A DNA stretch of 64,000 nt from assembly GCF_026130545.1 (NCBI RefSeq), contig NZ_JAMOIM010000022.1, positions 1-64,000 on the forward strand. The letters are read 5' to 3'. Below the pieces are notes generated by a model. The model was not told where the DNA came from, made no database searches, and worked only from the letters and a program-made list of their open reading frames with translations. Below are positions 1 to 64,000 of this stretch, piece after piece (position 1 is the first letter of the stretch; the number at the start of each line of letters is the position of its first letter). Made by a program: the position numbers and the translations under genes. Source of the DNA: Lichenifustis flavocetrariae. Its GTDB lineage: Bacteria; Pseudomonadota; Alphaproteobacteria; Rhizobiales; Beijerinckiaceae.

Positions 1-108
1 CTGGCTGGGGAACCCGTCCACGCCATGGACATCGCCGCCATGGCGGCGATCCTGGTCGGGGTCGGCGTCCTGCAATCAGGGCGACGCCTGTCGGCGAGAG
101 ACCTCTGA
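1..108 (+). CDS. EamA/DMT-family transporter, C-terminal end
   Basis: The first 35 codons of the window, ending at a TGA at 106-108, read as the last transmembrane helix and tail of a drug/metabolite transporter. The segment GEPVHAMDIAAMAAILVGVG matches the closing motif of EamA proteins, in which GEP precedes the tenth helix. The rest of the gene lies outside the window, so the substrate is unknown. The open frame and helix composition are visible; the family is inferred from this short motif. Confidence 0.6.
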   Translation: MAGEPVHAMDIAAMAAILVGVGVLQSGRRLSARDL

Positions 109-222
109 CATATCCCTCCTGCACCACATACTTGGACAAGGCTCGTCCATGCCCGACCCGGTCGCAATGGTATCGCCGGGTCGACCGGCCTTGAGCCGGC
201 AAAGCCGTGCGCTCTAGGAGAG

Positions 223-247
223 ATGCCGGGGGCGTGAGCCCCCGCAT
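223..247. terminator. GC hairpin between two converging genes
   Basis: ATGC-c-GGGGGC, loop GTGA, then GCCCCC-GCAT forms a ten-pair stem with one bulge. It lies four bases past the stop of the SDR gene on the minus strand and about 115 bases past the EamA gene on the plus strand, where a bidirectional terminator would be expected. There is no strong T run on either side. Confidence 0.45.
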
Positions 248-250
248 CGA

Positions 251-991
251 TCAGGCGTTCGCGCCGCCGTCGACGGTCAGCGCCGTCCCGGTGATGTACT
301 GGGCCTTCGGGCCCGCCAGGAACGCCACCATGTTTCCGATGTCCTCGACCTTGCCGTATCGGCCCAGGGCGGTGATCGACCGGAGCGTCTCGCCGAACGG
401 CCCGTGGGCCGGGTTCATGTCGGTGTCGATGGAGCCGGGCTGCACGACGTTGACCGTGATGTCGCGCGGACCGAGTTCCCGGGCCAACCCCTGGCTGAAG
501 GCGGTCAGCGCGGACTTGGACAACGCGTAGACGGGAAGTCCCGCGCCCCCGGGAACCTTGTCGGCGAAGAAGCTGCCGATGTTGATGATGCGGCCACCTT
601 GACCGAGGTGCGGGATGGCGGCCTTGCTCGCCACGACCGGCGCCCGGACGTTGACGTTCAGGAGCGCGTCGATGTCCTCCAGTGACATGTCCGCGACGGT
701 GGACAGCCGGAGGATGCCGGCGTTGTTGACCAGAATGTCGAGGCCGCCGAGCTTCTCGACGGCCGTCGCGATCGACGCCTGCACGGCGGTGACGTCCGCG
801 TTGTCGGCCTGGATCGCCACGGCGCGCCGGCCCAGCGCCTCGATGGCGCGGACCACCTCCGCCGCGGCGTCGGCCGACTTCTCGTAGGTGATGGCGACGT
901 CCGCCCCTTCGGCGGCCAAAACCTTCGCGATACCCGCGCCGATGCCTCTGCTGGCGCCCGTGACGAGGGCGCGTTTTCCCGTGAGTGTCAT
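251..991 (-). CDS. SDR-family oxidoreductase
   Basis: A 246-residue classical short-chain dehydrogenase/reductase. The dinucleotide motif TGASRGIG is near residue 10, NNAG near 90, and the catalytic Ser and YALSK Tyr-Lys follow. The C-terminus ends in the usual TVDGGANA. Start chosen at 991 because an AAGGGG-type ribosome site lies just upstream and MTLTGKRALVTG is the normal family beginning; an in-frame extension to 1213 would cross the promoter and run into the divergent regulator. The divergent TetR gene and two operator-like palindromes in between suggest that regulator controls it. Substrate unknown. Confidence 0.9.
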   Translation of the reverse strand: MTLTGKRALVTGASRGIGAGIAKVLAAEGADVAITYEKSADAAAEVVRAIEALGRRAVAIQADNADVTAVQASIATAVEKLGGLDILVNNAGILRLSTVADMSLEDIDALLNVNVRAPVVASKAAIPHLGQGGRIINIGSFFADKVPGGAGLPVYALSKSALTAFSQGLARELGPRDITVNVVQPGSIDTDMNPAHGPFGETLRSITALGRYGKVEDIGNMVAFLAGPKAQYITGTALTVDGGANA

Positions 992-1001
992 CGTCTTACC
1001 C

Positions 1002-1025
1002 CTTATGTGCTGATCGACACATAAG
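1002..1025. promoter_or_regulatory. Palindromic operator candidate, site 1
   Basis: CTTATGTG-CTGATCGA-CACATAAG is a perfect 8-bp inverted repeat with an 8-bp spacer. It sits just upstream of the SDR start codon at 991, in the SDR/TetR divergent region. The core TGCTGATCGACACA recurs at 1058-1080. It is a likely binding site for the adjacent TetR regulator. Confidence 0.6.
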
Positions 1026-1057
1026 TCGCTAAACCGATTGATCCGGGCGGTCAACGG

Positions 1058-1080
1058 TTTTATGCTGATCGTCACAAAAG
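1058..1080. promoter_or_regulatory. Palindromic operator candidate, site 2
   Basis: TTTTATGCTGATCGTCACAAAAG is an imperfect copy of the 1002-1025 palindrome sharing ATGCTGATCG-[AT]-CACA. It lies directly upstream of the TetR start at 1089, as expected for an autoregulated repressor. Confidence 0.5.
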
Positions 1081-1088
1081 GAAGGGTC

Positions 1089-1691
1089 ATGACGACGATC
1101 GGGCGGCCAAGGGAGTTCGATCGCGACGCGGCGCTGAAGGCCGCCATGCTCGTCTTCTGGCGCAAGGGCTTCCTCGCGACCTCGATGAACGATCTCTGCG
1201 ATGCAATGGGCATTCGCTCGCCGAGCCTCTATGCCGCCTTCGGCAGCAAGGAGGATCTCTACCGCGCCGCCATGGAAAACTACGTCGAGACGATCGTGCC
1301 GCTGGTCTGGGGTCCGCTCGCGGATGGACCCACCGCGCGCGCCGGCGTCGAGGGCTTCCTGCTGGCGGCCGTCAAGCTGCTGCCCGAATGCGGCGCTGTG
1401 CCGGGCGGCTGCATGGCGACCCTGGCCGCCCTCGGCGAGGACATGCCTGGCACGATCCCGGACATCGTGAGAAGCGGCCGGGTTCAGTGCCTGGAGATGC
1501 TACGGACCCGGTTGAATGGAGCCGTGGCAACAGGCGAACTGCCGGCCTCGACAGGTGTCGAGCGCTGGAGCCGGTTCTATCTCGGCGTCTATCAGGGGAT
1601 GGCCGTCCAGGCGCGCGACGGCGCGACCTCGGCCGATCTGAAGGGGATCGCGGAGACGGCCATGGACGCGTGGCCCGGCCAGGGGCGATGA
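1089..1691 (+). CDS. TetR/AcrR-family transcriptional regulator
   Basis: A 200-residue TetR regulator. The N-terminal helix-turn-helix covers roughly residues 10-55 (GRPREFDRDAALKAAMLVFW, then SPSLYAAFGSKEDLYRAA). A C-terminal ligand domain follows, including a conserved Cys-containing segment PGGCMATLAAL. Start set at 1089 because GGAAGGG precedes it; the longer frame to 1038 would read through the operator. Divergent from an SDR gene with shared palindromes, so it probably represses both itself and the SDR. Ligand unknown. Confidence 0.88.
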   Translation: MTTIGRPREFDRDAALKAAMLVFWRKGFLATSMNDLCDAMGIRSPSLYAAFGSKEDLYRAAMENYVETIVPLVWGPLADGPTARAGVEGFLLAAVKLLPECGAVPGGCMATLAALGEDMPGTIPDIVRSGRVQCLEMLRTRLNGAVATGELPASTGVERWSRFYLGVYQGMAVQARDGATSADLKGIAETAMDAWPGQGR

Positions 1692-1692
1692 T

Positions 1693-1934
1693 TCAGGCCG
1701 CACATCCCGGATGAGGTTGCGTGTAGCGCTCCGTCTGCGCCGGAAAAGCCGCGAGCTTCGACCGAGGACGCGACGGACGAGATCGCCACCGCAGTTCGGA
1801 CAGCAACCGCCCAGCCTGTTCTCCACGCAGTCGGCGCAGAACGTGCATTCGAACGTACAGATGCGTGCGCGAGGGTCGCCGTTCGGCAAGTCGCAATCAC
1901 AACACTCGCAATTTAGACGCAGAACCAGTGGCAT
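1693..1934 (-). pseudogene. DUF1272 zinc-ribbon protein, frameshifted
   Basis: The N-terminus MPLVLRLNCECCDCDLPNGD followed by ICTFECTFCADC and CPNCGGDLVRR is a clear DUF1272 protein, a small cysteine-rich family of about 75-90 residues and unknown role. After GGDLVRR at about 1762 the frame is lost: the reading frame that keeps family character (PRSKLAAFPAQTERYTQPHP) is offset by one base and stops at 1693, whereas the uninterrupted frame runs on unrelated sequence into the 3' end of the TetR gene. The gene therefore has a one-base frameshift near 1758-1764, or the sequence has an error there. Convergent with the TetR gene. Confidence 0.7.
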
Positions 1935-2188
1935 AGCGTCGGCTCCAATGTCGGGACGATCGTAGTCCACCCTCCCATCGCCGTTCCAGAGCCGCTTCGC
2001 GCGGCTAATAAGAATTGCCACGTCCAGGAATTCGGGTCGTCTCAGCACAAGCCGCTATGGCGCCGAGCTCGTGGAGCCCGGATGTTGCCCTCCTGGCGCC
2101 AACGGGATCGTCGGTCGCACCCAACTCGACCAGGAACCGCCACACGGGCGCGGCATCGTCAAACATGCCAGACGCCGCGGCGCGAGCG

Positions 2189-2944
2189 CTACGTGAGGTT
2201 CAAACCTCCATCCGAGAGCAAGATCTCCCCGGTAAGATAGTCCGACGCCGCCAGCAGTGCGACGGCCTGGGCGATGTCCTCCGGCTTGGCAGCCCGGCGC
2301 ATGGGCGACCGCTCCCGCCAGAGCGCCTGGGCGGCAGTCCAATCGGCTGTCAGGGGTGTATCCACCAACCCGGGAGCAACGGCATTCACCCGAATGTCCG
2401 GAGCCAACGATACGGCGAGCAGACGGGTCATGTGGTTCAACGCCGCCTTAGATGCGGCATAGGGGATCGATGCGCCCTTGGGTCTGACCCCGGCGTGCGA
2501 GCTGATGTTGACAACACAGGCTGAACGACCTCGCCGCGCGGCGTCCCGCAAAGCGGGTTCGGCTTCTGCCACGAGGCGGAACGGCGCCACCACGTTGACC
2601 TCGTGCAACTCGTGCCAGACGGCCGGCGAGGCGGCATTGAGATCGGCGTGAGGGATGACCTGGCTGATGCCTGCGTTGTTGACCAAAACATCGAGGCGGC
2701 CCCAGCGGGCGATGGCCTGCCGCACCAGCCTGACCCTGTCGGCGTCATCGGCCAGATCGGCCTGGACGTATGCGGCCTTCCCGAGTTCGGCGGCTAGCGC
2801 GTGTCCCGTCTCCGCAGAACTGCGCGAGTGCAACACGACCGCGTAGCCATCACTGGACAGCCGACGAGCGATCGCCGCCCCGATGCCGGACGTGGACCCG
2901 GTCACGAGGGCGACGGGCGGCTCATCATCAGGGGCTTGACTCAA
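2189..2944 (-). CDS. SDR-family oxidoreductase
   Basis: A 251-residue short-chain dehydrogenase with TGSTSGIG near residue 15, DVLVNNAG near 85, the catalytic ISS and YAASK motifs, and the terminal LSDGGLNLT. It resembles 3-oxoacyl-ACP reductase-like and sugar dehydrogenase SDRs, but substrate cannot be read from sequence. Monocistronic: about 250 bp separate it from the DUF1272 gene downstream, and a long non-coding gap precedes it. Confidence 0.88.
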   Translation of the reverse strand: MSQAPDDEPPVALVTGSTSGIGAAIARRLSSDGYAVVLHSRSSAETGHALAAELGKAAYVQADLADDADRVRLVRQAIARWGRLDVLVNNAGISQVIPHADLNAASPAVWHELHEVNVVAPFRLVAEAEPALRDAARRGRSACVVNISSHAGVRPKGASIPYAASKAALNHMTRLLAVSLAPDIRVNAVAPGLVDTPLTADWTAAQALWRERSPMRRAAKPEDIAQAVALLAASDYLTGEILLSDGGLNLT

Positions 2945-3394
2945 GTTCTATCCTCCATTCTGCGGCCATACGGTCTCGGACCCAACAGCGAACGCGCGAT
3001 CGCCGCAATGGTCCAACGCGCGGCGCCGTCGTCGGCTTCGGATGCCAGAGTTAGCGCGTCCAGAGGCAGACATTCAGGGCGGCCTGCTTCGGGTCGATTG
3101 TTGCCATTCCGTGATACGAAGCGGCGTCTCAAACAAGCTTGAGACTCACGACCCCGGTTGCAGAACCCGTCACTGTTCGACAGGACCACGATGGGCCGTG
3201 ACTTGCTGTTACGGAAAGGCTGGAGGGTCTGAAAGATTCAGACAAGGGATCTTTGGCGCCTTCCGCCTTCAGGCTGGGTCAGCCAATGCACGCAGCGTTG
3301 CGAAGGCTTGGTCAAGGTGTCCCCCGAGACGCTGCTGCATCAACTCGTTCCCGACCAACGCCCGTTAGGCATTACATGCGGATCATGGTCGAAG
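2945..3394. other. Non-coding gap of about 450 bp
   Basis: No convincing gene on either strand. It separates an SDR (minus) from a histidine kinase (plus), so it should hold two divergent promoters. The only structure noticed is a 7-bp inverted repeat, GTCTCAA-N6-TTGAGAC at 3126-3145, whose role is unknown. Confidence 0.5.
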
Positions 3395-5513
3395 ATGTTA
3401 TCCAGACGCATCAGCGATGACGCATCATCTTTCACGTTCTTGATCGGTGGCGGCGCAATAGGCGCACTGATGCGTTCGCGGGATTGGTCCACGTCGCCGC
3501 TCGGCGACCCCGGGACATGGCCCGCGCCGCTTCGCATGACCGTCAGCCTGATGCTCGGTTCCGCGTTCCCGATGTTCGTGGCCTGGGGGCCCGACCTGGG
3601 GTTCCTCTACAACGACGCCTACGTCGACGTCCTTGGCGGAAAGCACCCGGATGCGCTCGGGCGCCCCTTTCAGGCGATCTGGGCCGAGATCTGGCCCGAC
3701 ATCGAGCCCCTGGTCCGGAGAGCCATGGCTGGCGAGGCCACGTTCGCGGAGGACCTGCCCCTTTGCATGCAGCGGAAGGGTTTCGAGGAAGACACGTGGT
3801 TCACGTTCTCCTACTCGCCCGTTCGCGACGAGGACGGCGTCGTTCAGGGCATGTTCTGCACCTGCACCGAGACCACGGCGCGCGTCCACGCCGAGGAGGC
3901 CGTGAAGCGGCGGGAGGACGAGCTGCGCGAACTGAACGCGACGCTCGAACAGCAGGTCGCCGAGCGGACCGAGCAGCTCAGGCTCTACGGCGACATCATA
4001 CAAGCGTCCGGCGCACCCATCTGCGCCTTCGACACCGATTTCCGCCTGATCACGTTCAACCGGGCACACAGCGACGAATTCTACCGGATCTTCGCCCACC
4101 GCGTTCAAATCGGCGAGGTCTTCGCGGACCTCTTTCCCCCGACCAAGCGACGGTGATGAGGGGCTTCATGGCCCGCGCCCTTGCTGCGGAGGCCTACATC
4201 GTCGCTGAGGAGTTCGGCGACCCCGATCTAGCAAAGCCCCGCTGGAAGGTGTCCTACTCGCCCCTACGGGACAGGGACGGTCGGATCATCGGCGCGTTCC
4301 ACTACGCCCGGGATATCTCCGCTCGGCTCCGAGCGGAAGTCGAACTCGCGGCCACGCAGGACGCGCTGCGCCAGTCCCAAAAGATGGAGGCCATCGGTCA
4401 GCTCACGGGCGGGGTCACCCACGACTTCAACAACCTGCTCACGGTCATCAAGTCGTCCACCGACCTGCTGAAGCGGCCAAGCCTTCCGCCGGAGCGTGCC
4501 GCACGGTACGTTGGAGCAATCTCCGCCAGCGTGAACCGCGCCGCCAAATTAACCGGTCAGATGCTCGCCTTCGCGCGTCGACAATCTCTGAAGCCCACGA
4601 AGTTTTCCGCCTGCGACAGCGTCCGGGCGCTGTCGGGCATGTTGGGTACCCTCATCGGTTCGCGCACCGACATCGGGACCGACCTGCCGGAGGAAACCTG
4701 CTTGGTCAACGCCGACCCCAACCAGTTCGACACGGCGCTCATAAACATAGTCATCAACGCGCGTGACGCGATGGACGGCGGGGGGCGGCTCACCGTCGCC
4801 GTCAGGGCCGTCGAGGAGATGCCGGCAGTGAGGACCCATTCCGGGGTTCCGGGCGAGTTCGTGGCCGTGTCCGTCAGCGACACCGGCATCGGCATTCCCG
4901 AGGAGAACCTCGGGAGGATCTTCGAACCGTTCTTCACCACCAAGGGCGTCGGCAAGGGGACCGGTTTTGGGCACAGCCAAGTGTTCGGGTTCGCCAAGCA
5001 GTCGGGCGGCGATGTAATCGTCAAAAGCGAGGTCGGGTCGGGCTCGACCTTCACGCTCTACCTAGCGCGCGTGGCCGGTGGGGAGCGGTCGGTGGATACG
5101 CAGGAACCCGAGCCGCTGATCGACCGTCACGGGACGTTCATTCTTGTCGTCGAGGACAATCCGGACGTTGGCACCTTCGCGGTCCAAACACTCGAAGACC
5201 TGGGCTACCGCACCGTGCTGGCGAAGGACGCTTCGGAAGCCTTGGCCGAGCTGGCGAAGGACGCCGACCGTTTCGACGTGGTGTTCACCGACGTTGTGAT
5301 GCCCGGCATGAACGACATAGACTTGGCGCACAGGATCCGCGACGAGCATCCCGACCTGCCGTTGCTGCTCGCCTCCGGCTACAGTCACGTGCTGTCACAG
5401 AATGGAACTTACGGGTTCGAATTGCTGCATAAGCCTATTCGGTCGAGCAGCTATCCCGACTCCTGCACAAGGTCGCGACGTGGCAGCGGCGCATGCGGAT
5501 CATGGGCCATTAG
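3395..5513 (+). pseudogene. PAS hybrid sensor histidine kinase/response regulator with two frameshifts
   Basis: Read across two one-base corrections this is a complete soluble hybrid kinase: two PAS-like domains split by a short coiled coil (LNATLEQQVAERTEQL), a HisKA domain ([15 protein letters not shown], phospho-His in HDFNN), a HATPase domain (NIVINARDAMDGGG, DTGIGIPEENLG, GTGFG) and a C-terminal receiver (VVEDNPDVG; phospho-Asp in VFTDVVMPG). The first frame ends at 4156 after DLFPP; adding one C in the C run at 4136-4140 restores family sequence. A second lost base near 5433 replaces the receiver end; the corrected frame reads SVEQLSRLLHKVATWQRR and stops at 5513. Both lesions are single-base deletions at C runs. 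Start at 3395 is tentative. Confidence 0.8.
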
Positions 5514-5747
5514 TAGGAGGCGCCCACCGCGTTGAGAAAGCGCTTGGCCGCCAGGTTGAAGACGGCCGTGGGCTCGGTCCTGGCAGTGTCGATCGTCCGG
5601 GCCTCGCGCACCGCCGCGAAGCCGATCGACATGGTGACTTATGGTCGTCAACGCCGATCACGCGTTGAGTTTGCACAAACGCTCCTTGTCGGCCTCGATC
5701 GCATCCGCGATCCGTTCGAACCGCTGCAACCGATCTTTCGTCGTCAT
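5510..5747 (-). pseudogene. dhaL: dhaL remnant (dihydroxyacetone kinase ATP-binding subunit)
   Basis: Thirty-two bases downstream of the SorC-DhaK gene, an ATG at 5747 begins MTTKDRLQRFERIADAIEAD, the normal start of DhaL. The frame stops after 29 codons at 5658, but the other frames continue DhaL homology: V-I-G-x-D-D-H (the metal-binding loop), VTMSIGFAAVREAR, then PTAVFNLAAKRFLNAVGAS. At least two small deletions break the frame, and all homology stops at about 5515, directly against the 3' end of the kinase gene. Only about 80 of roughly 210 residues remain, so the ATP-binding partner of DhaK is lost at this locus. Confidence 0.75.
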
Positions 5748-5779
5748 AGGGGGCATCCAGGGTGTCGCCGCCGTCTGGC

Positions 5780-7867
5780 TCAGCCGGCGCGGAACATCGC
5801 GCAGTCGCAGGGATGGTCGAGCAGCGGGGTGAGTTCGTCGTCGAGTAGCATCAGGGTGATCGAGGCGCCCGCCATCTCCAGCGAGGTGCAATAGGGCCCG
5901 ACCCAGGAGGCATGGATGCCGATGCCTTGCGCGTCGAGCCGTTGCTTGACGCGCCGCTGCAGCAAATAGAGCTCCATGAGCGGCGTGGAGCCGAGCGAAT
6001 TGATCAGCACCGCGACCTTGTCGCCGCTCCTGGCCGGCATCTCGGTGAAGATGCGGTCCATGATGTCGTCGGTCACCGCATCCGCCGTCTTCAGCGTCTC
6101 TCGCGAGACGCCGGGCTCCCCGTGGATGCCCAGCCCGACCTCCATCTCGTCGTCGCCGATCTCGAAGTTCGGCGTCAGCGTCTGCGGCAACGAGCAGGGG
6201 CTGAGCGCCACGCTCACGGTGAAGGTACGGTCGTTGGCGTGCCGGGCGACGCGCTCGCATTCGTCGAGGCTCTTCATCATGTCGGCCGCCGCGCCGGTGA
6301 CCTTGAACACGAAGAAGTTGCCGGCCACGCCGCGACGCTTTTCGCGCTGGTCGCGCGGGGCCGAGGTGACGTCGTCGGTGGTGACCACAATGCGGGCCTC
6401 CAGATCGTTCATGCTGGCCAGTTCAGCCGCCATCCCGAAATTCATGACGTCGCCGGCGTAATTGCCGAACACGAACAGCACGCCCTTGCCGCCATCGACC
6501 GCCTTGGCGCATTCGACGATCGGGTCGGGCGTCGGCGAGGCGAAGACGTTGCCGACCGCGCAGGCGTCGGCGAGGCCGCGCCCGACAAAACCGAGGAACG
6601 TCGGCTCGTGGCCCGAGCCGCCGCCGACGACCAGACCTACCTTGCCCGGCCGCGGCCCGTCGACCGCAACCAGCGAGCGGGGCGAATGCGGCAGGAGCCT
6701 GACGTGTCTTGGATGGGCGGCGACCACGCCCTCCAGCATCTCCTCGATGATGGTCCTGGCATCGTTGACGAGTTTCTTGGTCTTCACGCCCGACCCTTCC
6801 GGTTCTGTCGAGATCGATACGAGACCGTTCCGGTTGAAGATTTGCGGCGCGCCATCAGCCTTGAGCACGCCGCCCGCTGTCGCGGCATCCGTCACTAGCA
6901 CCGTGGCGTGGCCGCCACGCAGGCACGCAAGGATCGCGGCAACCTTGTCGAGGCCTCCCGCCACCGCGATCCGCACCTTGATGGCGCCGAACTCCGCAAG
7001 AGTCAGCCCGAGTATCCGCTCGTCCTGGGGACCGTTCAGGGGCACGCCGTCCTGGTCGATGAAGCGCCCGGCGATCGCGGCGGTGGCGCGCTGGGCGAGC
7101 AGCATCTTCATCGATGCGGCATCGACCTGGCCGCTTGCGAACACGAGGCTGTCGCGGCGCATGTTGCAGACGCCGAAGATCAGCTTGTCCGCTCGCCGAA
7201 TGAGATCAAATCGCTCGCGAACGACGGGTTCGGCCCACATCATGTCGCGCACGACCGGCGTCGAGACGAGCGCCGGCGCAGCCAGCGTGATGCAGCGGGC
7301 GCCGAGCGCGGCGGCCAGCCGGCTCGCGCAATCCTCGGGCGAAAAGTCGACAGCCACCTGCGTGCCGCCCGTCGCCTGCACGACCGACAGGTCGGGCAAT
7401 CCGAGCCGGCGGCCGATGTGATCGGCCACGCTCATCATCGTCCGGCTCCAGGCGACCCCGAGCGTGTCGCCCGCCCGCAGCAAGTTGCGCAACACGCCGC
7501 CCCCCGCCTCGCCGAGGCGATCCATCAGCGGGCGACCACCGTTGCCGCCGGGGATCACGACGCAGTCGCTTAGCCCGAAATGCTGCTTCAGGGCCTGAGC
7601 GGTTTCCGTCGCGCGAAGGCGGTCTTGATCGATGCTGACCTGCACGATGCCACGGGCGCGAGCCTCGGCGAGATAATTGTTCACGGTCGTGCGCGACACG
7701 CCCATGACCGAGGCGATGTCGTTCTGGGTCAGTCCGTCCTGGACATAGAGCCAGCCGGCCCACACCAACGGGTCGTCCTGATATCGCAGGGGCACGGGAT
7801 GCGGCTGCAAGGCCTCCTCACCGGGTGCGTTTGCCGCCCTTTTCGTCGTTCTTTTCGTCATTGACAT
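5780..7867 (-). CDS. SorC-type sugar-binding regulator fused to DhaK
   Basis: A single 695-residue frame joins two full domains. Residues 1-340 are a SorC/DeoR-type regulator: an N-terminal helix-turn-helix (GLTQNDIASVMGVSRTTVNN) and a sugar-phosphate sensor domain closing with ATVLVTDAATAGGVL. Residues 360-695 are a DhaK dihydroxyacetone kinase subunit, with PGKVGLVVGGGSGHEPTF, NYAGDVMNF and GLGIHGEPG; His582 in the last motif corresponds to the residue that holds the dihydroxyacetone-type substrate covalently. DhaK needs a DhaL partner for ATP, and the adjacent dhaL is a remnant. It diverges from the sugar transport operon, which it probably controls. The start codon at 7867 lies inside an inverted repeat. 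Confidence 0.88.
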   Translation of the reverse strand: MSMTKRTTKRAANAPGEEALQPHPVPLRYQDDPLVWAGWLYVQDGLTQNDIASVMGVSRTTVNNYLAEARARGIVQVSIDQDRLRATETAQALKQHFGLSDCVVIPGGNGGRPLMDRLGEAGGGVLRNLLRAGDTLGVAWSRTMMSVADHIGRRLGLPDLSVVQATGGTQVAVDFSPEDCASRLAAALGARCITLAAPALVSTPVVRDMMWAEPVVRERFDLIRRADKLIFGVCNMRRDSLVFASGQVDAASMKMLLAQRATAAIAGRFIDQDGVPLNGPQDERILGLTLAEFGAIKVRIAVAGGLDKVAAILACLRGGHATVLVTDAATAGGVLKADGAPQIFNRNGLVSISTEPEGSGVKTKKLVNDARTIIEEMLEGVVAAHPRHVRLLPHSPRSLVAVDGPRPGKVGLVVGGGSGHEPTFLGFVGRGLADACAVGNVFASPTPDPIVECAKAVDGGKGVLFVFGNYAGDVMNFGMAAELASMNDLEARIVVTTDDVTSAPRDQREKRRGVAGNFFVFKVTGAAADMMKSLDECERVARHANDRTFTVSVALSPCSLPQTLTPNFEIGDDEMEVGLGIHGEPGVSRETLKTADAVTDDIMDRIFTEMPARSGDKVAVLINSLGSTPLMELYLLQRRVKQRLDAQGIGIHASWVGPYCTSLEMAGASITLMLLDDELTPLLDHPCDCAMFRAG

Positions 7868-7892
7868 TTTTCAGGTTGCCTTGAAATATGTC
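7863..7892. promoter_or_regulatory. Inverted repeat at the SorC-DhaK start codon
   Basis: GACATTTTTCA-N8-TGAAATATGTC is an 11-bp inverted repeat with one mismatch. It overlaps the proposed start codon of the regulator gene and lies in the divergent region shared with the transport operon. It is a candidate autoregulatory operator. Confidence 0.5.
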
Positions 7893-8019
7893 TAAACGAC
7901 AATTTGACGCAATGGGTGTCGCAGCGGGATTATTTGCTGCACCGCACCAAACGTCAGAGACGAAACCGGTCTTTAGCCGGGTCGGACAGTCGCCAATGTG
8001 CGACATCGGGAGGGAAGCG

Positions 8020-9501
8020 ATGGAAGAATCCTACAAGCGTGCCGGTCTTGCGTTGCCGCGCCGCACTCTGCTGAAGGGGGCCGGCGCGGCGGGCCTCTCG
8101 ACGGCGCTGGGGGCGCCGTTCATCAACCGCCTCTACGCGATGGAAGCCCATCCGCTCGCTGGCAAGAAGATCGACATGAACATCCTGGGCATCGCCGGCT
8201 GGCTGCCGTCGTCGCTTGGGGTGAAGATGTCTCCCCTGTTTGCCGACTACGTGAAGCAGCGCTACGGCTACGACGTCACTTTCGGCTTCGCCGAGGCGCC
8301 GTTCTCCGACCTTTTTCAGAAGGCCGCCACCTCGCTCGCCACCAAGAGCCAGGAATACAACATCATCATCTCGGACTCGCAGTGGCTCGGGGCGCTCGCC
8401 AAGCCGGGCTGGATCCTTAAGCTCAACGACATCATCGCCAAGAACAAGGGGCTGCAGCTCGACTGGTACTCGCAGACCGTCATCGATACCTACATGGCCT
8501 ATCCCGACGGCACCAAGGACGTCTGGGGTCTGCCGCAGGAGGGCGACACCAAGGCCCTCTATGTCCGCAAGGATCTGGTGCAGGACCCCAAGGAGCAGGC
8601 CGCCTTCATGGCGAAGTACAACATGAAGCTGCCCTCGACCTTCGAAGACTACGAGAACCTCAACGCCGACGACTACGAGAAGGTGATGGAGTTCTTCACG
8701 CGTCCCGAGAAGGGCCTGTGGGGCGCCGCTTGGCAGTACAGCCGCGTCTACGATTTCTGCACCTGCCCGCTGTTCTCCGCGATGTGGAGCTCGGGCGGCG
8801 AAATCTGGGACGCCAAGACCGGGCAGATCGAAGGCGTGCTCAACACCGACGCCAACGCCGCCGTGATGGAGCGCTACAAGTCCTGGTTGAAATACATGCC
8901 GCCCGGCGCGACCAACTACGGCATCGCCGAGGAGATCGACGTCTTTACCCAGGGCAAGGTTGCGACCTGCCTGCAATGGGCCGCCGTAGGCCTGGCGATG
9001 ATCAACGCCGAGAACAAGGACAAGGTGATGGTCGTGCCGCCGCCGAAGTTCGGCAAGGGCGCGGAGGCCAAGCGCATCTACTGCATGGGCGGACAGCCTT
9101 GGGTGATCAACGCCTTCAACGACGACGCCAAGATGCGCGTCGCCATCGACTTCATGAACTGGTGGTACCTGCCTGAGACGGCCAAGGAATACGCCAAGCG
9201 CGGCGGTAACCCGTGCGACAAGGCGACCCTGTCGAGCTCCGAATTCGACGACGTCAATCCGTGGAACCGCGCCTACAAGTTCATGCTCGAGCCTGGCCGC
9301 TCGCGCGACTTCTGGCACGATCCGAAATATTCCGAGATGCTGTCGCTCCAGCAGGAGGGCTTCACCTCCTTCATGACCGGGCAGTCGAAGAGCGCACGCG
9401 GCGTTCTCGACTATATCGCCTGCGGCCAGCAGCAGATCCTCTACGACGCCGGCACGGCCAAGAAGGAGCCATCAGGCGTCTGCGGCAACGTCTCGCTGTA
9501 A
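8020..9501 (+). CDS. Carbohydrate ABC transporter substrate-binding protein
   Basis: A 493-residue family-1 type extracellular solute-binding protein. The chosen ATG at 8020 has GGGAGGGA upstream and gives a twin-arginine-like leader (PRRTLLKGAGAAGL), so export may be by Tat. The body carries typical sugar-binder segments (WGLPQEGDTKALYVRKDL; AATCLQW-like and GGQPWVIN regions). First gene of an operon with two permeases, a small membrane protein, two ATPases and a kinase. The layout recalls rhizobial glycerol-type (glpV-P-Q-U-S-T) operons, but substrate is not determined; the SorC-DhaK regulator suggests a polyol or short-chain ketose. Confidence 0.88.
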   Translation: MEESYKRAGLALPRRTLLKGAGAAGLSTALGAPFINRLYAMEAHPLAGKKIDMNILGIAGWLPSSLGVKMSPLFADYVKQRYGYDVTFGFAEAPFSDLFQKAATSLATKSQEYNIIISDSQWLGALAKPGWILKLNDIIAKNKGLQLDWYSQTVIDTYMAYPDGTKDVWGLPQEGDTKALYVRKDLVQDPKEQAAFMAKYNMKLPSTFEDYENLNADDYEKVMEFFTRPEKGLWGAAWQYSRVYDFCTCPLFSAMWSSGGEIWDAKTGQIEGVLNTDANAAVMERYKSWLKYMPPGATNYGIAEEIDVFTQGKVATCLQWAAVGLAMINAENKDKVMVVPPPKFGKGAEAKRIYCMGGQPWVINAFNDDAKMRVAIDFMNWWYLPETAKEYAKRGGNPCDKATLSSSEFDDVNPWNRAYKFMLEPGRSRDFWHDPKYSEMLSLQQEGFTSFMTGQSKSARGVLDYIACGQQQILYDAGTAKKEPSGVCGNVSL

Positions 9502-9518
9502 CGCGCCTTCGAGTCCTC

Positions 9519-9550
9519 GGGGAAACGGCACGGTCCGGCGCCGCTTCCCC
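9519..9550 (+). terminator. Intra-operon hairpin after the binding-protein gene
   Basis: GGGGAAACGGC and GCCGCTTCCCC form a ten-pair stem with one mismatch and a ten-base loop, 18 bases after the binding-protein stop and 24 before the first permease. Such hairpins commonly stabilise binding-protein mRNA or attenuate downstream genes. There is no T tract, so it is not a full terminator. Confidence 0.45.
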
Positions 9551-9573
9551 CTCCAGCCGGTGCAGTTTCCTTC

Positions 9574-10524
9574 ATGACGGCAGTCTCAGGCAGTCCCCGG
9601 TCGTCTCGCCTCCGCCGGACGCGCGTCGCCCAGGCCCTCGACAATCGCGGCACGCTGATCGCGACGCTGCTGGTGCCGGTGCTGATTTTCTTCGTGCTGT
9701 TCAACACCATCCCGACGCTGTGGCTGCTCGGGCTGTCCTTTTATAACTATTCGCTGACAAGCGGCTCCCCGCCGAGCTTCGTCGGGTTTCGCAACTTCAT
9801 CCAGATTTTCAACAACCGGAACAACATCTGGGCCGACCTGTCGCGCACCTTCACCTTCGTGGTTTTCGGGGTCGGTATCCAGACGGTGTTGGGGCTCGCG
9901 CTCGGTTTCCTGTTCTGGGGGTCGAAGGAGATGCCGGGGCGGCGCGTGGCGCTCACCATGCTGTTCACGCCCATGGTGCTGACACCCGTCGCGACGGGTA
10001 CCTTCTTCCGCTTCATCTACGATCCCGATTTCGGCGTGCTCAACGTGATCCTGCACGGGCTGTTCTCGACCCGGCCGATCAACTTCCTGAGCGAGCCCGG
10101 CACGGCCTTCTGGGCGGTGCTCGCGGTCGACTGCTGGATGTGGACGCCGTTCATGATCCTGATGGCGCTGGCCGCTCTCGGCTCCGTGCCGAAGGCGGAA
10201 CTGGAGGCGGCCGAGGTCGACAGGTTGCCCTGGCGCAAGCGGTTGACGCTGGTCATCTGGCATCACGGCAAGTTCATCCTGATGCTCGGCATTCTCCTGC
10301 GCACCATCGACAGCTTCAAGACGCTCGACCTGATCATCCCGCTGACCAAGGGTGGCCCCGGCCAGGAGACGCGCCTCGTCGCCATGGAGGTCAACAAGCA
10401 GGCGTTCGAGAGCTTCAACATGGGCTGGTCATCAGCCTATTCGGTCCTGCTCCTGCTGATCTCCATCGCCATGACCTCCGTCTTCATCTTCATCCTCAAC
10501 CTGCGTCGCCGGAGGGGTGCGTGA
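9574..10524 (+). CDS. Sugar ABC transporter permease (MalF-like)
   Basis: A 316-residue inner-membrane permease with about six hydrophobic helices, beginning with TLIATLLVPVLIFFVLFNTI. The cytoplasmic EAA loop (KAELEAAEVDRLPWRKRLTL) couples to the ATPase; here it reads EAAEVDRLPW where most family members have EAAxxDGAs. Its stop overlaps the next gene's GTG start (GTGA), so the two permeases are translationally coupled. Confidence 0.88.
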   Translation: MTAVSGSPRSSRLRRTRVAQALDNRGTLIATLLVPVLIFFVLFNTIPTLWLLGLSFYNYSLTSGSPPSFVGFRNFIQIFNNRNNIWADLSRTFTFVVFGVGIQTVLGLALGFLFWGSKEMPGRRVALTMLFTPMVLTPVATGTFFRFIYDPDFGVLNVILHGLFSTRPINFLSEPGTAFWAVLAVDCWMWTPFMILMALAALGSVPKAELEAAEVDRLPWRKRLTLVIWHHGKFILMLGILLRTIDSFKTLDLIIPLTKGGPGQETRLVAMEVNKQAFESFNMGWSSAYSVLLLLISIAMTSVFIFILNLRRRRGA

Positions 10525-11354
10525 ACGGCCGCGGTTTTCGCCAGCACCTTTACTACGCGGCCCTGTGGCTCGTGGCGCTGTTCTTCTTCGCGCCGGTCGC
10601 CTGGATTGTGCTGTCGTCGTTTAAGACGCGCGAGCAGATCCTCGCCGTGCCGCCGAAGCTGATCTTCGTGCCGACGCTTGCCAACTACACAGACCTGCTG
10701 TCCCGGCAGGGACTGCTGCTGCAAGTGTTCAATTCGATCTTCCTGTCGGTGGTCGCGGTCTGCGTCGCGGTCGTAGTGTCGTTCCTCGCCGCTTTCTGCT
10801 TTTCGCGCTTCAAACCGAAAGGTACCGACTTCCTGATGTTCCTGCTGTTGTCCATCCGGATGCTGCCCGGACCGGCGGTGATACTGCCGGTCTACCTCAT
10901 GTATGCGGGATTCGGTTGGAAGGATAATCACTTCTGGCTGGTGATGTTCTATGCAATGTTCTCGATCCCCTTCTCGGTCTGGATCCTGAAGGGCTTCCTC
11001 GACGGCGTGTCGGTGCGGTTCGACGAGACAGGCCTCGTCAACGGGGGTTCCTGGTTCCACGTCATCTTCAGGGTCGTCATGCCGCAGGTGAAGCCCGGGC
11101 TGATTGCCGCCTTCATCTTCAACATGATCTTTGTGTGGAACGAGTTCTTGTTCAATTTCATAATCGGCGGCGTCTCGACACAGAATATTCCATATGCGCT
11201 GGCGGTCGGCACCTATTCCGACGGCGGCGTCAACTGGACCTTTATCGCCAGCATGACGACGATCTACGTGATTCCGCCGATCCTGTTCATCTATTTCTTT
11301 CAGAAATACCTCTTGGTCGGCATGACCTTCGGGACGGTGCGGGGAGAAGTCTAG
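10521..11354 (+). CDS. Sugar ABC transporter permease (MalG-like)
   Basis: A 277-residue permease starting at a GTG that overlaps the preceding stop by four bases. It has about six membrane helices, an N-terminal YYAALWLVALFFFAPVAWIV helix, and the coupling loop RFDETGLVNGGSWFHVIFRV in the EAA position, though the EAA itself is degenerate. Pairs with the previous permease to form the channel. A small membrane protein follows after two bases. Confidence 0.88.
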   Translation: MNGRGFRQHLYYAALWLVALFFFAPVAWIVLSSFKTREQILAVPPKLIFVPTLANYTDLLSRQGLLLQVFNSIFLSVVAVCVAVVVSFLAAFCFSRFKPKGTDFLMFLLLSIRMLPGPAVILPVYLMYAGFGWKDNHFWLVMFYAMFSIPFSVWILKGFLDGVSVRFDETGLVNGGSWFHVIFRVVMPQVKPGLIAAFIFNMIFVWNEFLFNFIIGGVSTQNIPYALAVGTYSDGGVNWTFIASMTTIYVIPPILFIYFFQKYLLVGMTFGTVRGEV

Positions 11355-11356
11355 CG

Positions 11357-11635
11357 ATGCGGCTGACCTTTCCCGAGCGCGCGGAGCGCGTCCTCATCGC
11401 TGGCATGCTGGTCGGCATCGTGCTGATCCTGCAGCGCTACAGCCTGGCGCTGTTCAAGACGGGCCTGTGCATCCTCGTCCTGTCGACCCTGCTGCAGATC
11501 GCCGTCGGCAATATTCCGAAGACGGGGTCGACCGGCGGCAGCCTCGTCCGCATCGTCATCCTGCTCGGCGTTGTTGCCGCCGTCTTCGGGCTTGGCGTTC
11601 TGCTCGTGCCGACGCTGTCGCGGTTGGGGCGCTGA
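11357..11635 (+). CDS. Small membrane protein of the sugar transport operon
   Basis: A 92-residue protein with three hydrophobic stretches (VLIAGMLVGIVLILQ, TGLCILVLSTLLQIAV and IVILLGVVAAVFGLGVLLVP). It lies between the permeases and the ATPases, and its stop overlaps the ATPase start (TGATG). Position matches small accessory membrane proteins such as GlpU in glycerol-type ABC operons, but it is not clearly that family. It may be a transporter subunit or stabiliser; function is not known. Confidence 0.7.
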   Translation: MRLTFPERAERVLIAGMLVGIVLILQRYSLALFKTGLCILVLSTLLQIAVGNIPKTGSTGGSLVRIVILLGVVAAVFGLGVLLVPTLSRLGR

Positions 11636-12711
11636 TGTCGTCTCTCGCGTTTCGGGATCTGACCAAGCGTTACAAGGGACAGCCCGCCGTCGACCATTTC
11701 GACCTCGACGTGGAGCCGCGGAGCTTTACCGTGCTGTGCGGGCCGCCGAAATCCGGCAAGTCGGTGTTGTTTCGCCTGCTCGTCGGGCTGGAAAAGCCTG
11801 ATGCGGGGCGGATCATGCTCGCAGGCGAGGACATCACCGATCGAGCGCCCGCCGCCCGCGCCATTGGTTATGTGCCGCAGAGCTTCGCGCTCTACCCGCA
11901 CCTGACCGTGTACGACAATATCGCCTACCCACTGGCGCTCGCCGGCGCGTCGCGCGACGAGATCGCACGTCGTGTCGATCGCGCTACCAGCCTTCTGTCG
12001 ATCGGCCACCTCGTGAAGAAGACGCCCGACCAGCTGTCCGGTGGTGAGAAGCAGCGCACCGCGCTGGCGCGCGGGCTGCTCAAGGATGCGAGCCTATTCG
12101 TGCTCGACGATCCGCTCGTCGGGCTCGACTACAAGCTGCGCGAGCGGCTGATGGACGAGTTGAAGGCGCTGCGCCAAGATCTCAAAGCGACCTTCCTCTA
12201 TGCCACCTCGGACTCGCTCGAGGCCCTCACCATGGCGCAGAGCCTTGTCGTGATCGACCGTGGCCGTGTCGTCCAGCAGGGCGACGTCATCGGCCTCTAT
12301 CACGCGCCGCGCCACGTGCGCTCGCTGGAACTCGTGGGTTTCCCCAAAGCCAACGTGCTGGCCGGCGTCGCCGCGGGGGGCGTAGTGACGGCGGGCCCGC
12401 TGCGCTGCCCGGTCGGCGCGTCGGTGCGAGACGGCCCGGTGACGGTGGGGCTCCGGCCCGAAGCCATCCGACTCGGTTCGAGCCGGGGTGTCGCGGGCAA
12501 GGGCCGGGTGCGGCTCGTAGAGAATCTCGGTGGCGAACTCGTCGTCTATGTCGATGTCTCCGGCACGGACCTCGTCATGAGTTTTCCGGTGACGGACGCC
12601 GCCGCGCCCGTTTTTGACAGCACGGTCGCCTTCTCGTTCGACCCCGCCGACGTTCTGGTGTTCGACCCCGGGGACGGCCGGCGGCTCGACAAGGCGACGA
12701 CCCATGGCTGA
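11635..12711 (+). CDS. Sugar ABC transporter ATPase, catalytically degenerate
   Basis: A 358-residue MalK-type ATPase with an N-terminal nucleotide-binding domain and a C-terminal TOBE-type domain. Walker A is GPPKSGKS (36-43), the Q-loop Gln is at 82, and the signature LSGGE (134-138) is canonical. However, Walker B reads FVLDDP, so the catalytic Glu after Asp158 is Asp159, and the switch His is replaced by Ser192 (YATSDSLEAL). The sister ATPase has the opposite pattern. Together they predict one working and one degenerate ATP site. Overlaps both neighbours. Confidence 0.87.
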   Translation: MSSLAFRDLTKRYKGQPAVDHFDLDVEPRSFTVLCGPPKSGKSVLFRLLVGLEKPDAGRIMLAGEDITDRAPAARAIGYVPQSFALYPHLTVYDNIAYPLALAGASRDEIARRVDRATSLLSIGHLVKKTPDQLSGGEKQRTALARGLLKDASLFVLDDPLVGLDYKLRERLMDELKALRQDLKATFLYATSDSLEALTMAQSLVVIDRGRVVQQGDVIGLYHAPRHVRSLELVGFPKANVLAGVAAGGVVTAGPLRCPVGASVRDGPVTVGLRPEAIRLGSSRGVAGKGRVRLVENLGGELVVYVDVSGTDLVMSFPVTDAAAPVFDSTVAFSFDPADVLVFDPGDGRRLDKATTHG

Positions 12712-13768
12712 GATCAACATCGACGGCGTCACTAAGCGGTTCGGCACCTTCACGGCGGTGCAGGACATGGACATCCGCTTTGCCGACGGCGAGGTCGCTT
12801 GCCTCCTCGGTCCCTCCGGCTGCGGCAAGACCACATTGATGCGGATGATCGCGGGGCTGGAGCACCCGACCTCCGGCCGCATCCTGTTCGGCGATCGCGA
12901 CGTCACCGCGCTGCCGACGCATGCCCGCAATGTCGGCATGGTGTTCCAATATCCAGTGATGTACCCGACCCTCTCAGTCGCCGAGAACATCGCCCTGCCG
13001 CTGAAGCAGGACCGGTCGCTCTCGGCCGCCGAACGCGATCTGCGCGTCGCCGAGATGCTCGACGTGCTCGACATGCGCGAGCACGGTGGCAGCTTCATCG
13101 ACGAGCTCGATTCGGGAAACCGGCAGAAGGTGGCGGTCGGGCGCGCCATCGCCCGGCGCTCGGACATCGTGCTCTTCGACGAGCCAACCACCAACGTCGA
13201 GGTCAATGCCAAGCTGCAATTGATCCGCGCCATCAAGACCGTGATCCAGCGCACGCGGCAAACCATCGTCTACGTCACGCACGACCAGACGGAGGCGATG
13301 ACGCTCGCCGACAGGATCGCGCTGATGTACGGCGGCAAGATCATCCAGTACGACCGGCCCGACGTGCTCTACAATCAGCCCCTGACCGAATTCGGCGGCT
13401 GGTTCCTCGGCAATCCCGGCATGAACTTCGTGCCGGCAACCGTGGCGAACGGGCAGATTTCTGCACCGATCCTGGCCGAGCCCCTCCCGGCGCCCGCCAA
13501 CCTGCCCTCGCAGGGCGCGATCAAGATCGGCATCCGCCCCGAATGGATCGCCATGCACGACACGCCGCAGCCCGGCTCAGTGGAGGGGACATTGGCGGAC
13601 CAGACGGTCGGCATCGCGGGGCGCTATCTCACGCGCGTCTCGTTCGGTGATGTCGACGTGAAGGTGAAGACCGACGGCCGCCCGCCCGCGCCGATTGGCG
13701 GACGCGTTCACCTCGTGCCCCGTCGCGGGCGCATCACGCTGTATGCGGACGGCAACCGCCTGGCCTGA
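12704..13768 (+). CDS. Sugar ABC transporter ATPase with altered signature motif
   Basis: A 354-residue MalK-type ATPase. Walker A GPSGCGKT (36-43), Q-loop Gln82, Walker B VLFDE (catalytic Glu160) and switch His193 are all canonical, but the ABC signature is LDSGNRQ (135-141) instead of LSGGQ and the D-loop reads TTNVE. It thus supplies an intact Walker face to the partner's intact LSGGE, while its own signature faces the partner's degenerate Walker B. A TOBE-like domain occupies the C-terminal third. Start ATG at 12704 overlaps the previous gene by eight bases. Confidence 0.88.
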   Translation: MAEINIDGVTKRFGTFTAVQDMDIRFADGEVACLLGPSGCGKTTLMRMIAGLEHPTSGRILFGDRDVTALPTHARNVGMVFQYPVMYPTLSVAENIALPLKQDRSLSAAERDLRVAEMLDVLDMREHGGSFIDELDSGNRQKVAVGRAIARRSDIVLFDEPTTNVEVNAKLQLIRAIKTVIQRTRQTIVYVTHDQTEAMTLADRIALMYGGKIIQYDRPDVLYNQPLTEFGGWFLGNPGMNFVPATVANGQISAPILAEPLPAPANLPSQGAIKIGIRPEWIAMHDTPQPGSVEGTLADQTVGIAGRYLTRVSFGDVDVKVKTDGRPPAPIGGRVHLVPRRGRITLYADGNRLA

Positions 13769-13805
13769 GCGCGCCCCAGCCCTTCCAACCGAGCGGGACC
13801 AGGAC

Positions 13806-14740
13806 ATGCGCTACGACGTTTCTGTGATCGGCCTCTATATCCTCGACATTCTGGGGCGGCCGGTCGTCGCGATCCCCGAACGCGGCAACGTGGACTTCAT
13901 CGAGGAGATCCGGCTGACCGTCGCCGGCACGGCCGGCGGAACCGTCGTCGACACCGCCAAGCTCGGGCTCCGTAGCCTCGCGGTGGGTGCGGTGGGTGAC
14001 GACGAGAAGGCGGATTTCGTTCTGGCCACCATGGCCAAGCATAGCATCGACACCTCGGCCATGCAGCGGCTGGCCGGCGTGCCGACCTCGGCCACCATCC
14101 TGAACGTCCGCCCCAACGGCGACCGCCCCGCCCTGCATGTGCGCGGCGCCTCCGATCATTTCGACCTGTCGCCCGGCCTCTACGATCAGGTCTTCGACGC
14201 CCCCATCGTCCACCTCGGCGGCACGGGCCTCCTGCGCAAGCTCGACGGCGAACCCAGCCGCGTTCTACTTGCCGAAGCAAAGCGCCGTGGCTGCACGACG
14301 ACCTTCGACCTCATCGCGGCCCGGCCGGAGACCATCCGCGACGTCGAACCGCTTCTGCCCTTCATCGATTACTTCATGCCCTCGATCGAGGAAGCGCGCG
14401 ACATGTCGGGGCAGATCAGCCCGGACGATTGCGCGCGGTTCTATCTCGACAGGGGCGCCCGCTGCTGCGTCTTCACCCTTGGCGGCGAGGGCGCTTATTA
14501 CGCCCATGCCGACGGCACGCGCCTCGGGGCGCCGGCCTATGCAATCGACGTGGTCGACACGACGGGCTGCGGCGACGCTTTCGACGCCGGTTTCATTGCG
14601 GCGCTTGCCACGCGATGGACCCTGAGCGGAGCCTCTTCTTCGCGCAGGCCGCCGCCGCCCTTGTCGCCAGCGGGCTCGGGTCGGACGCGGGGATCAAATC
14701 CTTCGAGCAGACGATGGACTGGATGCGGGCGCACCGTTGA
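13806..14740 (+). pseudogene. PfkB-family carbohydrate kinase, frameshifted near the C-terminus
   Basis: From ATG 13806 the frame gives a ribokinase-type sugar kinase: AGTAGGTVVDTAKLG near residue 45, sugar-binding and ATP-binding segments, and the anion-hole/catalytic motif DTTGCGDAFDAGF (base Asp in GDAFDAG). After ALATRW (about 14615) one base is missing; the frame one base over reads DPERSLFFAQAAAALVASGL and ends RAHR at 14740, as PfkB proteins should. The literal frame runs to 14831 with low-complexity residues. Last gene of the transport operon; likely phosphorylates the imported sugar or polyol. The catalytic motif precedes the lesion. Confidence 0.78.
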
Positions 14741-14897
14741 ACGCCGACGCTGCCAGTCGTCAGAGCGGCGTCGACGGGTTCGAGGGGGCCTAGGTCCGCT
14801 TGGTCTTACGGGCTGCTCCAGAGCAGACTGACGGCCTTCCGCTCATGGCCGCCGCCGCATTCCTGGCAAAGCTCACCGCCGATCTCAAACGCGTGGC

Positions 14898-15128
14898 TTG
14901 GAACAAACCGAACGAAACGAGTCCAAACTCCAAAATCGCCGCCTGACCCTCATGGCGAGGCTCGTGCCCATCCTGCCGGAAATCCGCACCCTCTTTGCCA
15001 ACCTGCTGGTCCGGCAAAGGTCCACAAAGGCCTTCATCTTCAAATGGTCGATATGGCGACGAAAGCACCATTACGCTGCCGCACTCTCCCACTACAAAAG
15101 ACACCAATGGTCGGATGCACAACTGTAG
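14898..15128 (+). pseudogene. IS701-like transposase tail
   Basis: A 76-codon frame whose C-terminal part (PEIRTLFANLLVRQR, then KWSIWRRKHHYAAALSHYKR) resembles the end of IS701-type transposases, where PEIRRLL and WSxWRRxHQxxAxxxHYxRR are typical. The catalytic domain is absent. It is probably the 3' scrap of an insertion sequence that also cut the neighbouring minus-strand gene. Family call is from memory of the motif only. Confidence 0.4.
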
Positions 15129-15790
15129 TATTAGAGTCGATGTGGTGATCGCCGTCAGGACAGGATGCCCAGGGCGGGCATCAAGGCGGAAGTACCGGTG
15201 CCCTGTCAGCTTGGCGAGTTGGATGACGAGCCGATACGCGACATCAGGCTCCGTCATCCAGTCCCGGTGTTGCTCCAGCACGGCATGGGCTAGCGACGCG
15301 ACATCCGGCATGGTGTCGAAGTCCATCGCATCCGGGCTGTCCCGCAGGGCGAACTCGCTCGACACGGACTGATGGATCGCAACCGCGAAGCCCCAGGCCG
15401 CCGGTCCTGTGACCGCGTGCAAGCCAACGCGCGACAAGACGACTTTCGAGAATCTGCCCCAGGGGTAGAGACCTTCCCTAAAGCAGATATCGTACCAAGC
15501 CTCGACCGCCCTCCCCAATTCGATGAGCATCTCGGGCGTCGCACGTTCCAACTTGTCGACCAGCTGCCGACATCAAGATGCCAGCGGCGCACCATGGACT
15601 GAAGAAGGCTGCTCGATCGAAGTCTGCGGCGTAACATCTCTCCGAAGGTCATCGCCTCTGTCGGAGTAGATCCCGCCAAGGCGGTCGCGATGACTTCGAT
15701 TTCGTTGGGTGTGAAGATCTGCCGGATCCCCGCCAGGAGATCGTTGTTCAGTGCAGGCGTTGGCGAGAGCGTACGATGAGTGTCGGCCAT
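15129..15790 (-). pseudogene. Hypothetical protein, frameshifted and 3'-truncated (copy A)
   Basis: From ATG 15790 (AAGGAT upstream) the frame begins MADTHRTLSPTPALNNDLLA and contains FTPNEIEVIATALAG. After WHLDVG at about 15565 one base is missing and the next frame continues LVDKLERATPEMLIELGRAV, AWYDICFREGLYPWGRF and further soluble sequence to about 15150, where the IS701-like scrap begins; the open frame then runs on to 14790 over antisense transposase. No family recognised. The first 40 codons recur at 60782-60905. Confidence 0.5.
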
Positions 15791-16148
15791 GACGTGATAT
15801 CCTTGTTGAACTTGAGAAGGGGGAAAACAAAATTGAAATCCCAAATCGATCCCAAGCTCTTGGGGAGATCTCGCGACGGATCCCGCTGACGTCTATGCAG
15901 CTCATTCCGGGCCGGCCCGAAGTCGCGCAACATACGTGCGAGACTGCACGGCCCTTCAACGCCGGATTGTCTCACTGAGGGAAGCTATCGACGGCCGGAG
16001 CCGCCCATGATCATATGCTCGCCGTTCATCGTCACTGATCGCAGCGAGAGATTGTCAGCCGAGTTCGGGTAACTCCTGCCGACACGTCGATGCCGGGAGG
16101 TCTGCTTTAGCTGAAGCTGATTGGCCGCGAGCGGGCGAGGTTGGCCGA
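15668..16148. repeat. Long direct repeat, copy A (partner at 60783-61261)
   Basis: About 480 bp shared with 60783-61261 in the same orientation. The first 285 bases are almost identical (two differences noticed by eye). A diverged patch of about 70 bases follows, and the last part, including TGCCGGGAGGTCTGCTTTAG, matches at roughly 80-85%. It covers the start of a hypothetical gene and its upstream region. Confidence 0.85.
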
Positions 16149-16348
16149 GAAGAGATGGTCCGGTTTGCGACGGTCGAGGTGGCGAAGCGGACGTGAAAGC
16201 CGGTGTGTGGTCGACCGAGGTGGAAACCGAGATGGAGAGAGTGGTCGGCGCAGCCAAGTGAGCGGGTTCGGATCGGTGGTTTGGGCGTTTCTGCTGCCTA
16301 CGCGAAATCTTGAGTTTCTCCGGCAGGAGCCGCGGCGGGAGGCATAAT

Positions 16349-17725
16349 TCAAGCGACCGTCCGTAGTTCACCGGCGATAGTCGGGATCAGCTCGGAGACC
16401 GTGGGGTGGATGTGCATGGTCTCGCGCAGCCGCGTTGCCGTGGCGCCATTCGCCATCATGTCGAGGATCGTGTGGATCGCTTCATCACCGCTGGTGCCGA
16501 GGATCGTCCCACCCAGGATGGCGTCGCTGTCCGCGTCAGCCACGATCTCCATGAAGCCCGCCTGCTCGTCCTTCTCAACGGCGCGCCCGACCCGGCTCAT
16601 CGGGCGGCGCCCGACCTTGATGCGGTAGCCAGACGCCTCGGCCTGCCCGGCGCTGAGGCCCACGCGCCCGAGCGGTGGGTCGGTGTAGAGGGCATAGCAG
16701 GGAATGCGGTCGCTCACCTTGCGGTCCGCGCCATCGAGGAGGTTGGCAGCGACGATCTCGAAATCGTTGTAACTCGTGTGCGTGAAAGCGCCCCGCCCGT
16801 TGCAATCGCCGAGTGCCCAAATGCCGGGTACCCCCGTCGCAAGACGGTCGTCGACCGTGATAAAGCCGCGCTCATCCGTCGCCACCCCGGCCAGGTCCAG
16901 GCCCAGATCGTGCGTGTTGGGCACGCGCCCCACGGCGAGCAGCACATGGCTTCCCACGATCTCGGGCGGGCCGTCCCTGCAGTCGACCCCGACGGCAATG
17001 CCATCCGGGTGAGCTGCGAATCGAATGCACTCTGCCCCTGTGCGGATGGCGATGGCCTCCGCTTCCAGGATCTCGCGCACCGCTTTTGAAACCTCCTCGT
17101 CCTCACGGCCGATCAGACGCGGCCCCTTCTCGATGATCGTCACGGCAGCGCCGAAGCGACGATAGATCTGGCCGAATTCCAGTCCGATATAGCTGCCTCC
17201 GATGATGACTAAATGTTCAGGCAGGGTGGCGAGGTTGAGCAGCGAGCTGTTGGTCAGCAGGGGCACGGTGCCGACCCCTGGCATGTCGGGGACCAGCGCC
17301 CGGCCACCGACATTGATGAAGATGCGCGGCGCGGTCAGCTGCTCCTCACCGACCCGCACCGTCTTCGGTACCTCGAAGCGGGCGTGGCCAAAGAACAGCG
17401 CGACGTTCGGCAGGCTGCGTAGCCAGGCCTCGTTGCCGGCGCGCCCGTCCTCGGAGATTTTTTGCGATCGGGCGTGGACCCTGGCCATGTCGATGTGCAC
17501 CGGCCCGGTGATCACACCGAAATCCGCGCCCCGGCGCGCCAGATGGGCGGCATAGGCCGAGGCCACGAGCGTCTTGGTGGGCTTGCAGCCGGTGTTGACG
17601 CACGTGCCGCCGACGAGATGACGCTCGACGATGGCCACGCTCATGCCGGCGGCCGACAGACGCCCAGCCAGAGACGGGCCGGCCTGACCCGTGCCGATGA
17701 TGATGGCGTCGTAGTTTGCCGCCAT
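16349..17725 (-). CDS. FAD-dependent pyridine nucleotide-disulfide oxidoreductase
   Basis: A 458-residue class-I flavoprotein disulfide reductase, similar to mercuric reductase and dihydrolipoamide dehydrogenase. FAD motif near residue 8 (IIIGTGQAGPSLAGRL), redox-active pair GGTCVNTGCKPTK near 40-50, NAD(P) motif IIGGSYIGLEFGQ near 175, second FAD motif GIWALGDCNGRG near 310, and C-terminal interface HIHPTVSELIPT with the His-Glu catalytic dyad position. It lacks an N-terminal metal-binding domain and a C-terminal CC pair, so it is not a classical MerA. ATGA overlap with the upstream DUF4126 gene. Confidence 0.88.
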   Translation of the reverse strand: MAANYDAIIIGTGQAGPSLAGRLSAAGMSVAIVERHLVGGTCVNTGCKPTKTLVASAYAAHLARRGADFGVITGPVHIDMARVHARSQKISEDGRAGNEAWLRSLPNVALFFGHARFEVPKTVRVGEEQLTAPRIFINVGGRALVPDMPGVGTVPLLTNSSLLNLATLPEHLVIIGGSYIGLEFGQIYRRFGAAVTIIEKGPRLIGREDEEVSKAVREILEAEAIAIRTGAECIRFAAHPDGIAVGVDCRDGPPEIVGSHVLLAVGRVPNTHDLGLDLAGVATDERGFITVDDRLATGVPGIWALGDCNGRGAFTHTSYNDFEIVAANLLDGADRKVSDRIPCYALYTDPPLGRVGLSAGQAEASGYRIKVGRRPMSRVGRAVEKDEQAGFMEIVADADSDAILGGTILGTSGDEAIHTILDMMANGATATRLRETMHIHPTVSELIPTIAGELRTVA

Positions 17726-18183
17726 CACAGCAAGCCGACGATCGCCGCGCCGAGCAGGACGGCCACTGCGTCCTCGATAAGGGCCGCCGGCAGGTCGCGC
17801 CCGAAGGCAGCCGCCATTCGACCCCGCCCCGCCGCCCCGCCATAGGTTCCGACAACGGCGCCGACCAGCCCGGCCACAAGACCGACGATCCATCCACCGG
17901 CTGGCAGCCCGATGGCTGCGCCGCAGAAGCCGCCGCTGACAAGGCGCGCCCCGAACTGCATCGGCACCTTGCGGCTCGGTGTCGACGGCAACTGGTCGGT
18001 GACATATTCGACGAGCGCCAGGACCGTGAAGATCCAGGGCGTCCATTGATAGCCCAGGAAGGCCAGCCAAGTGTCACCGAGCGGAAGGTGTCCAAGCCGA
18101 GCGGCCCAGCTCACTGCAGCAAGAGGTGTAAAGGCGCGTAGTCCCGCCATTATCCCGGCCAGTAGCGCAAGGCCATAAGGCAT
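17725..18183 (-). CDS. DUF4126-type membrane protein
   Basis: A 152-residue protein starting MPYGLALLAGIMAGLRAFTP, with four or so hydrophobic segments and glycine-rich turns (VSGGFCGAAIGLPAGGW; VAGLVGAVVGTYGG) typical of DUF4126. Start at 18183 chosen because the family begins with this helix; the open frame reaches 18237. The stop overlaps the reductase start by four bases (ATGA), so the pair is coupled. Function unknown. Confidence 0.7.
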   Translation of the reverse strand: MPYGLALLAGIMAGLRAFTPLAAVSWAARLGHLPLGDTWLAFLGYQWTPWIFTVLALVEYVTDQLPSTPSRKVPMQFGARLVSGGFCGAAIGLPAGGWIVGLVAGLVGAVVGTYGGAAGRGRMAAAFGRDLPAALIEDAVAVLLGAAIVGLL

Positions 18184-18360
18184 TCTCGTCACCTCTCCCA
18201 GTTGAGTCGCGGCGTCATCACCGCGCTTGCACTTCACGATGCTTCAGAGCGTGCTCATTCCCGCATTGGACCCTCGATGCGCCTTGGCGTCCATGCCGAA
18301 TTTGCCGCGCAGCACGATGGCAATCGAACCGGGCTGATCGCGGTGACGCAGACGCCGTGA

Positions 18361-19185
18361 TCAATGGTAGCCGATATTACCGCGCATCTTGCCCCGGAAT
18401 ACCCAGTAAGACCATGCCGTGTACATCAGGATCACGGGCAGAAGCGCAAGCGTGCCGACGAGCAGGAAGGCTTGCGTACCCTCCGAGGAGGCGGCCTGCC
18501 AGACCGTGTAGTGGTGGGGCACGATCATGGGCCAGAGGCTGATCGCGATCCCTGTGTAGGACATGAAGAACAGCGCGAGGGCGCTTAGGAACGGAGCGGT
18601 GTCGCCACCTCGGCCCTCGAATGCGCGCCAGGCCCCGTAGGCGATCATCGCGGTCACGATCGGGACGGGGGCGAAAGCGAGTGCGCCGGGCAGTGTAAAC
18701 CAGCGGGTCGCGATGGCGGAGTCCGACAGCGGAGTCCGACAGCGGAGTCCAAATGCTAACAAGCACGATCGCGCCCAGCACCGCAATGAGGCAGCGGCGC
18801 CCCATGTGCCGAGCCCAGCTTTGCAACTCGCCTTCCGTCTTGATGATCAGCCAGACTGCGCCGAGTAGGCCATATCCCGCCATGAGCGCCAGACCCGTCA
18901 TGACCGAGAAGGGCGTGAGCCAATCCCAGGAACTAGCCACGAAGGTCCGGCCTTCGACCTTGAACCCCTGGAGGATGGCGCCCAGGACCGCGCCCTGCGC
19001 GAAGGCCGCGAGTGCCGAGCCGATGCAGAAGCCCCGGGCCCAGAACCGGCTAATCCAGGGTTGCTTGAAGCGGAACTCGAACGCGACACCCCGGAACACC
19101 AAGGCGAGAAGCATCAACAGTACAGGAAAATAGACGGCCGGAATGATGATAGCGAAGGCCAGCGGGAACACCGACAGGAGTCGAG
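18361..19185 (-). pseudogene. cioB: cioB/cydB remnant (bd-type quinol oxidase subunit II)
   Basis: Two frames together give the C-terminal three quarters of the cyanide-insensitive type CydB: FPLAFAIIIPAVYFPVL, LALVFRGVAFEFR, QGFKVEGRTF, DWLTPFSVMTGLALMAGYGL, KTEGELQSWAR, then after a frame change ATRWFTLPGALAF, GIAISLWPMIVPH, TQAFLLVGTLALLPVILMY and SYWVFRGKMRG. The frame breaks exactly at a 13-bp tandem duplication (18721-18746). The N-terminal 70 or so residues and all of subunit I are missing; upstream sequence switches to a LysR gene at about 19185. Inactive as an oxidase. Confidence 0.85.
18721..18746. repeat. 13-bp tandem duplication that breaks cioB
   Basis: GTCCGACAGCGGA occurs twice in a row (18721-18733 and 18734-18746), followed by a partial third GTCC. 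Thirteen extra bases shift the oxidase frame by one. One copy would restore the family sequence across WTPLSDSAIATRWF. Confidence 0.85.
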
Positions 19186-19695
19186 GTAGGCGGGCGCGCA
19201 GCACAGGACATGGCGCCAGGGCGTCAGACGCCGCACGACGAGCTCCGAGTCGGGCGGCGGTGTCGTACGGATGACGATGTCCTGCTTATCCTGGATCAGG
19301 TCGACCATCGTGTCGCCCGTGGTGAGGTCGATCGAGGTCGCTGGATAGCGATCCAGGAACTCCGCCAGAATGGGGGCAAGGAACCGAACGATGTTGGCGC
19401 TGGCGTGCAGCCGAAGCGGCCCACGTGGCGTGGCATGCAGCGCACTCGCGATCTGATCGGCCTCGTCAAGATCCTGCAGGATGCGGGTCGACCGCTCGTA
19501 GTAGGCTTGGCCGATCTCGGTGAGGCTGACCTTGCGCGTGGTACGGTTCAGGAGCCGCGCGCCCAGCCGGTCCTCGAGGGCCTGGACGTGGCTCGATACC
19601 ATCGTGACCGACATGTTGAGCCGTCGTGCTGCGGCCGAGAAGCCGCCGCACTCGACGACGCGCCCGAATACCGTGAGGCTGGTCAGCCGATCCAT
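19114..19695 (-). pseudogene. LysR-type regulator, 3'-truncated by a deletion
   Basis: From ATG 19695 the frame starts MDRLTSLTVFGRVVECGGFS with a standard LysR winged helix (AAARRLNMSVTMVSSHVQAL, LLNRTTRKVSLTE) and the first half of the effector domain (PRGPLRLHASANIVRFLAPI, DIVIRTTPPPDSELVVRRL). After CCAPAYLDS at about 19190 the sequence becomes the cioB gene in another frame, so the last 100 or so residues are missing. Divergent from the emrA-type gene, as is usual for LysR control of such pumps. DNA-binding part intact; effector domain broken. Confidence 0.82.
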
Positions 19696-19814
19696 TGTCC
19701 GCTCCGACCGGAAGATGCTTCCATCATTCCGCGAATTCTCATGCTGCTCAAGTCGCGGCCTCGTCCTGTCACGCCGCAGGCAAGCTGCCGGCAACGAAAT
19801 GACAGGAGGTCGCT

Positions 19815-20763
19815 ATGGCCGAGATGCCCCGCCCTGAAACTTTCCATCAGGCTCAGGAGATCGGCGCGCCGGTCGCGATCGAGACGCCCACGCGGGCCGA
19901 GTCCACCGGTCGCCGGGTCAAAAGGATCGTTCTCGCCGCCCTACTTCTGGCTGGATCGGCCTTCGGTGGACGCTACGGTCATCAATACTGGACGGTTGGG
20001 CGGTTTATGGTCGAGACAGACGACGCCTATGTGAAGGCCGACGCGACGATCGTCGCCCCGAAGGTCTCCGGCTATATTGCAACCGTCGCTGTGCAGAATA
20101 ACCAGCCAGTCAACGCCGGGGGCCTTCTGGCCCGCATTGACGATCGGGACTTCCACGCGGCTCTCGATCAGGCCCGGGCCGAGCTTAGCGCCACCGAAGC
20201 GGCCATCCGCAACATCGACGCCGAGACCGTTCTCCATGGCGCCGAGATCGATCAGGCTCAGGCTGCCGCAGCTGCGACGCAAGCCTCACTCGTCTTTGCC
20301 CAGAGCGACGCGGACCGCTACCGGAACCTGGCCCAAAGCGAGGCCGGCACCACGCAAAGGGCCGAGCAGACCCAAGCGCTGCGCGACAGGGCGAGCATCT
20401 CGGCCGCAGAGCGCAAGACGGCGGTGCTCGCAAATGGCGGTGGTGCCGCTCGGCGCCACCTACGTGGTCGCGAACTACAAGGAGACGCAGCTCGCCCATG
20501 TGCGCGCCGGACAGCCCGTCGACGTTGCGGTTGACGGCTTGCCGGAGCTCAAGCTGAAAGGACATGTCGACAGCTTGTCCCCGGCGAGCGGCCTCGAGTT
20601 CGCACTGCTGCCGCCCGACAACGCGACGGGCAACTTCACCAAGATCGTCCAGCGCATCCCGGTGCGGATCGCCATCGATGACACCCGTGCAGCGGGGCTC
20701 CTGCGCGCCGGCATGTCGGTCGAACCCGCGATCGACACGCGTGCGGCCGGCAACTCCGATTGA
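19815..20763 (+). pseudogene. emrA/HlyD-type membrane fusion protein with internal deletion
   Basis: The N-terminal frame has a membrane anchor (RIVLAALLLAGSAFGGRYG), the family motif VETDDAYVKADATIVAPKVS, and coiled-coil hairpin sequence to ISAAERKTAVLA. At about 20432 it jumps, one frame over, to MAVVPLGATYVVANYKETQL and continues through AGQPVDVAVDG, KGHVDSLSPASG and FTKIVQRIPVRI to the stop at 20763. Roughly 60-70 residues of the second helix and lipoyl domain that EmrA proteins have here are missing, and the junction shifts the frame. Nonfunctional partner of the following pump gene. Confidence 0.82.
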
Positions 20764-20869
20764 GCGCCGCACCGATTATCCGGCATCCCCGGATGGTGCT
20801 TCCCGAACTTCCCGCATTCTGCGCTGTCAGGCTCCGGTCCATTCTTTGGGGCAGCAAAAGGAACCCGTC

Positions 20870-22049
20870 ATGGCCACGCTCTCCGCAACCCTTCCATCGT
20901 CCACCGCCCACCCGGTTACCACTGTCCTGCCCAGCACGGCGAAGACATGGATGGCCGTGATCGGCGCTACGCTCGGGGCGTTCATGGCGGTGCTGAACAT
21001 TCAGATCGTCAATGCCTCGCTGGCCGACATCCCAGGTGCGATCGGTGCGGGCGTCGATGACGGCGGCTGGATCTCGACCTCCTACCTGGTCGCCGAGATC
21101 GTGGTCATCCCGCTGTCGGGCTGGCTTGCCCAGGTCTTCTCGCTGCGCACCTACCTCTTGACCATTACGGTCCTGTTCCTGGTCTTCTCGGTGGCATGCG
21201 CCTTTGCGCAGGACCTCGGCAAGATGATCGTCCTGCGCGCCGTCCAGGGCTTCTCCGGCGGGGTGCTGATCCCGATGGCCTTCACAATCATCATCACGTT
21301 CCTGCCCAAGGCGGAGCAGCCGATCGGGCTTGCGCTCTTCGCACTCTCAGCCATCTTCGGCCCGCCATCGGTCCAACGATCGGCGGCTACCTCACCGAGA
21401 CCTACAGCTGGCAGACCATCTTCTACGTCAATCTCGTGCCAGGGGTGGTCATGCTTGCGCTGCTGTGGGTGTCGCTCGACCGGGCTCCGATGAAGCTCGG
21501 ACTGCTGCGCCAAGGCGACTGGGCTGGCATCGCCCCGATGGCAGTTGGCCTCGCTGCCCTGCAGAACGCGCTTGAGGAAGGCAACAAGGACGACTGGTTC
21601 GGATCGGCCTTTATCGTCCGGCTCGCCGTTGTGGCCACCGTTTCGCTGTTGGCTTTCGTCGCCATCGAGCTGACGACCAGGAAGCCGCTCCTCAACCTGC
21701 GACTCCTGGGCCGCCGCAACTTCGGCTTCGGCATCCTGGCCAACTTCCTGCTCGGCATCGCGCTCTACGGCTCGGTGTTTATCCTCCCGGTCTACCTGGC
21801 GCGCATCCAGGGCTACAACGCCGAGCAGATCGGTCTCTTGTTGGCCTGGACGTGAGCCACGGCGTCGCCGATCAGGCTACGGCCAACCACCAGGCGATCG
21901 TCGCGCTCGCCCTCCGCATTCGCCAACAGGCCAACATCATGGCCTTCTCCGACACCTTCTTCCTGCTCGGATCGGCTCTCGTCGTCGCCCTTCTTGCGAG
22001 CCTCATGCTCCGCGAGGCCGTTTCTCCCGAAGCCAGCGGCTCCCACTAG
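20870..22049 (+). pseudogene. EmrB/QacA-type MFS efflux pump with frameshift and internal deletion
   Basis: ATG 20870 opens a DHA2-family pump: WMAVIGATLGAFMAVLNIQI, DDGGWISTSYLVAEIVVIPL, RAVQGFSGGVLIPMAFT. One base is lost near 21360 (the corrected frame reads PAIGPTIGGYLTE). The second frame continues to IGLLLAWT and stops at 21855; a third frame then gives the family C-terminus, VADQATANHQAIVALALRIR, QQANIMAFSDTFFLLG, ending at 22049. About 110-130 residues between the last two parts are missing. Damage on both emrA and emrB shows the efflux locus is dead. Confidence 0.82.
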
Positions 22050-22093
22050 GGATGCCAGGCAGATCTTCTTCACGCTTCATCGAAGGACACGTC

Positions 22094-23077
22094 ATGATCC
22101 CCGAAACGCTCCTCACCACCTCCGACAACGCCATTGGCCTCCGCACCAAGGCCTGCCGCGTCCACGCCTTCGGGCCGCCCGCCAACATCGTCCTTGAAGA
22201 CGTCGATCTGCCCGCACCGAGCCCCGGCGAGATGCTGATTCGGGTGGCGTCGGCGGGCGTTGGCCCTTGGGACGGTTGGATCCGTTCCGGCCACAGCGTC
22301 CTGCCACAGCCTCTGCCGCTCACCCTCGGTTCGGACCTTTCCGGCACCGTGGAGGAGATCGGGTCCGGGGTGACGGACTTTGCGCGTGGCGACGAGGTCT
22401 TCGGCGTGACCAACCCGCGCTTCGTCGGTGCCTATGCCGAGCACGCCATCGTGTCGGCCGGCATGATGGCCCGGAAGCCAGCACGGCTCGACCATATCGA
22501 TGCCGCCTCGGTGCCGGTGATCGCCGTTACAGCCTGGCAGGCGCTCTACCGCGAAGCCGACCTGCAGGCCGGGCAGAAGGTGTTGATTCACGGCGCGGCC
22601 GGCAATGTGGGCGCCTACGCGGTTCAGCTCGCCCGCGGGGCCGGTGCGCACGTGATCGCCACGGCAAGCGCGGGCGACGTCGAGTACGTCCGCTCCCTTG
22701 GGGCCGATGTTGTTATCGACTATCGTGCCGACCGGTTCGAGGACCTCGCAAAGGACGTCGACATCGTGGTCGACCTTGTCGGCGGCGAGACCCAGACGCG
22801 CTCGTTCCAGGTGCTGAAGAAAGGCGGTGTGCTGGCCTCGGCCGTGTCCCAACCGGACGCAGCCCTTGCCGCGAGCCACGGCGTCAAGGCCAACTTTTTC
22901 CTCGTCGCGGTCAATACGGCGGATCTGACCCGCGTCGCCGCGCTGATCGAGACCGGCCATCTGCAGACCAATGTCGGTACCATTCTCCCCTTGGCCGGGG
23001 CGCGGTCCGCGCACGAGATGCTGGAGGGCACGCGCACCCGTCCTCGCGGCAAGATTGTGCTGAAGATCGCAAGATGA
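22094..23077 (+). CDS. NADP-dependent zinc-less alcohol dehydrogenase/quinone oxidoreductase
   Basis: A 327-residue medium-chain dehydrogenase of the quinone-reductase branch. GroES-like N-terminus (FGPPANIVLEDVDLPAPSPG, GSDLSGTVEEIG, GDEVFGVTN), nucleotide-binding motif HGAAGNVGAYAVQLARGAGA near residue 160, and C-terminal RGKIVLKI. It lacks the structural and catalytic zinc cysteines. Start at 22094 fits an AAGGA upstream. It is the only intact gene following the broken emr pair and might once have been co-transcribed with it. Confidence 0.87.
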   Translation: MIPETLLTTSDNAIGLRTKACRVHAFGPPANIVLEDVDLPAPSPGEMLIRVASAGVGPWDGWIRSGHSVLPQPLPLTLGSDLSGTVEEIGSGVTDFARGDEVFGVTNPRFVGAYAEHAIVSAGMMARKPARLDHIDAASVPVIAVTAWQALYREADLQAGQKVLIHGAAGNVGAYAVQLARGAGAHVIATASAGDVEYVRSLGADVVIDYRADRFEDLAKDVDIVVDLVGGETQTRSFQVLKKGGVLASAVSQPDAALAASHGVKANFFLVAVNTADLTRVAALIETGHLQTNVGTILPLAGARSAHEMLEGTRTRPRGKIVLKIAR

Positions 23078-23460
23078 ATGGAGCCATACGCAATCAGAAC
23101 TGTTCAAATGCACGAGGGAGAACGCGCGGTTTGGAGAACGCGGGCCAAAGCGGCTGAACGACTTGGATGGGCGCGAAGCCGAATGTCCGGAGTCGGGTAG
23201 GTCGCCAACTGGGGAAAATCCAACTGGCCGCATGATCTCGGGCTTGCGAAGAGGTGGAGCACGGACTCTGCGACTTAGCTAGCTCGGTGCCATCGGGTAT
23301 GGGCCGGCGCCACGCTGTTTGGGTCTTGGCCCAAATGACTGAAAGCTGGCGAACGCACCGGCTGATAACAGTTTAAGATTTGAGGATTGGACAAACCCGC
23401 CCGCATGGCATCAACCATGCAACGATTACGGATGACTTGATCAGTTCGCGCGGGCCGCCC
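23078..23460. other. Non-coding gap of about 380 bp
   Basis: No plausible gene on either strand; short antisense frames lack family features. It should contain the promoter of the downstream amidohydrolase. No palindrome stood out. Confidence 0.5.
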
Positions 23461-24657
23461 ATGCCACCAGTGGATACCGAGCACTTCCTCGGCAACCTTG
23501 ACCAACTTCGCACGATCGGCGCCTATAAAACGGGCGTGCACCGGCCGACCTATTCAACCGAGGACATGGCTAGCCGGCGCTGGCTTATGACCGAGATGGA
23601 GGCGGTGGGACTTGAGCCTACCATAGACGGTATCGGCAATGTTCTGGGGCGAAATCGGGAGCCTGGCCCGCATCTCTTAGTCGGCAGTCATATCGAAACG
23701 CAGAATCACGCGGGCTGGTTGGACGGCGCGCTTGGCGTGATGACGGCCCTCGCTCTGGCCCGTGCCGGACTTCCGGTCGATGTCTGCGCCTATGCGGATG
23801 AGGAGGGGCATTGGGGCAATATGATCGGGAGTCGCAGCCTCGTGGGGGATCTCTCTGAGGAGGATATCGACAAAGCCCGCAACCGGGAAGGCAAACCCTT
23901 GCGTGATGCGCTAAAGACAGCGGGCTTGGCGGGTCTTCCTCGCCTGGCGTTGGAACCTGCCCGGTATCGCGGTGCGCTCGAGATCCATATCGAGCAGGGA
24001 ACACAACTGGAAAGCAAAGGTCTCCGGATCGGAGTCGTGACGGGCATCGTGGCAATCCGTCATTTTAAGATCGTGTTTGAAGGTCAGCAGGACCACACTG
24101 GCGGCACCACTATGGCAGAACGACGCGACGCTGCGCTCTCGGCCGTGCGGTTGATGGCAGCGATTGATACAGAATTTCCCAAGGTTTGCGGCGAGCGAAG
24201 CGTCTGGACCACGGGCCGTATAGTGGTTGAGCCCAATCAACCAATGATCATTCCCGGTAGGGCCGAGCTTTCCTTCTCGTTCCGTGATCTTTCCGAGACT
24301 GTGATGGATCGAATGGAGGCTTGCCTGCGTGCACTCGTGCGCGAGAGCAATCGACGCGAGCGTTCCTCGGCGACCCTAGAGGAGGTCAGTCGTCTGAAAC
24401 CGGAACTCTGCGACGATGCAATCATCGGCGCTTTGGAGGCTGCCGCCGAGATGCTCTGCCCCGGAGCTTGGCAGAACATGCAGAGCGGAGCCCTGCACGA
24501 CAGTCAGGTGCTGGCCCGCCTAGTCCCTGTCGGGATGGTTTTCGTACCCTCCATCGGCGGCATCAGCCATCATTGGTCCGAAGACACAAAGCGCGAGGAT
24601 CTCGAACTCGGTTGCCGGGTGATGGCAGAAGCCGCGATGAGACTCTTAGCAGGCTGA
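23461..24657 (+). CDS. M20-family hydantoinase/carbamoylase-type amidohydrolase
   Basis: A 398-residue Zn-dependent amidohydrolase of the N-carbamoyl-L-amino-acid hydrolase/allantoate amidohydrolase family. Metal-site motifs: GSHIETQNHAGWLDGALGV (first His and bridging Asp), ADEEGHWGNMIGSR (Glu-Glu), EIHIEQGTQLE (His), and GGISHHWSEDT near the C-terminus (last His). The dimerisation lid carries FEGQQDHTGGTTM. Most homologues have GSHLDSQxxGGRYDG, so the substrate pocket here is variant. Start at 23461 gives the normal N-terminus. Single gene; substrate probably a carbamoyl or ureido compound. Confidence 0.87.
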   Translation: MPPVDTEHFLGNLDQLRTIGAYKTGVHRPTYSTEDMASRRWLMTEMEAVGLEPTIDGIGNVLGRNREPGPHLLVGSHIETQNHAGWLDGALGVMTALALARAGLPVDVCAYADEEGHWGNMIGSRSLVGDLSEEDIDKARNREGKPLRDALKTAGLAGLPRLALEPARYRGALEIHIEQGTQLESKGLRIGVVTGIVAIRHFKIVFEGQQDHTGGTTMAERRDAALSAVRLMAAIDTEFPKVCGERSVWTTGRIVVEPNQPMIIPGRAELSFSFRDLSETVMDRMEACLRALVRESNRRERSSATLEEVSRLKPELCDDAIIGALEAAAEMLCPGAWQNMQSGALHDSQVLARLVPVGMVFVPSIGGISHHWSEDTKREDLELGCRVMAEAAMRLLAG

Positions 24658-24671
24658 AAGCGAGGGTTAGA

Positions 24672-24863
24672 ATGCCGATACCGACATTGTCGGTTACCTG
24701 GATCATAGCCAGTCCCGTGATCACGTCCGTCATCCTTGGAGCAAGCCGGCACGCGCAGCTCAGGGACACGCTCGCCGCCGCCGACCTCGTGCTCCCGTCC
24801 GACCTGAAGGCGAGGCTCAACGACATCACTGCCGAGTACCGCCGCGGTGATGCAGGCCGTTGA
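24672..24863 (+). pseudogene. Aldo/keto reductase C-terminal remnant
   Basis: A 63-codon frame reading VTWIIASPVITSVILGASRH, then DTLAAADLVLPSDLKARLND and ITAEYRRGDAGR, the closing part of an aldo/keto reductase (helix 8 with the NADP-binding SVILGASR motif). The barrel and catalytic Asp-Tyr-Lys-His residues are missing. The junction with the M20 gene is only 14 bases away, so a deletion or rearrangement placed it here. Confidence 0.8.
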
Positions 24864-24874
24864 TCAATGCCCAC

Positions 24875-25465
24875 TCAGGCCTGCCGCGACGTTCCGGCGG
24901 CGTCCAGGAGCGTCGCAACGGCCTGCTTGGCCTGCACGAACGGGGAACTGTCACCAAGCGCCTGGGCGAGCACCACCGTTCCCTGAAATACAATGTTGAT
25001 CTGCCGGCCGAGGTCTGCCGGGTGCGCGACACCGACCTCTTCGCACAAACGGACGAACTGGCTTTCCACCTCCCTCGCGGCCCGCTCGCCCCAGGCCGCG
25101 ATGCCGGCGTGCCGGCCCGCGTATTCCTGGGCCGCCTTTATACCGAGGCAGCCGCGTGCGGGCTGCGCGTCGATCATGGCCGCGCGGAGATCAAAGAACG
25201 CCTCGATCTGCGCGCGTGCGTCGCCGCCCTTTGCCCTAACCGGGGCGAAGAGATTCTGGACAACCCCGGCCGCGTAGTGGTGGAGCACAGCCTCGATCAG
25301 ATTCTCCTTGGTCGGGAAATGCTTGTACAGCGTGCGTTTGGAGATGCCGCTATCGGCCAAGACCGTGTCGACACCGGTCGCATGGAAGCCGCCATCGTAG
25401 AACCGGTCGTAGGCCCGCTTCACGATATCCAGCTTCTTGCCTCCAACCCTCTCCTCGTTCGTCAC
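24875..25465 (-). CDS. TetR/AcrR-family transcriptional regulator
   Basis: A 196-residue TetR regulator. The helix-turn-helix lies in residues 10-60 (FHATGVDTVLADSGISKRTL, YKHFPTKENLIEAVL), followed by a ligand domain with RGCLGIKAAQEYAG. It diverges from a broken SDR gene, with GATC-centred palindromes in between. Convergent with the aldo/keto reductase remnant, 11 bases away. Confidence 0.88.
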   Translation of the reverse strand: MTNEERVGGKKLDIVKRAYDRFYDGGFHATGVDTVLADSGISKRTLYKHFPTKENLIEAVLHHYAAGVVQNLFAPVRAKGGDARAQIEAFFDLRAAMIDAQPARGCLGIKAAQEYAGRHAGIAAWGERAAREVESQFVRLCEEVGVAHPADLGRQINIVFQGTVVLAQALGDSSPFVQAKQAVATLLDAAGTSRQA

Positions 25466-25523
25466 GCGCCCGCACTCCTTCGGTTCAGTTCGCGCATCAA
25501 CGATAGCCGGTCGGCTTGAGGCC

Positions 25524-25568
25524 GTAAACAGATCGGTTTACCCGGATCCGGTACACTGATCTGTTTAC
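25524..25568. promoter_or_regulatory. Paired TetR operator candidates
   Basis: GTAAACAGATC (25524-25534) and GATCTGTTTAC (25558-25568) are an 11-bp perfect inverted repeat. The left one also extends into a quasi-palindrome TAAACAGATCGGTTTA (25525-25540), and the right into ACACTGATCTGTTTA. Both lie between the TetR gene and the SDR remnant. Confidence 0.6.
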
Positions 25569-25620
25569 ATGCGGCGTCGGTCGGCGTGTTGCATCATGAC
25601 GCCAACGAGGGAAATAGGCG

Positions 25621-25893
25621 ATGTCTCTATCCAACAAGGTAATGTTCGTTTCGGGAGCCAATCGCGGGATCGGGGCGCCAATCGTGCGGGAGGCGCTCAA
25701 GGCTTCCGTCGCCAGGGTCTACGCGGCCGTCCCATCGCAGCTCGACATCACGGACCTGGCCTCGGTCGAAAGGGCGGTCGCGGCCGCGACCGACACCGAC
25801 GTGCTGGTCAACAATGCAGGGCGGGCCGTGCTGGCTGACTGGCTGTCCGTGTCGCAGGATGACGTCGAAGCCGATATGAACACCAACTTCCTG
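25621..25893 (+). pseudogene. SDR remnant, internally deleted and cut by an IS
   Basis: Frame from ATG 25621 starts MSLSNKVMFVSGANRGIGAP, the SDR cofactor motif, then jumps from ARVYAAVPSQLDIT to VLVNNAGRAV; about 15 residues normally found between VYAA and the D-x-T segment are missing. Homology ends at ADMNTNF near 25893, where ISL3-type sequence begins. The catalytic Ser-Tyr-Lys is absent. It was probably the target of the divergent TetR repressor. Confidence 0.78.
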
Positions 25894-26696
25894 AGACGCT
25901 CAGCTGTGCTGAGATGCGGCAATGTACCGGCTTCGAGCGCCGAAATGAGGTCAACCGGACCGTCGCCGACAGGCACAGGCGAGGCGCAAGCATCAAGGCG
26001 ATCGTTCGAACCACCGGTCTGTCGCGCCAAACGGTGCGCCGGATTTTGCGAGGAACGCGAGACGACATCTTTCGCACCCGCGAAAGCTCGCTGGATCGCT
26101 GGGCGGACCGGCTCGAGGCCGAGTGGGACGATGGTTGCCGCAAGGGCGCCGAACTGTGGCGCCGTTTGAAGGCGGCCGGCTTCGGGGGCAGTCAGCGGGT
26201 CGTCACGGAATGGACGACGCGAAGGCGCAGAGCGGTTTCCTTCTCGGCGCCAGCGAGCGTTGGTCCCGTCGCGGTGCCGTCGTCACGCATCGTGGCCCGC
26301 CTGCTGACGTGCGACCGCGATGTCAGATCGGCGGAAGCGCTCCGCATCAGGGTCGCGGTGGAGACGGCGTGCCCCGCTCTGGTCGCGGCCCGCACCATCC
26401 TCGACAGGTTCAAGACCATGGTCGCGTCCGGCAAGTCCGGCGATCTCGACCCGTGGCTTGCCGATGCTACTGGGACCGAGATGGCCTCTTACGCGAACGG
26501 CATCACGGCCGACCGCGCCGCCGTGTCGGCCGCCATCACAGGGTCGTGGTCTAATGGGCAGACTGAAGGTCAGGTCACCCGGCTCAAGCTCGTCGAACGA
26601 CAAATGTTTGGACGGGCCAAGGTCGATCTGCTGCGAGCCCGGCTCGTCCCGGCGGCTTAAATGACCACCGCCCTGCATCAAAATCGCGTCAGAGCC
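25894..26696 (+). mobile_element. ISL3-family insertion sequence, 5'-truncated
   Basis: The 248-codon frame 25914-26660 is the C-terminal part of an ISL3 transposase: a helix-turn-helix (GASIKAIVRTTGLSRQTVRR), then LDPWLADATGTEMASYANG, SWSNGQTEGQVTRLKLVERQ and MFGRAKVDLLRARL, the usual ISL3 ending. The N-terminal zinc finger and first catalytic part are missing. The right end is probably at about 26696 (GCGTCAGAGCC). No left inverted repeat was found. Confidence 0.75.
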
Positions 26697-26715
26697 GAAG
26701 TTAAGAGCCGTTTGA

Positions 26716-26816
26716 CAAATGACATGTCGGAAACCGGTGTTTGCTGGCCGACCCCCAACACGATACACCGCAAACCCATGATCACAAAAGAAAGTGAGCT
26801 ATACTGATGAGAATTT
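26716..26816 (+). mobile_element. IS5-family 3' end remnant
   Basis: About 100 bases matching, in opposite orientation, the 3' end of the IS5 copy at 42886-42990. Shared blocks include CAAACCCATGATCACAA and AGCTATACTGA, followed by AATTTCTGCAACC. No transposase coding sequence remains. It abuts the ISL3 end and lies just upstream of the next operon. Confidence 0.7.
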
Positions 26817-26847
26817 CTGCAACCCGCTAGACCGAAAAGAGACCGCG

Positions 26848-27144
26848 ATGTGCCTGGCTTGTAGCTTCCCCACCGCGGACGGCCATTGGAGCGATGCCGG
26901 GGCCGTCGCCGGGGGGCTCGGACCGGACCGCATGCTGGACCTGTTGCGGCGGCTGCTGGCCAACGAATCCCTGTCGATCCGACGCGTGGCCCCACGCGCG
27001 GGGTTTCTCGTGACGACGCCATCGGGGCGCGCGGCGCGCGCCACCACGATCGACGATGTCTGGCCGGTCGTCCAGCTGCTGACGGGCCGCACAATCGACC
27101 CGCTTCTGAGTGCGCCGCAGCGGTCGGACGGCGCAGGCCAGTGA
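26848..27144 (+). CDS. Small hypothetical protein coupled to CobW
   Basis: A 98-residue soluble protein starting MCLACSFPTADGHW, with an N-terminal CxxC and no recognised domain. An AAAGAGA site precedes ATG 26848. Its stop overlaps the GTG of the following CobW gene (GTGA), so the two are translationally coupled and likely work together. A role in metal handling is a guess from the CxxC and this coupling. Confidence 0.65.
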   Translation: MCLACSFPTADGHWSDAGAVAGGLGPDRMLDLLRRLLANESLSIRRVAPRAGFLVTTPSGRAARATTIDDVWPVVQLLTGRTIDPLLSAPQRSDGAGQ

Positions 27145-28076
27145 GGCGAAGCCGAGCGCGGCTGACCGTGCTGGGCGGCTTCCTCGGGGCCGGCAAGTCG
27201 ACCTGGCTGCGGCATCACCTCAGCTCCGGCGTATTCGACGGTGCCTGCGTGGTGGTCAACGAAGCCGCCGCCACGCCCATCGACGATCTGCTCCTCAGCG
27301 GGGCAGGACGCCTTGAGGTGGTGGCGGGAGGCTGCGCGTGCTGCGCGCGCAAGACCGAGTTGCTCGCGCTGATGCGGCAGGTCTGCGGCGAACCGGGGAG
27401 CGCAGTCGAGCGAATCGTCATCGAGACAAGCGGGCTCGCCGATCCGCAAGCGATCGTCCAGGCGATCCAGGACGATCCGTCCCTGGCGGGCGCGATCGAG
27501 ATCGGCGAGGTCGTGGTCCTGGTCGATGCGCGTCACGGGCTCGACGTGCTGCGCCGCGAGGCTTTGGCCCGCCGCCAGGTCGCCAGCGCCGACTGCCTGA
27601 TCCTCACCAAACTCGACGCGGTGGACGTGGCAACGACACAGCGATTGACGGCCTGTCTCGATTGGCTCAACCCGATGGCGTCACGGTTCGGCGCCGTCTT
27701 GGGCGCCGAGACCGCGCTGCCGCCGGACGACGGCGCCCTGGCGGCACAGATGCCCGACTGTATGGCCGACCAGGAAGGTGCGCCGCTACGGGCGGCGGAG
27801 GTCACGCTCAATGGCACGGACTGGTCGATGTTCAGCCTGTGGCTGTCAGCGCTCCTGCATGCGCGAAGGCCGGACATCGCCCGCGTGAAGGGCGTGATCG
27901 GCACCCCGGCGGGCCGATTGCTGGTGCAGGCCGTGCAGGGCGCCGTACATGCGGCCGCCATCCTGCCGGGGCCGCCCGCGACCGGCGACGGCACCATCGT
28001 CGTGATCGGCAGAGGTTTTGCGGGCGACGAACTCCAGCGCTCGTTCGAGCGCTTCAAAACGGCTTGCGGCGCTTGA
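27141..28076 (+). CDS. CobW/COG0523-family metal-chaperone GTPase
   Basis: A 311-residue G3E GTPase. P-loop GGFLGAGKST near residue 15, the family metal motif GCACC (CxCC) near residue 67, switch motif ETSGLADP near 95, and nucleotide-specificity LTKLD near 155. The CobW C-terminal domain occupies the last 100 residues. Such proteins insert Zn, Co or Fe into client enzymes. Upstream of a MetE-like zinc enzyme and near a metal amidohydrolase, either of which could be the client. GTG start overlaps the upstream gene. Confidence 0.87.
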   Translation: MRRSRARLTVLGGFLGAGKSTWLRHHLSSGVFDGACVVVNEAAATPIDDLLLSGAGRLEVVAGGCACCARKTELLALMRQVCGEPGSAVERIVIETSGLADPQAIVQAIQDDPSLAGAIEIGEVVVLVDARHGLDVLRREALARRQVASADCLILTKLDAVDVATTQRLTACLDWLNPMASRFGAVLGAETALPPDDGALAAQMPDCMADQEGAPLRAAEVTLNGTDWSMFSLWLSALLHARRPDIARVKGVIGTPAGRLLVQAVQGAVHAAAILPGPPATGDGTIVVIGRGFAGDELQRSFERFKTACGA

Positions 28077-28164
28077 TCTTCGGCCTTTACAGCGCCGCAG
28101 GCCTTTCGTACGCGATCAGCAAGACACCGCTGAAAGCAGCGATCGACCCCCGGGAGGACGACTG

Positions 28165-29355
28165 ATGAAAACCAGCACTGACGGCATTCTGACCACTCAC
28201 ACGGGCAGCCTCCCCCGCTCGAAAGCGCTGTCGTCGCTGCTGGTCAAGCGGGAACAGCGCAAGCCATTCGACGCGGAAGCGCTACGGACCGAAATCGAGC
28301 ACAATCTCGACGAGAACGTGAAGCGGCAGGCCGAGAACGGCATCACGGTCGGCAACGATGGCGAGACGCCGCGCGTCGGATTCTCGACCTACACGACCGA
28401 GCGGATGTCCGGTTTTGGTGGCGAGTCGGTTCGCAAACCGACGCTGGACGCGGTCAAGTTTCCCGGCTTCGCGGATTTCATGAAGCGCCAGATCGGCGTG
28501 GCAGACGATCTCGCGAAGGTGTGGAACGCGCCGCAAGCCGTCGGCAAACTGCACTACGACCCGACCCTGACCGAGGCCAAGGAAGAGTCGGTCGCGTTCC
28601 AGGACTCCCTAAAGCGCACGGGCACGAAGTTCGTCGAGACCTTCATGTCGGCGGCCTCCCCAGGCATCGTGTCGACCACCATGCTGCTGTCGCCCGACAA
28701 TCCCGAATACAAGACTGACGCAGACTATGTGATGGCGATCGCCCGCGAGCTGAAGCAGGAATACGAATACATCGTCAGCCAGGGCTACGTGCTGCAGCTC
28801 GATGCGCCCGATCTTGCGATGGAGCGGGTGATCATGTTCGGCGATCAGCCCCTCAACGTCTTCCTCGACCGTGTCGCGTTGCATATCGAAGCGATCAACG
28901 TCGCGGTCGCGAATATTCCGCGCGATCGGGTTCGCCTGCACGTCTGCTGGGGCAACTGGAACGGGCCGCATCAGGACGACGTCGATATGGCCGACCTGCT
29001 GCCGCTGCTCTACAAGGCGAAGGTGGGCGCGTTGTCGATCCCGGTCGGCAATCCCCGCCACGAGCACGAGATCGAGACGTTCCGGACCCTCCCGCTACCC
29101 AAGGAGATGATCCTGATTCCCGGCGTTATCGATGTGACAACCAACTATCTCGAGCATCCCGAGGTGGTGGCGAACCGCCTGTGTGCGGCGGTCGCGGCGG
29201 TGGGCGACAAGGAGCGGGTGATCGGCGGCACCGATTGCGGCTTCGGCACGTTCGCGAGCTACGAATTCATCGCCGAGGATATCGTCTGGGCGAAGCTGAA
29301 GACGCTGTCGGACGGCGCCGCCATCGCGACCAAACGCCTGTGGGGCCGTGCCTGA
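28165..29355 (+). CDS. MetE-like (cobalamin-independent methionine synthase C-terminal) protein
   Basis: A 396-residue protein of the single-barrel MetE/UROD-like superfamily. The zinc ligands expected of this family are visible: His-x-Cys in RLHVCWGNW (about residues 259-261) and Cys in IGGTDCGFGTF (about 358), with candidate acidic ligands between. It begins ILTTHTGSLPR, usual for the short MetE-like group that lacks the N-terminal domain. Such proteins act as thiol methyl- or alkyl-transferases, often in catabolic clusters, rather than in bulk methionine synthesis. GGGAGGA precedes ATG 28165. Substrate unknown. Confidence 0.85.
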   Translation: MKTSTDGILTTHTGSLPRSKALSSLLVKREQRKPFDAEALRTEIEHNLDENVKRQAENGITVGNDGETPRVGFSTYTTERMSGFGGESVRKPTLDAVKFPGFADFMKRQIGVADDLAKVWNAPQAVGKLHYDPTLTEAKEESVAFQDSLKRTGTKFVETFMSAASPGIVSTTMLLSPDNPEYKTDADYVMAIARELKQEYEYIVSQGYVLQLDAPDLAMERVIMFGDQPLNVFLDRVALHIEAINVAVANIPRDRVRLHVCWGNWNGPHQDDVDMADLLPLLYKAKVGALSIPVGNPRHEHEIETFRTLPLPKEMILIPGVIDVTTNYLEHPEVVANRLCAAVAAVGDKERVIGGTDCGFGTFASYEFIAEDIVWAKLKTLSDGAAIATKRLWGRA

Positions 29356-29415
29356 TATCAAACCGAGCAGCGCCTTCTCCCGGGCGGGAGGAGGCACTGA
29401 CTGCCGGGCCGATGA

Positions 29416-30186
29416 CTAGACGCCGAGTGAAAACCCCTCGTCCATCACCATGATGGCGCCGTGGACGGGCTTGCTGTCCTCGCACGCGAGGTAGAGCGCC
29501 ATGCGGGCGATCTCCTCGGGTTGCGAATAGGTCCGGCCGCTCGGCGTGCGGGCGGTCATCATGTCGAGAAAGCCGCGGTACTGCTCTTCGGTGCGCAGGT
29601 TTTCGTTCATGGGTGTGGCGGTGTTGCCCGGCGCGATGGCGTTGACGTGGACACCATCTCGGCCGAATTCGATCGCGAGCGAGCGCGTCAGCATGTTCAC
29701 CGCGGCCTTGCTGGCGCAGTAGGCGGCGTAATTGGCCAGCGCCATGGTCCCCAGCACCGACGAGATGTCGACGATCCAGCCGGTTTTCCGGGCACGCATT
29801 TCCGGCGCGATGGCCTCGATCGTGTTCCAGGTGCCTTTCACGTTGATGTCCATGACGCGCTCGAAGGCGTCCGGCTCGGTGCTTCCCGAGGGCGTGGGCG
29901 GGAAGACGCCGGCCGAGTTGACGAGGATGTCGATCGGTCCGTGTGCCGCCACGGCGGCCGCGACCGCGACCTTCACGGCATCGGCCTTGCGGACGTCGGC
30001 CGCGTAGGCCGAGGCCGATCCCCCCGCGTCGCGAATGGCTTGCGCCACGCGCTCCGCCTTGCCGAGATCGGTACTCGCCAGCACCGCGACGCTGGCGCCT
30101 TCCCGTGCGAAAAGCAGGGCTGTCTGTTCGCCGATGCCTTGCGAGCCTCCGGCGATGAATGCAACGCGACCTTCAAGCTTTCTCAT
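29416..30186 (-). CDS. SDR-family oxidoreductase
   Basis: A 256-residue short-chain dehydrogenase: GGSQGIGEQTALLFAREGAS, DILVNSAGVF, catalytic Ser in ISSVLG, YCASK Tyr-Lys, and MNENLRTEEQYRGF before a C-terminal MVMDEGFSLGV. Start at 30186 (MRKLEGRVAFIAGG) rather than 30246. It diverges from the amidohydrolase across a 250-bp region with two overlapping palindromes and converges on the MetE-like gene. A dehydrogenase step of the same pathway is plausible. Confidence 0.87.
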   Translation of the reverse strand: MRKLEGRVAFIAGGSQGIGEQTALLFAREGASVAVLASTDLGKAERVAQAIRDAGGSASAYAADVRKADAVKVAVAAAVAAHGPIDILVNSAGVFPPTPSGSTEPDAFERVMDINVKGTWNTIEAIAPEMRARKTGWIVDISSVLGTMALANYAAYCASKAAVNMLTRSLAIEFGRDGVHVNAIAPGNTATPMNENLRTEEQYRGFLDMMTARTPSGRTYSQPEEIARMALYLACEDSKPVHGAIMVMDEGFSLGV

Positions 30187-30308
30187 GGCGTTTCTCCCGT
30201 TTTTTGTCTTGAACCAGTCCACCGAACTGCGCCGCAACTCCATCACGAGCCATCACCCCAGCGCATGGAGGTCATTACGCCTCCTGATTTGACCGGGTTG
30301 GATCATGT

Positions 30309-30347
30309 GTTAGCGTTCCAAGGCTAACGTTTATGCCACAATAAACG
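30309..30347. promoter_or_regulatory. Two adjoining palindromes in the SDR/amidohydrolase divergent region
   Basis: GTTAGC-N8-GCTAAC (30309-30328) adjoins CGTTTAT-N6-ATAAACG (30328-30347), sharing one base. The region is AT-rich compared with its surroundings, as for a promoter. The regulator is unknown; no regulator gene is adjacent. Confidence 0.5.
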
Positions 30348-30439
30348 CAACAAAAAACAAGAGTAGCAACCAACGATAGGGATCCAATACTTCCTATCTT
30401 GAGGATTGCTTGCAAAAGTTGTCAAAAGGGGAACGCGAA

Positions 30440-31840
30440 ATGGATCGGACCATCATCCGAAATGCTATCGTGCTGTCGATGGATTCGACGATAGGTGAAC
30501 ATCTCGATTGCGACGTGTTGATCGAGGGCACCAAGATCGTCGCGGTCCAGCCCAATCTCGGCCCGGTCGATGCGCTCGAGATCGACGGTCGCGACTCGAT
30601 CGTTATGCCAGGCTTCGTCGATACGCATCGCCATACCTGGCAATGTCTGCTTCGCAATACTGCGACGGATTGGAGTCTCGCACAGTATTTCGGTGGTGTT
30701 CGCGGCGTGATGGGCGAGCTCTACACACCCGATGATATGTATGTGGCAAATTACATCGGCTCTCTCGAAGCCCTCGATGCCGGCATCACCACGATGGTGG
30801 ACTGGTCTCACAACAACAATTCGCCCGACCACGCCGATATGGCCATCAAAGGCTTGCGCGACGCTGGGTTGCGCGCCGTGTTCGGTTACGGCAATGCCAA
30901 TCGCGAATGGTTTCCCATCAGCAACCTGCCGACCGACTTCGCCGATGTGGCCCGGGTGCGCAAACAGCACTTCTCGTCCGACGATGGGCTGGTCACCATG
31001 GCGTTCGCGGCGCGCGGTCCGCAATTCGCCACGATGGAGCAGACCGAGATCGACTTCCGTCGGGCCCGCGCGCTTGACCTGCCGATTACGCTCCACGCCG
31101 GGGATGGCCTTTGGGGACTCGATCACCCGATCGACCAGCTCAACGCCAAGGGCCTCTTGGGGCCACGCACCACCTACGTGCATTGCTGCACGCTTAGCGA
31201 CCACGAGTTCAAGCTGATGGCCGAGTCGGGCGGCAGCGCCTCGTTGTCGGCCGAGGTGGAACTCAACATGGGGCACGGCAACCCCGCGACGCTAGGCTGC
31301 CTGAAGTACGGTCTGCGCCCGAGCATCTCGATCGACGTCTGCACCTCAGTCGGCGGTGATATGTTCACCCAGATTCGCGTGCTGATGGCGGCGAGCCGCG
31401 GTGTGGTCAACGCCGAGGCGCTGCGGGACCGCAAACTGCTCGACCCCGTCCCGCTGACGGCGCGCGACATGCTGGATTTCGCGACCCTGCAAGGCGCCAA
31501 GACCGCCAATCTCGATCACAGGACCGGTTCGCTGACGCCCGGCAAGGACGCCGATCTCATCATCCTCGACACCAATGCGCTGAACATGTTCCCGGTCAAC
31601 AACCCGGTCGGGGCCGTGGTGTCGGATGCCCATATCGGCAACATCGACTCGGTGTTCGTGCGCGGCCGTGCCGTCAAGCGGCATGGCAAGCTCGTGGACG
31701 TCGACATCAAGGCCCTGCGCCGTCGCATGGAATCGACGGTCGAAGGCCTGTTCGAACGGGCCGGGGTCGCGCGGGACGGTAATTGGCTGCCGAAACCCTA
31801 CGTGGGCGGCACGGACGCCGACGTGTCGGACATAGATTAG
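30440..31840 (+). CDS. Metal-dependent amidohydrolase (cytosine deaminase/chlorohydrolase-like)
   Basis: A 466-residue amidohydrolase-superfamily enzyme. Metal and catalytic residues: GFVDTHRHTWQ (His63, His65), LHAGDG (third His), YVHCCTLSD (fourth His) and SIDVCTSVG (Asp). A small beta-sandwich from N- and C-terminal parts ends with GKDADLIILDT. This is the branch that includes SsnA-, AtzA/TrzN- and guanine deaminase-like hydrolases acting on N-heterocycles. AAAAGGGG precedes ATG 30440. First gene of a six-gene catabolic/transport operon. Confidence 0.88.
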   Translation: MDRTIIRNAIVLSMDSTIGEHLDCDVLIEGTKIVAVQPNLGPVDALEIDGRDSIVMPGFVDTHRHTWQCLLRNTATDWSLAQYFGGVRGVMGELYTPDDMYVANYIGSLEALDAGITTMVDWSHNNNSPDHADMAIKGLRDAGLRAVFGYGNANREWFPISNLPTDFADVARVRKQHFSSDDGLVTMAFAARGPQFATMEQTEIDFRRARALDLPITLHAGDGLWGLDHPIDQLNAKGLLGPRTTYVHCCTLSDHEFKLMAESGGSASLSAEVELNMGHGNPATLGCLKYGLRPSISIDVCTSVGGDMFTQIRVLMAASRGVVNAEALRDRKLLDPVPLTARDMLDFATLQGAKTANLDHRTGSLTPGKDADLIILDTNALNMFPVNNPVGAVVSDAHIGNIDSVFVRGRAVKRHGKLVDVDIKALRRRMESTVEGLFERAGVARDGNWLPKPYVGGTDADVSDID

Positions 31841-31859
31841 GGCCGGGGAGCGCTCGACG

Positions 31860-32171
31860 ATGCCGCGCTACACCTACGAGTGCGCCGCTTGCGGCAGCTT
31901 TGACGAGAGCCGCCCCATGGCGGCTTACTCGGAGCCCTTCGCCTGTCCGCACTGCGGCGATCTCGCGCCGCGCGCGATGGCTGCGGCCCGGATCGGGGGA
32001 GGGGCCGCGCGGGCGCCCGCCGGGGCCGCCGCACCGTCGCGACGTCACAGCGCCGGGTGCGGCTGCTGTTCGCCGCGGCTGAGCGGCGCGATGCGGGCCG
32101 AGGCCGTTGCGGCAGGGGCGCCGCGGCGCGGTCCCGCGCCGACGGCCGGCTCCTTCCTCACGCGAGAATGA
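31860..32171 (+). CDS. FmdB-type zinc ribbon protein
   Basis: A 103-residue protein beginning MPRYTYECAACGSFDESRPM with CxxC pairs at residues 8/11 and 29/32, the single zinc ribbon of FmdB proteins. The remainder is Ala/Gly-rich with a GCGCC cluster and is probably disordered. FmdB-type proteins are often next to amidase and formamidase genes and are presumed regulatory. Sits between the amidohydrolase and the transporter; its stop overlaps the permease ATG (ATGA). Confidence 0.82.
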   Translation: MPRYTYECAACGSFDESRPMAAYSEPFACPHCGDLAPRAMAAARIGGGAARAPAGAAAPSRRHSAGCGCCSPRLSGAMRAEAVAAGAPRRGPAPTAGSFLTRE

Positions 32172-33208
32172 TGATGTCGGGCAACGGTCAGGCCGCGGCG
32201 TTGCGCGGGGTCGGCGGATGGCGCCGGGCGGTTCCGCCGCAATTCCTGATGATCGTGCCGGCCACCCTCCTGCTCTACGCGATCAGTCTCGTCGTGGCCC
32301 CCGGCAGCGTCGCGCCCAGTTCGCTCCTGACCGTGCTGTGCTTCGCGTCGATCCTGGCGCTCGCCGCGCTCGGGCAGACGCTGGTGATCCAGCAAGGCGG
32401 ACTCGATTTGAGCGTGCCGGGCGTGATCTCGCTTGCGGCCGTGCTTGTCACCAAATTTCCTGCCGGTGACAATGCCGTTCTGGCACTTTGGATCGCGGCC
32501 GCCCTGGCGAGCGGCCTTCTGTCCGGTCTGCTCTGCGGCGTCGCGATCACCCGGTTCCGGGTCACGCCACTCGTCGCGACGCTCGCGGTCAACGCGCTGC
32601 TTTACGGCACGGTCCTCTACCTCACCAAGGGCACCTCGACCGAGGCCGTCCCATCGGGGCTCGGCACCTTCGCGGTCGGGCGCACGATCGGCGTCCCCAA
32701 CCTCGCCTGGTTCGCGCTCGTCGTGGTGACGCTCGCCGAGGTCGTGGTGCGCGCGACCGTGATGGGCCGCCGGTTCGTCGCCGTCGGGGTGTCGGCCCGC
32801 GCCGCCCGCGCCGCCGCCCTTCCGGTCACAAGCACCAAGATCATAACGTATGGGGTTGCCGGGGTCGCCTACGCGCTGGCCGGTGTCCTGCTGGCAGGCT
32901 ACCTCGGGGTACCGAGTCTATTGGTTGGCCAGACTTACCTGCTGCCGACCATCACGGTGGTGGTGCTGGGTGGAACGTCGCTGACGGGCGGCGCGGGCAG
33001 CGTCGCCGCTACCGCGATCGGCGCGATCTTCCTGGTGCAGCTCCAACAGGTCATCATCGGCATGGGCGCCCCCACCTCGGCGCAGTTCATTATCCAGGCC
33101 GCCATCATCCTGCTTGGCATGGCATTGCGGGCTGTGCCATGGCGGATCGGCGCGGGAGGGCTGCGGGCGCGCGTCGCCGGCCAACGCGCGCTTCGTCCAG
33201 GGGGCTAG
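32168..33208 (+). CDS. Ribose-type ABC transporter permease
   Basis: A 346-residue RbsC-like permease with eight to ten hydrophobic helices. Typical segments: LAALGQTLVIQQGGLDLSVP near residue 70, FRVTPLVATLAVNALLYG, and VVVLGGTSLTGGAGSVAATA near 280. Start at 32168 gives an ATGA overlap with the FmdB gene. A second permease domain is provided by the fused gene 34420-36906, so the channel may be a heterodimer. Confidence 0.87.
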   Translation: MMMSGNGQAAALRGVGGWRRAVPPQFLMIVPATLLLYAISLVVAPGSVAPSSLLTVLCFASILALAALGQTLVIQQGGLDLSVPGVISLAAVLVTKFPAGDNAVLALWIAAALASGLLSGLLCGVAITRFRVTPLVATLAVNALLYGTVLYLTKGTSTEAVPSGLGTFAVGRTIGVPNLAWFALVVVTLAEVVVRATVMGRRFVAVGVSARAARAAALPVTSTKIITYGVAGVAYALAGVLLAGYLGVPSLLVGQTYLLPTITVVVLGGTSLTGGAGSVAATAIGAIFLVQLQQVIIGMGAPTSAQFIIQAAIILLGMALRAVPWRIGAGGLRARVAGQRALRPGG

Positions 33209-33287
33209 CGCAAGCACCGGAGCGGCCGCCGCATCGAACCACCACACTATAACGGCCGCAAAGGCCGAACCAGGGAAGGAAACACAC

Positions 33288-34400
33288 ATGATCTCCTCCA
33301 AGTCGAAACGCCTCATGATGGGCGCGGCCGCCGGTATGGTGCTGGCAGCCAACCTCACGCCGGGGCTCGCCGCCGAGGATGCCCAGGCGATCATCGCCAA
33401 CGCCGGCAAGACGACCGACACCTCGTTCTGCGGCACCAAGCCGATTACGCTCGGCGTGCATGATGGGTTCGGCATCAACGGGTGGTCTCGCGCCTCAATG
33501 GCGGCGGTCCGCTCGGAAGCCGCCAAATGCCCCAACGTCAAACAGGTGGCGCGCATCGGCCAAGGCGACCTGCAAAAGTCGATCGCGGACGTCAACGGCA
33601 TGGTGTCGGAGGGCATCGACGCGCTCGCGATCATTCCTGATTGGGGCAAGTCGCAACTGCCCTCGCTCCGCTCCGCCACCGAGGCTGGGGTCAAGACCGT
33701 GCCGTGGGGCGCCGATCCCGGCGGTCAGAAAGGCAGCGACTATGTCGATTATCTCGATTGGAACGAGCACGCGGCGGGCGTCGCCTGGGCCGAGTGGGTC
33801 GCCAAGGCCATCAAGGGCGACGGCAATGTGGTGTTCCTCGGTGGCCCGGCCGGCAACCCGGTGAGCGCGCACGCGCTGGCCGGCATCGTCGAGGCGTTCA
33901 AGAAATACCCCAAGATCACGCTGCTGACGGGTGACAAGGACTGGCCGGTGACCAATTGGGACGCGTCGCTGATCCAGCAGAACATCACCGCGCTGCTGGG
34001 CAAATACCCGAAGATCGACGCCGTGATCAACGACAGCGATGGCTTCGCGGCGCTGGGCGTGGTGCGCGCCTACCAAAGCGCCAACAAGCCGCTCGTGCCC
34101 CTCGCTTCGTTGGAAGCGAACGGGTTGGCTTGCGAATATCTGAAGCTCAAAGGTGTCAACGCGGGCTTCCAGATCGGTACCATCTCGGGCCGCAACTGGA
34201 TCGGGCGCGTCGCGGCCCGCAAGGCCATCGCGGCAGCCGAAGGGCTCTCTAACGACGAGCCCAACCGCTTTGACCTTGGCATCTACGAGGATTCGCTCGG
34301 TGGCCGCGCGCCGGTCTGCGATCCCGCGCAAGGGCCCGATGCCTTCACGTCGTCGGGCCTGAGCGCGAGCGACCTTGCCCAGTATGGCAAGGCCGAGTGA
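33288..34400 (+). CDS. Ribose-type ABC transporter substrate-binding protein
   Basis: A 370-residue periplasmic binding protein of the sugar-binding (RbsB-like) class. A signal peptide covers about residues 1-28 (MGAAAGMVLAANLTPGLAAE). Family segments include DVNGMVSEGIDALAIIPDWG and NDSDGFAALGVVRAYQSANK. The mature N-terminus has a paired Cys (FCGTK and EAAKCPN). Follows the permease by 79 bases and precedes the ATPase fusion by 19, all in one operon. Ligand unknown. Confidence 0.87.
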   Translation: MISSKSKRLMMGAAAGMVLAANLTPGLAAEDAQAIIANAGKTTDTSFCGTKPITLGVHDGFGINGWSRASMAAVRSEAAKCPNVKQVARIGQGDLQKSIADVNGMVSEGIDALAIIPDWGKSQLPSLRSATEAGVKTVPWGADPGGQKGSDYVDYLDWNEHAAGVAWAEWVAKAIKGDGNVVFLGGPAGNPVSAHALAGIVEAFKKYPKITLLTGDKDWPVTNWDASLIQQNITALLGKYPKIDAVINDSDGFAALGVVRAYQSANKPLVPLASLEANGLACEYLKLKGVNAGFQIGTISGRNWIGRVAARKAIAAAEGLSNDEPNRFDLGIYEDSLGGRAPVCDPAQGPDAFTSSGLSASDLAQYGKAE

Positions 34401-34419
34401 GCCACGGGAGCTGGTCCGC

Positions 34420-36906
34420 ATGAGCACCCTGCCGCGCCCCGTTCTGCGCCTGACCGACGTGGTCAAGACCTTCCCGGGCGTCGTTGCGCTCGGGGGCGTC
34501 AGCCTGGAGGTGGTAGCGGGCGAGGTCCATGCCCTTCTGGGCGAAAACGGGGCTGGAAAGTCCACGCTGATGGCGGTTGCGGCCGGCGCGCTTGCGCCCG
34601 ACTCGGGCCAGATCGAGATCGGCGGAGAGCTGCTGAGCGAAGCCTCGCCGGCGCTGGCCCAGGCGCTCGGCATCGCGGTCGTGTACCAGCACACCTCGGT
34701 GATCGAGGATCTCACGGTCGCCGAGAACCTGCTGTTTTGCGTGCCCGCCGCGCGCCGCGCTGGCGCTGGGGGCGAGGTGGCGTGGATCAATGCGCAGCTC
34801 GCCGCCGTAGGGGCCACCTTCGACCGCCGGACGCGCGTCAGCGATCTCAGCGTGGCCGAACGCCAGCTCGTGGAGATCGCGAAAGCGCTGGCGCTGCGGC
34901 CAAAGGTGCTGGTGCTCGATGAGCCGACCGAAGCCCTGACCGCCATCGAGACCGAGCGTCTGTTCGCCCAGATCGGGCGCATCACGGAGCAGGGCACCGC
35001 GGTCGTCTATATTTCGCACCGCCTGCCCGAGGTGCGCCGCATCGCGGAGCGCATCAGCATTTTGCGCGACGGGCGTTTCCGCGGCACCTTCCCGGCCTCG
35101 GGCGTGTCGGAAGAGGAGATCCTGGCGCTGATCATCGGCCGCTCCGTCGACCGCGCCTTTCCGCATAAGGATACCGCCAAGCTCGGCGCCCCGCCCGTGC
35201 TGGTCGCCCGAGACGTGCGAAACGACCGGCTCCAGAGCGTCGACCTCGAGGTCCGCCCTGGCGAGGTCGTCGGGTTGGCCGGGGTCGAGGGCAACGGGCA
35301 ACGCGACTTCATCCGGGCGTTAGCCGGGCTGACACCCATTACAGGTAGGCTCACGGTGCGCGATCGGCCGGTCGCGACCTCCGACCCCATCGCGGCGCAG
35401 AACGGCGGCCTGATCTTCCTGCCTGGCGACCGGCATGCCGAAGGGCTGCTGCTGCCGCTCACGATCCGCGAGAATCTGACGTTGCTCGTGCTCGGCACGC
35501 TGACGCGCTACGGCCTCGTGGCACGCGACAAGGAACTGGCGCTGGCGACGAGCTATGGTGAAAAGCTTGCGATCAAGGCGCCTTCGCCGGAAGCAAACAT
35601 CGGACATCTCTCGGGCGGCAATCAGCAAAAGGTGCTGTTCGCGCGCTCCATGGCGGCCAACCCGGCCGTGTTCCTTGCCGACGAGCCGACCCGCGGCGTC
35701 GATGCGGGCGCGCGCGTGGAGCTCTACAAGGTGGTGCGCGACGTCGCCAGAGCCGGCGCGGGCGTCGTGGTGCTGTCCTCCGATGCCGTGGAACTGCAAG
35801 GGCTGTGCGATCGCGTCCTGGTGTTCTCGCGCGGCAAGGTGGTGAGGACGCTGACGGGCGACGACCTGACGGAAGAGAACATCACGGGCGCGGCGATCGG
35901 CTCAGCGACCCAGCGCGACGCCCCGACCGCGGCGGCCGGTGCATCCTGGTTCCGTCGGTTCACCTCCGGCGACATCGCCCCGACCCTCATCCTGGCAGCG
36001 CTGATCGTGCTGCTCGGCCTCTACACGGCGGGGGTCAACCCGAAATTCCTCAGCGACCGCAGCCTGAGCGGGACGCTGCTGCTCGCGAGCGCTCTCACGT
36101 TCGTCAGCGTCGGGCAGCTTTTCGTGTTGCTCACCGGCGGCATCGATCTGTCGGTCGGGCCCCTGACCGGGCTGATCGTGGTGGTCCTGTCCTTTTTTGC
36201 CGACGGCGATCATGGGCCGGCCACCTTCGTGCTTGGCCTTGGAGTCGCACTCGCGGTCGCGGCCTTGATAGGGCTCGTCAATGGGGTCCTGATCCGCGTC
36301 GTGAAGCTGTCGCCGCTGATCACCACGCTGGCAATGTTCATCGCGCTGCAAGGCGCCTCCTTGTCGCTTCGCTCGACGCCGGACGGCTTTTTTCGACGCG
36401 AGATCACGCAGACGCTGACGACCCGGTTCGGCTTCCTGCCGGCGGCCTTCATCGCGGCCGCCCTCGTGGTTGTCGCTCTCGAAATCATGCTGCGCCGCAC
36501 CCGGTTCGGTATGGAGCTACGGGCGGTCGGCTCGAGCGAGGTGGCGGCCTATCGGCTTGGCGCCCGCCCTGTCCGCACGGGCATCCTGGCCTATGTGGCG
36601 TGCTCGTGTTTCGCGGCGGTCGGTGGGCTCCTGCTCGCCGCGCAGGTCGGCGTTGGCGATCCGACGGTCGGCCAGACCTACACGCTGCAGAGTATCTCGG
36701 CGGTGGTGCTGGGCGGCGCCAGCATCTTCGGCGGCCGTGGCTCGTTTTTGGGCGCTCTGGCCGGCGTCCTGTTGGTGCAGGAGATCACGGCCACCACCGG
36801 CTTCCTGGGCCTGAGTTCGGCGTGGCAATATTGGTTGCCGGGGCTGCTGATCCTCACCGCGACGGCACTCTATTCTCGCACACGCACCGCGTCCGAATCG
36901 CACTAA
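34420..36906 (+). CDS. Ribose-type ABC ATPase-permease fusion
   Basis: An 828-residue protein combining an RbsA-like double ATPase (residues 1-500) with an RbsC-like permease (about 520-828). First domain: GENGAGKST, YQHTSVIEDLTVAENL, LSVAERQ, VLVLDEPTEALT. Second domain: a degenerate P-loop GVEGNGQRD, signature LSGGNQQK and Walker B VFLADEPTRGVDA. The permease part has FVLLTGGIDLSVGPL, LITTLAMFIALQG and AVVLGGASIFGGRGS. Most ribose-type systems encode these on separate genes. The separate RbsC-like permease upstream supplies the other half of the channel. GGGAG lies upstream of ATG 34420. Confidence 0.88.
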   Translation: MSTLPRPVLRLTDVVKTFPGVVALGGVSLEVVAGEVHALLGENGAGKSTLMAVAAGALAPDSGQIEIGGELLSEASPALAQALGIAVVYQHTSVIEDLTVAENLLFCVPAARRAGAGGEVAWINAQLAAVGATFDRRTRVSDLSVAERQLVEIAKALALRPKVLVLDEPTEALTAIETERLFAQIGRITEQGTAVVYISHRLPEVRRIAERISILRDGRFRGTFPASGVSEEEILALIIGRSVDRAFPHKDTAKLGAPPVLVARDVRNDRLQSVDLEVRPGEVVGLAGVEGNGQRDFIRALAGLTPITGRLTVRDRPVATSDPIAAQNGGLIFLPGDRHAEGLLLPLTIRENLTLLVLGTLTRYGLVARDKELALATSYGEKLAIKAPSPEANIGHLSGGNQQKVLFARSMAANPAVFLADEPTRGVDAGARVELYKVVRDVARAGAGVVVLSSDAVELQGLCDRVLVFSRGKVVRTLTGDDLTEENITGAAIGSATQRDAPTAAAGASWFRRFTSGDIAPTLILAALIVLLGLYTAGVNPKFLSDRSLSGTLLLASALTFVSVGQLFVLLTGGIDLSVGPLTGLIVVVLSFFADGDHGPATFVLGLGVALAVAALIGLVNGVLIRVVKLSPLITTLAMFIALQGASLSLRSTPDGFFRREITQTLTTRFGFLPAAFIAAALVVVALEIMLRRTRFGMELRAVGSSEVAAYRLGARPVRTGILAYVACSCFAAVGGLLLAAQVGVGDPTVGQTYTLQSISAVVLGGASIFGGRGSFLGALAGVLLVQEITATTGFLGLSSAWQYWLPGLLILTATALYSRTRTASESH

Positions 36907-36949
36907 GGTCTCGCTCCGCCGCGCGGCGGGGGTGGGCCAGGAGAACGTC

Positions 36950-37840
36950 ATGGGTCAGGCAGTGGGCATGGTCGGCGTCGGCGTCATGGGCTTCGCCATG
37001 GCGGCCAATCTGCGGCAGGCTGGCTTCGAGGTCGTGGGTTATGATCCCGTACCGGCCGCGATCGCGCGATTGGCCGGGATCGGGGCGAGCGGGGTTGGTT
37101 CGGCCCGCGCAGTGGCCGAAGCATGCTCCATCGTGATCCTGTCGCTGCCCTCGTCTCAAGCGCTCGCGGCCGCGGTCGAGGGCGATACCGGTCTTGCGGC
37201 GGCGGCGACCGAAGGACTGGTGGCCATCGAGTGCTCGACGCTTCCGCTCGCCGACAAGCGCGCCGCGTTCGAGGTGATGGCGGCTGCGGGCCAGACGCTG
37301 CTGGACTGCCCTCTGAGCGGCACTGGTGCCCAGGCGGTCGTCAAGGATCTCGTAGTGTTCGGCAGCGGCGATCAAGCCGCGTTCGAGCGCTGTCGCCCGG
37401 TGTTCGAGGGCATGTCCCGGGTGCAGCGCTACCTCGGTGCGTTCGGCAACGGCAGCGTCATGAAGTATCTCGCCAATCTTCTGGTGACGATCCACAACGT
37501 CTCCACCGCCGAAGCCATGGTGCTGGGACTCAAGGCGGGCCTGGATCCGAGCCTGATCTACGACACGCTGGCCGATAGCGCGGGTACGTCCCGGATGTTT
37601 CAGGTGCGCGGCCCGCTGATGCGCGACGCGTCCTACGACACGCCGACTTTCACGATCCGCACCCACCTCAAGGATCTCGCCATCATCGGCGACTTCGTGC
37701 AGGAGTTGAACAGCCCGACGCCGCTGTTCTCCGCCGCGGCCCAGATCTACCACGCCGGCGCGGCGCAAGGGCGGGACATGCAGGATACAGCTGCGGTCTG
37801 CGCGGTGCTCGAAGGCCTCGCCGGGCTGCCTTCCCGCTAA
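36950..37840 (+). CDS. 3-hydroxyisobutyrate dehydrogenase-like beta-hydroxyacid dehydrogenase
   Basis: A 296-residue NAD(P)-dependent enzyme: cofactor motif VGMVGVGVMGFAMAANLRQA at the N-terminus, substrate motif DCPLSGTGAQA near residue 122, and the catalytic Lys in GNGSVMKYLANLL near 172. Family members oxidise beta-hydroxy acids such as 3-hydroxyisobutyrate, tartronate semialdehyde or related compounds. CCAGGAGA precedes ATG 36950. Last gene of the operon, converging on the BKACE gene. Confidence 0.87.
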   Translation: MGQAVGMVGVGVMGFAMAANLRQAGFEVVGYDPVPAAIARLAGIGASGVGSARAVAEACSIVILSLPSSQALAAAVEGDTGLAAAATEGLVAIECSTLPLADKRAAFEVMAAAGQTLLDCPLSGTGAQAVVKDLVVFGSGDQAAFERCRPVFEGMSRVQRYLGAFGNGSVMKYLANLLVTIHNVSTAEAMVLGLKAGLDPSLIYDTLADSAGTSRMFQVRGPLMRDASYDTPTFTIRTHLKDLAIIGDFVQELNSPTPLFSAAAQIYHAGAAQGRDMQDTAAVCAVLEGLAGLPSR

Positions 37841-37847
37841 CGGCCGA

Positions 37848-38711
37848 TCAGGCGACCGACGATCCACCGAGAATCGCGGCCGCCTGCGCGCCAAAGGCCA
37901 GCGGCCGCCCCATCCCGCGTGCCAAGGTCGCGATGGCTGCGACACGCTCCCGGTTGTCGGCCGCCACGCGCCCATCGGCGTGCAGAAGCGAGTTCTCGAA
38001 CCCCACCCGCATATGGCCGCCCGCTGCCATCGCGGCTTCGAGCACCGCCGTCTCGCCCTGGCCGAAAGCGCAGACGGTCCAGACGGTGGTGTCGGTCAGG
38101 CCCAACCGGTCCATCGTGGCCAGTCGCGCGGCGAACTCTGCGATGTCGCTGTTCTGACCCTCGGTGTAGCGCCCCATCACCACAATGATGCGGTGCCGGG
38201 TCCCTGGCAGGAGTCCGCGCGCCACGAGGTCACTGAACCAGACGAGGTCCCGGTCGTCGTAGACAATGTATTGGCACGCGACCCCACTGGCCTGCGCCGC
38301 GAGCAGCGCCGCGGCCGCCGGCGCCTCTGCGTCGGCGAAGAACTCGCGGATCGCCACGGAAACGAAGCGCGGACGCAGCTCGGTCAGCAGCGCCGCCTGG
38401 TCGGCCGGGCTGTAGCGTCCGACGGCCTCCGTCGTGACCTGCACGACGATGTCCGGGGCCGCGACTGCAATCCGCGCCAGCTGCGCGCGATAGGCCGCGA
38501 CGTCGAGCAGATGCGCTCCGGCGGCATCACGCACATGCGCGTGGATCGCGCCTGCCCCCGCCGCGAAACAATCGGCCGCGGTCTCGGCGATCGCGTCGAG
38601 CGTGATCGGCAACGCCGCATGATCGCGCGGCATGCGTCTGGCACCCGTCGGAGCCACCATGATCAGCACGGGACGCGTCGCAAGAACCGCCCGCGACAGC
38701 GACTGCGTCAA
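37848..38711 (-). CDS. Beta-keto acid cleavage enzyme (BKACE/DUF849)
   Basis: A 287-residue TIM-barrel protein of the BKACE family, which cleaves beta-keto acids with acetyl-CoA. The zinc-site HAHVRD (His57, His59) is present, and the FENSLLHADG segment near the C-terminus fits the family. The start is a TTG at 38711 overlapping the upstream flavin reductase stop (TTGA), so the pair is coupled. It suggests the pathway passes through a beta-keto acid. Confidence 0.85.
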   Translation of the reverse strand: MTQSLSRAVLATRPVLIMVAPTGARRMPRDHAALPITLDAIAETAADCFAAGAGAIHAHVRDAAGAHLLDVAAYRAQLARIAVAAPDIVVQVTTEAVGRYSPADQAALLTELRPRFVSVAIREFFADAEAPAAAALLAAQASGVACQYIVYDDRDLVWFSDLVARGLLPGTRHRIIVVMGRYTEGQNSDIAEFAARLATMDRLGLTDTTVWTVCAFGQGETAVLEAAMAAGGHMRVGFENSLLHADGRVAADNRERVAAIATLARGMGRPLAFGAQAAAILGGSSVA

Positions 38712-39250
38712 TGTTGGATCAGCCGGCGCACCGACCCGCGATGGAACACCAGCGGCGCCGCGCCGTGATCATGCACGGCCATCACCTCGCCAACGTGGAT
38801 CTCATGGTCGCCTCCCGGATAGCGCGCGAAGGCGCGGCATTCGAGATAGGCGGCCGTCGCATGCAGTACGGGCACGCCCGTCACGCCGCGATCGAACCGG
38901 ATGTTAGCGAACTTATCGGACGAAGGGGTTGCGAATTGCCGACACAGCGGCTCCTGGTCTTCAGCCAGGATATTGATCGCGAAATACGCATGCTGCCGGA
39001 AGGCAGCCAAGCTCGGAGATTTCAGGGCGAGGCTCCACAGGATCAACGGCGGATCCAGCGAGACTGAATTGAACGAGTTCACGGTCAACCCAATCGGCCG
39101 GCCGTCTTCGCCCAGCGTGGTCACCACGACCACGCCCGTCGTGAAGGAGCCGAGCACATCCCGAAATTGACGGGCTTCCAGCGTCCTCGGGCTCCCCTGC
39201 TGCACGCTCGGCATCGCTGCTCCTTCGGCCGCCTCGATCGAACGCTGCAT
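38708..39250 (-). CDS. Flavin reductase (FMN-binding, two-component monooxygenase partner)
   Basis: A 180-residue flavin reductase-like protein: FRDVLGSFTTGVVVVTTLGE, GLTVNSFNSVSLDPPLILWS (flavin-binding), FAINILAEDQ and the closing HEIHVGEVMAV. It resembles HpaC/RutF-type NAD(P)H:flavin reductases that feed reduced FMN to a monooxygenase. Start at 39250 overlaps the monooxygenase stop (TGATG); an internal ATG at 39214 is possible. Its partner is certainly the adjacent luciferase-like enzyme. Confidence 0.87.
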   Translation of the reverse strand: MQRSIEAAEGAAMPSVQQGSPRTLEARQFRDVLGSFTTGVVVVTTLGEDGRPIGLTVNSFNSVSLDPPLILWSLALKSPSLAAFRQHAYFAINILAEDQEPLCRQFATPSSDKFANIRFDRGVTGVPVLHATAAYLECRAFARYPGGDHEIHVGEVMAVHDHGAAPLVFHRGSVRRLIQH

Positions 39251-40347
39251 CACTCGGCGGCCTTTCGCACGACCGCTCCGACCTGGAACGTCACCTTTTC
39301 GGCCAGTAGGATCATCGAACGGCGCGCGAGCGACGGATCGACCCAATCCTTGCCGGCATAGAGCAGCGTTCCGAAGGGCCCGACCTCCTGCTGGAAGCGC
39401 GCCAGATCGTCCGATACCTTGTCGGGCGTCCCCCAGACGACGAGCTTGTCGAGGACGTAGTCGATCGTGACCTCGTCGTCCGGCATCGCGGGATCGGATT
39501 TGAACAGCACGGCGCGACCGTTCTTCTTCATCTTGGTCAGTAACTGATTGTAATAGAACCGGTAGGGGCTCTGAGGCCCCAGCGCATAGTCCCGCGCGGT
39601 GTTCATATCATCGGCCACGAAGACGCTTTTGGCGACGCGCCAATCCATTGGATCGGCGACCGCGCCGACCCGCTCGCGGCCCTCGACGTATTTTGGCCAG
39701 TGGGTCGCGACCCATTGCGGCAACAGGAAGTTGGCCGAGATCGGCAACCATCCCCGCGCCGCGGCCTCGGTGATGCCCTTCGAATGGGGCGCCACCACGG
39801 TGACCACGATCGGCGGATGCGGTTGCTGGAGCGGCTTGGTCATGATGCCCTGGCCGATCTCCGGCATCATGGTGCGCTCGGTCGTGATCGTCCAGAAACG
39901 GCCTTCGATGTTGTAGGGCGGCTCGCCGGACCAGATCTTCAGGACGGTGTCGATGCCCTCGACCAGCATGGCGTTGCGGTCTTTGTCGAGGTTGCCGAAA
40001 ACTTCGGCGTCCGACAGCAGCCCGCCGGGGCTGATCCCGAAGTTGAACCGGCCATCCATCATGTGATCCAACATCGCGATCTGGCCCGCGATCGCGGCCG
40101 GATGGCTATTGGGCATGTTGATGGTGCCGGTACCGAGCCGCATGCGCTTGATGTCGCGTGCGATCCAGGTCAGGAACATCGCGCAGGACGTGATGTTCTC
40201 CGCCTGATCGGTGATGTGTTCCCCGCAGTAAGCTTCGGTGAAGCCGAGTTCATCGGCCAGAACGAATGCTTCGCGATCTTCCCTGAGGCAAAGACGCCAG
40301 TCTTTGTCCAAGGGGTGGATCGGCATCGTGAAGAAACCCAGATGCAT
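39250..40347 (-). CDS. Luciferase-like FMN-dependent monooxygenase
   Basis: A 365-residue bacterial-luciferase-family monooxygenase. Start at 40347 gives MHLGFFTMPIHPLDKDW, the normal opening strand of the barrel. Conserved segments follow: EAYCGEHITDQ, RMRLGTGTINMPNSHP, DGRFNFGISPGG and VWGTPDKVSDDLARF. It resembles members acting on organic substrates with a separate flavin reductase, which is encoded just downstream. Reactions in this family include ring opening, C-S or C-N cleavage and Baeyer-Villiger oxidation; which one applies here is unknown. Confidence 0.87.
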   Translation of the reverse strand: MHLGFFTMPIHPLDKDWRLCLREDREAFVLADELGFTEAYCGEHITDQAENITSCAMFLTWIARDIKRMRLGTGTINMPNSHPAAIAGQIAMLDHMMDGRFNFGISPGGLLSDAEVFGNLDKDRNAMLVEGIDTVLKIWSGEPPYNIEGRFWTITTERTMMPEIGQGIMTKPLQQPHPPIVVTVVAPHSKGITEAAARGWLPISANFLLPQWVATHWPKYVEGRERVGAVADPMDWRVAKSVFVADDMNTARDYALGPQSPYRFYYNQLLTKMKKNGRAVLFKSDPAMPDDEVTIDYVLDKLVVWGTPDKVSDDLARFQQEVGPFGTLLYAGKDWVDPSLARRSMILLAEKVTFQVGAVVRKAAE

Positions 40348-40452
40348 CGCCAACTCCTCAATCTGCAGCGATCTGTAGCGATGCCGCGCAGGGCGCAAAA
40401 ATGATCATTCCTGATGCTTGGGATCACGCAGCGTGATCTGCCAGCTCGGCGT

Positions 40453-41265
40453 TCAGGCGGCGTCTGCCGTCGTGGCCAGCCATGCGCCGACGACTGCATC
40501 GAAGCGCTCGGGATTCTCGACGTTGCAGACATGGGCGCCGGGATCGACCTCGGCATAGACGGAGCCCGGCGTCGCGCCCACCATATCCCGCATCACGGCC
40601 GGGGCTGCGGCCAGATCCTGGGCGCCGCATACGAACAGGGTCGGGGCCCGGATGGCCCCGAGGGAGCGCCGGTAGTCGAGCTGCTTCAGCGCGCCCGCGC
40701 AGGCGATGTAGCCATCGGGATCGGTCGCCTGGATCATCGCGGCGGCCGCCTCGATCGCGGCCGGCTCCCGCGCCGCGAAGGCCGGCGTGAACCAACGTTC
40801 GATCGTGATGTCGACGATGGCCGCCATGCCGCCGTCCCGCACCGCCGCGATCCGCGTGTCCCAGTTCGCCACGAAAGGCGGGGGCGCGTCTGCCCGCGCG
40901 TCGCAGCAGATGACGCGTCCCAGGCGCGCGCCATGCGCGATCGCGAGACCCAGCAGTGTCATGCCGCCCATCGACAGGCCGATCACGTCGGCTCTGGCGA
41001 TGCCGAAGTGATCCATCAGTCCCAGCACGTCACGCCCGAGTTCGGCAAGGCTGGTGGGTCCCGCGAACGCGGCGCTGTCCCCATGGCCGCGGGTGTCGTA
41101 GCGCAGCACGCGATGCGTACGGGTCAGCATCGGGATCTGCAGATCCCAGCACGCCATGGTGCTGGCGAGACCGTTGGACAGCACCATCCAGGGCCGACCC
41201 GGCTCGCCGTCGAGGCGCGTCGCGAGGTCGACGCCGTTGCTACGCACGATGGATTGTTGGCTCAC
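40453..41265 (-). CDS. Alpha/beta hydrolase (3-oxoadipate enol-lactonase-like)
   Basis: A 270-residue alpha/beta hydrolase with oxyanion segment MVLSNGLASTMACWD, nucleophile elbow GLSMGGM (Ser near residue 97), late Asp in FVCGAQDLAAAP and His in GAHVCNVENP. The overall pattern matches PcaD-type enol-lactonases, also the RutD group. First gene of the minus-strand operon hydrolase-monooxygenase-reductase-BKACE; divergent from the LysR gene. Confidence 0.87.
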   Translation of the reverse strand: MSQQSIVRSNGVDLATRLDGEPGRPWMVLSNGLASTMACWDLQIPMLTRTHRVLRYDTRGHGDSAAFAGPTSLAELGRDVLGLMDHFGIARADVIGLSMGGMTLLGLAIAHGARLGRVICCDARADAPPPFVANWDTRIAAVRDGGMAAIVDITIERWFTPAFAAREPAAIEAAAAMIQATDPDGYIACAGALKQLDYRRSLGAIRAPTLFVCGAQDLAAAPAVMRDMVGATPGSVYAEVDPGAHVCNVENPERFDAVVGAWLATTADAA

Positions 41266-41435
41266 CCGGTCCGCCCTCCTGCTCGACGTGTTGGGAAGCT
41301 AGGGCGCGGCGAGAGGTCAGAGTACAATCAAAAGCTGTAATGCCCGCGATCAATTGACCTGATGACGCGAGGCGGCGCCTCGTTTGGCGATCGACTTGCA
41401 CTACAGCCCGCAAGTCTGCTTCAGTATCACGAACG

Positions 41436-42455
41436 GTGGCCTCAAGTCCGCCGGCGGGGGGAGACGACATCGAAAGCCTGACAGACATTCGCATCTTCGT
41501 CGCGGCCTACGAGGAACGCTCGTTCACCGCGGCCGCGATGCGGGAACATGCCACACAGTCGGGCGTCTCCCAGCATATTCGCAAGCTCGAAGAGGCCTAC
41601 GGGGTCAGCCTGTTCACGCGCAGCAAGGGCCAGGTCGCGCCGACGCCGGCCGCCGATGCCTATTACGAACGGTGCATCCAGGTCCTGCGGTGCCTCGCGG
41701 CCGGGAAAAGTGCCGTACGGGCTTTCGCGGGCATCGCGGGCGACGTCCATGTCGGTCTGATGCCCACCATGACGCGCGCCACACTCGCGCCGTCGATCAA
41801 GCGCGTCGTCGAAGAGCATCCCAACGTGGTGGTGCACGTGGTCGAGGCGTATAGCCGGATCCTGACCGAGAAGGTCATCACCGGCGACCTCGATTTCGCA
41901 ATCGTGCCCGCGTTCGTCGGCGGACCAGGTCTCAAGGTGCAGCCGTTCCTGCAGACTTGGGAGACCCTGGTGGCTCATCCGAACCGGGGGGCCCACCTCT
42001 CCCGCGTCCGCCTGCGAGACGGACCGCCGTTGCGCGTCGTACTCCCGAGCGGGGTCAATACCCGTCGTGGCACCCTCGATACATACATCCGCAGCAATGC
42101 CGTTCCAATCGATCGCATGCTCGAGATGGACACCATGATGGGGGCGCTCGATCTCGTGGCGACCTCCGATTGGGTGACGATCGTTCCTGCCCTTCTGATG
42201 AACGGCGATATTGACGGCAGACAGTTCTCGGTCAGCTTGATCGTCGATCCGGTCGCGACCCTGGATCTTGTTCTGATCGAGCCGTTGCGCCAGACTCTCA
42301 GTCCTGCCGCGCAAGCGTTTCTGGATATCATCAAGGCTGAAGCGCATCGCTTGAACGAAGTCTGGCGAGAGCTGTTCTCCGAAACAGTGGCCCCCCACCA
42401 GACGCCGTCGATCGCCTTCCGCGCTGCCGACCTCCCGCAAACCGCCTTGACCTAA
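41436..42455 (+). CDS. LysR-type transcriptional regulator
   Basis: A 339-residue LysR regulator starting at GTG 41436. Its winged helix covers residues 15-75 (DIRIFVAAYEERSFTAAAMR, SGVSQHIRKLEEAYGVSLFT) and the effector domain follows (GDVHVGLMPTMTRATLAPSI; GDLDFAIVPAFVGG). Divergent from the alpha/beta hydrolase across 170 bases that include AGGTCA at 41314 and TGACCT at 41355. It probably controls the minus-strand monooxygenase operon and possibly the plus-strand transport operon. Confidence 0.87.
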   Translation: MASSPPAGGDDIESLTDIRIFVAAYEERSFTAAAMREHATQSGVSQHIRKLEEAYGVSLFTRSKGQVAPTPAADAYYERCIQVLRCLAAGKSAVRAFAGIAGDVHVGLMPTMTRATLAPSIKRVVEEHPNVVVHVVEAYSRILTEKVITGDLDFAIVPAFVGGPGLKVQPFLQTWETLVAHPNRGAHLSRVRLRDGPPLRVVLPSGVNTRRGTLDTYIRSNAVPIDRMLEMDTMMGALDLVATSDWVTIVPALLMNGDIDGRQFSVSLIVDPVATLDLVLIEPLRQTLSPAAQAFLDIIKAEAHRLNEVWRELFSETVAPHQTPSIAFRAADLPQTALT

Positions 42456-42559
42456 CGGTCATTCCCTCGCAATCCGGAATTCATCGAGGTCTTCACCCGA
42501 CTGACTGTCGGGGAGACATCGCTGGCCTGTCGCAAATCGCAGCGCGGGCCACAGAATGG

Positions 42560-42830
42560 TCCATCAAACCCCTGCTTCACGCTTTGTTACCTCTGTAAGT
42601 CCGAAGCAGAATGCGAGCAGGCGCGCTTCTGCGGTGACACGACCCTGCTGAAAACCTCGGCCACGATCCAGCACCGGCAGACGGGTAGCCGAGAGCAGGA
42701 TGATCTGAGCCCGCTGGACGTGCTGCACGGGCCGACCGCGGTCCTCGATGATCCCATGAAGCCCAGCGCGATCGTAGCCGAGAGCAGAAGCGAGAGAGTT
42801 TGAGCCGTGCGGACAGACTCGCATGACTTG
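42560..42830 (-). pseudogene. IS630-type transposase N-terminal remnant
   Basis: The minus strand reads SALGYDRAGLHGIIEDRGRP, then VQHVQRAQIILLSATRLPVL, close to the start of IS630 transposases (DRNxPxKHVxRAxIVLLSAxRLPVLxVA). After VLD the frame shifts. The catalytic DDE domain is absent. It sits just downstream of the LysR gene at the edge of the intact island. Confidence 0.5.
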
Positions 42831-42885
42831 ATGCCCTCGTGAAACCTCCAATCGCCTTACAGCACTAGCAGGCTGCGGAAATTTG

Positions 42886-43560
42886 CGTCAGTATAGCTGA
42901 TTGCCTCTTGTGATCATGGGTTTGAGGTGCGTCGTGATGGGCTCCGGCCTGCGGACACCACCTTTCGACGTGCCATTCACCCTGAAGTCGCGGCCAAGAG
43001 GTTCGGGAGTCGAATGAGGTTGTAGGCGGCGGCCCGCATGGTGAACATCCACCCGACTCTTTCGCGTCCACGGTGTTTTGTTTGCCGGAAGCCCCCGGCT
43101 GCCTTCATCCAGCCGAACGGCTCCTCGATCCGCTTGCGGATGCATTGGCTGATGGCGTAGCCGGCATGGCGGGTCGTGCGTCCGTCGATGGCCGAGCGGC
43201 GGTTCTTCTGGTTTTGCGCCACATGCGGCGTGACGCCCAGATGGCGCAGGTTGGCCACGTGGGCCTTGGTGTCATACCCTCCGTTCACCACCCATCCCAG
43301 CTCCACTGGGACGGGAGCCTGGTTCACTCCGCCCTTGTCGGCCCCGAGCGTGACGCCGCCAGCCGGTGCGGTGGTCTCGATCATCGCCTCGGCGGCGGCG
43401 CGCTCCGCCACCCTGTGGCCTGGGTGAGTTCGGCATCGACGATGAGACCATTGCGGTTCTCTATCAGCACAGGGCCGAGATAGCAGAGCTTGGCCGGTTG
43501 CCCGTCGCTCTTGCGATATAGGCGTGCCTCGGGATCGGTCGTCGATTGATGCGTCTCGTT
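42886..43560 (-). mobile_element. IS5-family insertion sequence, broken
   Basis: The minus strand encodes most of the C-terminal half of an IS5-type transposase in three frames: TDPEARLYRKSDGQPAKLCY, NRNGLIVDAELTQATG, then VAERAAAEAMIETTAPAGGV, LGADKG, and YDTKAHVANLRHLGVTPHVA up to RIEEPFGWMKAAGG and MRAAAYNLIRL at 42977. One base is missing near 43420, and an in-frame insert of about 57 bases separates LGADKG from YDTKAH. The 5' part is cut off at about 43560 against IS21 sequence. The 3' end (42886-42990) recurs at 26716-26816. Confidence 0.78.
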
Positions 43561-43589
43561 CGACTGTTTCGCACCCCGAAAATCCCGTT

Positions 43590-44220
43590 CCCCGCGCGGT
43601 CTCGATCGCGCGCTTCTGGCCCGGCTCGTCGCCGGCGACTGGATCGACCGCCATCAGAACTTGCTGATCTGCGGCCCGACCGGGATCGGGAAGAGCTGGC
43701 TCGGCTGCGCGCTCGGGCACAAGGCCTGCCGCGACGGCCGCTCCGTCCTCTACCACCGCGTTCCGCGGCTGTTCGAGGCCTTGGCGCTGGCCCGCGGCGA
43801 CGGGCGCCACGCCCGCATGCTCAAAGGCCTCGCACACATCGACCTGCTCATCCTCGACGATTGGGGATTGTCGGTCCTCAACCACAACCAGCGGATCGAA
43901 CTCCTGGAGATCCTCGAAGACCGGAGCGGACGCGAATCCACCCTCGTTACCAGCCAAGTGCCGGTCGAGCAGTGGCATGAGGTGATCGGCGACAACCCGA
44001 CGCTCGGCGGTGCCATCCTCGACCGCCTCATCCACAACGCTCACCGCATCGCCATGACCGGAGAAAGCATGCGAAAGATCGCCGGCAAGCGATCCCTTGA
44101 CGCCAGCCGGAACCCCTGACTCCATAGCCGCCGTCGGTCAGGCCGCACACTGCCCATGATCGCGTGAAATCGCTGACCACCATGGCGTGAAATCACTGCC
44201 CACGATCCGCGAAATGCGCA
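43590..44220 (+). mobile_element. istB: IS21-family remnant with istB
   Basis: Coding sequence from about 43598 to 44119 is IstB, the AAA+ helper of IS21: Walker A ICGPTGIGKSWLGCALGHKA, Walker B HIDLLILDDWGLSVLN, then TLVTSQVPVEQWHEVIGD, and LDRLIHNAHRI. The N-terminal part of IstB and all of istA are missing. Past the stop, repeated GCGTGAAATC-type sequence at 44160-44200 (TGACCACCATGGCGTGAAAT) looks like IS21 multiple terminal repeats. The left side is cut by the IS5 copy. Confidence 0.8.
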
Positions 44221-44661
44221 GACGGGTGAACCCCACGATCTTCAGACAGGCCCAGAGAGGCCGTTACCTCGTTCTCACGACCTCGCCGGCCCTACCGCGA
44301 GAGCGGTTTAGTTCTATGGCGCATCCTGATCGGACCTCGACGACCGAGAGTGGCCGAAAGGAGAATGGCCGCAACGGAGGCAGGAAGTGAGCTTGGCCGA
44401 CATCGGCGGTCGGGACCGCCGATGCGACGTTGCGGGCCTGTCGGTCTTCAGGGGGGAGTCGCTGGCCGTACTCCGCATCGGATCGTCACCGTTCCCATCC
44501 TGCCGAGGGGCATGGTGAACAGCTTCATCGGTCCGGGCATACATGGCCCGTGAGCCCAGGTTGGGCGTTCTCCGAACACCACCGACGGGCGTGGCGTGAC
44601 AAACCAACGGCTCTCCTCGAGAGGTCTGGTCGAAGGTATCATTTTGCTCATCGAACCTGAT
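44221..44661. other. Non-coding gap of about 440 bp
   Basis: Between the IS21 end and the 3' end of the FabF-type gene. Short open frames on both strands lack family features and normal codon character. A small inverted repeat (GGCGGTCGGGACCGCC at about 44410) was the only structure noticed. Confidence 0.5.
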
Positions 44662-45689
44662 TCACCCCTCGTCTTCCGTCCATGGGTGGAACACGATGCT
44701 GGCATTCACACCTCCGAACCCGAAGCCGCTCAAGATAGCGTAGTCGATCGTCATCCCGCGGCCGGAGCCAACGACAAGGTCGAGCGGGTGCACTGCTGGA
44801 ACCGGATCGCTTAGGTTGAGCGTGGGCGGGGCGATCTGATCTCGAAGCGCAAGGATCGTGAAAATCGCTTCCAAGCCGCCGGCCGCACCGAGGAGGTGTC
44901 CGGTCGCGGAATTGGTGCCGCTGATCGCGATGCCGCCGCCAGTACCGAAGACGGCCTTGATCGCTTCGATCTCACCCCGATCACCCAGCTGCGTTGAGTT
45001 CGCGTGGGCGTTCAGATGCTGGATGTCGCTTGGGCCGATGCCGGCCCGGGCGATCGCTAGTTGCATGGCCCGGCGCGCGCCGTCTCCGTCCTCCGGGCCC
45101 GACGTTTGTGATGGGCGTCGGCTGTCGTGCCGTAGCCGACGAGTTCGCAGAGGGGCGTCGCGCCTCGCGCGAGGGCATGATCCAACGCTTCGATCACGAC
45201 GATGCCCGCGCCTTCGCCCATCACGAAACCGTCCCGCGCCTGGTCGAAGGGCCGTAACGCACTCTCGGGGAGATCGTTGAAGCGGGTCGACAGGGATCGG
45301 GCCGCGGCAAAGCCCCCTAGACTGACGACATGAATGCATCCCGCGGCGCCGCCGCAGATCGCGACGTCGGCTTCATCCGCGCGGATCAGGCGCGCGGCGT
45401 CGCCGATCGCCTGGACGCCCGCCGCGCAGGCGGTCACAGGGGTGCCGATCGGGCCCTTGAAGCCGAAGCGGATCGTGACATGCCCAGCCGCAAGGCTGGT
45501 CAGAAACGAGGGCACCGTAAACGGCGAAAGGCGCCGCACACCGCGCTGGTCAACCGTGCGCCCCGCCTCGGTGATAGCGGGGAATCCGCCGATGCCGGAT
45601 TTACCGGCAAGAAGGCGCGACCAGGTCGCCAGCACGCCCGCCGCAAGCGGGCTGAGCGCCCCCATGCAGGTGACCACGATACGGCGCAT
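44662..45689 (-). pseudogene. FabF-type beta-ketoacyl-ACP synthase, internally deleted and frameshifted
   Basis: From ATG 45689: MRRIVVTCMGALSPLAAGVL, then LLAGKSGIGGFPAITEAGRT. In FabF proteins GKSGI (near 35) and GSGIGG (near 110) are about 75 residues apart; here they are joined at the shared SGIGG. The catalytic Cys (PVTACAAGVQAIGDAARLI) and GEGAGIVVIE follow. One base is lost near 45105 before SGPEDGDGARRAM, and the corrected frame continues with the two catalytic His segments (LNAHANSTQLGD, TNSATGHLLGAAGG) to 44662. Last gene of the RND operon; clearly damaged. Confidence 0.82.
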
Positions 45690-45712
45690 GGATGCTCCTC
45701 TTTTCGGCTGCG

Positions 45713-48700
45713 TTATTCGGTCGCCGCCGCGTGTGCCACCAGGCCGACCGTCGTCGTTTGCGCCTCGACCTCTGCCGCGGTTGGCCCGACGCGGAACCAG
45801 ATGGCGTAGAGCGCCGGCAAGAAGACGAGGATCAGCACCGTTCCCACGGCCGTCCCGCCGATCAGGGTGAAGGCCATGGAGCCCCAGAACACCGATTGGG
45901 TCAGGGGGATGAAGGCCAGCACCGCCGCCAGCGCGGTCAGGATGACCGGACGCGAGCGTTGGACGGTCGCTTCCACCAAGGCCTGGTAGGGCGCGAGACC
46001 TTCCTCCTGGTTGGTATGGATCTGGCCGATCAGGATCAGCGTGTTCCGCATCAGGATGCCGGACAGTCCAATCAGCCCCAGGATGGCGTTGAAGCCGAAC
46101 GCCTGATTGAAGATCAGGAGAATCGGCACGGTCCCGATCAGGCCAAGCGGCGCCGTCAGGATGACCATGGCCATCGCGGCGAGCGACCTGACCTGCATGA
46201 TGATCACCAGCAAAGTGAGGAGCAGCATGATCGGGAATACGGGGGCCAGCGCCGCATTCGCCTTCCCGGCCTCCTCGATGGAGCCGCCCATTTCGATCCT
46301 GTAGCCCTCAGGCAGTTGCGCGATGATGGGCTGCAGGGCCTGGCTGACCTCCATCGAGACCTGCGGCGGCTGCAAGTTTTCGTCGATGTCCCCGCGCACC
46401 GTGATGGTCGACAACCGATCGCGCCGTCTCAGGATCGGATCCTCGTTGCGGATCTCGACATGACCGATCTGGCTCAGCGGGATCAGCTTGCCGTCCCGGG
46501 TCGTCAGGGTCAGGTCGCCGATCCTGGCGGGGTCGAGCCTCTCGGTGCCGGCGCTCCGGGCGGTAATGTCGACGGTCCGGATGTCCTCGCGCACCTGGGT
46601 TACCGGCGCGCCCGTCAGGAGGAACTGCATCTGCTGGGCTGCGTCGGCGGGCGAGAGGCCAATGAGATGCAGGCGGTCCTGGTCGAAGACGAAGTGGACG
46701 GTCGGCGCCTGTTCGCTCCAGTCGGTGTTGACCTGCCGCATGTGCGCGTTCGCCCGCATGACGCCGAGCACCTGCGCGGTGATCGCCCGGACGCGGGCGA
46801 GGTCAGGTCCCATGACCCGGAAGGCGACTGGGAAGGGCGAATAGGGTCCGAAAACGAGCTGCGTGGCGCGCACCTTCGCCTCCGGCGCCAGCCCTTGGCT
46901 GACGGCCTCGCGCAGCCGCAGCTTGAGCTGCTCGCGTGCGTCTTCGCTGGGCGTCAGCACAATGATCTTGGCGAAGGACGGATCAGGAAGCTCGGGATTG
47001 TAGGCCAGGAAGAAGCGGGGCGCGCCCTCGCCGATATAGGCGGTGACGATCTTCGCTTCCGGCTGCTGTTTCAGCCAGGCCTCGACCTTGGCGGTCGCGG
47101 CGCTGGTCGTCTCGATGCTTGTGCCTTCCGGCAGCTGCACCTCGACCAGAACCTCCGGCCGGTCGGAGCTCGGGAAGAATTGCTGCTTCACCGATCCCAT
47201 GCCGACAAAGGCTAGGGCGAACAGGCCCAGCACGGCGCCGGCAACGGCGAACTTGTGGCGGACCGACCAGCCGATGATGCGTCGGAGTCTCTCGAAGTTC
47301 GGCGTCGCGTAAACCGCTCCATGGCCGCCCTTGACGGTCTTGATCTCGGGCAGCATCTGCACGCCGAGATAGGGCGTGAAGACCACGGCCACGACCCAGG
47401 ACGTAATCAGCGCGAAGCCGACGATCCAGAAGATGTTCCCAGCATATTCGCCTGCAGTCGATCGCGCAAAGCCCACGGGGGACAGCCCGATGACGGTGAC
47501 GAGCGTACCGGACAGCATGGGGGCCGCCGTATGGCTCCAGGCATAGGCGGCGGCCTTCGTGCGCTCCCAGCCTTCCTCCATCTTCACCACCATGATCTCG
47601 ATGGCGATGATGGCGTCGTCGACCAGCAGCCCGAGCGACAGGATCAGGGCGCCGAGCGTGATGCGGTCGAAGTCGCGGCCCGTCGCCAGCATGATCACGA
47701 ACACCGCCGCGAGGGTTAGCGGCACGGCGGCCGCGACCACGATGCCGACCCGCCAGCCGAGGCTCACCAGGCTGACGATCATGACGACGGCCAGGGCGAC
47801 CACGAACTTCAGCATGAACTCGCCATAGGCCTCCTGGATGTTGACGGCCTGGTCGGTGATCTTGGAGAAGGTGATGCCTGCGGGCAGGTCCGCCGCGATC
47901 ACCTTGGACTCGGCCTCCAGGGCCTTGCCGAGCTCAAGGCCGTTCCAGCCCTCCTGCATGACGACACCGAGCACCATCGCGGATTCGCCGTCGTGGCGGA
48001 TCAGGAAGGTAGCGGGGTCCTCGTAGCCGCGCTCGACCCTGGCCACGTCCGACAGCTTGAGCACCCGGCCGCCGGCCACAATGGGCGTGTCGCGGATCTT
48101 CTGGAGGTCGTCGTAGGCGCCGTCGAGCCGGACGAAGACCTGCGGGCCGGCTGTGTCGATCGAGCCCGCGGGCGTCACCACGTTGAGGCCCTGCAGGGCG
48201 GCTATGATGTCACGCGCATTGACCCCCAGCGTTGCCAGCTGGGCGTATGAGAACTCGACGAAAATCTTCTGCGGGCGCTCGCCGAGGATGTCGATCTTCT
48301 TCACCCCCGGGACATGCAGCAGGCGCTGACGCAGCGCTTCGGCCTGTCGGGTCAGCAGGCGCGGCGGCAGGCCATGGGCCTCGACCGAATAGAGCGCGAA
48401 GGTGACGTCGGAATATTCGTCGTTGATGAAGGGCCCGAGCGCGCCGGTCGGCAGGTTGCGGGCCTCGTCGCCAAGTTTTTTGCGGGCCTGATAGAACTGC
48501 TCGGGCACCTGGGTCGGGGGTGTCGAGTCTTTCAGGGTCACCATCATCACCGCCATCCCGGGGCGCGTGAACGTCTCGACCCGGTCGTACCAGCGCAGCT
48601 CCTGCATGCGTTTCTCCAGAGGCTCGGCAACGAGGTTCTGCATCTCCTCGGCGGTGGCGCCGGGCCACGCGGCCGTCACGGTCAGAACCTTGACGGTAAA

Positions 48701-48826
48701 GCTCGGGTCCTCGGCCCGGCCCAGCTTGAAGAAGGCGAAGCCGCCCGCGAGCGTGATCGCGACGATGAGGAAGAGGGTGACGGCGCGTTCCCGCACCGCC
48801 AGCGCCGAAAGGTTGAAGCCGCTCAT
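45713..48826 (-). CDS. RND-family efflux transporter, inner-membrane pump
   Basis: A 1037-residue RND pump with 12 predicted helices and two large periplasmic loops. Helix 1 begins RAVTLFLIVAITLAGGFAFF; the proton-relay Asp pair is in LGLLVDDAIIAIEIM on helix 4; pore segment WPGATAEEMQNLVAEPLEKR and helix 10-11 GFNAILGLIGLSGILMRNTL are typical. Its ATG at 48826 overlaps the membrane fusion gene stop (ATGA). No outer-membrane channel gene is present, so it would need one encoded elsewhere. Substrate unknown. Confidence 0.9.
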   Translation of the reverse strand: MSGFNLSALAVRERAVTLFLIVAITLAGGFAFFKLGRAEDPSFTVKVLTVTAAWPGATAEEMQNLVAEPLEKRMQELRWYDRVETFTRPGMAVMMVTLKDSTPPTQVPEQFYQARKKLGDEARNLPTGALGPFINDEYSDVTFALYSVEAHGLPPRLLTRQAEALRQRLLHVPGVKKIDILGERPQKIFVEFSYAQLATLGVNARDIIAALQGLNVVTPAGSIDTAGPQVFVRLDGAYDDLQKIRDTPIVAGGRVLKLSDVARVERGYEDPATFLIRHDGESAMVLGVVMQEGWNGLELGKALEAESKVIAADLPAGITFSKITDQAVNIQEAYGEFMLKFVVALAVVMIVSLVSLGWRVGIVVAAAVPLTLAAVFVIMLATGRDFDRITLGALILSLGLLVDDAIIAIEIMVVKMEEGWERTKAAAYAWSHTAAPMLSGTLVTVIGLSPVGFARSTAGEYAGNIFWIVGFALITSWVVAVVFTPYLGVQMLPEIKTVKGGHGAVYATPNFERLRRIIGWSVRHKFAVAGAVLGLFALAFVGMGSVKQQFFPSSDRPEVLVEVQLPEGTSIETTSAATAKVEAWLKQQPEAKIVTAYIGEGAPRFFLAYNPELPDPSFAKIIVLTPSEDAREQLKLRLREAVSQGLAPEAKVRATQLVFGPYSPFPVAFRVMGPDLARVRAITAQVLGVMRANAHMRQVNTDWSEQAPTVHFVFDQDRLHLIGLSPADAAQQMQFLLTGAPVTQVREDIRTVDITARSAGTERLDPARIGDLTLTTRDGKLIPLSQIGHVEIRNEDPILRRRDRLSTITVRGDIDENLQPPQVSMEVSQALQPIIAQLPEGYRIEMGGSIEEAGKANAALAPVFPIMLLLTLLVIIMQVRSLAAMAMVILTAPLGLIGTVPILLIFNQAFGFNAILGLIGLSGILMRNTLILIGQIHTNQEEGLAPYQALVEATVQRSRPVILTALAAVLAFIPLTQSVFWGSMAFTLIGGTAVGTVLILVFLPALYAIWFRVGPTAAEVEAQTTTVGLVAHAAATE

Positions 48827-49899
48827 CGCGAGGCCTCCTGGACCGTGGCGGAGCGGACCCGCTCGCCATCGTGAAGGAACTGCGCGCCCAGCGCGATGAC
48901 CCGATCCCCCGCCGAGACCCCGCCGATCAGGACGGCGGCTTCCTGACCCATCTGCCGGACCTGCACGGGTCTGAACGAGACGTTGTCTTCGTGGAGGATC
49001 CAGACGCCCGTTCGCGTTCCGTCGTTCATCAGCGCACCCAGGGGGATGCTGACGTCCTCGCCGTTTCGCGCCGAGGGGATGCGGATCGTGACCGTCGCGC
49101 CGAGCGGCGCCTGGACGGCGGCACCACCCAGCACGTAGCGGGCCTCGAAGGTGCGCGTCAGGGGATCGGCGACATCCGACAATTGCCGGAGGCGGGCGGG
49201 TGAGCGGGTTTGCGCCCTGTCGTAGAGATCCGCCTGGGCATCGGAGCCGAGGTCCGGCCGGAGCGTTTCGGGAAGGTTGACGGTGGCCTCCCGGGGGCCG
49301 GCATGGGCGAGCCGCACAACGGTCTGCCCGGCCGCCACGACCTGGCCGGGCTCCGCCACGGTCTCCATCACCACGCCATCGGCATCGGCGAGTAGAACCG
49401 AATAGTCGCCTTGGTTGCGGGCGACATTCGCCTGAGCCTCCGCGGCGGCGAGTTGAGCCTTGGCTGTGTCGAGCGCGGCCTTGCTGGCGTCCCACTTCTG
49501 GCGCGGCGTCCAGCCCTTGGCGAGCAGGTCGCGGTCGCGGGCTTCGTCGTTCGTGGCTTGCACCAGCACGGCCTTGGCGGCCGCGACCGCATTGTCTTGG
49601 GCCGTGATGGCGAGCTGGAGGTCCGTGCGATCAATGCGCATGAGCGGCTGGCCGGCGAGAACCGTCTGGCCCGTGTCGACGAGCCGCTCGACGACCTTGC
49701 CCGGCACGCGGAAGCCAAGATTGCTCTGGACTCTTGCCGACACGGTTCCTGTGAACGCGCGTTCGACGTCGCCGGCCGGCTTGACCAAAGTGGTCATGAC
49801 CAGGGGCGGTTCAGTCCTCGCGTCACCCTCCGGCTTCTCGCACCCGGCGAGGCCGAGGGCCGCGAGGATAGCGGCGGTGATCAGATGATGATTGCGCAT
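48823..49899 (-). CDS. RND efflux membrane fusion lipoprotein
   Basis: A 358-residue periplasmic adaptor. Signal peptide with lipobox LAGC, lipidated Cys20 in ILAALGLAGCEKPEGD. Then GTVSARVQSNLGFRVPGKVV (half lipoyl), a coiled coil (AKAQLAAAEAQANVARNQGD), ADADGVVMETVAEPGQVVAA (second half) and beta-barrel parts. Start at 49899. A MarR-type operator lies 47 bases upstream, and the gene is co-directional with MarR and an SDR. Confidence 0.9.
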   Translation of the reverse strand: MRNHHLITAAILAALGLAGCEKPEGDARTEPPLVMTTLVKPAGDVERAFTGTVSARVQSNLGFRVPGKVVERLVDTGQTVLAGQPLMRIDRTDLQLAITAQDNAVAAAKAVLVQATNDEARDRDLLAKGWTPRQKWDASKAALDTAKAQLAAAEAQANVARNQGDYSVLLADADGVVMETVAEPGQVVAAGQTVVRLAHAGPREATVNLPETLRPDLGSDAQADLYDRAQTRSPARLRQLSDVADPLTRTFEARYVLGGAAVQAPLGATVTIRIPSARNGEDVSIPLGALMNDGTRTGVWILHEDNVSFRPVQVRQMGQEAAVLIGGVSAGDRVIALGAQFLHDGERVRSATVQEASR

Positions 49900-49945
49900 G
49901 TCCGCTCTCGTTGCTTGGCTACCCTGGAAGGCCCGCGCCAATTGA

Positions 49946-49957
49946 GTTGATAACAAC
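49946..49957. promoter_or_regulatory. MarR operator candidate before the RND genes
   Basis: GTTGATAACAAC, of form GTTG-N4-CAAC, lies between the MarR gene and the membrane fusion gene. A second small palindrome GTTATAAC is at 49978-49985. The same GTTG-N4-CAAC form is found upstream of the SDR at 51333-51344. Confidence 0.6.
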
Positions 49958-49994
49958 CTTTTGGCCCGCAAGATGGTGTTATAACGGTTGAAAT

Positions 49995-50444
49995 TCAGAC
50001 CGCGGTCGCAGCCCGCAAGCCAGCCCGGAACCCGTCGATGTCGTCGATCGCAAGGTCGCGTTCGACGGCGCCCTCGACCTGCTTCCAGATCGCGTAGGCC
50101 TGCTGCAGCAGTTCGCTTCCTGCCTCGGTCAGTTCGACGCGACGGGCCCGCTTGTCCGTAGCATCCTGCTTGATGCTCACGAGACCGCGTCGCTCGAGCG
50201 GCTTCAAGCTCCCCGTGATCGTCGTCCGGTCGATGGCGAGGTCCTTGGCGAGCACGTTGATGGTCGGCGGCTCCGGGCGGTTCAGCGCGACCAACAGAGT
50301 GAATTGCCAATTCGTCAGGTCGAGCGGCCGGAACGCTTCGTCGAAGCGACGCCCGATGGAGCGGGCGGCTCGCTGGACATTCGTGCACAAGCACTTTTCC
50401 GCAACCATCCACGTACCCTCGAAGGTCAGTCTATCCTGTTCCAT
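49995..50444 (-). CDS. MarR-family transcriptional regulator
   Basis: A 149-residue MarR repressor with winged helix INVLAKDLAIDRTTITGSLK, PLERRGLVSIKQDATDKRAR and flanking dimer helices. The N-terminus carries CLCTNVQRAARSIGRRFDEA; the CxC at residues 18-20 could be a redox or metal sensor. Start at 50444. It lies between an SDR and the RND pair, all on the minus strand, with two matching operators. It most likely represses this whole set. Confidence 0.87.
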   Translation of the reverse strand: MEQDRLTFEGTWMVAEKCLCTNVQRAARSIGRRFDEAFRPLDLTNWQFTLLVALNRPEPPTINVLAKDLAIDRTTITGSLKPLERRGLVSIKQDATDKRARRVELTEAGSELLQQAYAIWKQVEGAVERDLAIDDIDGFRAGLRAATAV

Positions 50445-50470
50445 CGATCGTCCCTGTGGCGACGTTTCGA

Positions 50471-51274
50471 TCAGCTCAACGCGAAGGTCTTTTGAAGGCT
50501 GTGATCCACCGGACCAGCCGGCATGTACCGACGAAGCCGGCTGAGCAGCTTGGCGCCGGAACCGACCGGCCGGCGCATCTGGTAGCTCTCCTCCGCCGCA
50601 CGCAGGATCTCCGCAGCGACGGTCTCCGGACCGGGCGCCGCCTTCATGGCCTTGCCGGTCGCAACCGACACGCGCTGCTTCAGGAGGCCGTAGGCCTCGA
50701 TCGATGCGGCGACCGAGACCGCGTTGTCTCCGAGTTCCGCCTTGGTGAAATTCGGCTGTACAAGGACGACGCGGATGCCGAAGCCCCGGACCTCGTGATC
50801 GAGCGACTCGGACAGGCCCTCCACGGCGTGCTTGGAACTCGCATAGGCGCCCTTGAAAGGCGCGGGCAGGAAGCCCAGCACCGAACTGGTGTTGACGATA
50901 CGGCCGGAGCGCTGCTTGTGCATCGTCGGCAGCAATGCCCGGACCATACGCAGCATGCCCAGCACGTTGGTGTCGAACAGCGCCTGTGCCTCGTCCGGAC
51001 TTGTCTCGTCGACGGCCCCTACCATGGCGTAACCAGCGTTGTTGACGAGCACGTCGATGCGGCCAGCCCGTTCGAGCACCTGGGCGGTGCAAGCCTTGAC
51101 GGAGGCCTCGTCCCGCACATCCAGCGCAACGAACTCGACGCCGGAGATTGCGGCCGTCGCCTCCGGACGGCGGGAGGTGCCGAAGACGCGGTACCCTTTT
51201 TCGGCGAACAAGCGAGCGGTGGCTCGTCCGATGCCGGACGAGGCGCCAGTGATGAGGAGGACGGGCGATGTCAT
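50471..51274 (-). CDS. SDR-family oxidoreductase, first gene of the RND operon
   Basis: A 267-residue classical SDR: LLITGASSGIGRATARLFAE, DVLVNNAGYAM, SSVLGFLPAP and YASSKHAVEG, followed by a longer C-terminal tail (MPAGPVDHSLQKTFALS) than most. It resembles SDRs that act on lipophilic substrates, often found beside MarR genes. The palindrome GTTGGTACCAAC lies 59 bases upstream. Twenty-six bases separate it from MarR, suggesting one transcript. Confidence 0.88.
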   Translation of the reverse strand: MTSPVLLITGASSGIGRATARLFAEKGYRVFGTSRRPEATAAISGVEFVALDVRDEASVKACTAQVLERAGRIDVLVNNAGYAMVGAVDETSPDEAQALFDTNVLGMLRMVRALLPTMHKQRSGRIVNTSSVLGFLPAPFKGAYASSKHAVEGLSESLDHEVRGFGIRVVLVQPNFTKAELGDNAVSVAASIEAYGLLKQRVSVATGKAMKAAPGPETVAAEILRAAEESYQMRRPVGSGAKLLSRLRRYMPAGPVDHSLQKTFALS

Positions 51275-51332
51275 CGTTGATGTCCGATCCTATTTGTTGA
51301 CCGCATGAGCGATCGCTTGAAGAGCAAAATAG

Positions 51333-51344
51333 GTTGGTACCAAC
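51333..51344. promoter_or_regulatory. MarR operator candidate before the SDR
   Basis: GTTGGTACCAAC is a perfect 12-bp palindrome upstream of the SDR start at 51274. It matches the GTTG-N4-CAAC form of the site upstream of the RND genes, so both ends of the operon may be bound by the MarR protein. Confidence 0.65.
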
Positions 51345-51560
51345 TTTTGTCAAGAGCCTATCGAGCTGGTCCTTGCGTTACGAGAGCGAGCAAAGGCGGG
51401 GACGAACCAATTTGTGGCTGTGGAGGCTATCGCAGGAAGGTCTCGCTCTCTGGCGCCAGGCGAATGGCTGCTTTCGGTGCGGCGCGCTTACTGATGGAAC
51501 GCCGGGCATGGGCGCGAAGGCGCAGCCGAGATCCGAGAAGGTGGGCTGCGCCTCCTACGT

Positions 51561-52182
51561 TCAGATCTCGGTACGTTCAGACAAGGTCAGCGCGTCTTCG
51601 ACATCCACGCCGAGATAGCGCACCGTGCTCTCGATCTTCGTATGCCCAAGAAGGATCAGCACCGCGCGCAAGTTGCCGGTCTGCTTGTAGATGATCGACG
51701 CCTTCGTTCGCCGGAGTGAATGGGTTCCGTAGTCTTTCGGCCGCAACCCAATTCCAGTCACCCACTCGTCGACAAGCCGTGCATACTGGCGGGTGCTCAT
51801 GTGCCGGGCATGGTCGATCCGGCTCGCAAAAACGAAGTCGTCGAGTGATCCGCCTCGACGTTCGAGCCAAGCCAGGATGCTGACTCGAGCAGCTCAAATT
51901 GAACAGGCCGGCCGGTCTTCTGCCGGACCACGATCGCGCGGTTTCGGACCCGGCCGCCGGCAACGAGGTCGCTGATCTTGACCTTCACGACATCGCAGCC
52001 ACGCAGCTTGCTGTCGATCGCCAGGTCGAACATCGCGCGATCACGTAACCGGTCTTCCCGACCAAGCCGGAACCGAACAGCCCAACTTGCTGCGGCTTTA
52101 ACGCTCGCTTGGCGCCGAGCTTTCGGCCGGCATTCCAGGAGCGCCGTTCTTTGAAGCCTGGATCGAATTCTGGATGTCCCAT
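51561..52182 (-). pseudogene. Tyrosine recombinase/integrase, multiply frameshifted
   Basis: From ATG 52182 (MGHPEFDPGFKERRSWNAGR) the sequence matches a short, roughly 200-residue tyrosine integrase family. The frame changes after LKPQQV; the next gives DRAMFDLAIDSKLRGCDVVK (first catalytic Arg) and VRQKTGRPVQFELLE. Another change near 51870 leads to STRQYARLVDEWV, GTHSLRRTKASIIYKQTGNL (HxLR), LLGHTKIESTVRYL (His and Tyr), ending at 51561. At least two frameshifts break it. Marks a past integration site. Confidence 0.8.
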
Positions 52183-52364
52183 CGTTACTCCCCCACGGCC
52201 GACAGCGGCCATAGGTAGAAAAGGCGAGCAGCCACAAACTGGAGAGCATGGCCGAAAGCTGGAATGGCTGCTTCGGGCGATCGATGCATTAAAGCGGACG
52301 TGCTCGCAGGGGCGGCCCCGGCTGATCGCCAACGCAGCACCGCACCTTCACTTGGATGAAGGTA

Positions 52365-53141
52365 TCACCTGACCCCGATTCCGGCCTTTAGTCCGCCGTC
52401 GATCAAGTAATCGCCGCCGGTACAGAAGCTGGCGCGCGGACCCGCCAGGAAGACGATCATCTCAGCCACTTCCTCAGCTTCGGCGATGCGGCCGAGCGGA
52501 TGAGCGTCCCCGAAGCGGCGGAAGACTGCCTCGACATCAGCGTCCGGGCCGTCGAAGTGCCGCGCCGCCACCGCCAGCATAGGCGTCCGGACCGAACCGG
52601 GGCTGACGGAATTGACCCGGATGTTGTCTGGGGCGTGATCGAGCGCCATGGCGCGCGTCAGCGCGTGGATGGCGCCCTTTGTGGCCGTATAGGCCGCGAC
52701 GCCCCTCTGGCAGGCGTGGCCCTGGATGGAAGCCAAGTTGACGATGGAGCCGCCGCCCCGATTGCGGAGGGCCGGAATGCCGAAGTGACCGGTCAGGTAG
52801 ATCGAGCCGAGATTGACCGCAAGGCACCGCGCCCAGGTTGCGGCATCAGTGTCGACCACCGTGCCGAAGGGGTGGATGGCGGCCGCGTTCACGATGACGT
52901 CGACCCCGCCGAACCGGTTGACCGCGTCCGCCACACAGGCCTCGACGTCTGCCGCCTCGGCCATGTCGGCCCGGCGTACCACGATGCCCGGGGTTCTTTC
53001 GCGCAAAGTCGCATTGGCGGCTTCGTCGATGCCGCAGGCGAGTACGCGAACCCCGAGTTCGAGCAAGCGAGCGCATGTCGCTGCCGCGACCCCGGACGTC
53101 CCGGTGACCAGCGCGACTTTCCCATCCATGTCTCGATCCAT
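52365..53141 (-). CDS. SDR-family oxidoreductase
   Basis: A 258-residue SDR: VALVTGTSGVAAATCARLLE, where the glycine motif is TGTSGVAAAT rather than the usual TGxxxGIG, then VIVNAAAIHPF (NAA in place of NAG), catalytic Ser in LASIQG and YTATK Tyr-Lys, and CTGGDYLIDGGLKAG at the end. Divergent from the UxuA operon across a region with a 10-bp inverted repeat, so it is likely to be a dehydrogenase step in the same sugar-acid pathway. Confidence 0.86.
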   Translation of the reverse strand: MDRDMDGKVALVTGTSGVAAATCARLLELGVRVLACGIDEAANATLRERTPGIVVRRADMAEAADVEACVADAVNRFGGVDVIVNAAAIHPFGTVVDTDAATWARCLAVNLGSIYLTGHFGIPALRNRGGGSIVNLASIQGHACQRGVAAYTATKGAIHALTRAMALDHAPDNIRVNSVSPGSVRTPMLAVAARHFDGPDADVEAVFRRFGDAHPLGRIAEAEEVAEMIVFLAGPRASFCTGGDYLIDGGLKAGIGVR

Positions 53142-53173
53142 CCTTCGCTCCCTCCTCCGTACACGCTGCTATC

Positions 53174-53275
53174 GTTGGACCAGCGCAACGGTTGCACCAA
53201 GTTAGACCACTCACATTTGATCTCGTAGCGTCAACAAACAGTTCAAAACAGTCCATTGACACCTACTGGTCCAAC
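53174..53275. promoter_or_regulatory. Widely spaced inverted repeat, likely GntR operators
   Basis: GTTGGACCAG at 53174-53183 and CTGGTCCAAC at 53266-53275 are perfect reverse complements, 82 bases apart, one near each divergent gene. Each is itself nearly palindromic around TTGG/CCAA, resembling TGGTC/GACCA sites of FadR-type GntR regulators. The GntR gene 55116-55850 is in the same operon. Confidence 0.6.
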
Positions 53276-53329
53276 AAATTAGCTTGATCGAAGTCGGTGC
53301 AGCGCCGGCGCGCTGGAGACATCGCGTTC

Positions 53330-54430
53330 ATGAAACTCGGCTTCGGGCTCTACCGCCACATGCTGGACGACGCGCATTTCGCGTTCGCGCGGCAGTGCGG
53401 AGCGACCCACATCGTCGTGCACATGTGCGACTACTTCCGCGGCAGCGACCAGACCTCGCGCGCCGACCAGCCCATCGGCGACGGGTCGGGATGGGGGATC
53501 GCCGAAGGGCGCGTGTGGGAGATCGCGGATCTTGTCGCGGTCCGGGACGCCATGGCGGCGCATGGGCTAACCTTCTACGCGATCGAGAATTTCGATCCGG
53601 CCTTGTGGTCCGACATCCTTTTCGGTGGCCCGCTCCGGGACGCCCAGATGATCGACGTGCAACGCCTCATCCGCAACGCCGGGGCGGCTGGCATCCAGGT
53701 GTTCGGTTACAATTTCAGCCTGGCGGGCGTCGCGGGCCGGATTACCGCCAACGTGGCCCGTGGCGGTGCCCCCTCGGTGGGGCTCGCCGGACCCAATGCA
53801 GTGACGCAGAGCCCCCTGCCGGCCAGCATGGCCTGGAACATGGTGGTCGACCCCGCCGCTACAGGCGTCCGCCCCACCCTGTCGAGCGAAGCGCTCTGGG
53901 CGAACCTGCAGTGGTTCCTGGACCGCATCCTGCCCGTGGCCGAGGAGGCCGGCGTGCGCATGGCGGCCCATCCGGATGACCCGCCACTCCCAACCGTGCG
54001 TCAGCAGCCTCGCCTCGTCTACCAGCCGCACCTCTACCAGCGCTTGGTGGACATAGGGTCGAGCCGCGCCAATGCGCTCGAGTTCTGCGTCGGCACGGTC
54101 GGCGAAATGGCGGAAGGCGACGTGTACGAAACGGTCGACCGGCACGCTCGACAGGGACGCATCGCCTATGTGCACCTGCGCAACGTCCGGGGCCGCGTCC
54201 CGCACTACCAGGAAACGTTCATCGACGAGGGCGACATCGACATCCCGCGCGTGATCACCTTGCTGCGCGAGGCCGCCTTCGACGGCGTCATCGTGCCCGA
54301 CCACGCGCCACCGATGACCTGCGACGCCCCCTGGCATGCCGGCATGGCTTTTTCGATGGGCTACATCAACGCGCTGATGGGGCCTGGCATCGCGGCGCTG
54401 CCGCAGCAGACCGCGGACGGCCGGCCGTGA
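53330..54430 (+). CDS. Mannonate dehydratase-like (UxuA family) enzyme
   Basis: A 366-residue TIM-barrel protein starting MKLGFGLYRHMLDDAHFAFA. Family metal-site segments: MAAHPDDPPLP (His), ALEFCVGTVGEM (Cys), YVHLRNVRGR (His) and IVPDHAPPMT (Asp-His). This is the UxuA mannonate dehydratase family, which dehydrates sugar acids. Start at 53330. Its stop overlaps the RraA-like GTG start. With the RraA-like aldolase and ribose-type importer it suggests a route for an aldonate or uronate. Confidence 0.86.
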   Translation: MKLGFGLYRHMLDDAHFAFARQCGATHIVVHMCDYFRGSDQTSRADQPIGDGSGWGIAEGRVWEIADLVAVRDAMAAHGLTFYAIENFDPALWSDILFGGPLRDAQMIDVQRLIRNAGAAGIQVFGYNFSLAGVAGRITANVARGGAPSVGLAGPNAVTQSPLPASMAWNMVVDPAATGVRPTLSSEALWANLQWFLDRILPVAEEAGVRMAAHPDDPPLPTVRQQPRLVYQPHLYQRLVDIGSSRANALEFCVGTVGEMAEGDVYETVDRHARQGRIAYVHLRNVRGRVPHYQETFIDEGDIDIPRVITLLREAAFDGVIVPDHAPPMTCDAPWHAGMAFSMGYINALMGPGIAALPQQTADGRP

Positions 54431-55116
54431 GCGCCTGGGCCGACGACACGGCGCTGTTCGACGCGGTACGGCGGGAACTGTTCGTCGCCGTGGTCGGCGA
54501 CGTGCTGGACAAGCTGGGCTACCAGAAGCAATTCCTGTCGCCCTCCCTCAAGCCGATCAATCCTGCGATGGTGGTGCTCGGGCGCGCCATGCCGGTCCTC
54601 GAAGCGGACTTCTTCGCCGAGCGCTCGTCCGGGCAAGCCGCCGTCAGCGCGCAGCCCTTCGGGCTCATGTTCGCGGCGCTCGACGACCTCAAGCCCGGCG
54701 AGGTCTACATCTGTGCCGGGGCGTCGCACCGCTACGCGCTCTGGGGCGGACTCATGTCCACGCGCGCACAAATGTGCGGGGCCGCTGGAGCCGTGCTACA
54801 CGGCTTCCACCGGGACACCAACGAAATCCTGCGGCTCGGTTTCCCGGTCGCCTCCTTCGGCAGCTATGCCCAGGACCAGGGACCGCGCGGCAAGGTCGTC
54901 GACTGGCGCGTGCCGATCGAGCTGGACGGGGTGCGGGTCGAGCCGGGCGACGTGGTGTTCGGCGACCGCGACGGGGTGCTGATCGTGCCCAAGACCGTGG
55001 TGGAACCGGCTTTCGCGGGAGCCTTCGACAAGGTGCGGGGCGAGAACGCCGTGCTCAAGGCTCTGCAGGAGGGGATGACCACCGTCGCGGCCTTCGAAAA
55101 GTTCGGGATCATGTAA
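54427..55116 (+). CDS. RraA/HMG-aldolase-family protein
   Basis: A 229-residue protein of the RraA-like family, which contains 4-hydroxy-4-methyl-2-oxoglutarate aldolases as well as the RNase E regulator. Family segments: VAVVGDVLDKLGYQ, AGAVLHGFHRDTNEI (the Arg-Asp of the metal site) and PGDVVFGDRDGVLIVP. A C-terminal extension is present. GTG start at 54427 overlaps the upstream stop; its own stop overlaps the GntR ATG (TAATG). A retro-aldol step in the pathway is likely. Confidence 0.85.
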   Translation: MSAWADDTALFDAVRRELFVAVVGDVLDKLGYQKQFLSPSLKPINPAMVVLGRAMPVLEADFFAERSSGQAAVSAQPFGLMFAALDDLKPGEVYICAGASHRYALWGGLMSTRAQMCGAAGAVLHGFHRDTNEILRLGFPVASFGSYAQDQGPRGKVVDWRVPIELDGVRVEPGDVVFGDRDGVLIVPKTVVEPAFAGAFDKVRGENAVLKALQEGMTTVAAFEKFGIM

Positions 55117-55850
55117 TGGGGCTCGAGACATTCCCTTCGCGGGCCTCGGCCGCCGCCCCGCACGGGACGACCGTCGACGTGCTGGTGCAGAAGATCCGCG
55201 CGCTGATCCGGGATCGCGGCCTCGGCGTCGGCGATCCGCTGCCCACGGAGCGCGAACTCGGCGATTACCTGTCGGCCAGCCGCAACACCGTGCGCGAAGC
55301 GCTGCGGACGCTCAAGACGTACGGCCTCATCGACGTGCGCCCGAAAGTGGGCGCCATCATCGTCGACCGGGGCGTGGAGGCGGCCTTCGACTTGCTGTCG
55401 GCCAATTTGGACGTGTCGATCGAGACCTTCGCGGACGTGCAGGGCTTCCGTCGCATCGTTGAGGTCGGCATCGGGGATGCGGTGATGGCCGTGGCGGCGG
55501 CGGATCTCGCGCGGCTCGACGAGCTGAATGCCGCGATGCGGGCCGTGCACGGCATGGAGGCGGCCGCCGAAGCCGATTTCCGCTTCCACAGCGCCTTGAT
55601 CGGCCTCGCCCGCAATCGCACGCTCGACGAGATCTACCGTTTTCTGAAGCCGGCCGTGGTGCGGCTCATGCTACTCGGCAAGTCGCGGCGGCCGGTCATC
55701 GACGGCACGTTCCAGGAGCACGACGCCATCGTCCAGGCGGTGCGGCGGCGCGATCGCACCGCCTACGCCTACCTGGTGAGCCGACACCTCGAATACGGCG
55801 CGCAATTTATCAGCGCGACGGATGCGACCGCCGAACCAATCGGCGGCTGA
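55116..55850 (+). CDS. FadR-type GntR transcriptional regulator
   Basis: A 244-residue GntR regulator. The winged helix spans residues 20-85 (IRALIRDRGLGVGDPLPTER, ELGDYLSASRNTVREALRTL). The all-helical FCD domain has the metal-binding Asp and His residues (EADFRFHSALIGLARN; FQEHDAIVQAVRRRD). Third gene of the operon. The TTGGACCA/TGGTCCAA pair upstream of the operon is its probable operator. Confidence 0.88.
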   Translation: MGLETFPSRASAAAPHGTTVDVLVQKIRALIRDRGLGVGDPLPTERELGDYLSASRNTVREALRTLKTYGLIDVRPKVGAIIVDRGVEAAFDLLSANLDVSIETFADVQGFRRIVEVGIGDAVMAVAAADLARLDELNAAMRAVHGMEAAAEADFRFHSALIGLARNRTLDEIYRFLKPAVVRLMLLGKSRRPVIDGTFQEHDAIVQAVRRRDRTAYAYLVSRHLEYGAQFISATDATAEPIGG

Positions 55851-55886
55851 ACGGACAAGCAACACGATCGGGAGAGGAACACGTCC

Positions 55887-56849
55887 ATGACGATGACACT
55901 GAAGCATGTCGCCGGCGCCGCCATCATCGCGGCCGGCCTGACGGCCAATCCGGCCCGCGCCGCGGAGCTGCCCACGATCGGCGGGATCGTTTTCCAGCAG
56001 GACCAGTACTTCCGCGGCATCCAGCTCGGCTTGCAGGCCGGCGCCAAGGATCATGCGACCCTGCTGCAAGGCAACTCGGAGTCCAAGGCTGAAAAGGAAG
56101 CGACGTTGGTCGACACCTTCGTGGCGCGCGGCGCCAAAGCCATCGTGATCGCGCCCATCAGCGCCAAGGCATCCGTTAAGGCGCTGCAGCGCGCCAATGA
56201 CAAGGGCGTCAAGATCGTACTGTACGGCACCCATATGGACGCCGACTTCCCGGTCGCGTTCATTGGCACGTCGGACGGCGACATCGGGATGGGCTCGGGC
56301 AAGATCGCGGCGAAGTTCATCAAGGACAAGCTGGGCGGCAAGGCCAAGCTCGGCATCCTGGCGTTCCGCTCGCAGCTTGCTGAGCAGAGCGACGCGCGCA
56401 CCAACGGCTTTCTGGCCGCCGCCAAAGAGGGCACGACCCTCGACACCGTGGCGCAGCAGGACGGCTTTCTGGCCGAGAAGGCGGTGGCGGTCGCCAGCGA
56501 CCTGCTGACCGCGCACCCCGAGATCAACGTGATCTATGCAGCCAACGAAGGCGGTACCGTGGGGGCCGTCCAGGCCGTGCGGCGCGCCGGCAAGCAGGGC
56601 AAGGTGTTCGTGTTCGGCACCGACGGATCGGAGCAGCTCGCCAATTTCCTGCTGGACCCCGATGGCGTGCTGATCGCCACCACGGCCCAGCAGCCCGCCG
56701 AGGTCGGCAAGGACGCGATCGAGACCGCGCTCCAGGCCATCGGCGGCAAGACGGTGGAGAAGCAAGTTCTGGTCCCGGCCCTGCCGCTTTCCCGCGACGA
56801 CAAGGCCGGCGTCGAAGCCTTCCTGACCAGCGCCAAGGCAATGCAGTGA
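55887..56849 (+). CDS. Ribose-type ABC transporter substrate-binding protein
   Basis: A 320-residue RbsB-like protein with signal peptide to about residue 26 (VAGAAIIAAGLTANPARAAE). Typical segments: GNSESKAEKEATLVDTFVAR, AIVIAPISAKASVKAL and INVIYAANEGGTVGAVQAVR. GGGAGAGG precedes ATG 55887. It opens a complete ribose-type transporter set of binding protein, ATPase and permease. Confidence 0.88.
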   Translation: MTMTLKHVAGAAIIAAGLTANPARAAELPTIGGIVFQQDQYFRGIQLGLQAGAKDHATLLQGNSESKAEKEATLVDTFVARGAKAIVIAPISAKASVKALQRANDKGVKIVLYGTHMDADFPVAFIGTSDGDIGMGSGKIAAKFIKDKLGGKAKLGILAFRSQLAEQSDARTNGFLAAAKEGTTLDTVAQQDGFLAEKAVAVASDLLTAHPEINVIYAANEGGTVGAVQAVRRAGKQGKVFVFGTDGSEQLANFLLDPDGVLIATTAQQPAEVGKDAIETALQAIGGKTVEKQVLVPALPLSRDDKAGVEAFLTSAKAMQ

Positions 56850-56888
56850 CGGCCGGCCGGCGCGCGCTCCGCTCGCGGTGACCGATCC

Positions 56889-58397
56889 ATGACGCAAGGC
56901 GCCATCGAGCTCGACGGTGTGGCGAAAGCCTATGGGCCGACGCTGGCGCTGGCGCCCTTCACGCACCGGTTCGAGCCCGGCCGCGTGCATGCCCTCATGG
57001 GCAAGAACGGGTCGGGCAAGTCGACCCTCATCAAGATCCTGGCCGGGGCGGTCAAACCGACCCTCGGCCGGATGACGATCAGCGGTCGGCCGGCGACGTT
57101 CGACAGTCCCGTGGATGCCTTCAAGGCCGGCATCGTCACGGTTCACCAGGAACTCTCGCTCGTCCCCGTGCTGTCGGTCGGCGAGAACATCTATCTGGGG
57201 CGCCTGCCGCACCGGCGCGTGCTGGGACGGAGCGTGGTCGACTGGCCCCGCGTCCATGCCGATGCCACCCGCCTGCTGCACGGCATGGGTCTCGACATCG
57301 ACTCCAAGGCCCCGGTCGGCTCGCTCAGCGTCGGCCAGCAGCAGGTGGTCGAGATCGTCAAGGCGATGTCGTTCGAGCCCGCCATCCTGCTGCTCGATGA
57401 GCCGACCTCTGCCCTCGCGTCGCGCGAAGTCGAGCTCCTGTTCGATCTGGTGCGGCGGCTGCGCAGCGGTGGCGTGACCATGATCTACATCACCCACCGC
57501 ATGAACGAGCTGTTCGAGATCGCCGACACTTGCACGGTGCTGCGTGACGGTCGCGCGGTCGGCACCACCGCGATGGCGGCCACCACGCCGGACGGGATCG
57601 TCGACATGATGTTCGGCGATATAGCCCGCGCGGTGCGGCCCCCGCGCCGGGCGGCCACGCGGGGCGCACCGGTCCTGACGGTGCGCGGCCTGACGCGCGC
57701 CGGGGCCTTCGCGGATGTCTCCTTCGACCTCCATCGCGGCGAGGTGCTGGGGTTCGCCGGTCTGCTCGGGGCGGGCCGGACGGAGGTGCTGCGCGCCGTG
57801 TTCGGGGCGGATCCGTTCGACACGGGCACCATCGCGGTCGACGGGAATGAGGTGCGGCACCCCTCGCTTCGCCGCATGAAGGCGCTCGGGGTGGGCTACA
57901 CGCCCGAAAACCGCAAGGAGGCGGGCCTTGTCCAGGTCCGCTCGGTGCACGACAACCTGTGCCTCGCGAGCCTCGGGCGCATCGCGCGCCATGGCTTCAT
58001 CAACCGTGCTCGCGAGAAGCCCTTCGTGGACCGGCAGATCGAGGGGCTCGCCATCAAGGTGCCGGATGCCCAGCTGCCGGTGTCGTCGCTCTCGGGCGGC
58101 AACCAGCAGAAGATCGTCATCGGCAACTGGCTCAACACGCGTCCCAGGATTATGTTCTTCGACGAGCCGAGCCGCGGCATCGATGTGCAGGCCAAGCAGC
58201 AGATCTTCGACATCATGTGGCGGGAGGCGGCGGGAGGGCTGTCCTCCGTCTTCGTGTCGAGCGAGCCGGAAGAACTGCTGGAGGTCGCCGACCGCATCGT
58301 GGTGATGCGGCTGGGCCGCATCGTCGCCGAGGTGCTCCCCAGCGCCGTCACGCTCGCCGAACTCTACCGTCTGTGCATGGAAGGACGCCCGTCATGA
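56889..58397 (+). CDS. Ribose-type ABC transporter ATPase (RbsA-like)
   Basis: A 502-residue double ATPase. First domain: GKNGSGKST, VHQELSLVPVLSVGENIYLG, LSVGQQQVVEIVKAMS, LLLDEPTSAL. Second: FAGLLGAGRTEVL (P-loop lost, as usual for RbsA second domains), LSGGNQQKIVIGNWL, FFDEPSRGIDV. Stop overlaps the permease ATG (ATGA). Confidence 0.9.
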   Translation: MTQGAIELDGVAKAYGPTLALAPFTHRFEPGRVHALMGKNGSGKSTLIKILAGAVKPTLGRMTISGRPATFDSPVDAFKAGIVTVHQELSLVPVLSVGENIYLGRLPHRRVLGRSVVDWPRVHADATRLLHGMGLDIDSKAPVGSLSVGQQQVVEIVKAMSFEPAILLLDEPTSALASREVELLFDLVRRLRSGGVTMIYITHRMNELFEIADTCTVLRDGRAVGTTAMAATTPDGIVDMMFGDIARAVRPPRRAATRGAPVLTVRGLTRAGAFADVSFDLHRGEVLGFAGLLGAGRTEVLRAVFGADPFDTGTIAVDGNEVRHPSLRRMKALGVGYTPENRKEAGLVQVRSVHDNLCLASLGRIARHGFINRAREKPFVDRQIEGLAIKVPDAQLPVSSLSGGNQQKIVIGNWLNTRPRIMFFDEPSRGIDVQAKQQIFDIMWREAAGGLSSVFVSSEPEELLEVADRIVVMRLGRIVAEVLPSAVTLAELYRLCMEGRPS

Positions 58398-59392
58398 GCG
58401 ACACCGCCCACCGTGTGGCCTGGACCAAGCAGCGGCGCGTGGGCACGACCATGCTCAAGATCTACACCATGGAGGCGATCCTGCTCGTCATTGTGGTGGT
58501 GCTGGTCGTCTTCGCGCCCGGCTTCGCCACGCTGGGCAACTTCTTCAATGTCCTGCGCACCGTCTCGATGCTCGGCATCATCGCGTTCGGCATGACGGCC
58601 GTCATCATCGCGGGCGAGATCGACCTGTCGGTCGGGGCCGCGGTCGCCTTGGCGGGTTGCGTGGTGGCCTGGTTTTCCGGGGCCCTATCGCCGCGCATCG
58701 GCTCGGTCGCGGCCGTGGCGCTCGGCGTGCTGGTCGCGATGGCGATCGGGTTCCTGACGGGGGTGTTCACCGGGAGCATGCGGCGGTGGTTCAACGTGCC
58801 GACTTTTATCACCACGCTGGCGCTGTTCACCGCCCTGCGCGGCGCGGCCAACCTCATCACCGGTGGTTTTCCACTGACCGACCTGCCCGACTGGTTCGGG
58901 TTCCTGGGCGCCGGCGACCTGGTCGGCGTGCCGTTCCCGGTCTACGTCTTCCTCACCGTCTTCGTGCTCATGCACGTGCTGATGAAGTTCACGAGCTTCG
59001 GACGAGCTGTCTACGCCGTGGGTGGGAACGCAGAGGCGGCGCGCCTATCGGGCATCGACGTCTTCTTCGTGAAGACCATGACGCTCGCCATCACCGGGGT
59101 GCTCACCGCCGTGACCGGGACGCTGATCGCCTCGCAAATCGGCTCGGGCACCGGCAACACGGCAACCGGCATGGAACTCGACGTCATCGCCGCCACCATC
59201 ATCGGGGGCACCAGCCTGTTCGGCGGCAAGGGCCGGGTCTGGGGCACCCTACTGGGCGTGCTGCTCCTCGGCTGCATCACGAACGGCATGACGCTGCTCG
59301 ATGTCTCCGAATATTGGCAATACGTCGTGCGTGGCGCCATCATTCTGGGCGCGGTCCTCTTGAATCAGGTTCTGGAGTCGGCAGGCAGGTAG
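58394..59392 (+). CDS. Ribose-type ABC transporter permease (RbsC-like)
   Basis: A 332-residue permease with about ten hydrophobic segments. Family motifs: GMTAVIIAGEIDLSVGAAVA, NVPTFITTLALFTALRGAAN, FGRAVYAVGGNAEAARLSGI and IIGGTSLFGGKGRVWGTLLG. Last gene of the sugar-acid operon; the IS3 element begins 29 bases past the stop. Confidence 0.9.
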   Translation: MSDTAHRVAWTKQRRVGTTMLKIYTMEAILLVIVVVLVVFAPGFATLGNFFNVLRTVSMLGIIAFGMTAVIIAGEIDLSVGAAVALAGCVVAWFSGALSPRIGSVAAVALGVLVAMAIGFLTGVFTGSMRRWFNVPTFITTLALFTALRGAANLITGGFPLTDLPDWFGFLGAGDLVGVPFPVYVFLTVFVLMHVLMKFTSFGRAVYAVGGNAEAARLSGIDVFFVKTMTLAITGVLTAVTGTLIASQIGSGTGNTATGMELDVIAATIIGGTSLFGGKGRVWGTLLGVLLLGCITNGMTLLDVSEYWQYVVRGAIILGAVLLNQVLESAGR

Positions 59393-59495
59393 GACGGGCT
59401 CCCGGCAGGTCCAGGCGGGCGTGAAGTGGACCCCGTTTTTGGGACCATGAGCTAAGTTGGAAATCGGCTTCTCCGTTCGATAGACGGAGGGAGCG

Positions 59496-59765
59496 ATGAC
59501 GAAGAAGACGAGACGTAAGATCGACACGGCGCTGAAGGCGAAGATTGCCTTGGAGGCGCTGCGCGAGCAAGCGACGGTAGCGGAACTGGCGCGACGCTAC
59601 GAGGTGCATCCGAACCAGATCTATGCCTGGAAGAAGCAGTTGGTCGACCATGCCGCACGGGCTTTCGATGGCGGTGTCGGCCTCGATGCCGAGAAGCTGG
59701 CGCAGCGGCAGGTCGACGATCTTTACGCGAAGACCGGCCAACTCACGGTCGAGCGCGATTTTTGA
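59496..59765 (+). CDS. IS3 transposase orfA
   Basis: An 89-residue helix-turn-helix protein: [40 protein letters not shown], and a leucine-zipper-like end [17 protein letters not shown]. It stops at ATTTTTGA. A -1 slip on the T run would continue as DFLSQE into orfB, the usual way IS3 elements make the full transposase. Confidence 0.82.
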
Positions 59766-60706
59766 GCCAAGAGGTCCGGGCGATGAGTACCCCGGACCGG
59801 CGAGGGATGCTCGATCCAGCCGACGAGCGGCTTTCGATCCGCCGGCAGTGCGAGCTGGTCGGCGTCGCGCGCTCCGGCGTCTACCGGGCCGAGGCGCCGA
59901 CCAGTGAGGTCGATCTCGATTTGATGAAGCGGCTCGACGAGCTGTTCACGGAGCGGTCGTTCTACGGCTCGCGCCGCATGACGCTGCCGTTGCGCCAGGA
60001 AAGACACGCGATCAATCGCAAGCGAGTCCAGCGGCGGATCGGGATCGCGGCGCTCGGCCCGAAGCCCAACACCTCGAGGCCGGCGCCGGGGCACAAGATC
60101 TACCCCTATCTGCTGCGCGATCTCAGGATCGAGCGACCAAACCATGACAGGTCGCGCCGACATCACCTATCTGCCGATCGGGCGTGGCTTCCTCTATCTC
60201 GTAGCCGTGATGGACTGTCGAGCCGTGCCGTGCTGTCGTGGCGGCTGTCGAACACGATGGACGCCTCCTTCTGCGTCGCGGCGCTCGAGGACGCGCTGGC
60301 GCGCCACGGCCGGCCGGAGATCTTCAATACCGACCAGGGGAGCCAGTTCACGGGATACGACTTCACCGGCACCCTGGAGCGAGCCGGCATCAGGATTTCG
60401 ATGGACGGACGCGGGCGCTGGATGGACAACGTGTTCATCGAGCGGCTGTGGCGCTCGATGAAACACGAGGACATCTACCTCAAGGCCTATGCCGACGGCC
60501 GCGAGGCGAAAGCCGGCATCGCGGCGTGGATCACGTTCTGCAATGAGCAGCGCTTTCACCAGGCGCTCGGGCATCGAACGCCGATGTTGGTCTGGCGCGA
60601 GGGCCGAGCCCTCGCCGCGAGCCAAGGAGCTGTGGAGATGATGGACAACGCTACCGCGATGACCACATCACCACGGAAGCAGCAGGCGAAAGCATTGGCT
60701 GCATGA
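59762..60706 (+). pseudogene. IS3 transposase orfB with compensating frameshifts
   Basis: A 314-codon frame with IS3 orfB sequence at both ends: LSIRRQCELVGVARSGVYRA, FTERSFYGSRRMTLPLRQER and GPKPNTSRPAPGHKIYPYLL, then NTMDASFCVAALEDALARHG, EIFNTDQGSQFTGYDFTGTL (second Asp), GRGRWMDNVFIERLWRSMKH (Glu) and CNEQRFHQALGHRTPM. Between about 60137 and 60219 the frame is wrong: the +1 frame there reads ADITYLPIGRGFLYLVAVMD, holding the first catalytic Asp. Two opposite one-base changes thus scramble about 27 residues and remove a DDE residue. Probably inactive as sequenced. Confidence 0.8.
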
Positions 60707-60781
60707 TTTGAAGGGCTGCGGGGCAGCCAATGTCCAACTAACGAACCGGCTCAGGTGGTCCTACGGATGGGGTCCACTTCA

Positions 60782-60905
60782 GAGATCCCGCCAAGGCGGT
60801 CGCGATGACTTCGATTTCGTTGGGTGTGAAGATCTGCCGGATCCCCGCCAGGAGATCGTTGTTCAGTGCAGGCGTTGGCGAGAGCGTACGATGAGTGTCG
60901 GCCAT
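60782..60905 (-). pseudogene. Hypothetical protein, truncated by IS3 (copy B)
   Basis: ATG 60905 opens MADTHRTLSPTPALNNDLLA and continues FTPNEIEVIATALAG, identical to copy A at 15790, until the IS3 right end. Only about 40 codons remain. The literal frame runs on into the IS to 60738. Confidence 0.75.
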
Positions 60906-61261
60906 GACGTGATATCCTTGTTGAGCTTGAGAAGGGGGAAAACAAAATTGAAATCCCAAATCGATCCCAAGCTCTTGGGGAGATCTCGCGACGGATCCCG
61001 CTGACGTCTATGCAGCTCATTCCGGGCCGGCCCGAAGTCGCGCGACATACGTGCGAGACTGCACGGCCCTTCGAACCGGCATTTCCCACGAATGAGGCGA
61101 CCGACGGCCGGAGCCGGCCAAGATCGTAGGCTCGCCGTTCATCGTCACTGATCGCAGCGAGAGATCGTCGGCCGAGTTCTAGTGACACCTGCCGACACGA
61201 CGATGCCGGGAGGTCTGCTTTAGCTGAAGCTGATTGGTCGCCAACGGGCGAGCTTGGCCGA
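60783..61261. repeat. Long direct repeat, copy B (partner at 15668-16148)
   Basis: Same orientation as copy A. The first 285 bases are nearly identical, the rest about 80-85% with a diverged patch near 61075-61125. Two copies 45 kb apart could recombine to delete the interval. The left boundary coincides with the IS3 end. Confidence 0.85.
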
Positions 61262-61561
61262 AAGCTGAACGGCTGTTGTCGAAACTGAATAGGCCAAAGC
61301 TGACGTTCGTTCTTTCACGATCTTACTGTTGCGACGTTCTCGATCTCGCCTGTGCCACGGCTGCCTAAGGTCCTTCGGATCGAGCGGCTTCGAGGGGAAG
61401 GGAGCAAGAGGTCTCGATTTCCCCGCGCAGTCACTTTTTCGGCGTTGTCAACCTCCGTGTGACGCGGCCCATAAGGATGAACAGACAGCTTTTTTTCTGT
61501 GTCGCCAATGCTTGCCTTGCTGCACTGCAGTAGAGTGCAGCAACACTGAATACCCAACTTA
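61262..61561. other. Non-coding gap of about 300 bp
   Basis: No gene recognised. It holds the 3' flank of the XRE-cupin gene, a hairpin at 61518-61542 and a T7 run at about 61490. Confidence 0.5.
61518..61542 (-). terminator. Hairpin after the XRE-cupin gene
   Basis: TGCTGCACT, loop GCAGTAG, AGTGCAGCA: a perfect nine-pair stem 20 bases past the minus-strand regulator stop. No T run follows immediately, so termination is uncertain. Confidence 0.4.
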
Positions 61562-62185
61562 TCAGAAGGTTGGCGGGGTGCTGACCCAAAGGATCTTCGC
61601 ACGGGATTTGCCTTCGTTCCGATAGGCGTGGGGCATCTCCGACCGGAAGTGGAAGGACGCGCCTTCGCCGACCACAAAGCTTTTGCCGTCGACCAGGAGG
61701 ACGATCTCGCCTTCCAGGATGTAGCCGAGCTCTTCGCCCTGATGTGCGACGATCTCTTCCGCACTTGCGCCCGGCTCAATCCAGTGAATGTTGCCTTGCA
61801 GCAGGTTGCCGTCGACATGCGTGATGAGACGTTCCAGCCTGATGCCTTGGTCCTTGACCACGTAGGTGGGCCGATCCTCAGGGCGTGCCACGACGGACGT
61901 GTCGTCCGTCGTGGAACTGAGAAGGGCCGATACGGTCGTATCAAGGCTCGCAGCGATCCGGTGCAGTGTCGGAAGCGAGGGGGTGGCGCGTCCGTTCTCG
62001 ATTTTGGACAGCATGCTCTCCGAACAGCCGGCCGCCAAGGACACTTGGCGAAGGGTCCATGATTTACGCAACCGTGCATGCTTGAGCTTGCCGCCGATCT
62101 GCACTTCATTTTTCGCAGCGCTCGGATCGACCCGATCCGGCGCCGACTCTGGCGTCGCGGTTTCGTGTTTCGCTCTGTCCGTCAT
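61562..62185 (-). CDS. XRE-cupin transcriptional regulator
   Basis: A 207-residue regulator with an N-terminal XRE helix-turn-helix (KLKHARLRKSWTLRQVSLAA, GCSESMLSKIENGRATPSLP) and a C-terminal cupin domain (ASAEEIVAHQGEELGYILEG, GEGASFHFRSEMPHAYRN). Related PuuR-type proteins control amine, amino-acid or sugar uptake and catabolism. Divergent from the branched-chain amino-acid-type ABC operon, which it probably regulates. Confidence 0.88.
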   Translation of the reverse strand: MTDRAKHETATPESAPDRVDPSAAKNEVQIGGKLKHARLRKSWTLRQVSLAAGCSESMLSKIENGRATPSLPTLHRIAASLDTTVSALLSSTTDDTSVVARPEDRPTYVVKDQGIRLERLITHVDGNLLQGNIHWIEPGASAEEIVAHQGEELGYILEGEIVLLVDGKSFVVGEGASFHFRSEMPHAYRNEGKSRAKILWVSTPPTF

Positions 62186-62225
62186 GTCAGATTCACCACC
62201 AGCCGCCTATATGTTACTCAGTGTG

Positions 62226-62248
62226 CAAGTCACTTGAACAAAATTCAA
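62226..62248. promoter_or_regulatory. Small palindromes in the XRE-cupin/LivK divergent region
   Basis: TTGAA-N5-TTCAA at 62234-62248 overlaps AAGT-C-ACTT at 62227-62235 in AT-rich sequence, 40 bases upstream of the regulator start. Weak candidate operator. Confidence 0.3.
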
Positions 62249-62381
62249 TTATTTCTTCTATTGTACGCTAGATGCCTTTCGACTCGCTTGACTCGCATGT
62301 CCAAACTGTCAGAGCATTCAAGTATGTTGAACTTGCTGCCAATCGGCGGCTCGCCTGATGTACCTGCAGGATTTTAAGGCC

Positions 62382-63542
62382 ATGCTCAACCGCCTCTCCA
62401 AAGGTTTCCTTGCGACCATTAGTCTGGGCGCCCTTCTGGCCTCGAGCAACTTCGGGTTCGCGGCTTCGCAGACGATCAAGATCGCCTATGAGGGTGCGCT
62501 CACGGGGCCGGTCGCCTTCTTCGGCATCCCGATCGGAAACGGCGTCCAGTTGGCGGTTGCCCAGAACCAGGAGGCGCTCGCGAAGCTCGGCATCGATCTG
62601 CAATATGTGCCGGCTGACGATCAGGTGGATGCGGCGCAGGCGCCGACCGTCGCGCGCAAGGTCATTCAAGATGCAGACATTATCGGCGTTGTCGGTCCCA
62701 TCTTCGGTAGCACGACCAATGCCGTGGGTCCGCTCTACACGCAGGCAAGCGTTCCGATGTTGACCATGGGAACCGCAGCAGCACTCGCGACCAAAGGCTG
62801 GACAATGTTCCGGGTCGTGCCCAATGACGATCTACAGGCAGCCGCGGTCGCGGATTACATGACCAAAGCCCTCAAGATCACGAAGATCGGCGTGATCGAC
62901 GACGGAACCCAGTACGGTCACGGTCTGGCCGCAGCCGTGAAGGCGCAGGTCGCCAAGGACGGCGGCAGCGTGGTTGTCGAGGAGGCGATCGATCCGAATG
63001 GCGACGATTTCTCCAGCACCGTATCCAAGATCACCGCGAGTGGGGCAAAAGGCGTATTTCTTGGCGCCAGCGTCAATACCGAGACGGTGTTCAATCGCCA
63101 ACTCGTCGAGGGCGGCTATTCGGGCACATTCTTTGCCCCCGACGGAACGCTCTCGCCCGATTACGTCAAGCTGGCCGGCCCGTCGTCCGAAGGAACATAT
63201 TTCACGTCTCAAGCGGCGCCGGTCGCCGATTACGGTGGGCCGAAGGACGGCCCGCTCGCGACATTCTTTAACGACTATAAGGCGAAGTTCTCCGCGGATG
63301 CGCAGGCCTATAGTGCGGAAGGATTTGATGCGACGAGCATGATCGTTGCAGCGATCAAGTCGGGCGTTCGGGATCGCGCGGGACTTGTCGACTATCTGCG
63401 GAGCAAGGATTACCGCGGTTTGACCCGCACCTACAAATTCCAGGCGAACGGCGAGCCTGAAAGCGACACGAGCATCAATATCTATCAAATCAAGAACGGA
63501 AAGATCGCGTGGCTCGGTGCCAGCAGTGACCTGACCAAGTAG
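62382..63542 (+). CDS. Branched-chain amino-acid-type ABC substrate-binding protein (LivK-like)
   Basis: A 386-residue periplasmic binding protein. Signal peptide to about residue 28 (GFLATISLGALLASSNFGFA). Family segments: IKIAYEGALTGPVAFFGIPI, IIGVVGPIFGSTTNAVGPLY, VIDDGTQYGHGLAAAVKAQV and AYSAEGFDATSMIVAAIKSG. ATG 62382 chosen because AAGG precedes it; an upstream ATG at 62358 is possible. Begins a LivKH-type operon. Such proteins bind amino acids, amides, urea or aromatic acids; ligand unknown. Confidence 0.87.
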   Translation: MLNRLSKGFLATISLGALLASSNFGFAASQTIKIAYEGALTGPVAFFGIPIGNGVQLAVAQNQEALAKLGIDLQYVPADDQVDAAQAPTVARKVIQDADIIGVVGPIFGSTTNAVGPLYTQASVPMLTMGTAAALATKGWTMFRVVPNDDLQAAAVADYMTKALKITKIGVIDDGTQYGHGLAAAVKAQVAKDGGSVVVEEAIDPNGDDFSSTVSKITASGAKGVFLGASVNTETVFNRQLVEGGYSGTFFAPDGTLSPDYVKLAGPSSEGTYFTSQAAPVADYGGPKDGPLATFFNDYKAKFSADAQAYSAEGFDATSMIVAAIKSGVRDRAGLVDYLRSKDYRGLTRTYKFQANGEPESDTSINIYQIKNGKIAWLGASSDLTK

Positions 63543-63591
63543 CGATCTCCCGACCTCACGCCTCATCCGCAGACAATCTCGAGATCATGCG

Positions 63592-64000
63592 ATGAGCTGC
63601 CTCGCCAGTCTTCAGCAGCAGTTCTTCGCGAGCCTGTTCAACGGCCTTGCGATCGGTTCGATCTACGCGCTGATCGCGCTCGGCCTGACGATGGTCTATG
63701 GCATCCTCAACCTGATCAACTTCGCCCACGGCGAAATCTTCATGATCGGAGCATTTGCGGCGTTGGGCGTCTTGTCGGCGCTTGGGGTGAGCGCGTCGTC
63801 GAGCGGGCTGGGCATCACTTTGGCGATTGCCGCCGCTGCTTTGGCCGCCATGGCCGCTTCGGGTGCGGCGGCGATGCTTCTGGAGGTCGTCGCATACCGG
63901 CCGCTCAGGCGTCGCGGCGCACCCCGTCATGCGGCCATGATTTCAGGGCTGGGGTGCAGCGTGGCTATCCAGGAAACCTTCGCGCTGGCATTCGGGCGCG
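63592..64000 (+). CDS. Branched-chain amino-acid-type ABC permease (LivH-like), partial
   Basis: From ATG 63592 an open frame runs past the window end. It begins MSCLASLQQQFFASLFNGLA, then GSIYALIALGLTMVYGILNL and INFAHGEIFMIGAF, the LivH signature, followed by EVVAYRPLRRRGAPRHAAMI. At least 136 of roughly 290 residues are visible. Follows the LivK-like gene by 49 bases. Confidence 0.88.
   Translation, partial: MSCLASLQQQFFASLFNGLAIGSIYALIALGLTMVYGILNLINFAHGEIFMIGAFAALGVLSALGVSASSSGLGITLAIAAAALAAMAASGAAAMLLEVVAYRPLRRRGAPRHAAMISGLGCSVAIQETFALAFGR

Follow-up and report, generated by a model that had tools for sequence, protein, structure and literature searches.

The 64-kb stretch of DNA analysed here (the window) contains a real block of putative catabolic genes at positions 26848-42455, but this block is no single undivided unit. 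The core with the best support has two facing arms. On the left lie the genes for a metal amidohydrolase, the ribose-type CUT2 transport system and a dehydrogenase of beta-hydroxyacids; on the right lie those for an alpha/beta hydrolase, a luciferase-like monooxygenase, the flavin reductase that accompanies it, and BKACE, a beta-keto acid cleavage enzyme. A LysR-type regulator gene is divergent from the right arm. Judged from sequence, the two arms are probably one LysR regulon, since they share an operator-like site in the window and in a second genome (JOPF122), and this site is enriched at 79 other monooxygenase loci. We regard it as an even bet that the whole represents an inducible ring-opening catabolic regulon, controlled by LysR and arranged in two facing operons. 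The membership of the CobW and MetE-like genes is less secure than that of the core, because they lack a copy of the site and have no relatives at E≤1e-15 in 80 monooxygenase loci.

The block contains 13 open enzyme, transport and chaperone genes plus the LysR gene, flanked by transposase remnants. The features are as follows:

26848-27144 (+), 98-aa protein with the motif MCLACSFP at its N-terminus; the ORF runs 4 bases into the CobW gene
27141-28076 (+), COG0523/CobW-type GTPase (metal chaperone); Pfam cobW 4e-32, CobW_C 1e-9
28165-29355 (+), MetE-like protein, single barrel without folate domain, zinc thiol alkyltransferase-like; Pfam Meth_synt_2 1.5e-8
29416-30186 (-), short-chain dehydrogenase/reductase (SDR); Pfam adh_short_C2 1.5e-58
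30274-30288 (+), operator-like site ATTAC-N6-TGAT between the divergent SDR and amidohydrolase genes; exact match
30440-31840 (+), amidohydrolase, TRZ/ATZ type, NCBIfam PRK08204 subfamily; 566.4 bits, above the curated cut-off of 391
32057-33208 (+), CUT2-type ABC permease, start codon uncertain; Pfam BPD_transp_2 1.8e-27
33288-34400 (+), periplasmic binding protein, ribose/sugar type; Pfam Peripla_BP_4 3.5e-31
34420-36906 (+), fused double ABC ATPase and permease, CUT2; Pfam ABC_tran 2e-45 (two stretches), BPD_transp_2 2.6e-29
36947-37840 (+), beta-hydroxyacid dehydrogenase (HIBADH/tartronate semialdehyde reductase type); NAD_binding_2 3e-32, NAD_binding_11 2.7e-26
37848-38711 (-), BKACE; Pfam BKACE 6e-59
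38708-39214 (-), flavin reductase, likely monooxygenase partner; Pfam Flavin_Reduct 1.4e-40, GDH motif visible
39250-40347 (-), luciferase-like flavin monooxygenase; Pfam Bac_luciferase 1.6e-35
40453-41265 (-), alpha/beta hydrolase resembling PcaD, the 3-oxoadipate enol-lactonase; TIGR02427 245.6 bits, close below the equivalog cut-off of 255.85
41327-41341 (-), operator-like site ATTAC-N6-TGAT between the divergent hydrolase and LysR genes; exact match
41436-42455 (+), LysR-type regulator, transcribed away from the hydrolase, monooxygenase, reductase and BKACE genes; HTH_1 9e-20, LysR_substrate 5e-26

All the protein types named in an earlier note on this DNA are present and open, but that note counted 14 undamaged genes besides LysR; the fused ABC protein may have been taken as two. 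The insertion sequence remnants that it placed at both ends were recovered in part. On the right, we found an IstB/IS21 match (Pfam E 9e-50) and a DDE_Tnp_1 piece (E 4.7e-6), and the one right-hand piece scanned against Pfam for the IS630 claim matched no family. On the left, ISL3 amounts to a weak DDE_Tnp_ISL3 match (E 0.0017, below the Pfam cut-off). Neither the IS630 scraps nor the IS5 scraps of the left side are thus confirmed. A beta-ketoacyl synthase gene to the right of the block is broken across two ORFs.

Linkage of the core genes and the operator-like site

The genome JOPF122, a MAG named Rhodospirillales, carries on a single 26-kb contig relatives of the amidohydrolase (80% identity), the LysR regulator (75%), the hydrolase (63%), the monooxygenase (82%), the reductase (71%) and the dehydrogenase (46%). 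This contig also contains two CUT2 systems, one of them a fused ATPase-permease; at E≤1e-5, no BKACE, CobW, MetE or close binding-protein relatives were found on it. The gene-order search proposed by the earlier note thereby found the transport, amidohydrolase and monooxygenase-hydrolase genes linked in another genome as well, with an operator-like site common to both arms. The opposite picture, of scattered homologues and independently expressed operons, is disfavoured by this linkage and by the shared site. On a Mesorhizobium plasmid, the genes for the permease, the binding protein and the fused ABC protein occur in identical order and adjoin hisD, amidohydrolase, dehydrogenase and SDR genes. 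The PDB relatives of the binding protein (33288-34400) are mostly sugar-binding proteins.

The pattern ATTAC-N6-TGAT has the T-N11-A form of LysR-type sites. It has exactly two matches in the window, with 0.05 expected, a count that is partly circular, since three of these same promoters served to define the pattern. Both lie upstream of genes of the core, one before the amidohydrolase and the other before the hydrolase-monooxygenase operon. The T-N11-A site upstream of both operons is conserved in JOPF122, where copies precede the hydrolase gene by about 82 bp, the amidohydrolase gene by 121 bp and a gene for a CUT2 binding protein by 157 bp. Compared alone, the two window sites match at 13 of 17 positions, no better than shuffled controls (12-13). 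The whole 7.5-Mb genome has 10 exact matches, 2 of them in the block, and 2 matches of the reversed pattern. At the 79 other monooxygenase loci, 5 of 13 exact matches (in 4 loci) fall upstream of monooxygenase or hydrolase genes, that is, in 1.2% of the sequence. When at least 8 of the 9 bases were demanded, a site was present upstream of these genes in 29 of the 79 loci, several of them closely related and so not 29 independent cases; 60 scrambled patterns gave 3.0 loci on average and 12 at most. The contrast was smaller at 7 of 9 bases (58 loci, scrambled mean 28.6, maximum 46).

The recent acquisition proposed in the earlier note is plausible because, at E≤1e-130, the amidohydrolase was found only in its own genome among 385 genomes of the class, and because the nearest relative found belongs to a Rhodospirillales-named MAG while the order of the window is probably Hyphomicrobiales. 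Base composition lends the idea no support: the block has a GC content of 0.663 against 0.646 for the remainder of the window, and, since its 2-kb values (0.62-0.69) stay inside those of the window as a whole (0.59-0.69), it is not marked as foreign. A megablast comparison with 72,556 plasmid records matched none of them.

The CobW, 98-aa and MetE-like genes

The CobW gene has a GTG start and encodes a protein with cobW and CobW_C domains and intact CXCC and Walker A motifs. The 98-aa protein encoded just upstream matches no Pfam family, but it recurs with CobW: in 6 of 17 other CobW places a relative (E≤1e-3) is encoded no more than 100 bases before CobW, and in a seventh it is 765 bases away; at E≤1, the count rises to 10 of 17. 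A search of the plasmid collection at E≤1e-3 gave no match for it, which we attribute to sensitivity, since direct alignment shows the small proteins encoded upstream of CobW in all four inspected plasmids to be relatives (29-37% identity). Elsewhere, CobW and this conserved partner adjoin deacetylase, hydantoinase or amidohydrolase genes. As far as the COG0523 metal chaperones are covered in the main text of PMC2770081, CobW resembles them as a GTPase with CXCC and a CobW_C domain, but differs in its pairing with a 98-aa Cys-motif protein and in its amidohydrolase and deacetylase neighbours elsewhere; that main text, supplements apart, does not contain the words 'hydantoinase' or 'amidohydrolase' and has 'deacetylase' once.

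In the MetE-like protein, H258-x-C260 and C357 (the HxC...C zinc motif) are invariant in 12 of 12 and in 8 of 8 aligned sequences. The column of the fourth zinc ligand, placed by alignment to 1u1h, holds Pro in two sequences, that of the window and that of one relative (L003), and Glu in the other 10 of the 12 and in JOPF122. An ordinary methionine synthase was rejected, the best curated NCBIfam model giving 70.6 bits against a cut-off of 406. The epoxyalkane:coenzyme M transferase XecA was also raised as a candidate and dropped, with no solved relative and no paper found to tie the two together. According to PMC539065 and PMC7005905, the fourth ligand is acidic, Glu in MetE and Asp in core-MetE. 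The core-MetE methionine synthases, as described in PMC7005905, are likewise single-barrel MetE homologues with the HxC...C motif; the protein of the window differs from them in its Pro and in its catabolic setting.

The earlier note had placed both genes in one catabolic island with the others, but our searches give their membership of the pathway no support: no operator-like site was found near them when the window was searched for the pattern, and relatives of CobW or MetE occur in 0 of the 80 monooxygenase loci at E≤1e-15. We put at a little under even the chance that the LysR regulon (amidohydrolase, transporter, dehydrogenase and oxygenase operon) is one pathway and the CobW/98-aa/MetE genes are an unrelated neighbouring unit. 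This composite origin is also favoured by the company that the genes keep elsewhere, i.e., deacetylase and hydantoinase or amidohydrolase genes for CobW, and hisD, SnoaL/ester cyclase and cupin genes for MetE. Against it, another contig of JOPF122 has a MetE-like gene (49% identity) about 400 bases from a fused CUT2 gene (43% identity over the available part), and in the genomes of the order the monooxygenase is present in 5 of 15 with MetE compared with 31 of 248 overall (p 0.027, relatedness ignored). In addition, MetE, flavin reductase and monooxygenase genes all lie inside 17 kb in one genome (G145), and MetE and monooxygenase genes inside 24 kb on a Marinovum plasmid.

The oxygenase operon and the predicted pathway

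The predicted structure of the monooxygenase (pLDDT 82) most resembles that of a type II Baeyer-Villiger enzyme, 3,6-diketocamphane monooxygenase. Its top four PDB matches are chains of 4uwm and 5aec (TM 0.80-0.82), but the identity to the closest is only 21-23%, and luciferase-like enzymes catalyze many reaction types. The flavin reductase gene is situated 35 bp downstream of the monooxygenase gene. Across the 80 loci the recurrent partners are LysR (53), hydrolase (45), HIBADH (35), reductase (29) and BKACE (3); the reductase was not found in 51 and the hydrolase in 35, partly because of contig ends. The commonest other partners are Mo-hydroxylase and TRAP genes, and the substrates of the relatives may thus differ. 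The family is widespread in the order, where 32 of 249 genomes, the window's own among them, have it at E≤1e-60, and no paper describing it was found, judged by title or abstract start.

RutA and the pyridine and trigonelline oxygenases open nitrogen rings, and a possible but doubtful alternative is that the monooxygenase does likewise, the amidohydrolase and the hydrolase then stripping the nitrogen and opening the rest. The neighbours of the relatives fit such a route: the Mo-hydroxylase subunits (2Fe-2S, 33 loci; Mo-binding, 32; FAD, 27), a PuuE-like deacetylase (29), a Pfam Cyclase protein (22) and an FAD oxygenase-like protein (21), identified by scanning one member per cluster, make up a mix seen in heterocycle degradation, and the CobW pair elsewhere adjoins hydantoinase and deacetylase genes. 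Nevertheless, the best fold match of the predicted structure is a ketone Baeyer-Villiger enzyme, none of the 14 genes of the block encodes a Mo-hydroxylase, and no RutA model is among the 24 NCBIfam matches of the monooxygenase (E≤1e-3). The Rut pathway itself was discarded, since the 14 genes also contain no isochorismatase and no RutC-type family. The earlier suggestion of an N-heterocycle as substrate stays conjectural.

Among the luciferase-type (type II) Baeyer-Villiger monooxygenases, 3,6-diketocamphane 1,6-monooxygenase shares the fold (TM 0.82) and, according to PMC8706424, is a two-component enzyme with a separate flavin reductase; here the activity is predicted, and the neighbours are amidohydrolase, CUT2 and BKACE genes. 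In the pdc cluster of Caenibius tardaugens, a luciferase-like enzyme accompanied by regulators acts as a Baeyer-Villiger monooxygenase on progesterone; this cluster differs in its steroid substrate, and amidohydrolase, CUT2 and BKACE genes are not reported in the part of PMC12239570 consulted.

The BKACE assignment (Pfam PF05853, 200.1 bits against a gathering score of 24.8) is accompanied by H57, H59 and E239, which we take to be the metal ligands and which are invariant in 12 of 12 aligned sequences. The earlier note had included this enzyme in the route. Its gene overlaps that of the flavin reductase by 4 bases, and in 3 of the 80 loci a relative is encoded on the monooxygenase's strand, at most one or two genes away, a count that is weak by itself because BKACE relatives are common (74 of 249 genomes of the order). 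Among the 73 other BKACE-bearing genomes, the top match (G211) is the monooxygenase-adjoining one, from the Propylenella locus already counted among those three cases. The argument rests on the position by the oxygenase genes and on this best-ranked relative, and is tempered by the absence of BKACE from the JOPF122 contig. It is quite improbable that CUT2 imports a sugar, deoxy-sugar acid or cyclitol that the SDR converts to a 3-keto acid for BKACE, the oxygenase operon being ancillary: the sugar-type binding proteins and the described deoxyribonate set of SDR, BKACE and lactonase, also ending in beta-keto acid cleavage, speak for it, but the hydrolase here is PcaD-like, the BKACE gene overlaps the reductase gene and adjoins monooxygenase or partner genes on the monooxygenase strand in 3 of 3 loci with a relative, and the deoxyribonate cluster, in the part of PMC6365646 seen, uses MFS instead of CUT2 transport and has no flavin oxygenase or amidohydrolase.

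In the ring-opening regulon that we prefer, LysR (41436-42455) would bind ATTAC-N6-TGAT in front of the two facing operons. The products of the left operon would take up a small, polar cyclic compound by way of CUT2 and process it with the amidohydrolase and the dehydrogenases. In the right operon, the reductase would supply reduced flavin to the luciferase-type enzyme, whose oxygenation would most likely be a Baeyer-Villiger insertion yielding an (enol-)lactone, which the PcaD-like hydrolase would open to a keto acid; BKACE would then use acetyl-CoA to split the beta-keto acid, with a CoA ester and acetoacetate as products, so that the compound would end up as central metabolites. The CobW/98-aa pair would probably deliver metal to the amidohydrolase or to the MetE-like enzyme, and the latter may remove an alkyl group from the substrate or be a passenger. 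The earlier note had imagined a similar route: the linkage of its transport, amidohydrolase and monooxygenase-hydrolase genes holds in JOPF122, as does their shared site, while the pairing of LysR with that site, the limits of the operons, the chemistry and the order of the steps are ones that we infer.

The earlier statement that no described pathway has this set agrees with our literature search, judged by title or abstract start. The homarine, trigonelline and pyridine literature gave no description of it (part of the matching papers, title or abstract level), and no paper was found to combine most of amidohydrolase, luciferase-like monooxygenase, LysR, sugar ABC transporter, catabolic and lactonase. 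The boldest version is unlikely, i.e., a new aerobic pathway running from the amidohydrolase through Baeyer-Villiger ring expansion and enol-lactone opening to BKACE under one LysR operator, with the MetE-like protein as a dealkylase with an altered zinc site and the COG0523 and 98-aa pair metallating zinc or iron enzymes.

The shared operator would offer, in each genome, a direct route to the members of the pathway and to the inducer to look for. The CobW/98-aa pair, for its part, is a testable candidate for metal delivery dedicated to deacetylases and amidohydrolases.

Gene content and setting of the block

The 7.5-Mb draft genome of L. flavocetrariae, in which the window belongs to contig C95, carries 14 open genes within window 26848-42455:

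26848-27144, + strand, 98-aa protein
27141-28076, + strand, COG0523/CobW GTPase
28165-29355, + strand, MetE-like protein
between the MetE-like and amidohydrolase genes, - strand, SDR
30440-31840, + strand, amidohydrolase
following in this order, + strand, permease of a ribose-type ABC transporter (CUT2), binding protein, fused double-ATPase-permease, HIBADH-like dehydrogenase
converging on the HIBADH-like dehydrogenase, - strand, alpha/beta hydrolase (PcaD-like), luciferase-like monooxygenase, flavin reductase, beta-keto acid cleavage enzyme (BKACE)
41436-42455, divergent from the alpha/beta hydrolase gene, LysR regulator

The genes of the 98-aa protein and CobW overlap by 4 bases, and so do those of the flavin reductase and BKACE. 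Transposase remnants are found on both sides of the block (a clear IstB/IS21, one DDE_Tnp_1 piece and a weak ISL3 match), and its GC content is 0.663 vs 0.646 in the surroundings, values that are close. The genes directly left of the IS remnant, for an M20-family amidase-like protein (open frame) and a TetR regulator (23380-24657 and 24878-25537), could be members of the same catabolic region. The decayed neighbour on the right is a beta-ketoacyl synthase broken across two overlapping ORFs (44662-45689).

A putative control site shared with a second genome

The amidohydrolase is rare, being carried only by the own genome among 385 genomes of the class (E<=1e-130), and the binding protein was found in 1 of 289 genomes (E<=1e-60), again the own genome alone. 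Contig C73 of JOPF122, a MAG titled Rhodospirillales, encodes relatives of the amidohydrolase (80% identity), LysR (75%), hydrolase (63%), monooxygenase (82%), reductase (71%) and dehydrogenase (46%). The contig also carries two CUT2 systems, the first with a binding protein and a fused ATPase-permease, as well as HisD, SDRs and a PucR-type regulator, among other genes. A MetE-like protein (49%) is encoded on another contig, C258, about 400 bases from a further fused CUT2 transporter gene (43% identical) that is interrupted by the contig end. A Mesorhizobium ciceri plasmid presents the permease, binding protein and fused ABC genes in the order of the window, accompanied by hisD, an amidohydrolase, two dehydrogenases and an SDR.

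When nine promoter regions from both genomes were compared in pairs, the amidohydrolase upstream regions had 16 of 17 bases in common, vs 11-13 in shuffles (five each way); none of the remaining pairs was conspicuous, and within the window the two upstream regions matched in 13 of 17 bases, no better than shuffles (12-13). The pattern ATTAC-N6-TGAT, common to three upstream regions, was spotted by eye. LysR sites have the form T-N11-A, which this pattern fits. There are two exact matches in the window (30274-30288 and 41327-41341; 0.05 expected), and three on C73, upstream of the hydrolase (by about 82 bp), the amidohydrolase (121 bp) and the second CUT2 binding protein (157 bp, counted from a start picked by eye). 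Over the whole own genome the pattern has 10 exact matches and its reversed form 2.

Since the pattern was defined from three of these sites, its fair test lies in other loci, and we used 79 other monooxygenase loci, JOPF122 excluded, some of them close relatives. Five of the 13 exact matches (4 loci) fell in the 250 bases before a monooxygenase or hydrolase gene, a zone that makes up 1.2% of the sequence (binomial p 3e-7). Compared with 60 scrambled patterns, the exact site was upstream in 4 of the 79 loci (scrambled mean 0.13, maximum 2), a site with at least 8 of 9 bases in 29 (mean 3.0, maximum 12), and one with 7 of 9 bases in 58 (mean 28.6, maximum 46). The site is absent from C258 and, in the window, from the vicinity of CobW and MetE. 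This distribution argues that the amidohydrolase, transporter and oxygenase operons probably constitute one LysR regulon, with CobW/MetE probably outside it.

The CobW and MetE-like genes

The 98-aa protein, whose gene precedes CobW, matches no Pfam family. Of 17 other CobW places, 6 have a relative at most 100 bases upstream at E<=1e-3 (in a seventh it is 765 bases away), and 10 have one within that distance at E<=1. In all four inspected plasmids with a CobW relative (46-50%), a polysaccharide deacetylase gene comes first, then the small protein and then the GTPase, and genes for asparaginase, hydantoinase or amidohydrolase are nearby; their small proteins, which the plasmid-wide search for the 98-aa protein missed, are all relatives of it that have MCxxC.FP.A.GHW in common. 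This Cys-motif protein and the COG0523 GTPase form a conserved pair (window 26848-27144; L215-L218; L219-L222), which elsewhere lies in nitrogen-compound clusters, 3' of polysaccharide deacetylase genes. The plasmid neighbourhood suggests that deacetylases or amidohydrolases may receive metal from the pair.

The MetE-like protein retains the zinc His-x-Cys and Cys. The fourth zinc ligand of MetE is given as Glu in PMC539065; this position is Glu in JOPF122 and Pro (near residue 290) in the window protein and in locus L003, the sole sharer of this replacement of the acidic ligand among the aligned sequences. Relatives elsewhere are beside hisD, SnoaL/ester cyclase and cupin genes, and others near C1 and aromatic ring-cleavage genes. 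Co-occurrence with the monooxygenase is weak (5 of 15 order genomes, p 0.027, kinship uncorrected). On the Marinovum plasmid pMaD9, the monooxygenase (65%) is accompanied by a MetE-like gene (40%) that lies with SnoaL, hisD and cupin genes, and by genes with a DMSP-breakdown annotation.

Monooxygenase neighbourhoods and proposed chemistry

Of 249 genomes of the same order, 32 have the monooxygenase, counting the own genome. In nine genomes of the order that measure 0.9-1.5 Mb (family f4: G003, G054, G091, G125, G153, G178, G201, G221, G241) it is kept at 48-52% identity, so it is retained even by small genomes. A monooxygenase relative occurs in 542 loci, and the best 80 of them (68-82% identical, many ended by contig limits) were scored for neighbours by tblastn (E<=1e-15). 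Relatives of LysR occur in 53 of the 80, of the hydrolase in 45, the HIBADH-like protein in 35, the flavin reductase in 29, the SDR in 8, BKACE in 3 and the amidohydrolase in 2 (80% and 25% identical); generic ABC ATPases (25-36% identical) occur in 14, and none of the 80 has a relative of the MetE-like protein, CobW, the permease or the binding protein. In the three BKACE loci (L081, L090, L130) the gene is on the monooxygenase's strand, adjoining the monooxygenase, its reductase or the hydrolase. BKACE matches occur in 74 of the 249 order genomes (E<=1e-40, own included); the top one after the window's own, in G211, adjoins the monooxygenase at the Propylenella locus already counted as L081, hence no separate case.

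No curated NCBIfam model matched the monooxygenase above cut-off. By sequence, the solved protein nearest to it is 3,6-diketocamphane 1,6-monooxygenase (2.8e-20), also the top structural match (TM 0.82) of its AlphaFold model (21 sequences, pLDDT 82). Camphor and progesterone catabolism both have luciferase-type enzymes described as Baeyer-Villiger monooxygenases (PMC8706424, PMC12239570), and BKACE enzymes are described as acting on a beta-keto acid by transferring its acetyl group to acetyl-CoA (PMC6365646). The hydrolase scores slightly under the PcaD cut-off. A putative route from ring ketone to lactone, keto acid and CoA-ester is compatible with the monooxygenase, hydrolase and BKACE, and the amidohydrolase would act before it. 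An N-heterocycle is a possible alternative substrate in view of other partners in the 80 loci, counted as single-linkage clusters of mechanical ORFs with one member scanned per cluster: Mo-hydroxylase subunits (2Fe-2S 33, Mo-binding 32, FAD 27), TRAP genes (large permease 31, binding protein 29), a PuuE-like deacetylase (29), a Pfam Cyclase protein (22) and an FAD oxygenase-like protein (21). Cupriavidus necator N-1 pBB2 carries a 49% amidohydrolase relative with maleylacetate reductase and an intradiol ring-cleavage dioxygenase nearby, a hint of a hydroxyquinol-type route in that case.

Among the matches listed by keyword searches of the open-access literature, no paper describes the gene set. 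The block is a real, largely intact catabolic regulon between mobile-element remnants, of a kind that is widespread, yet apparently undescribed.
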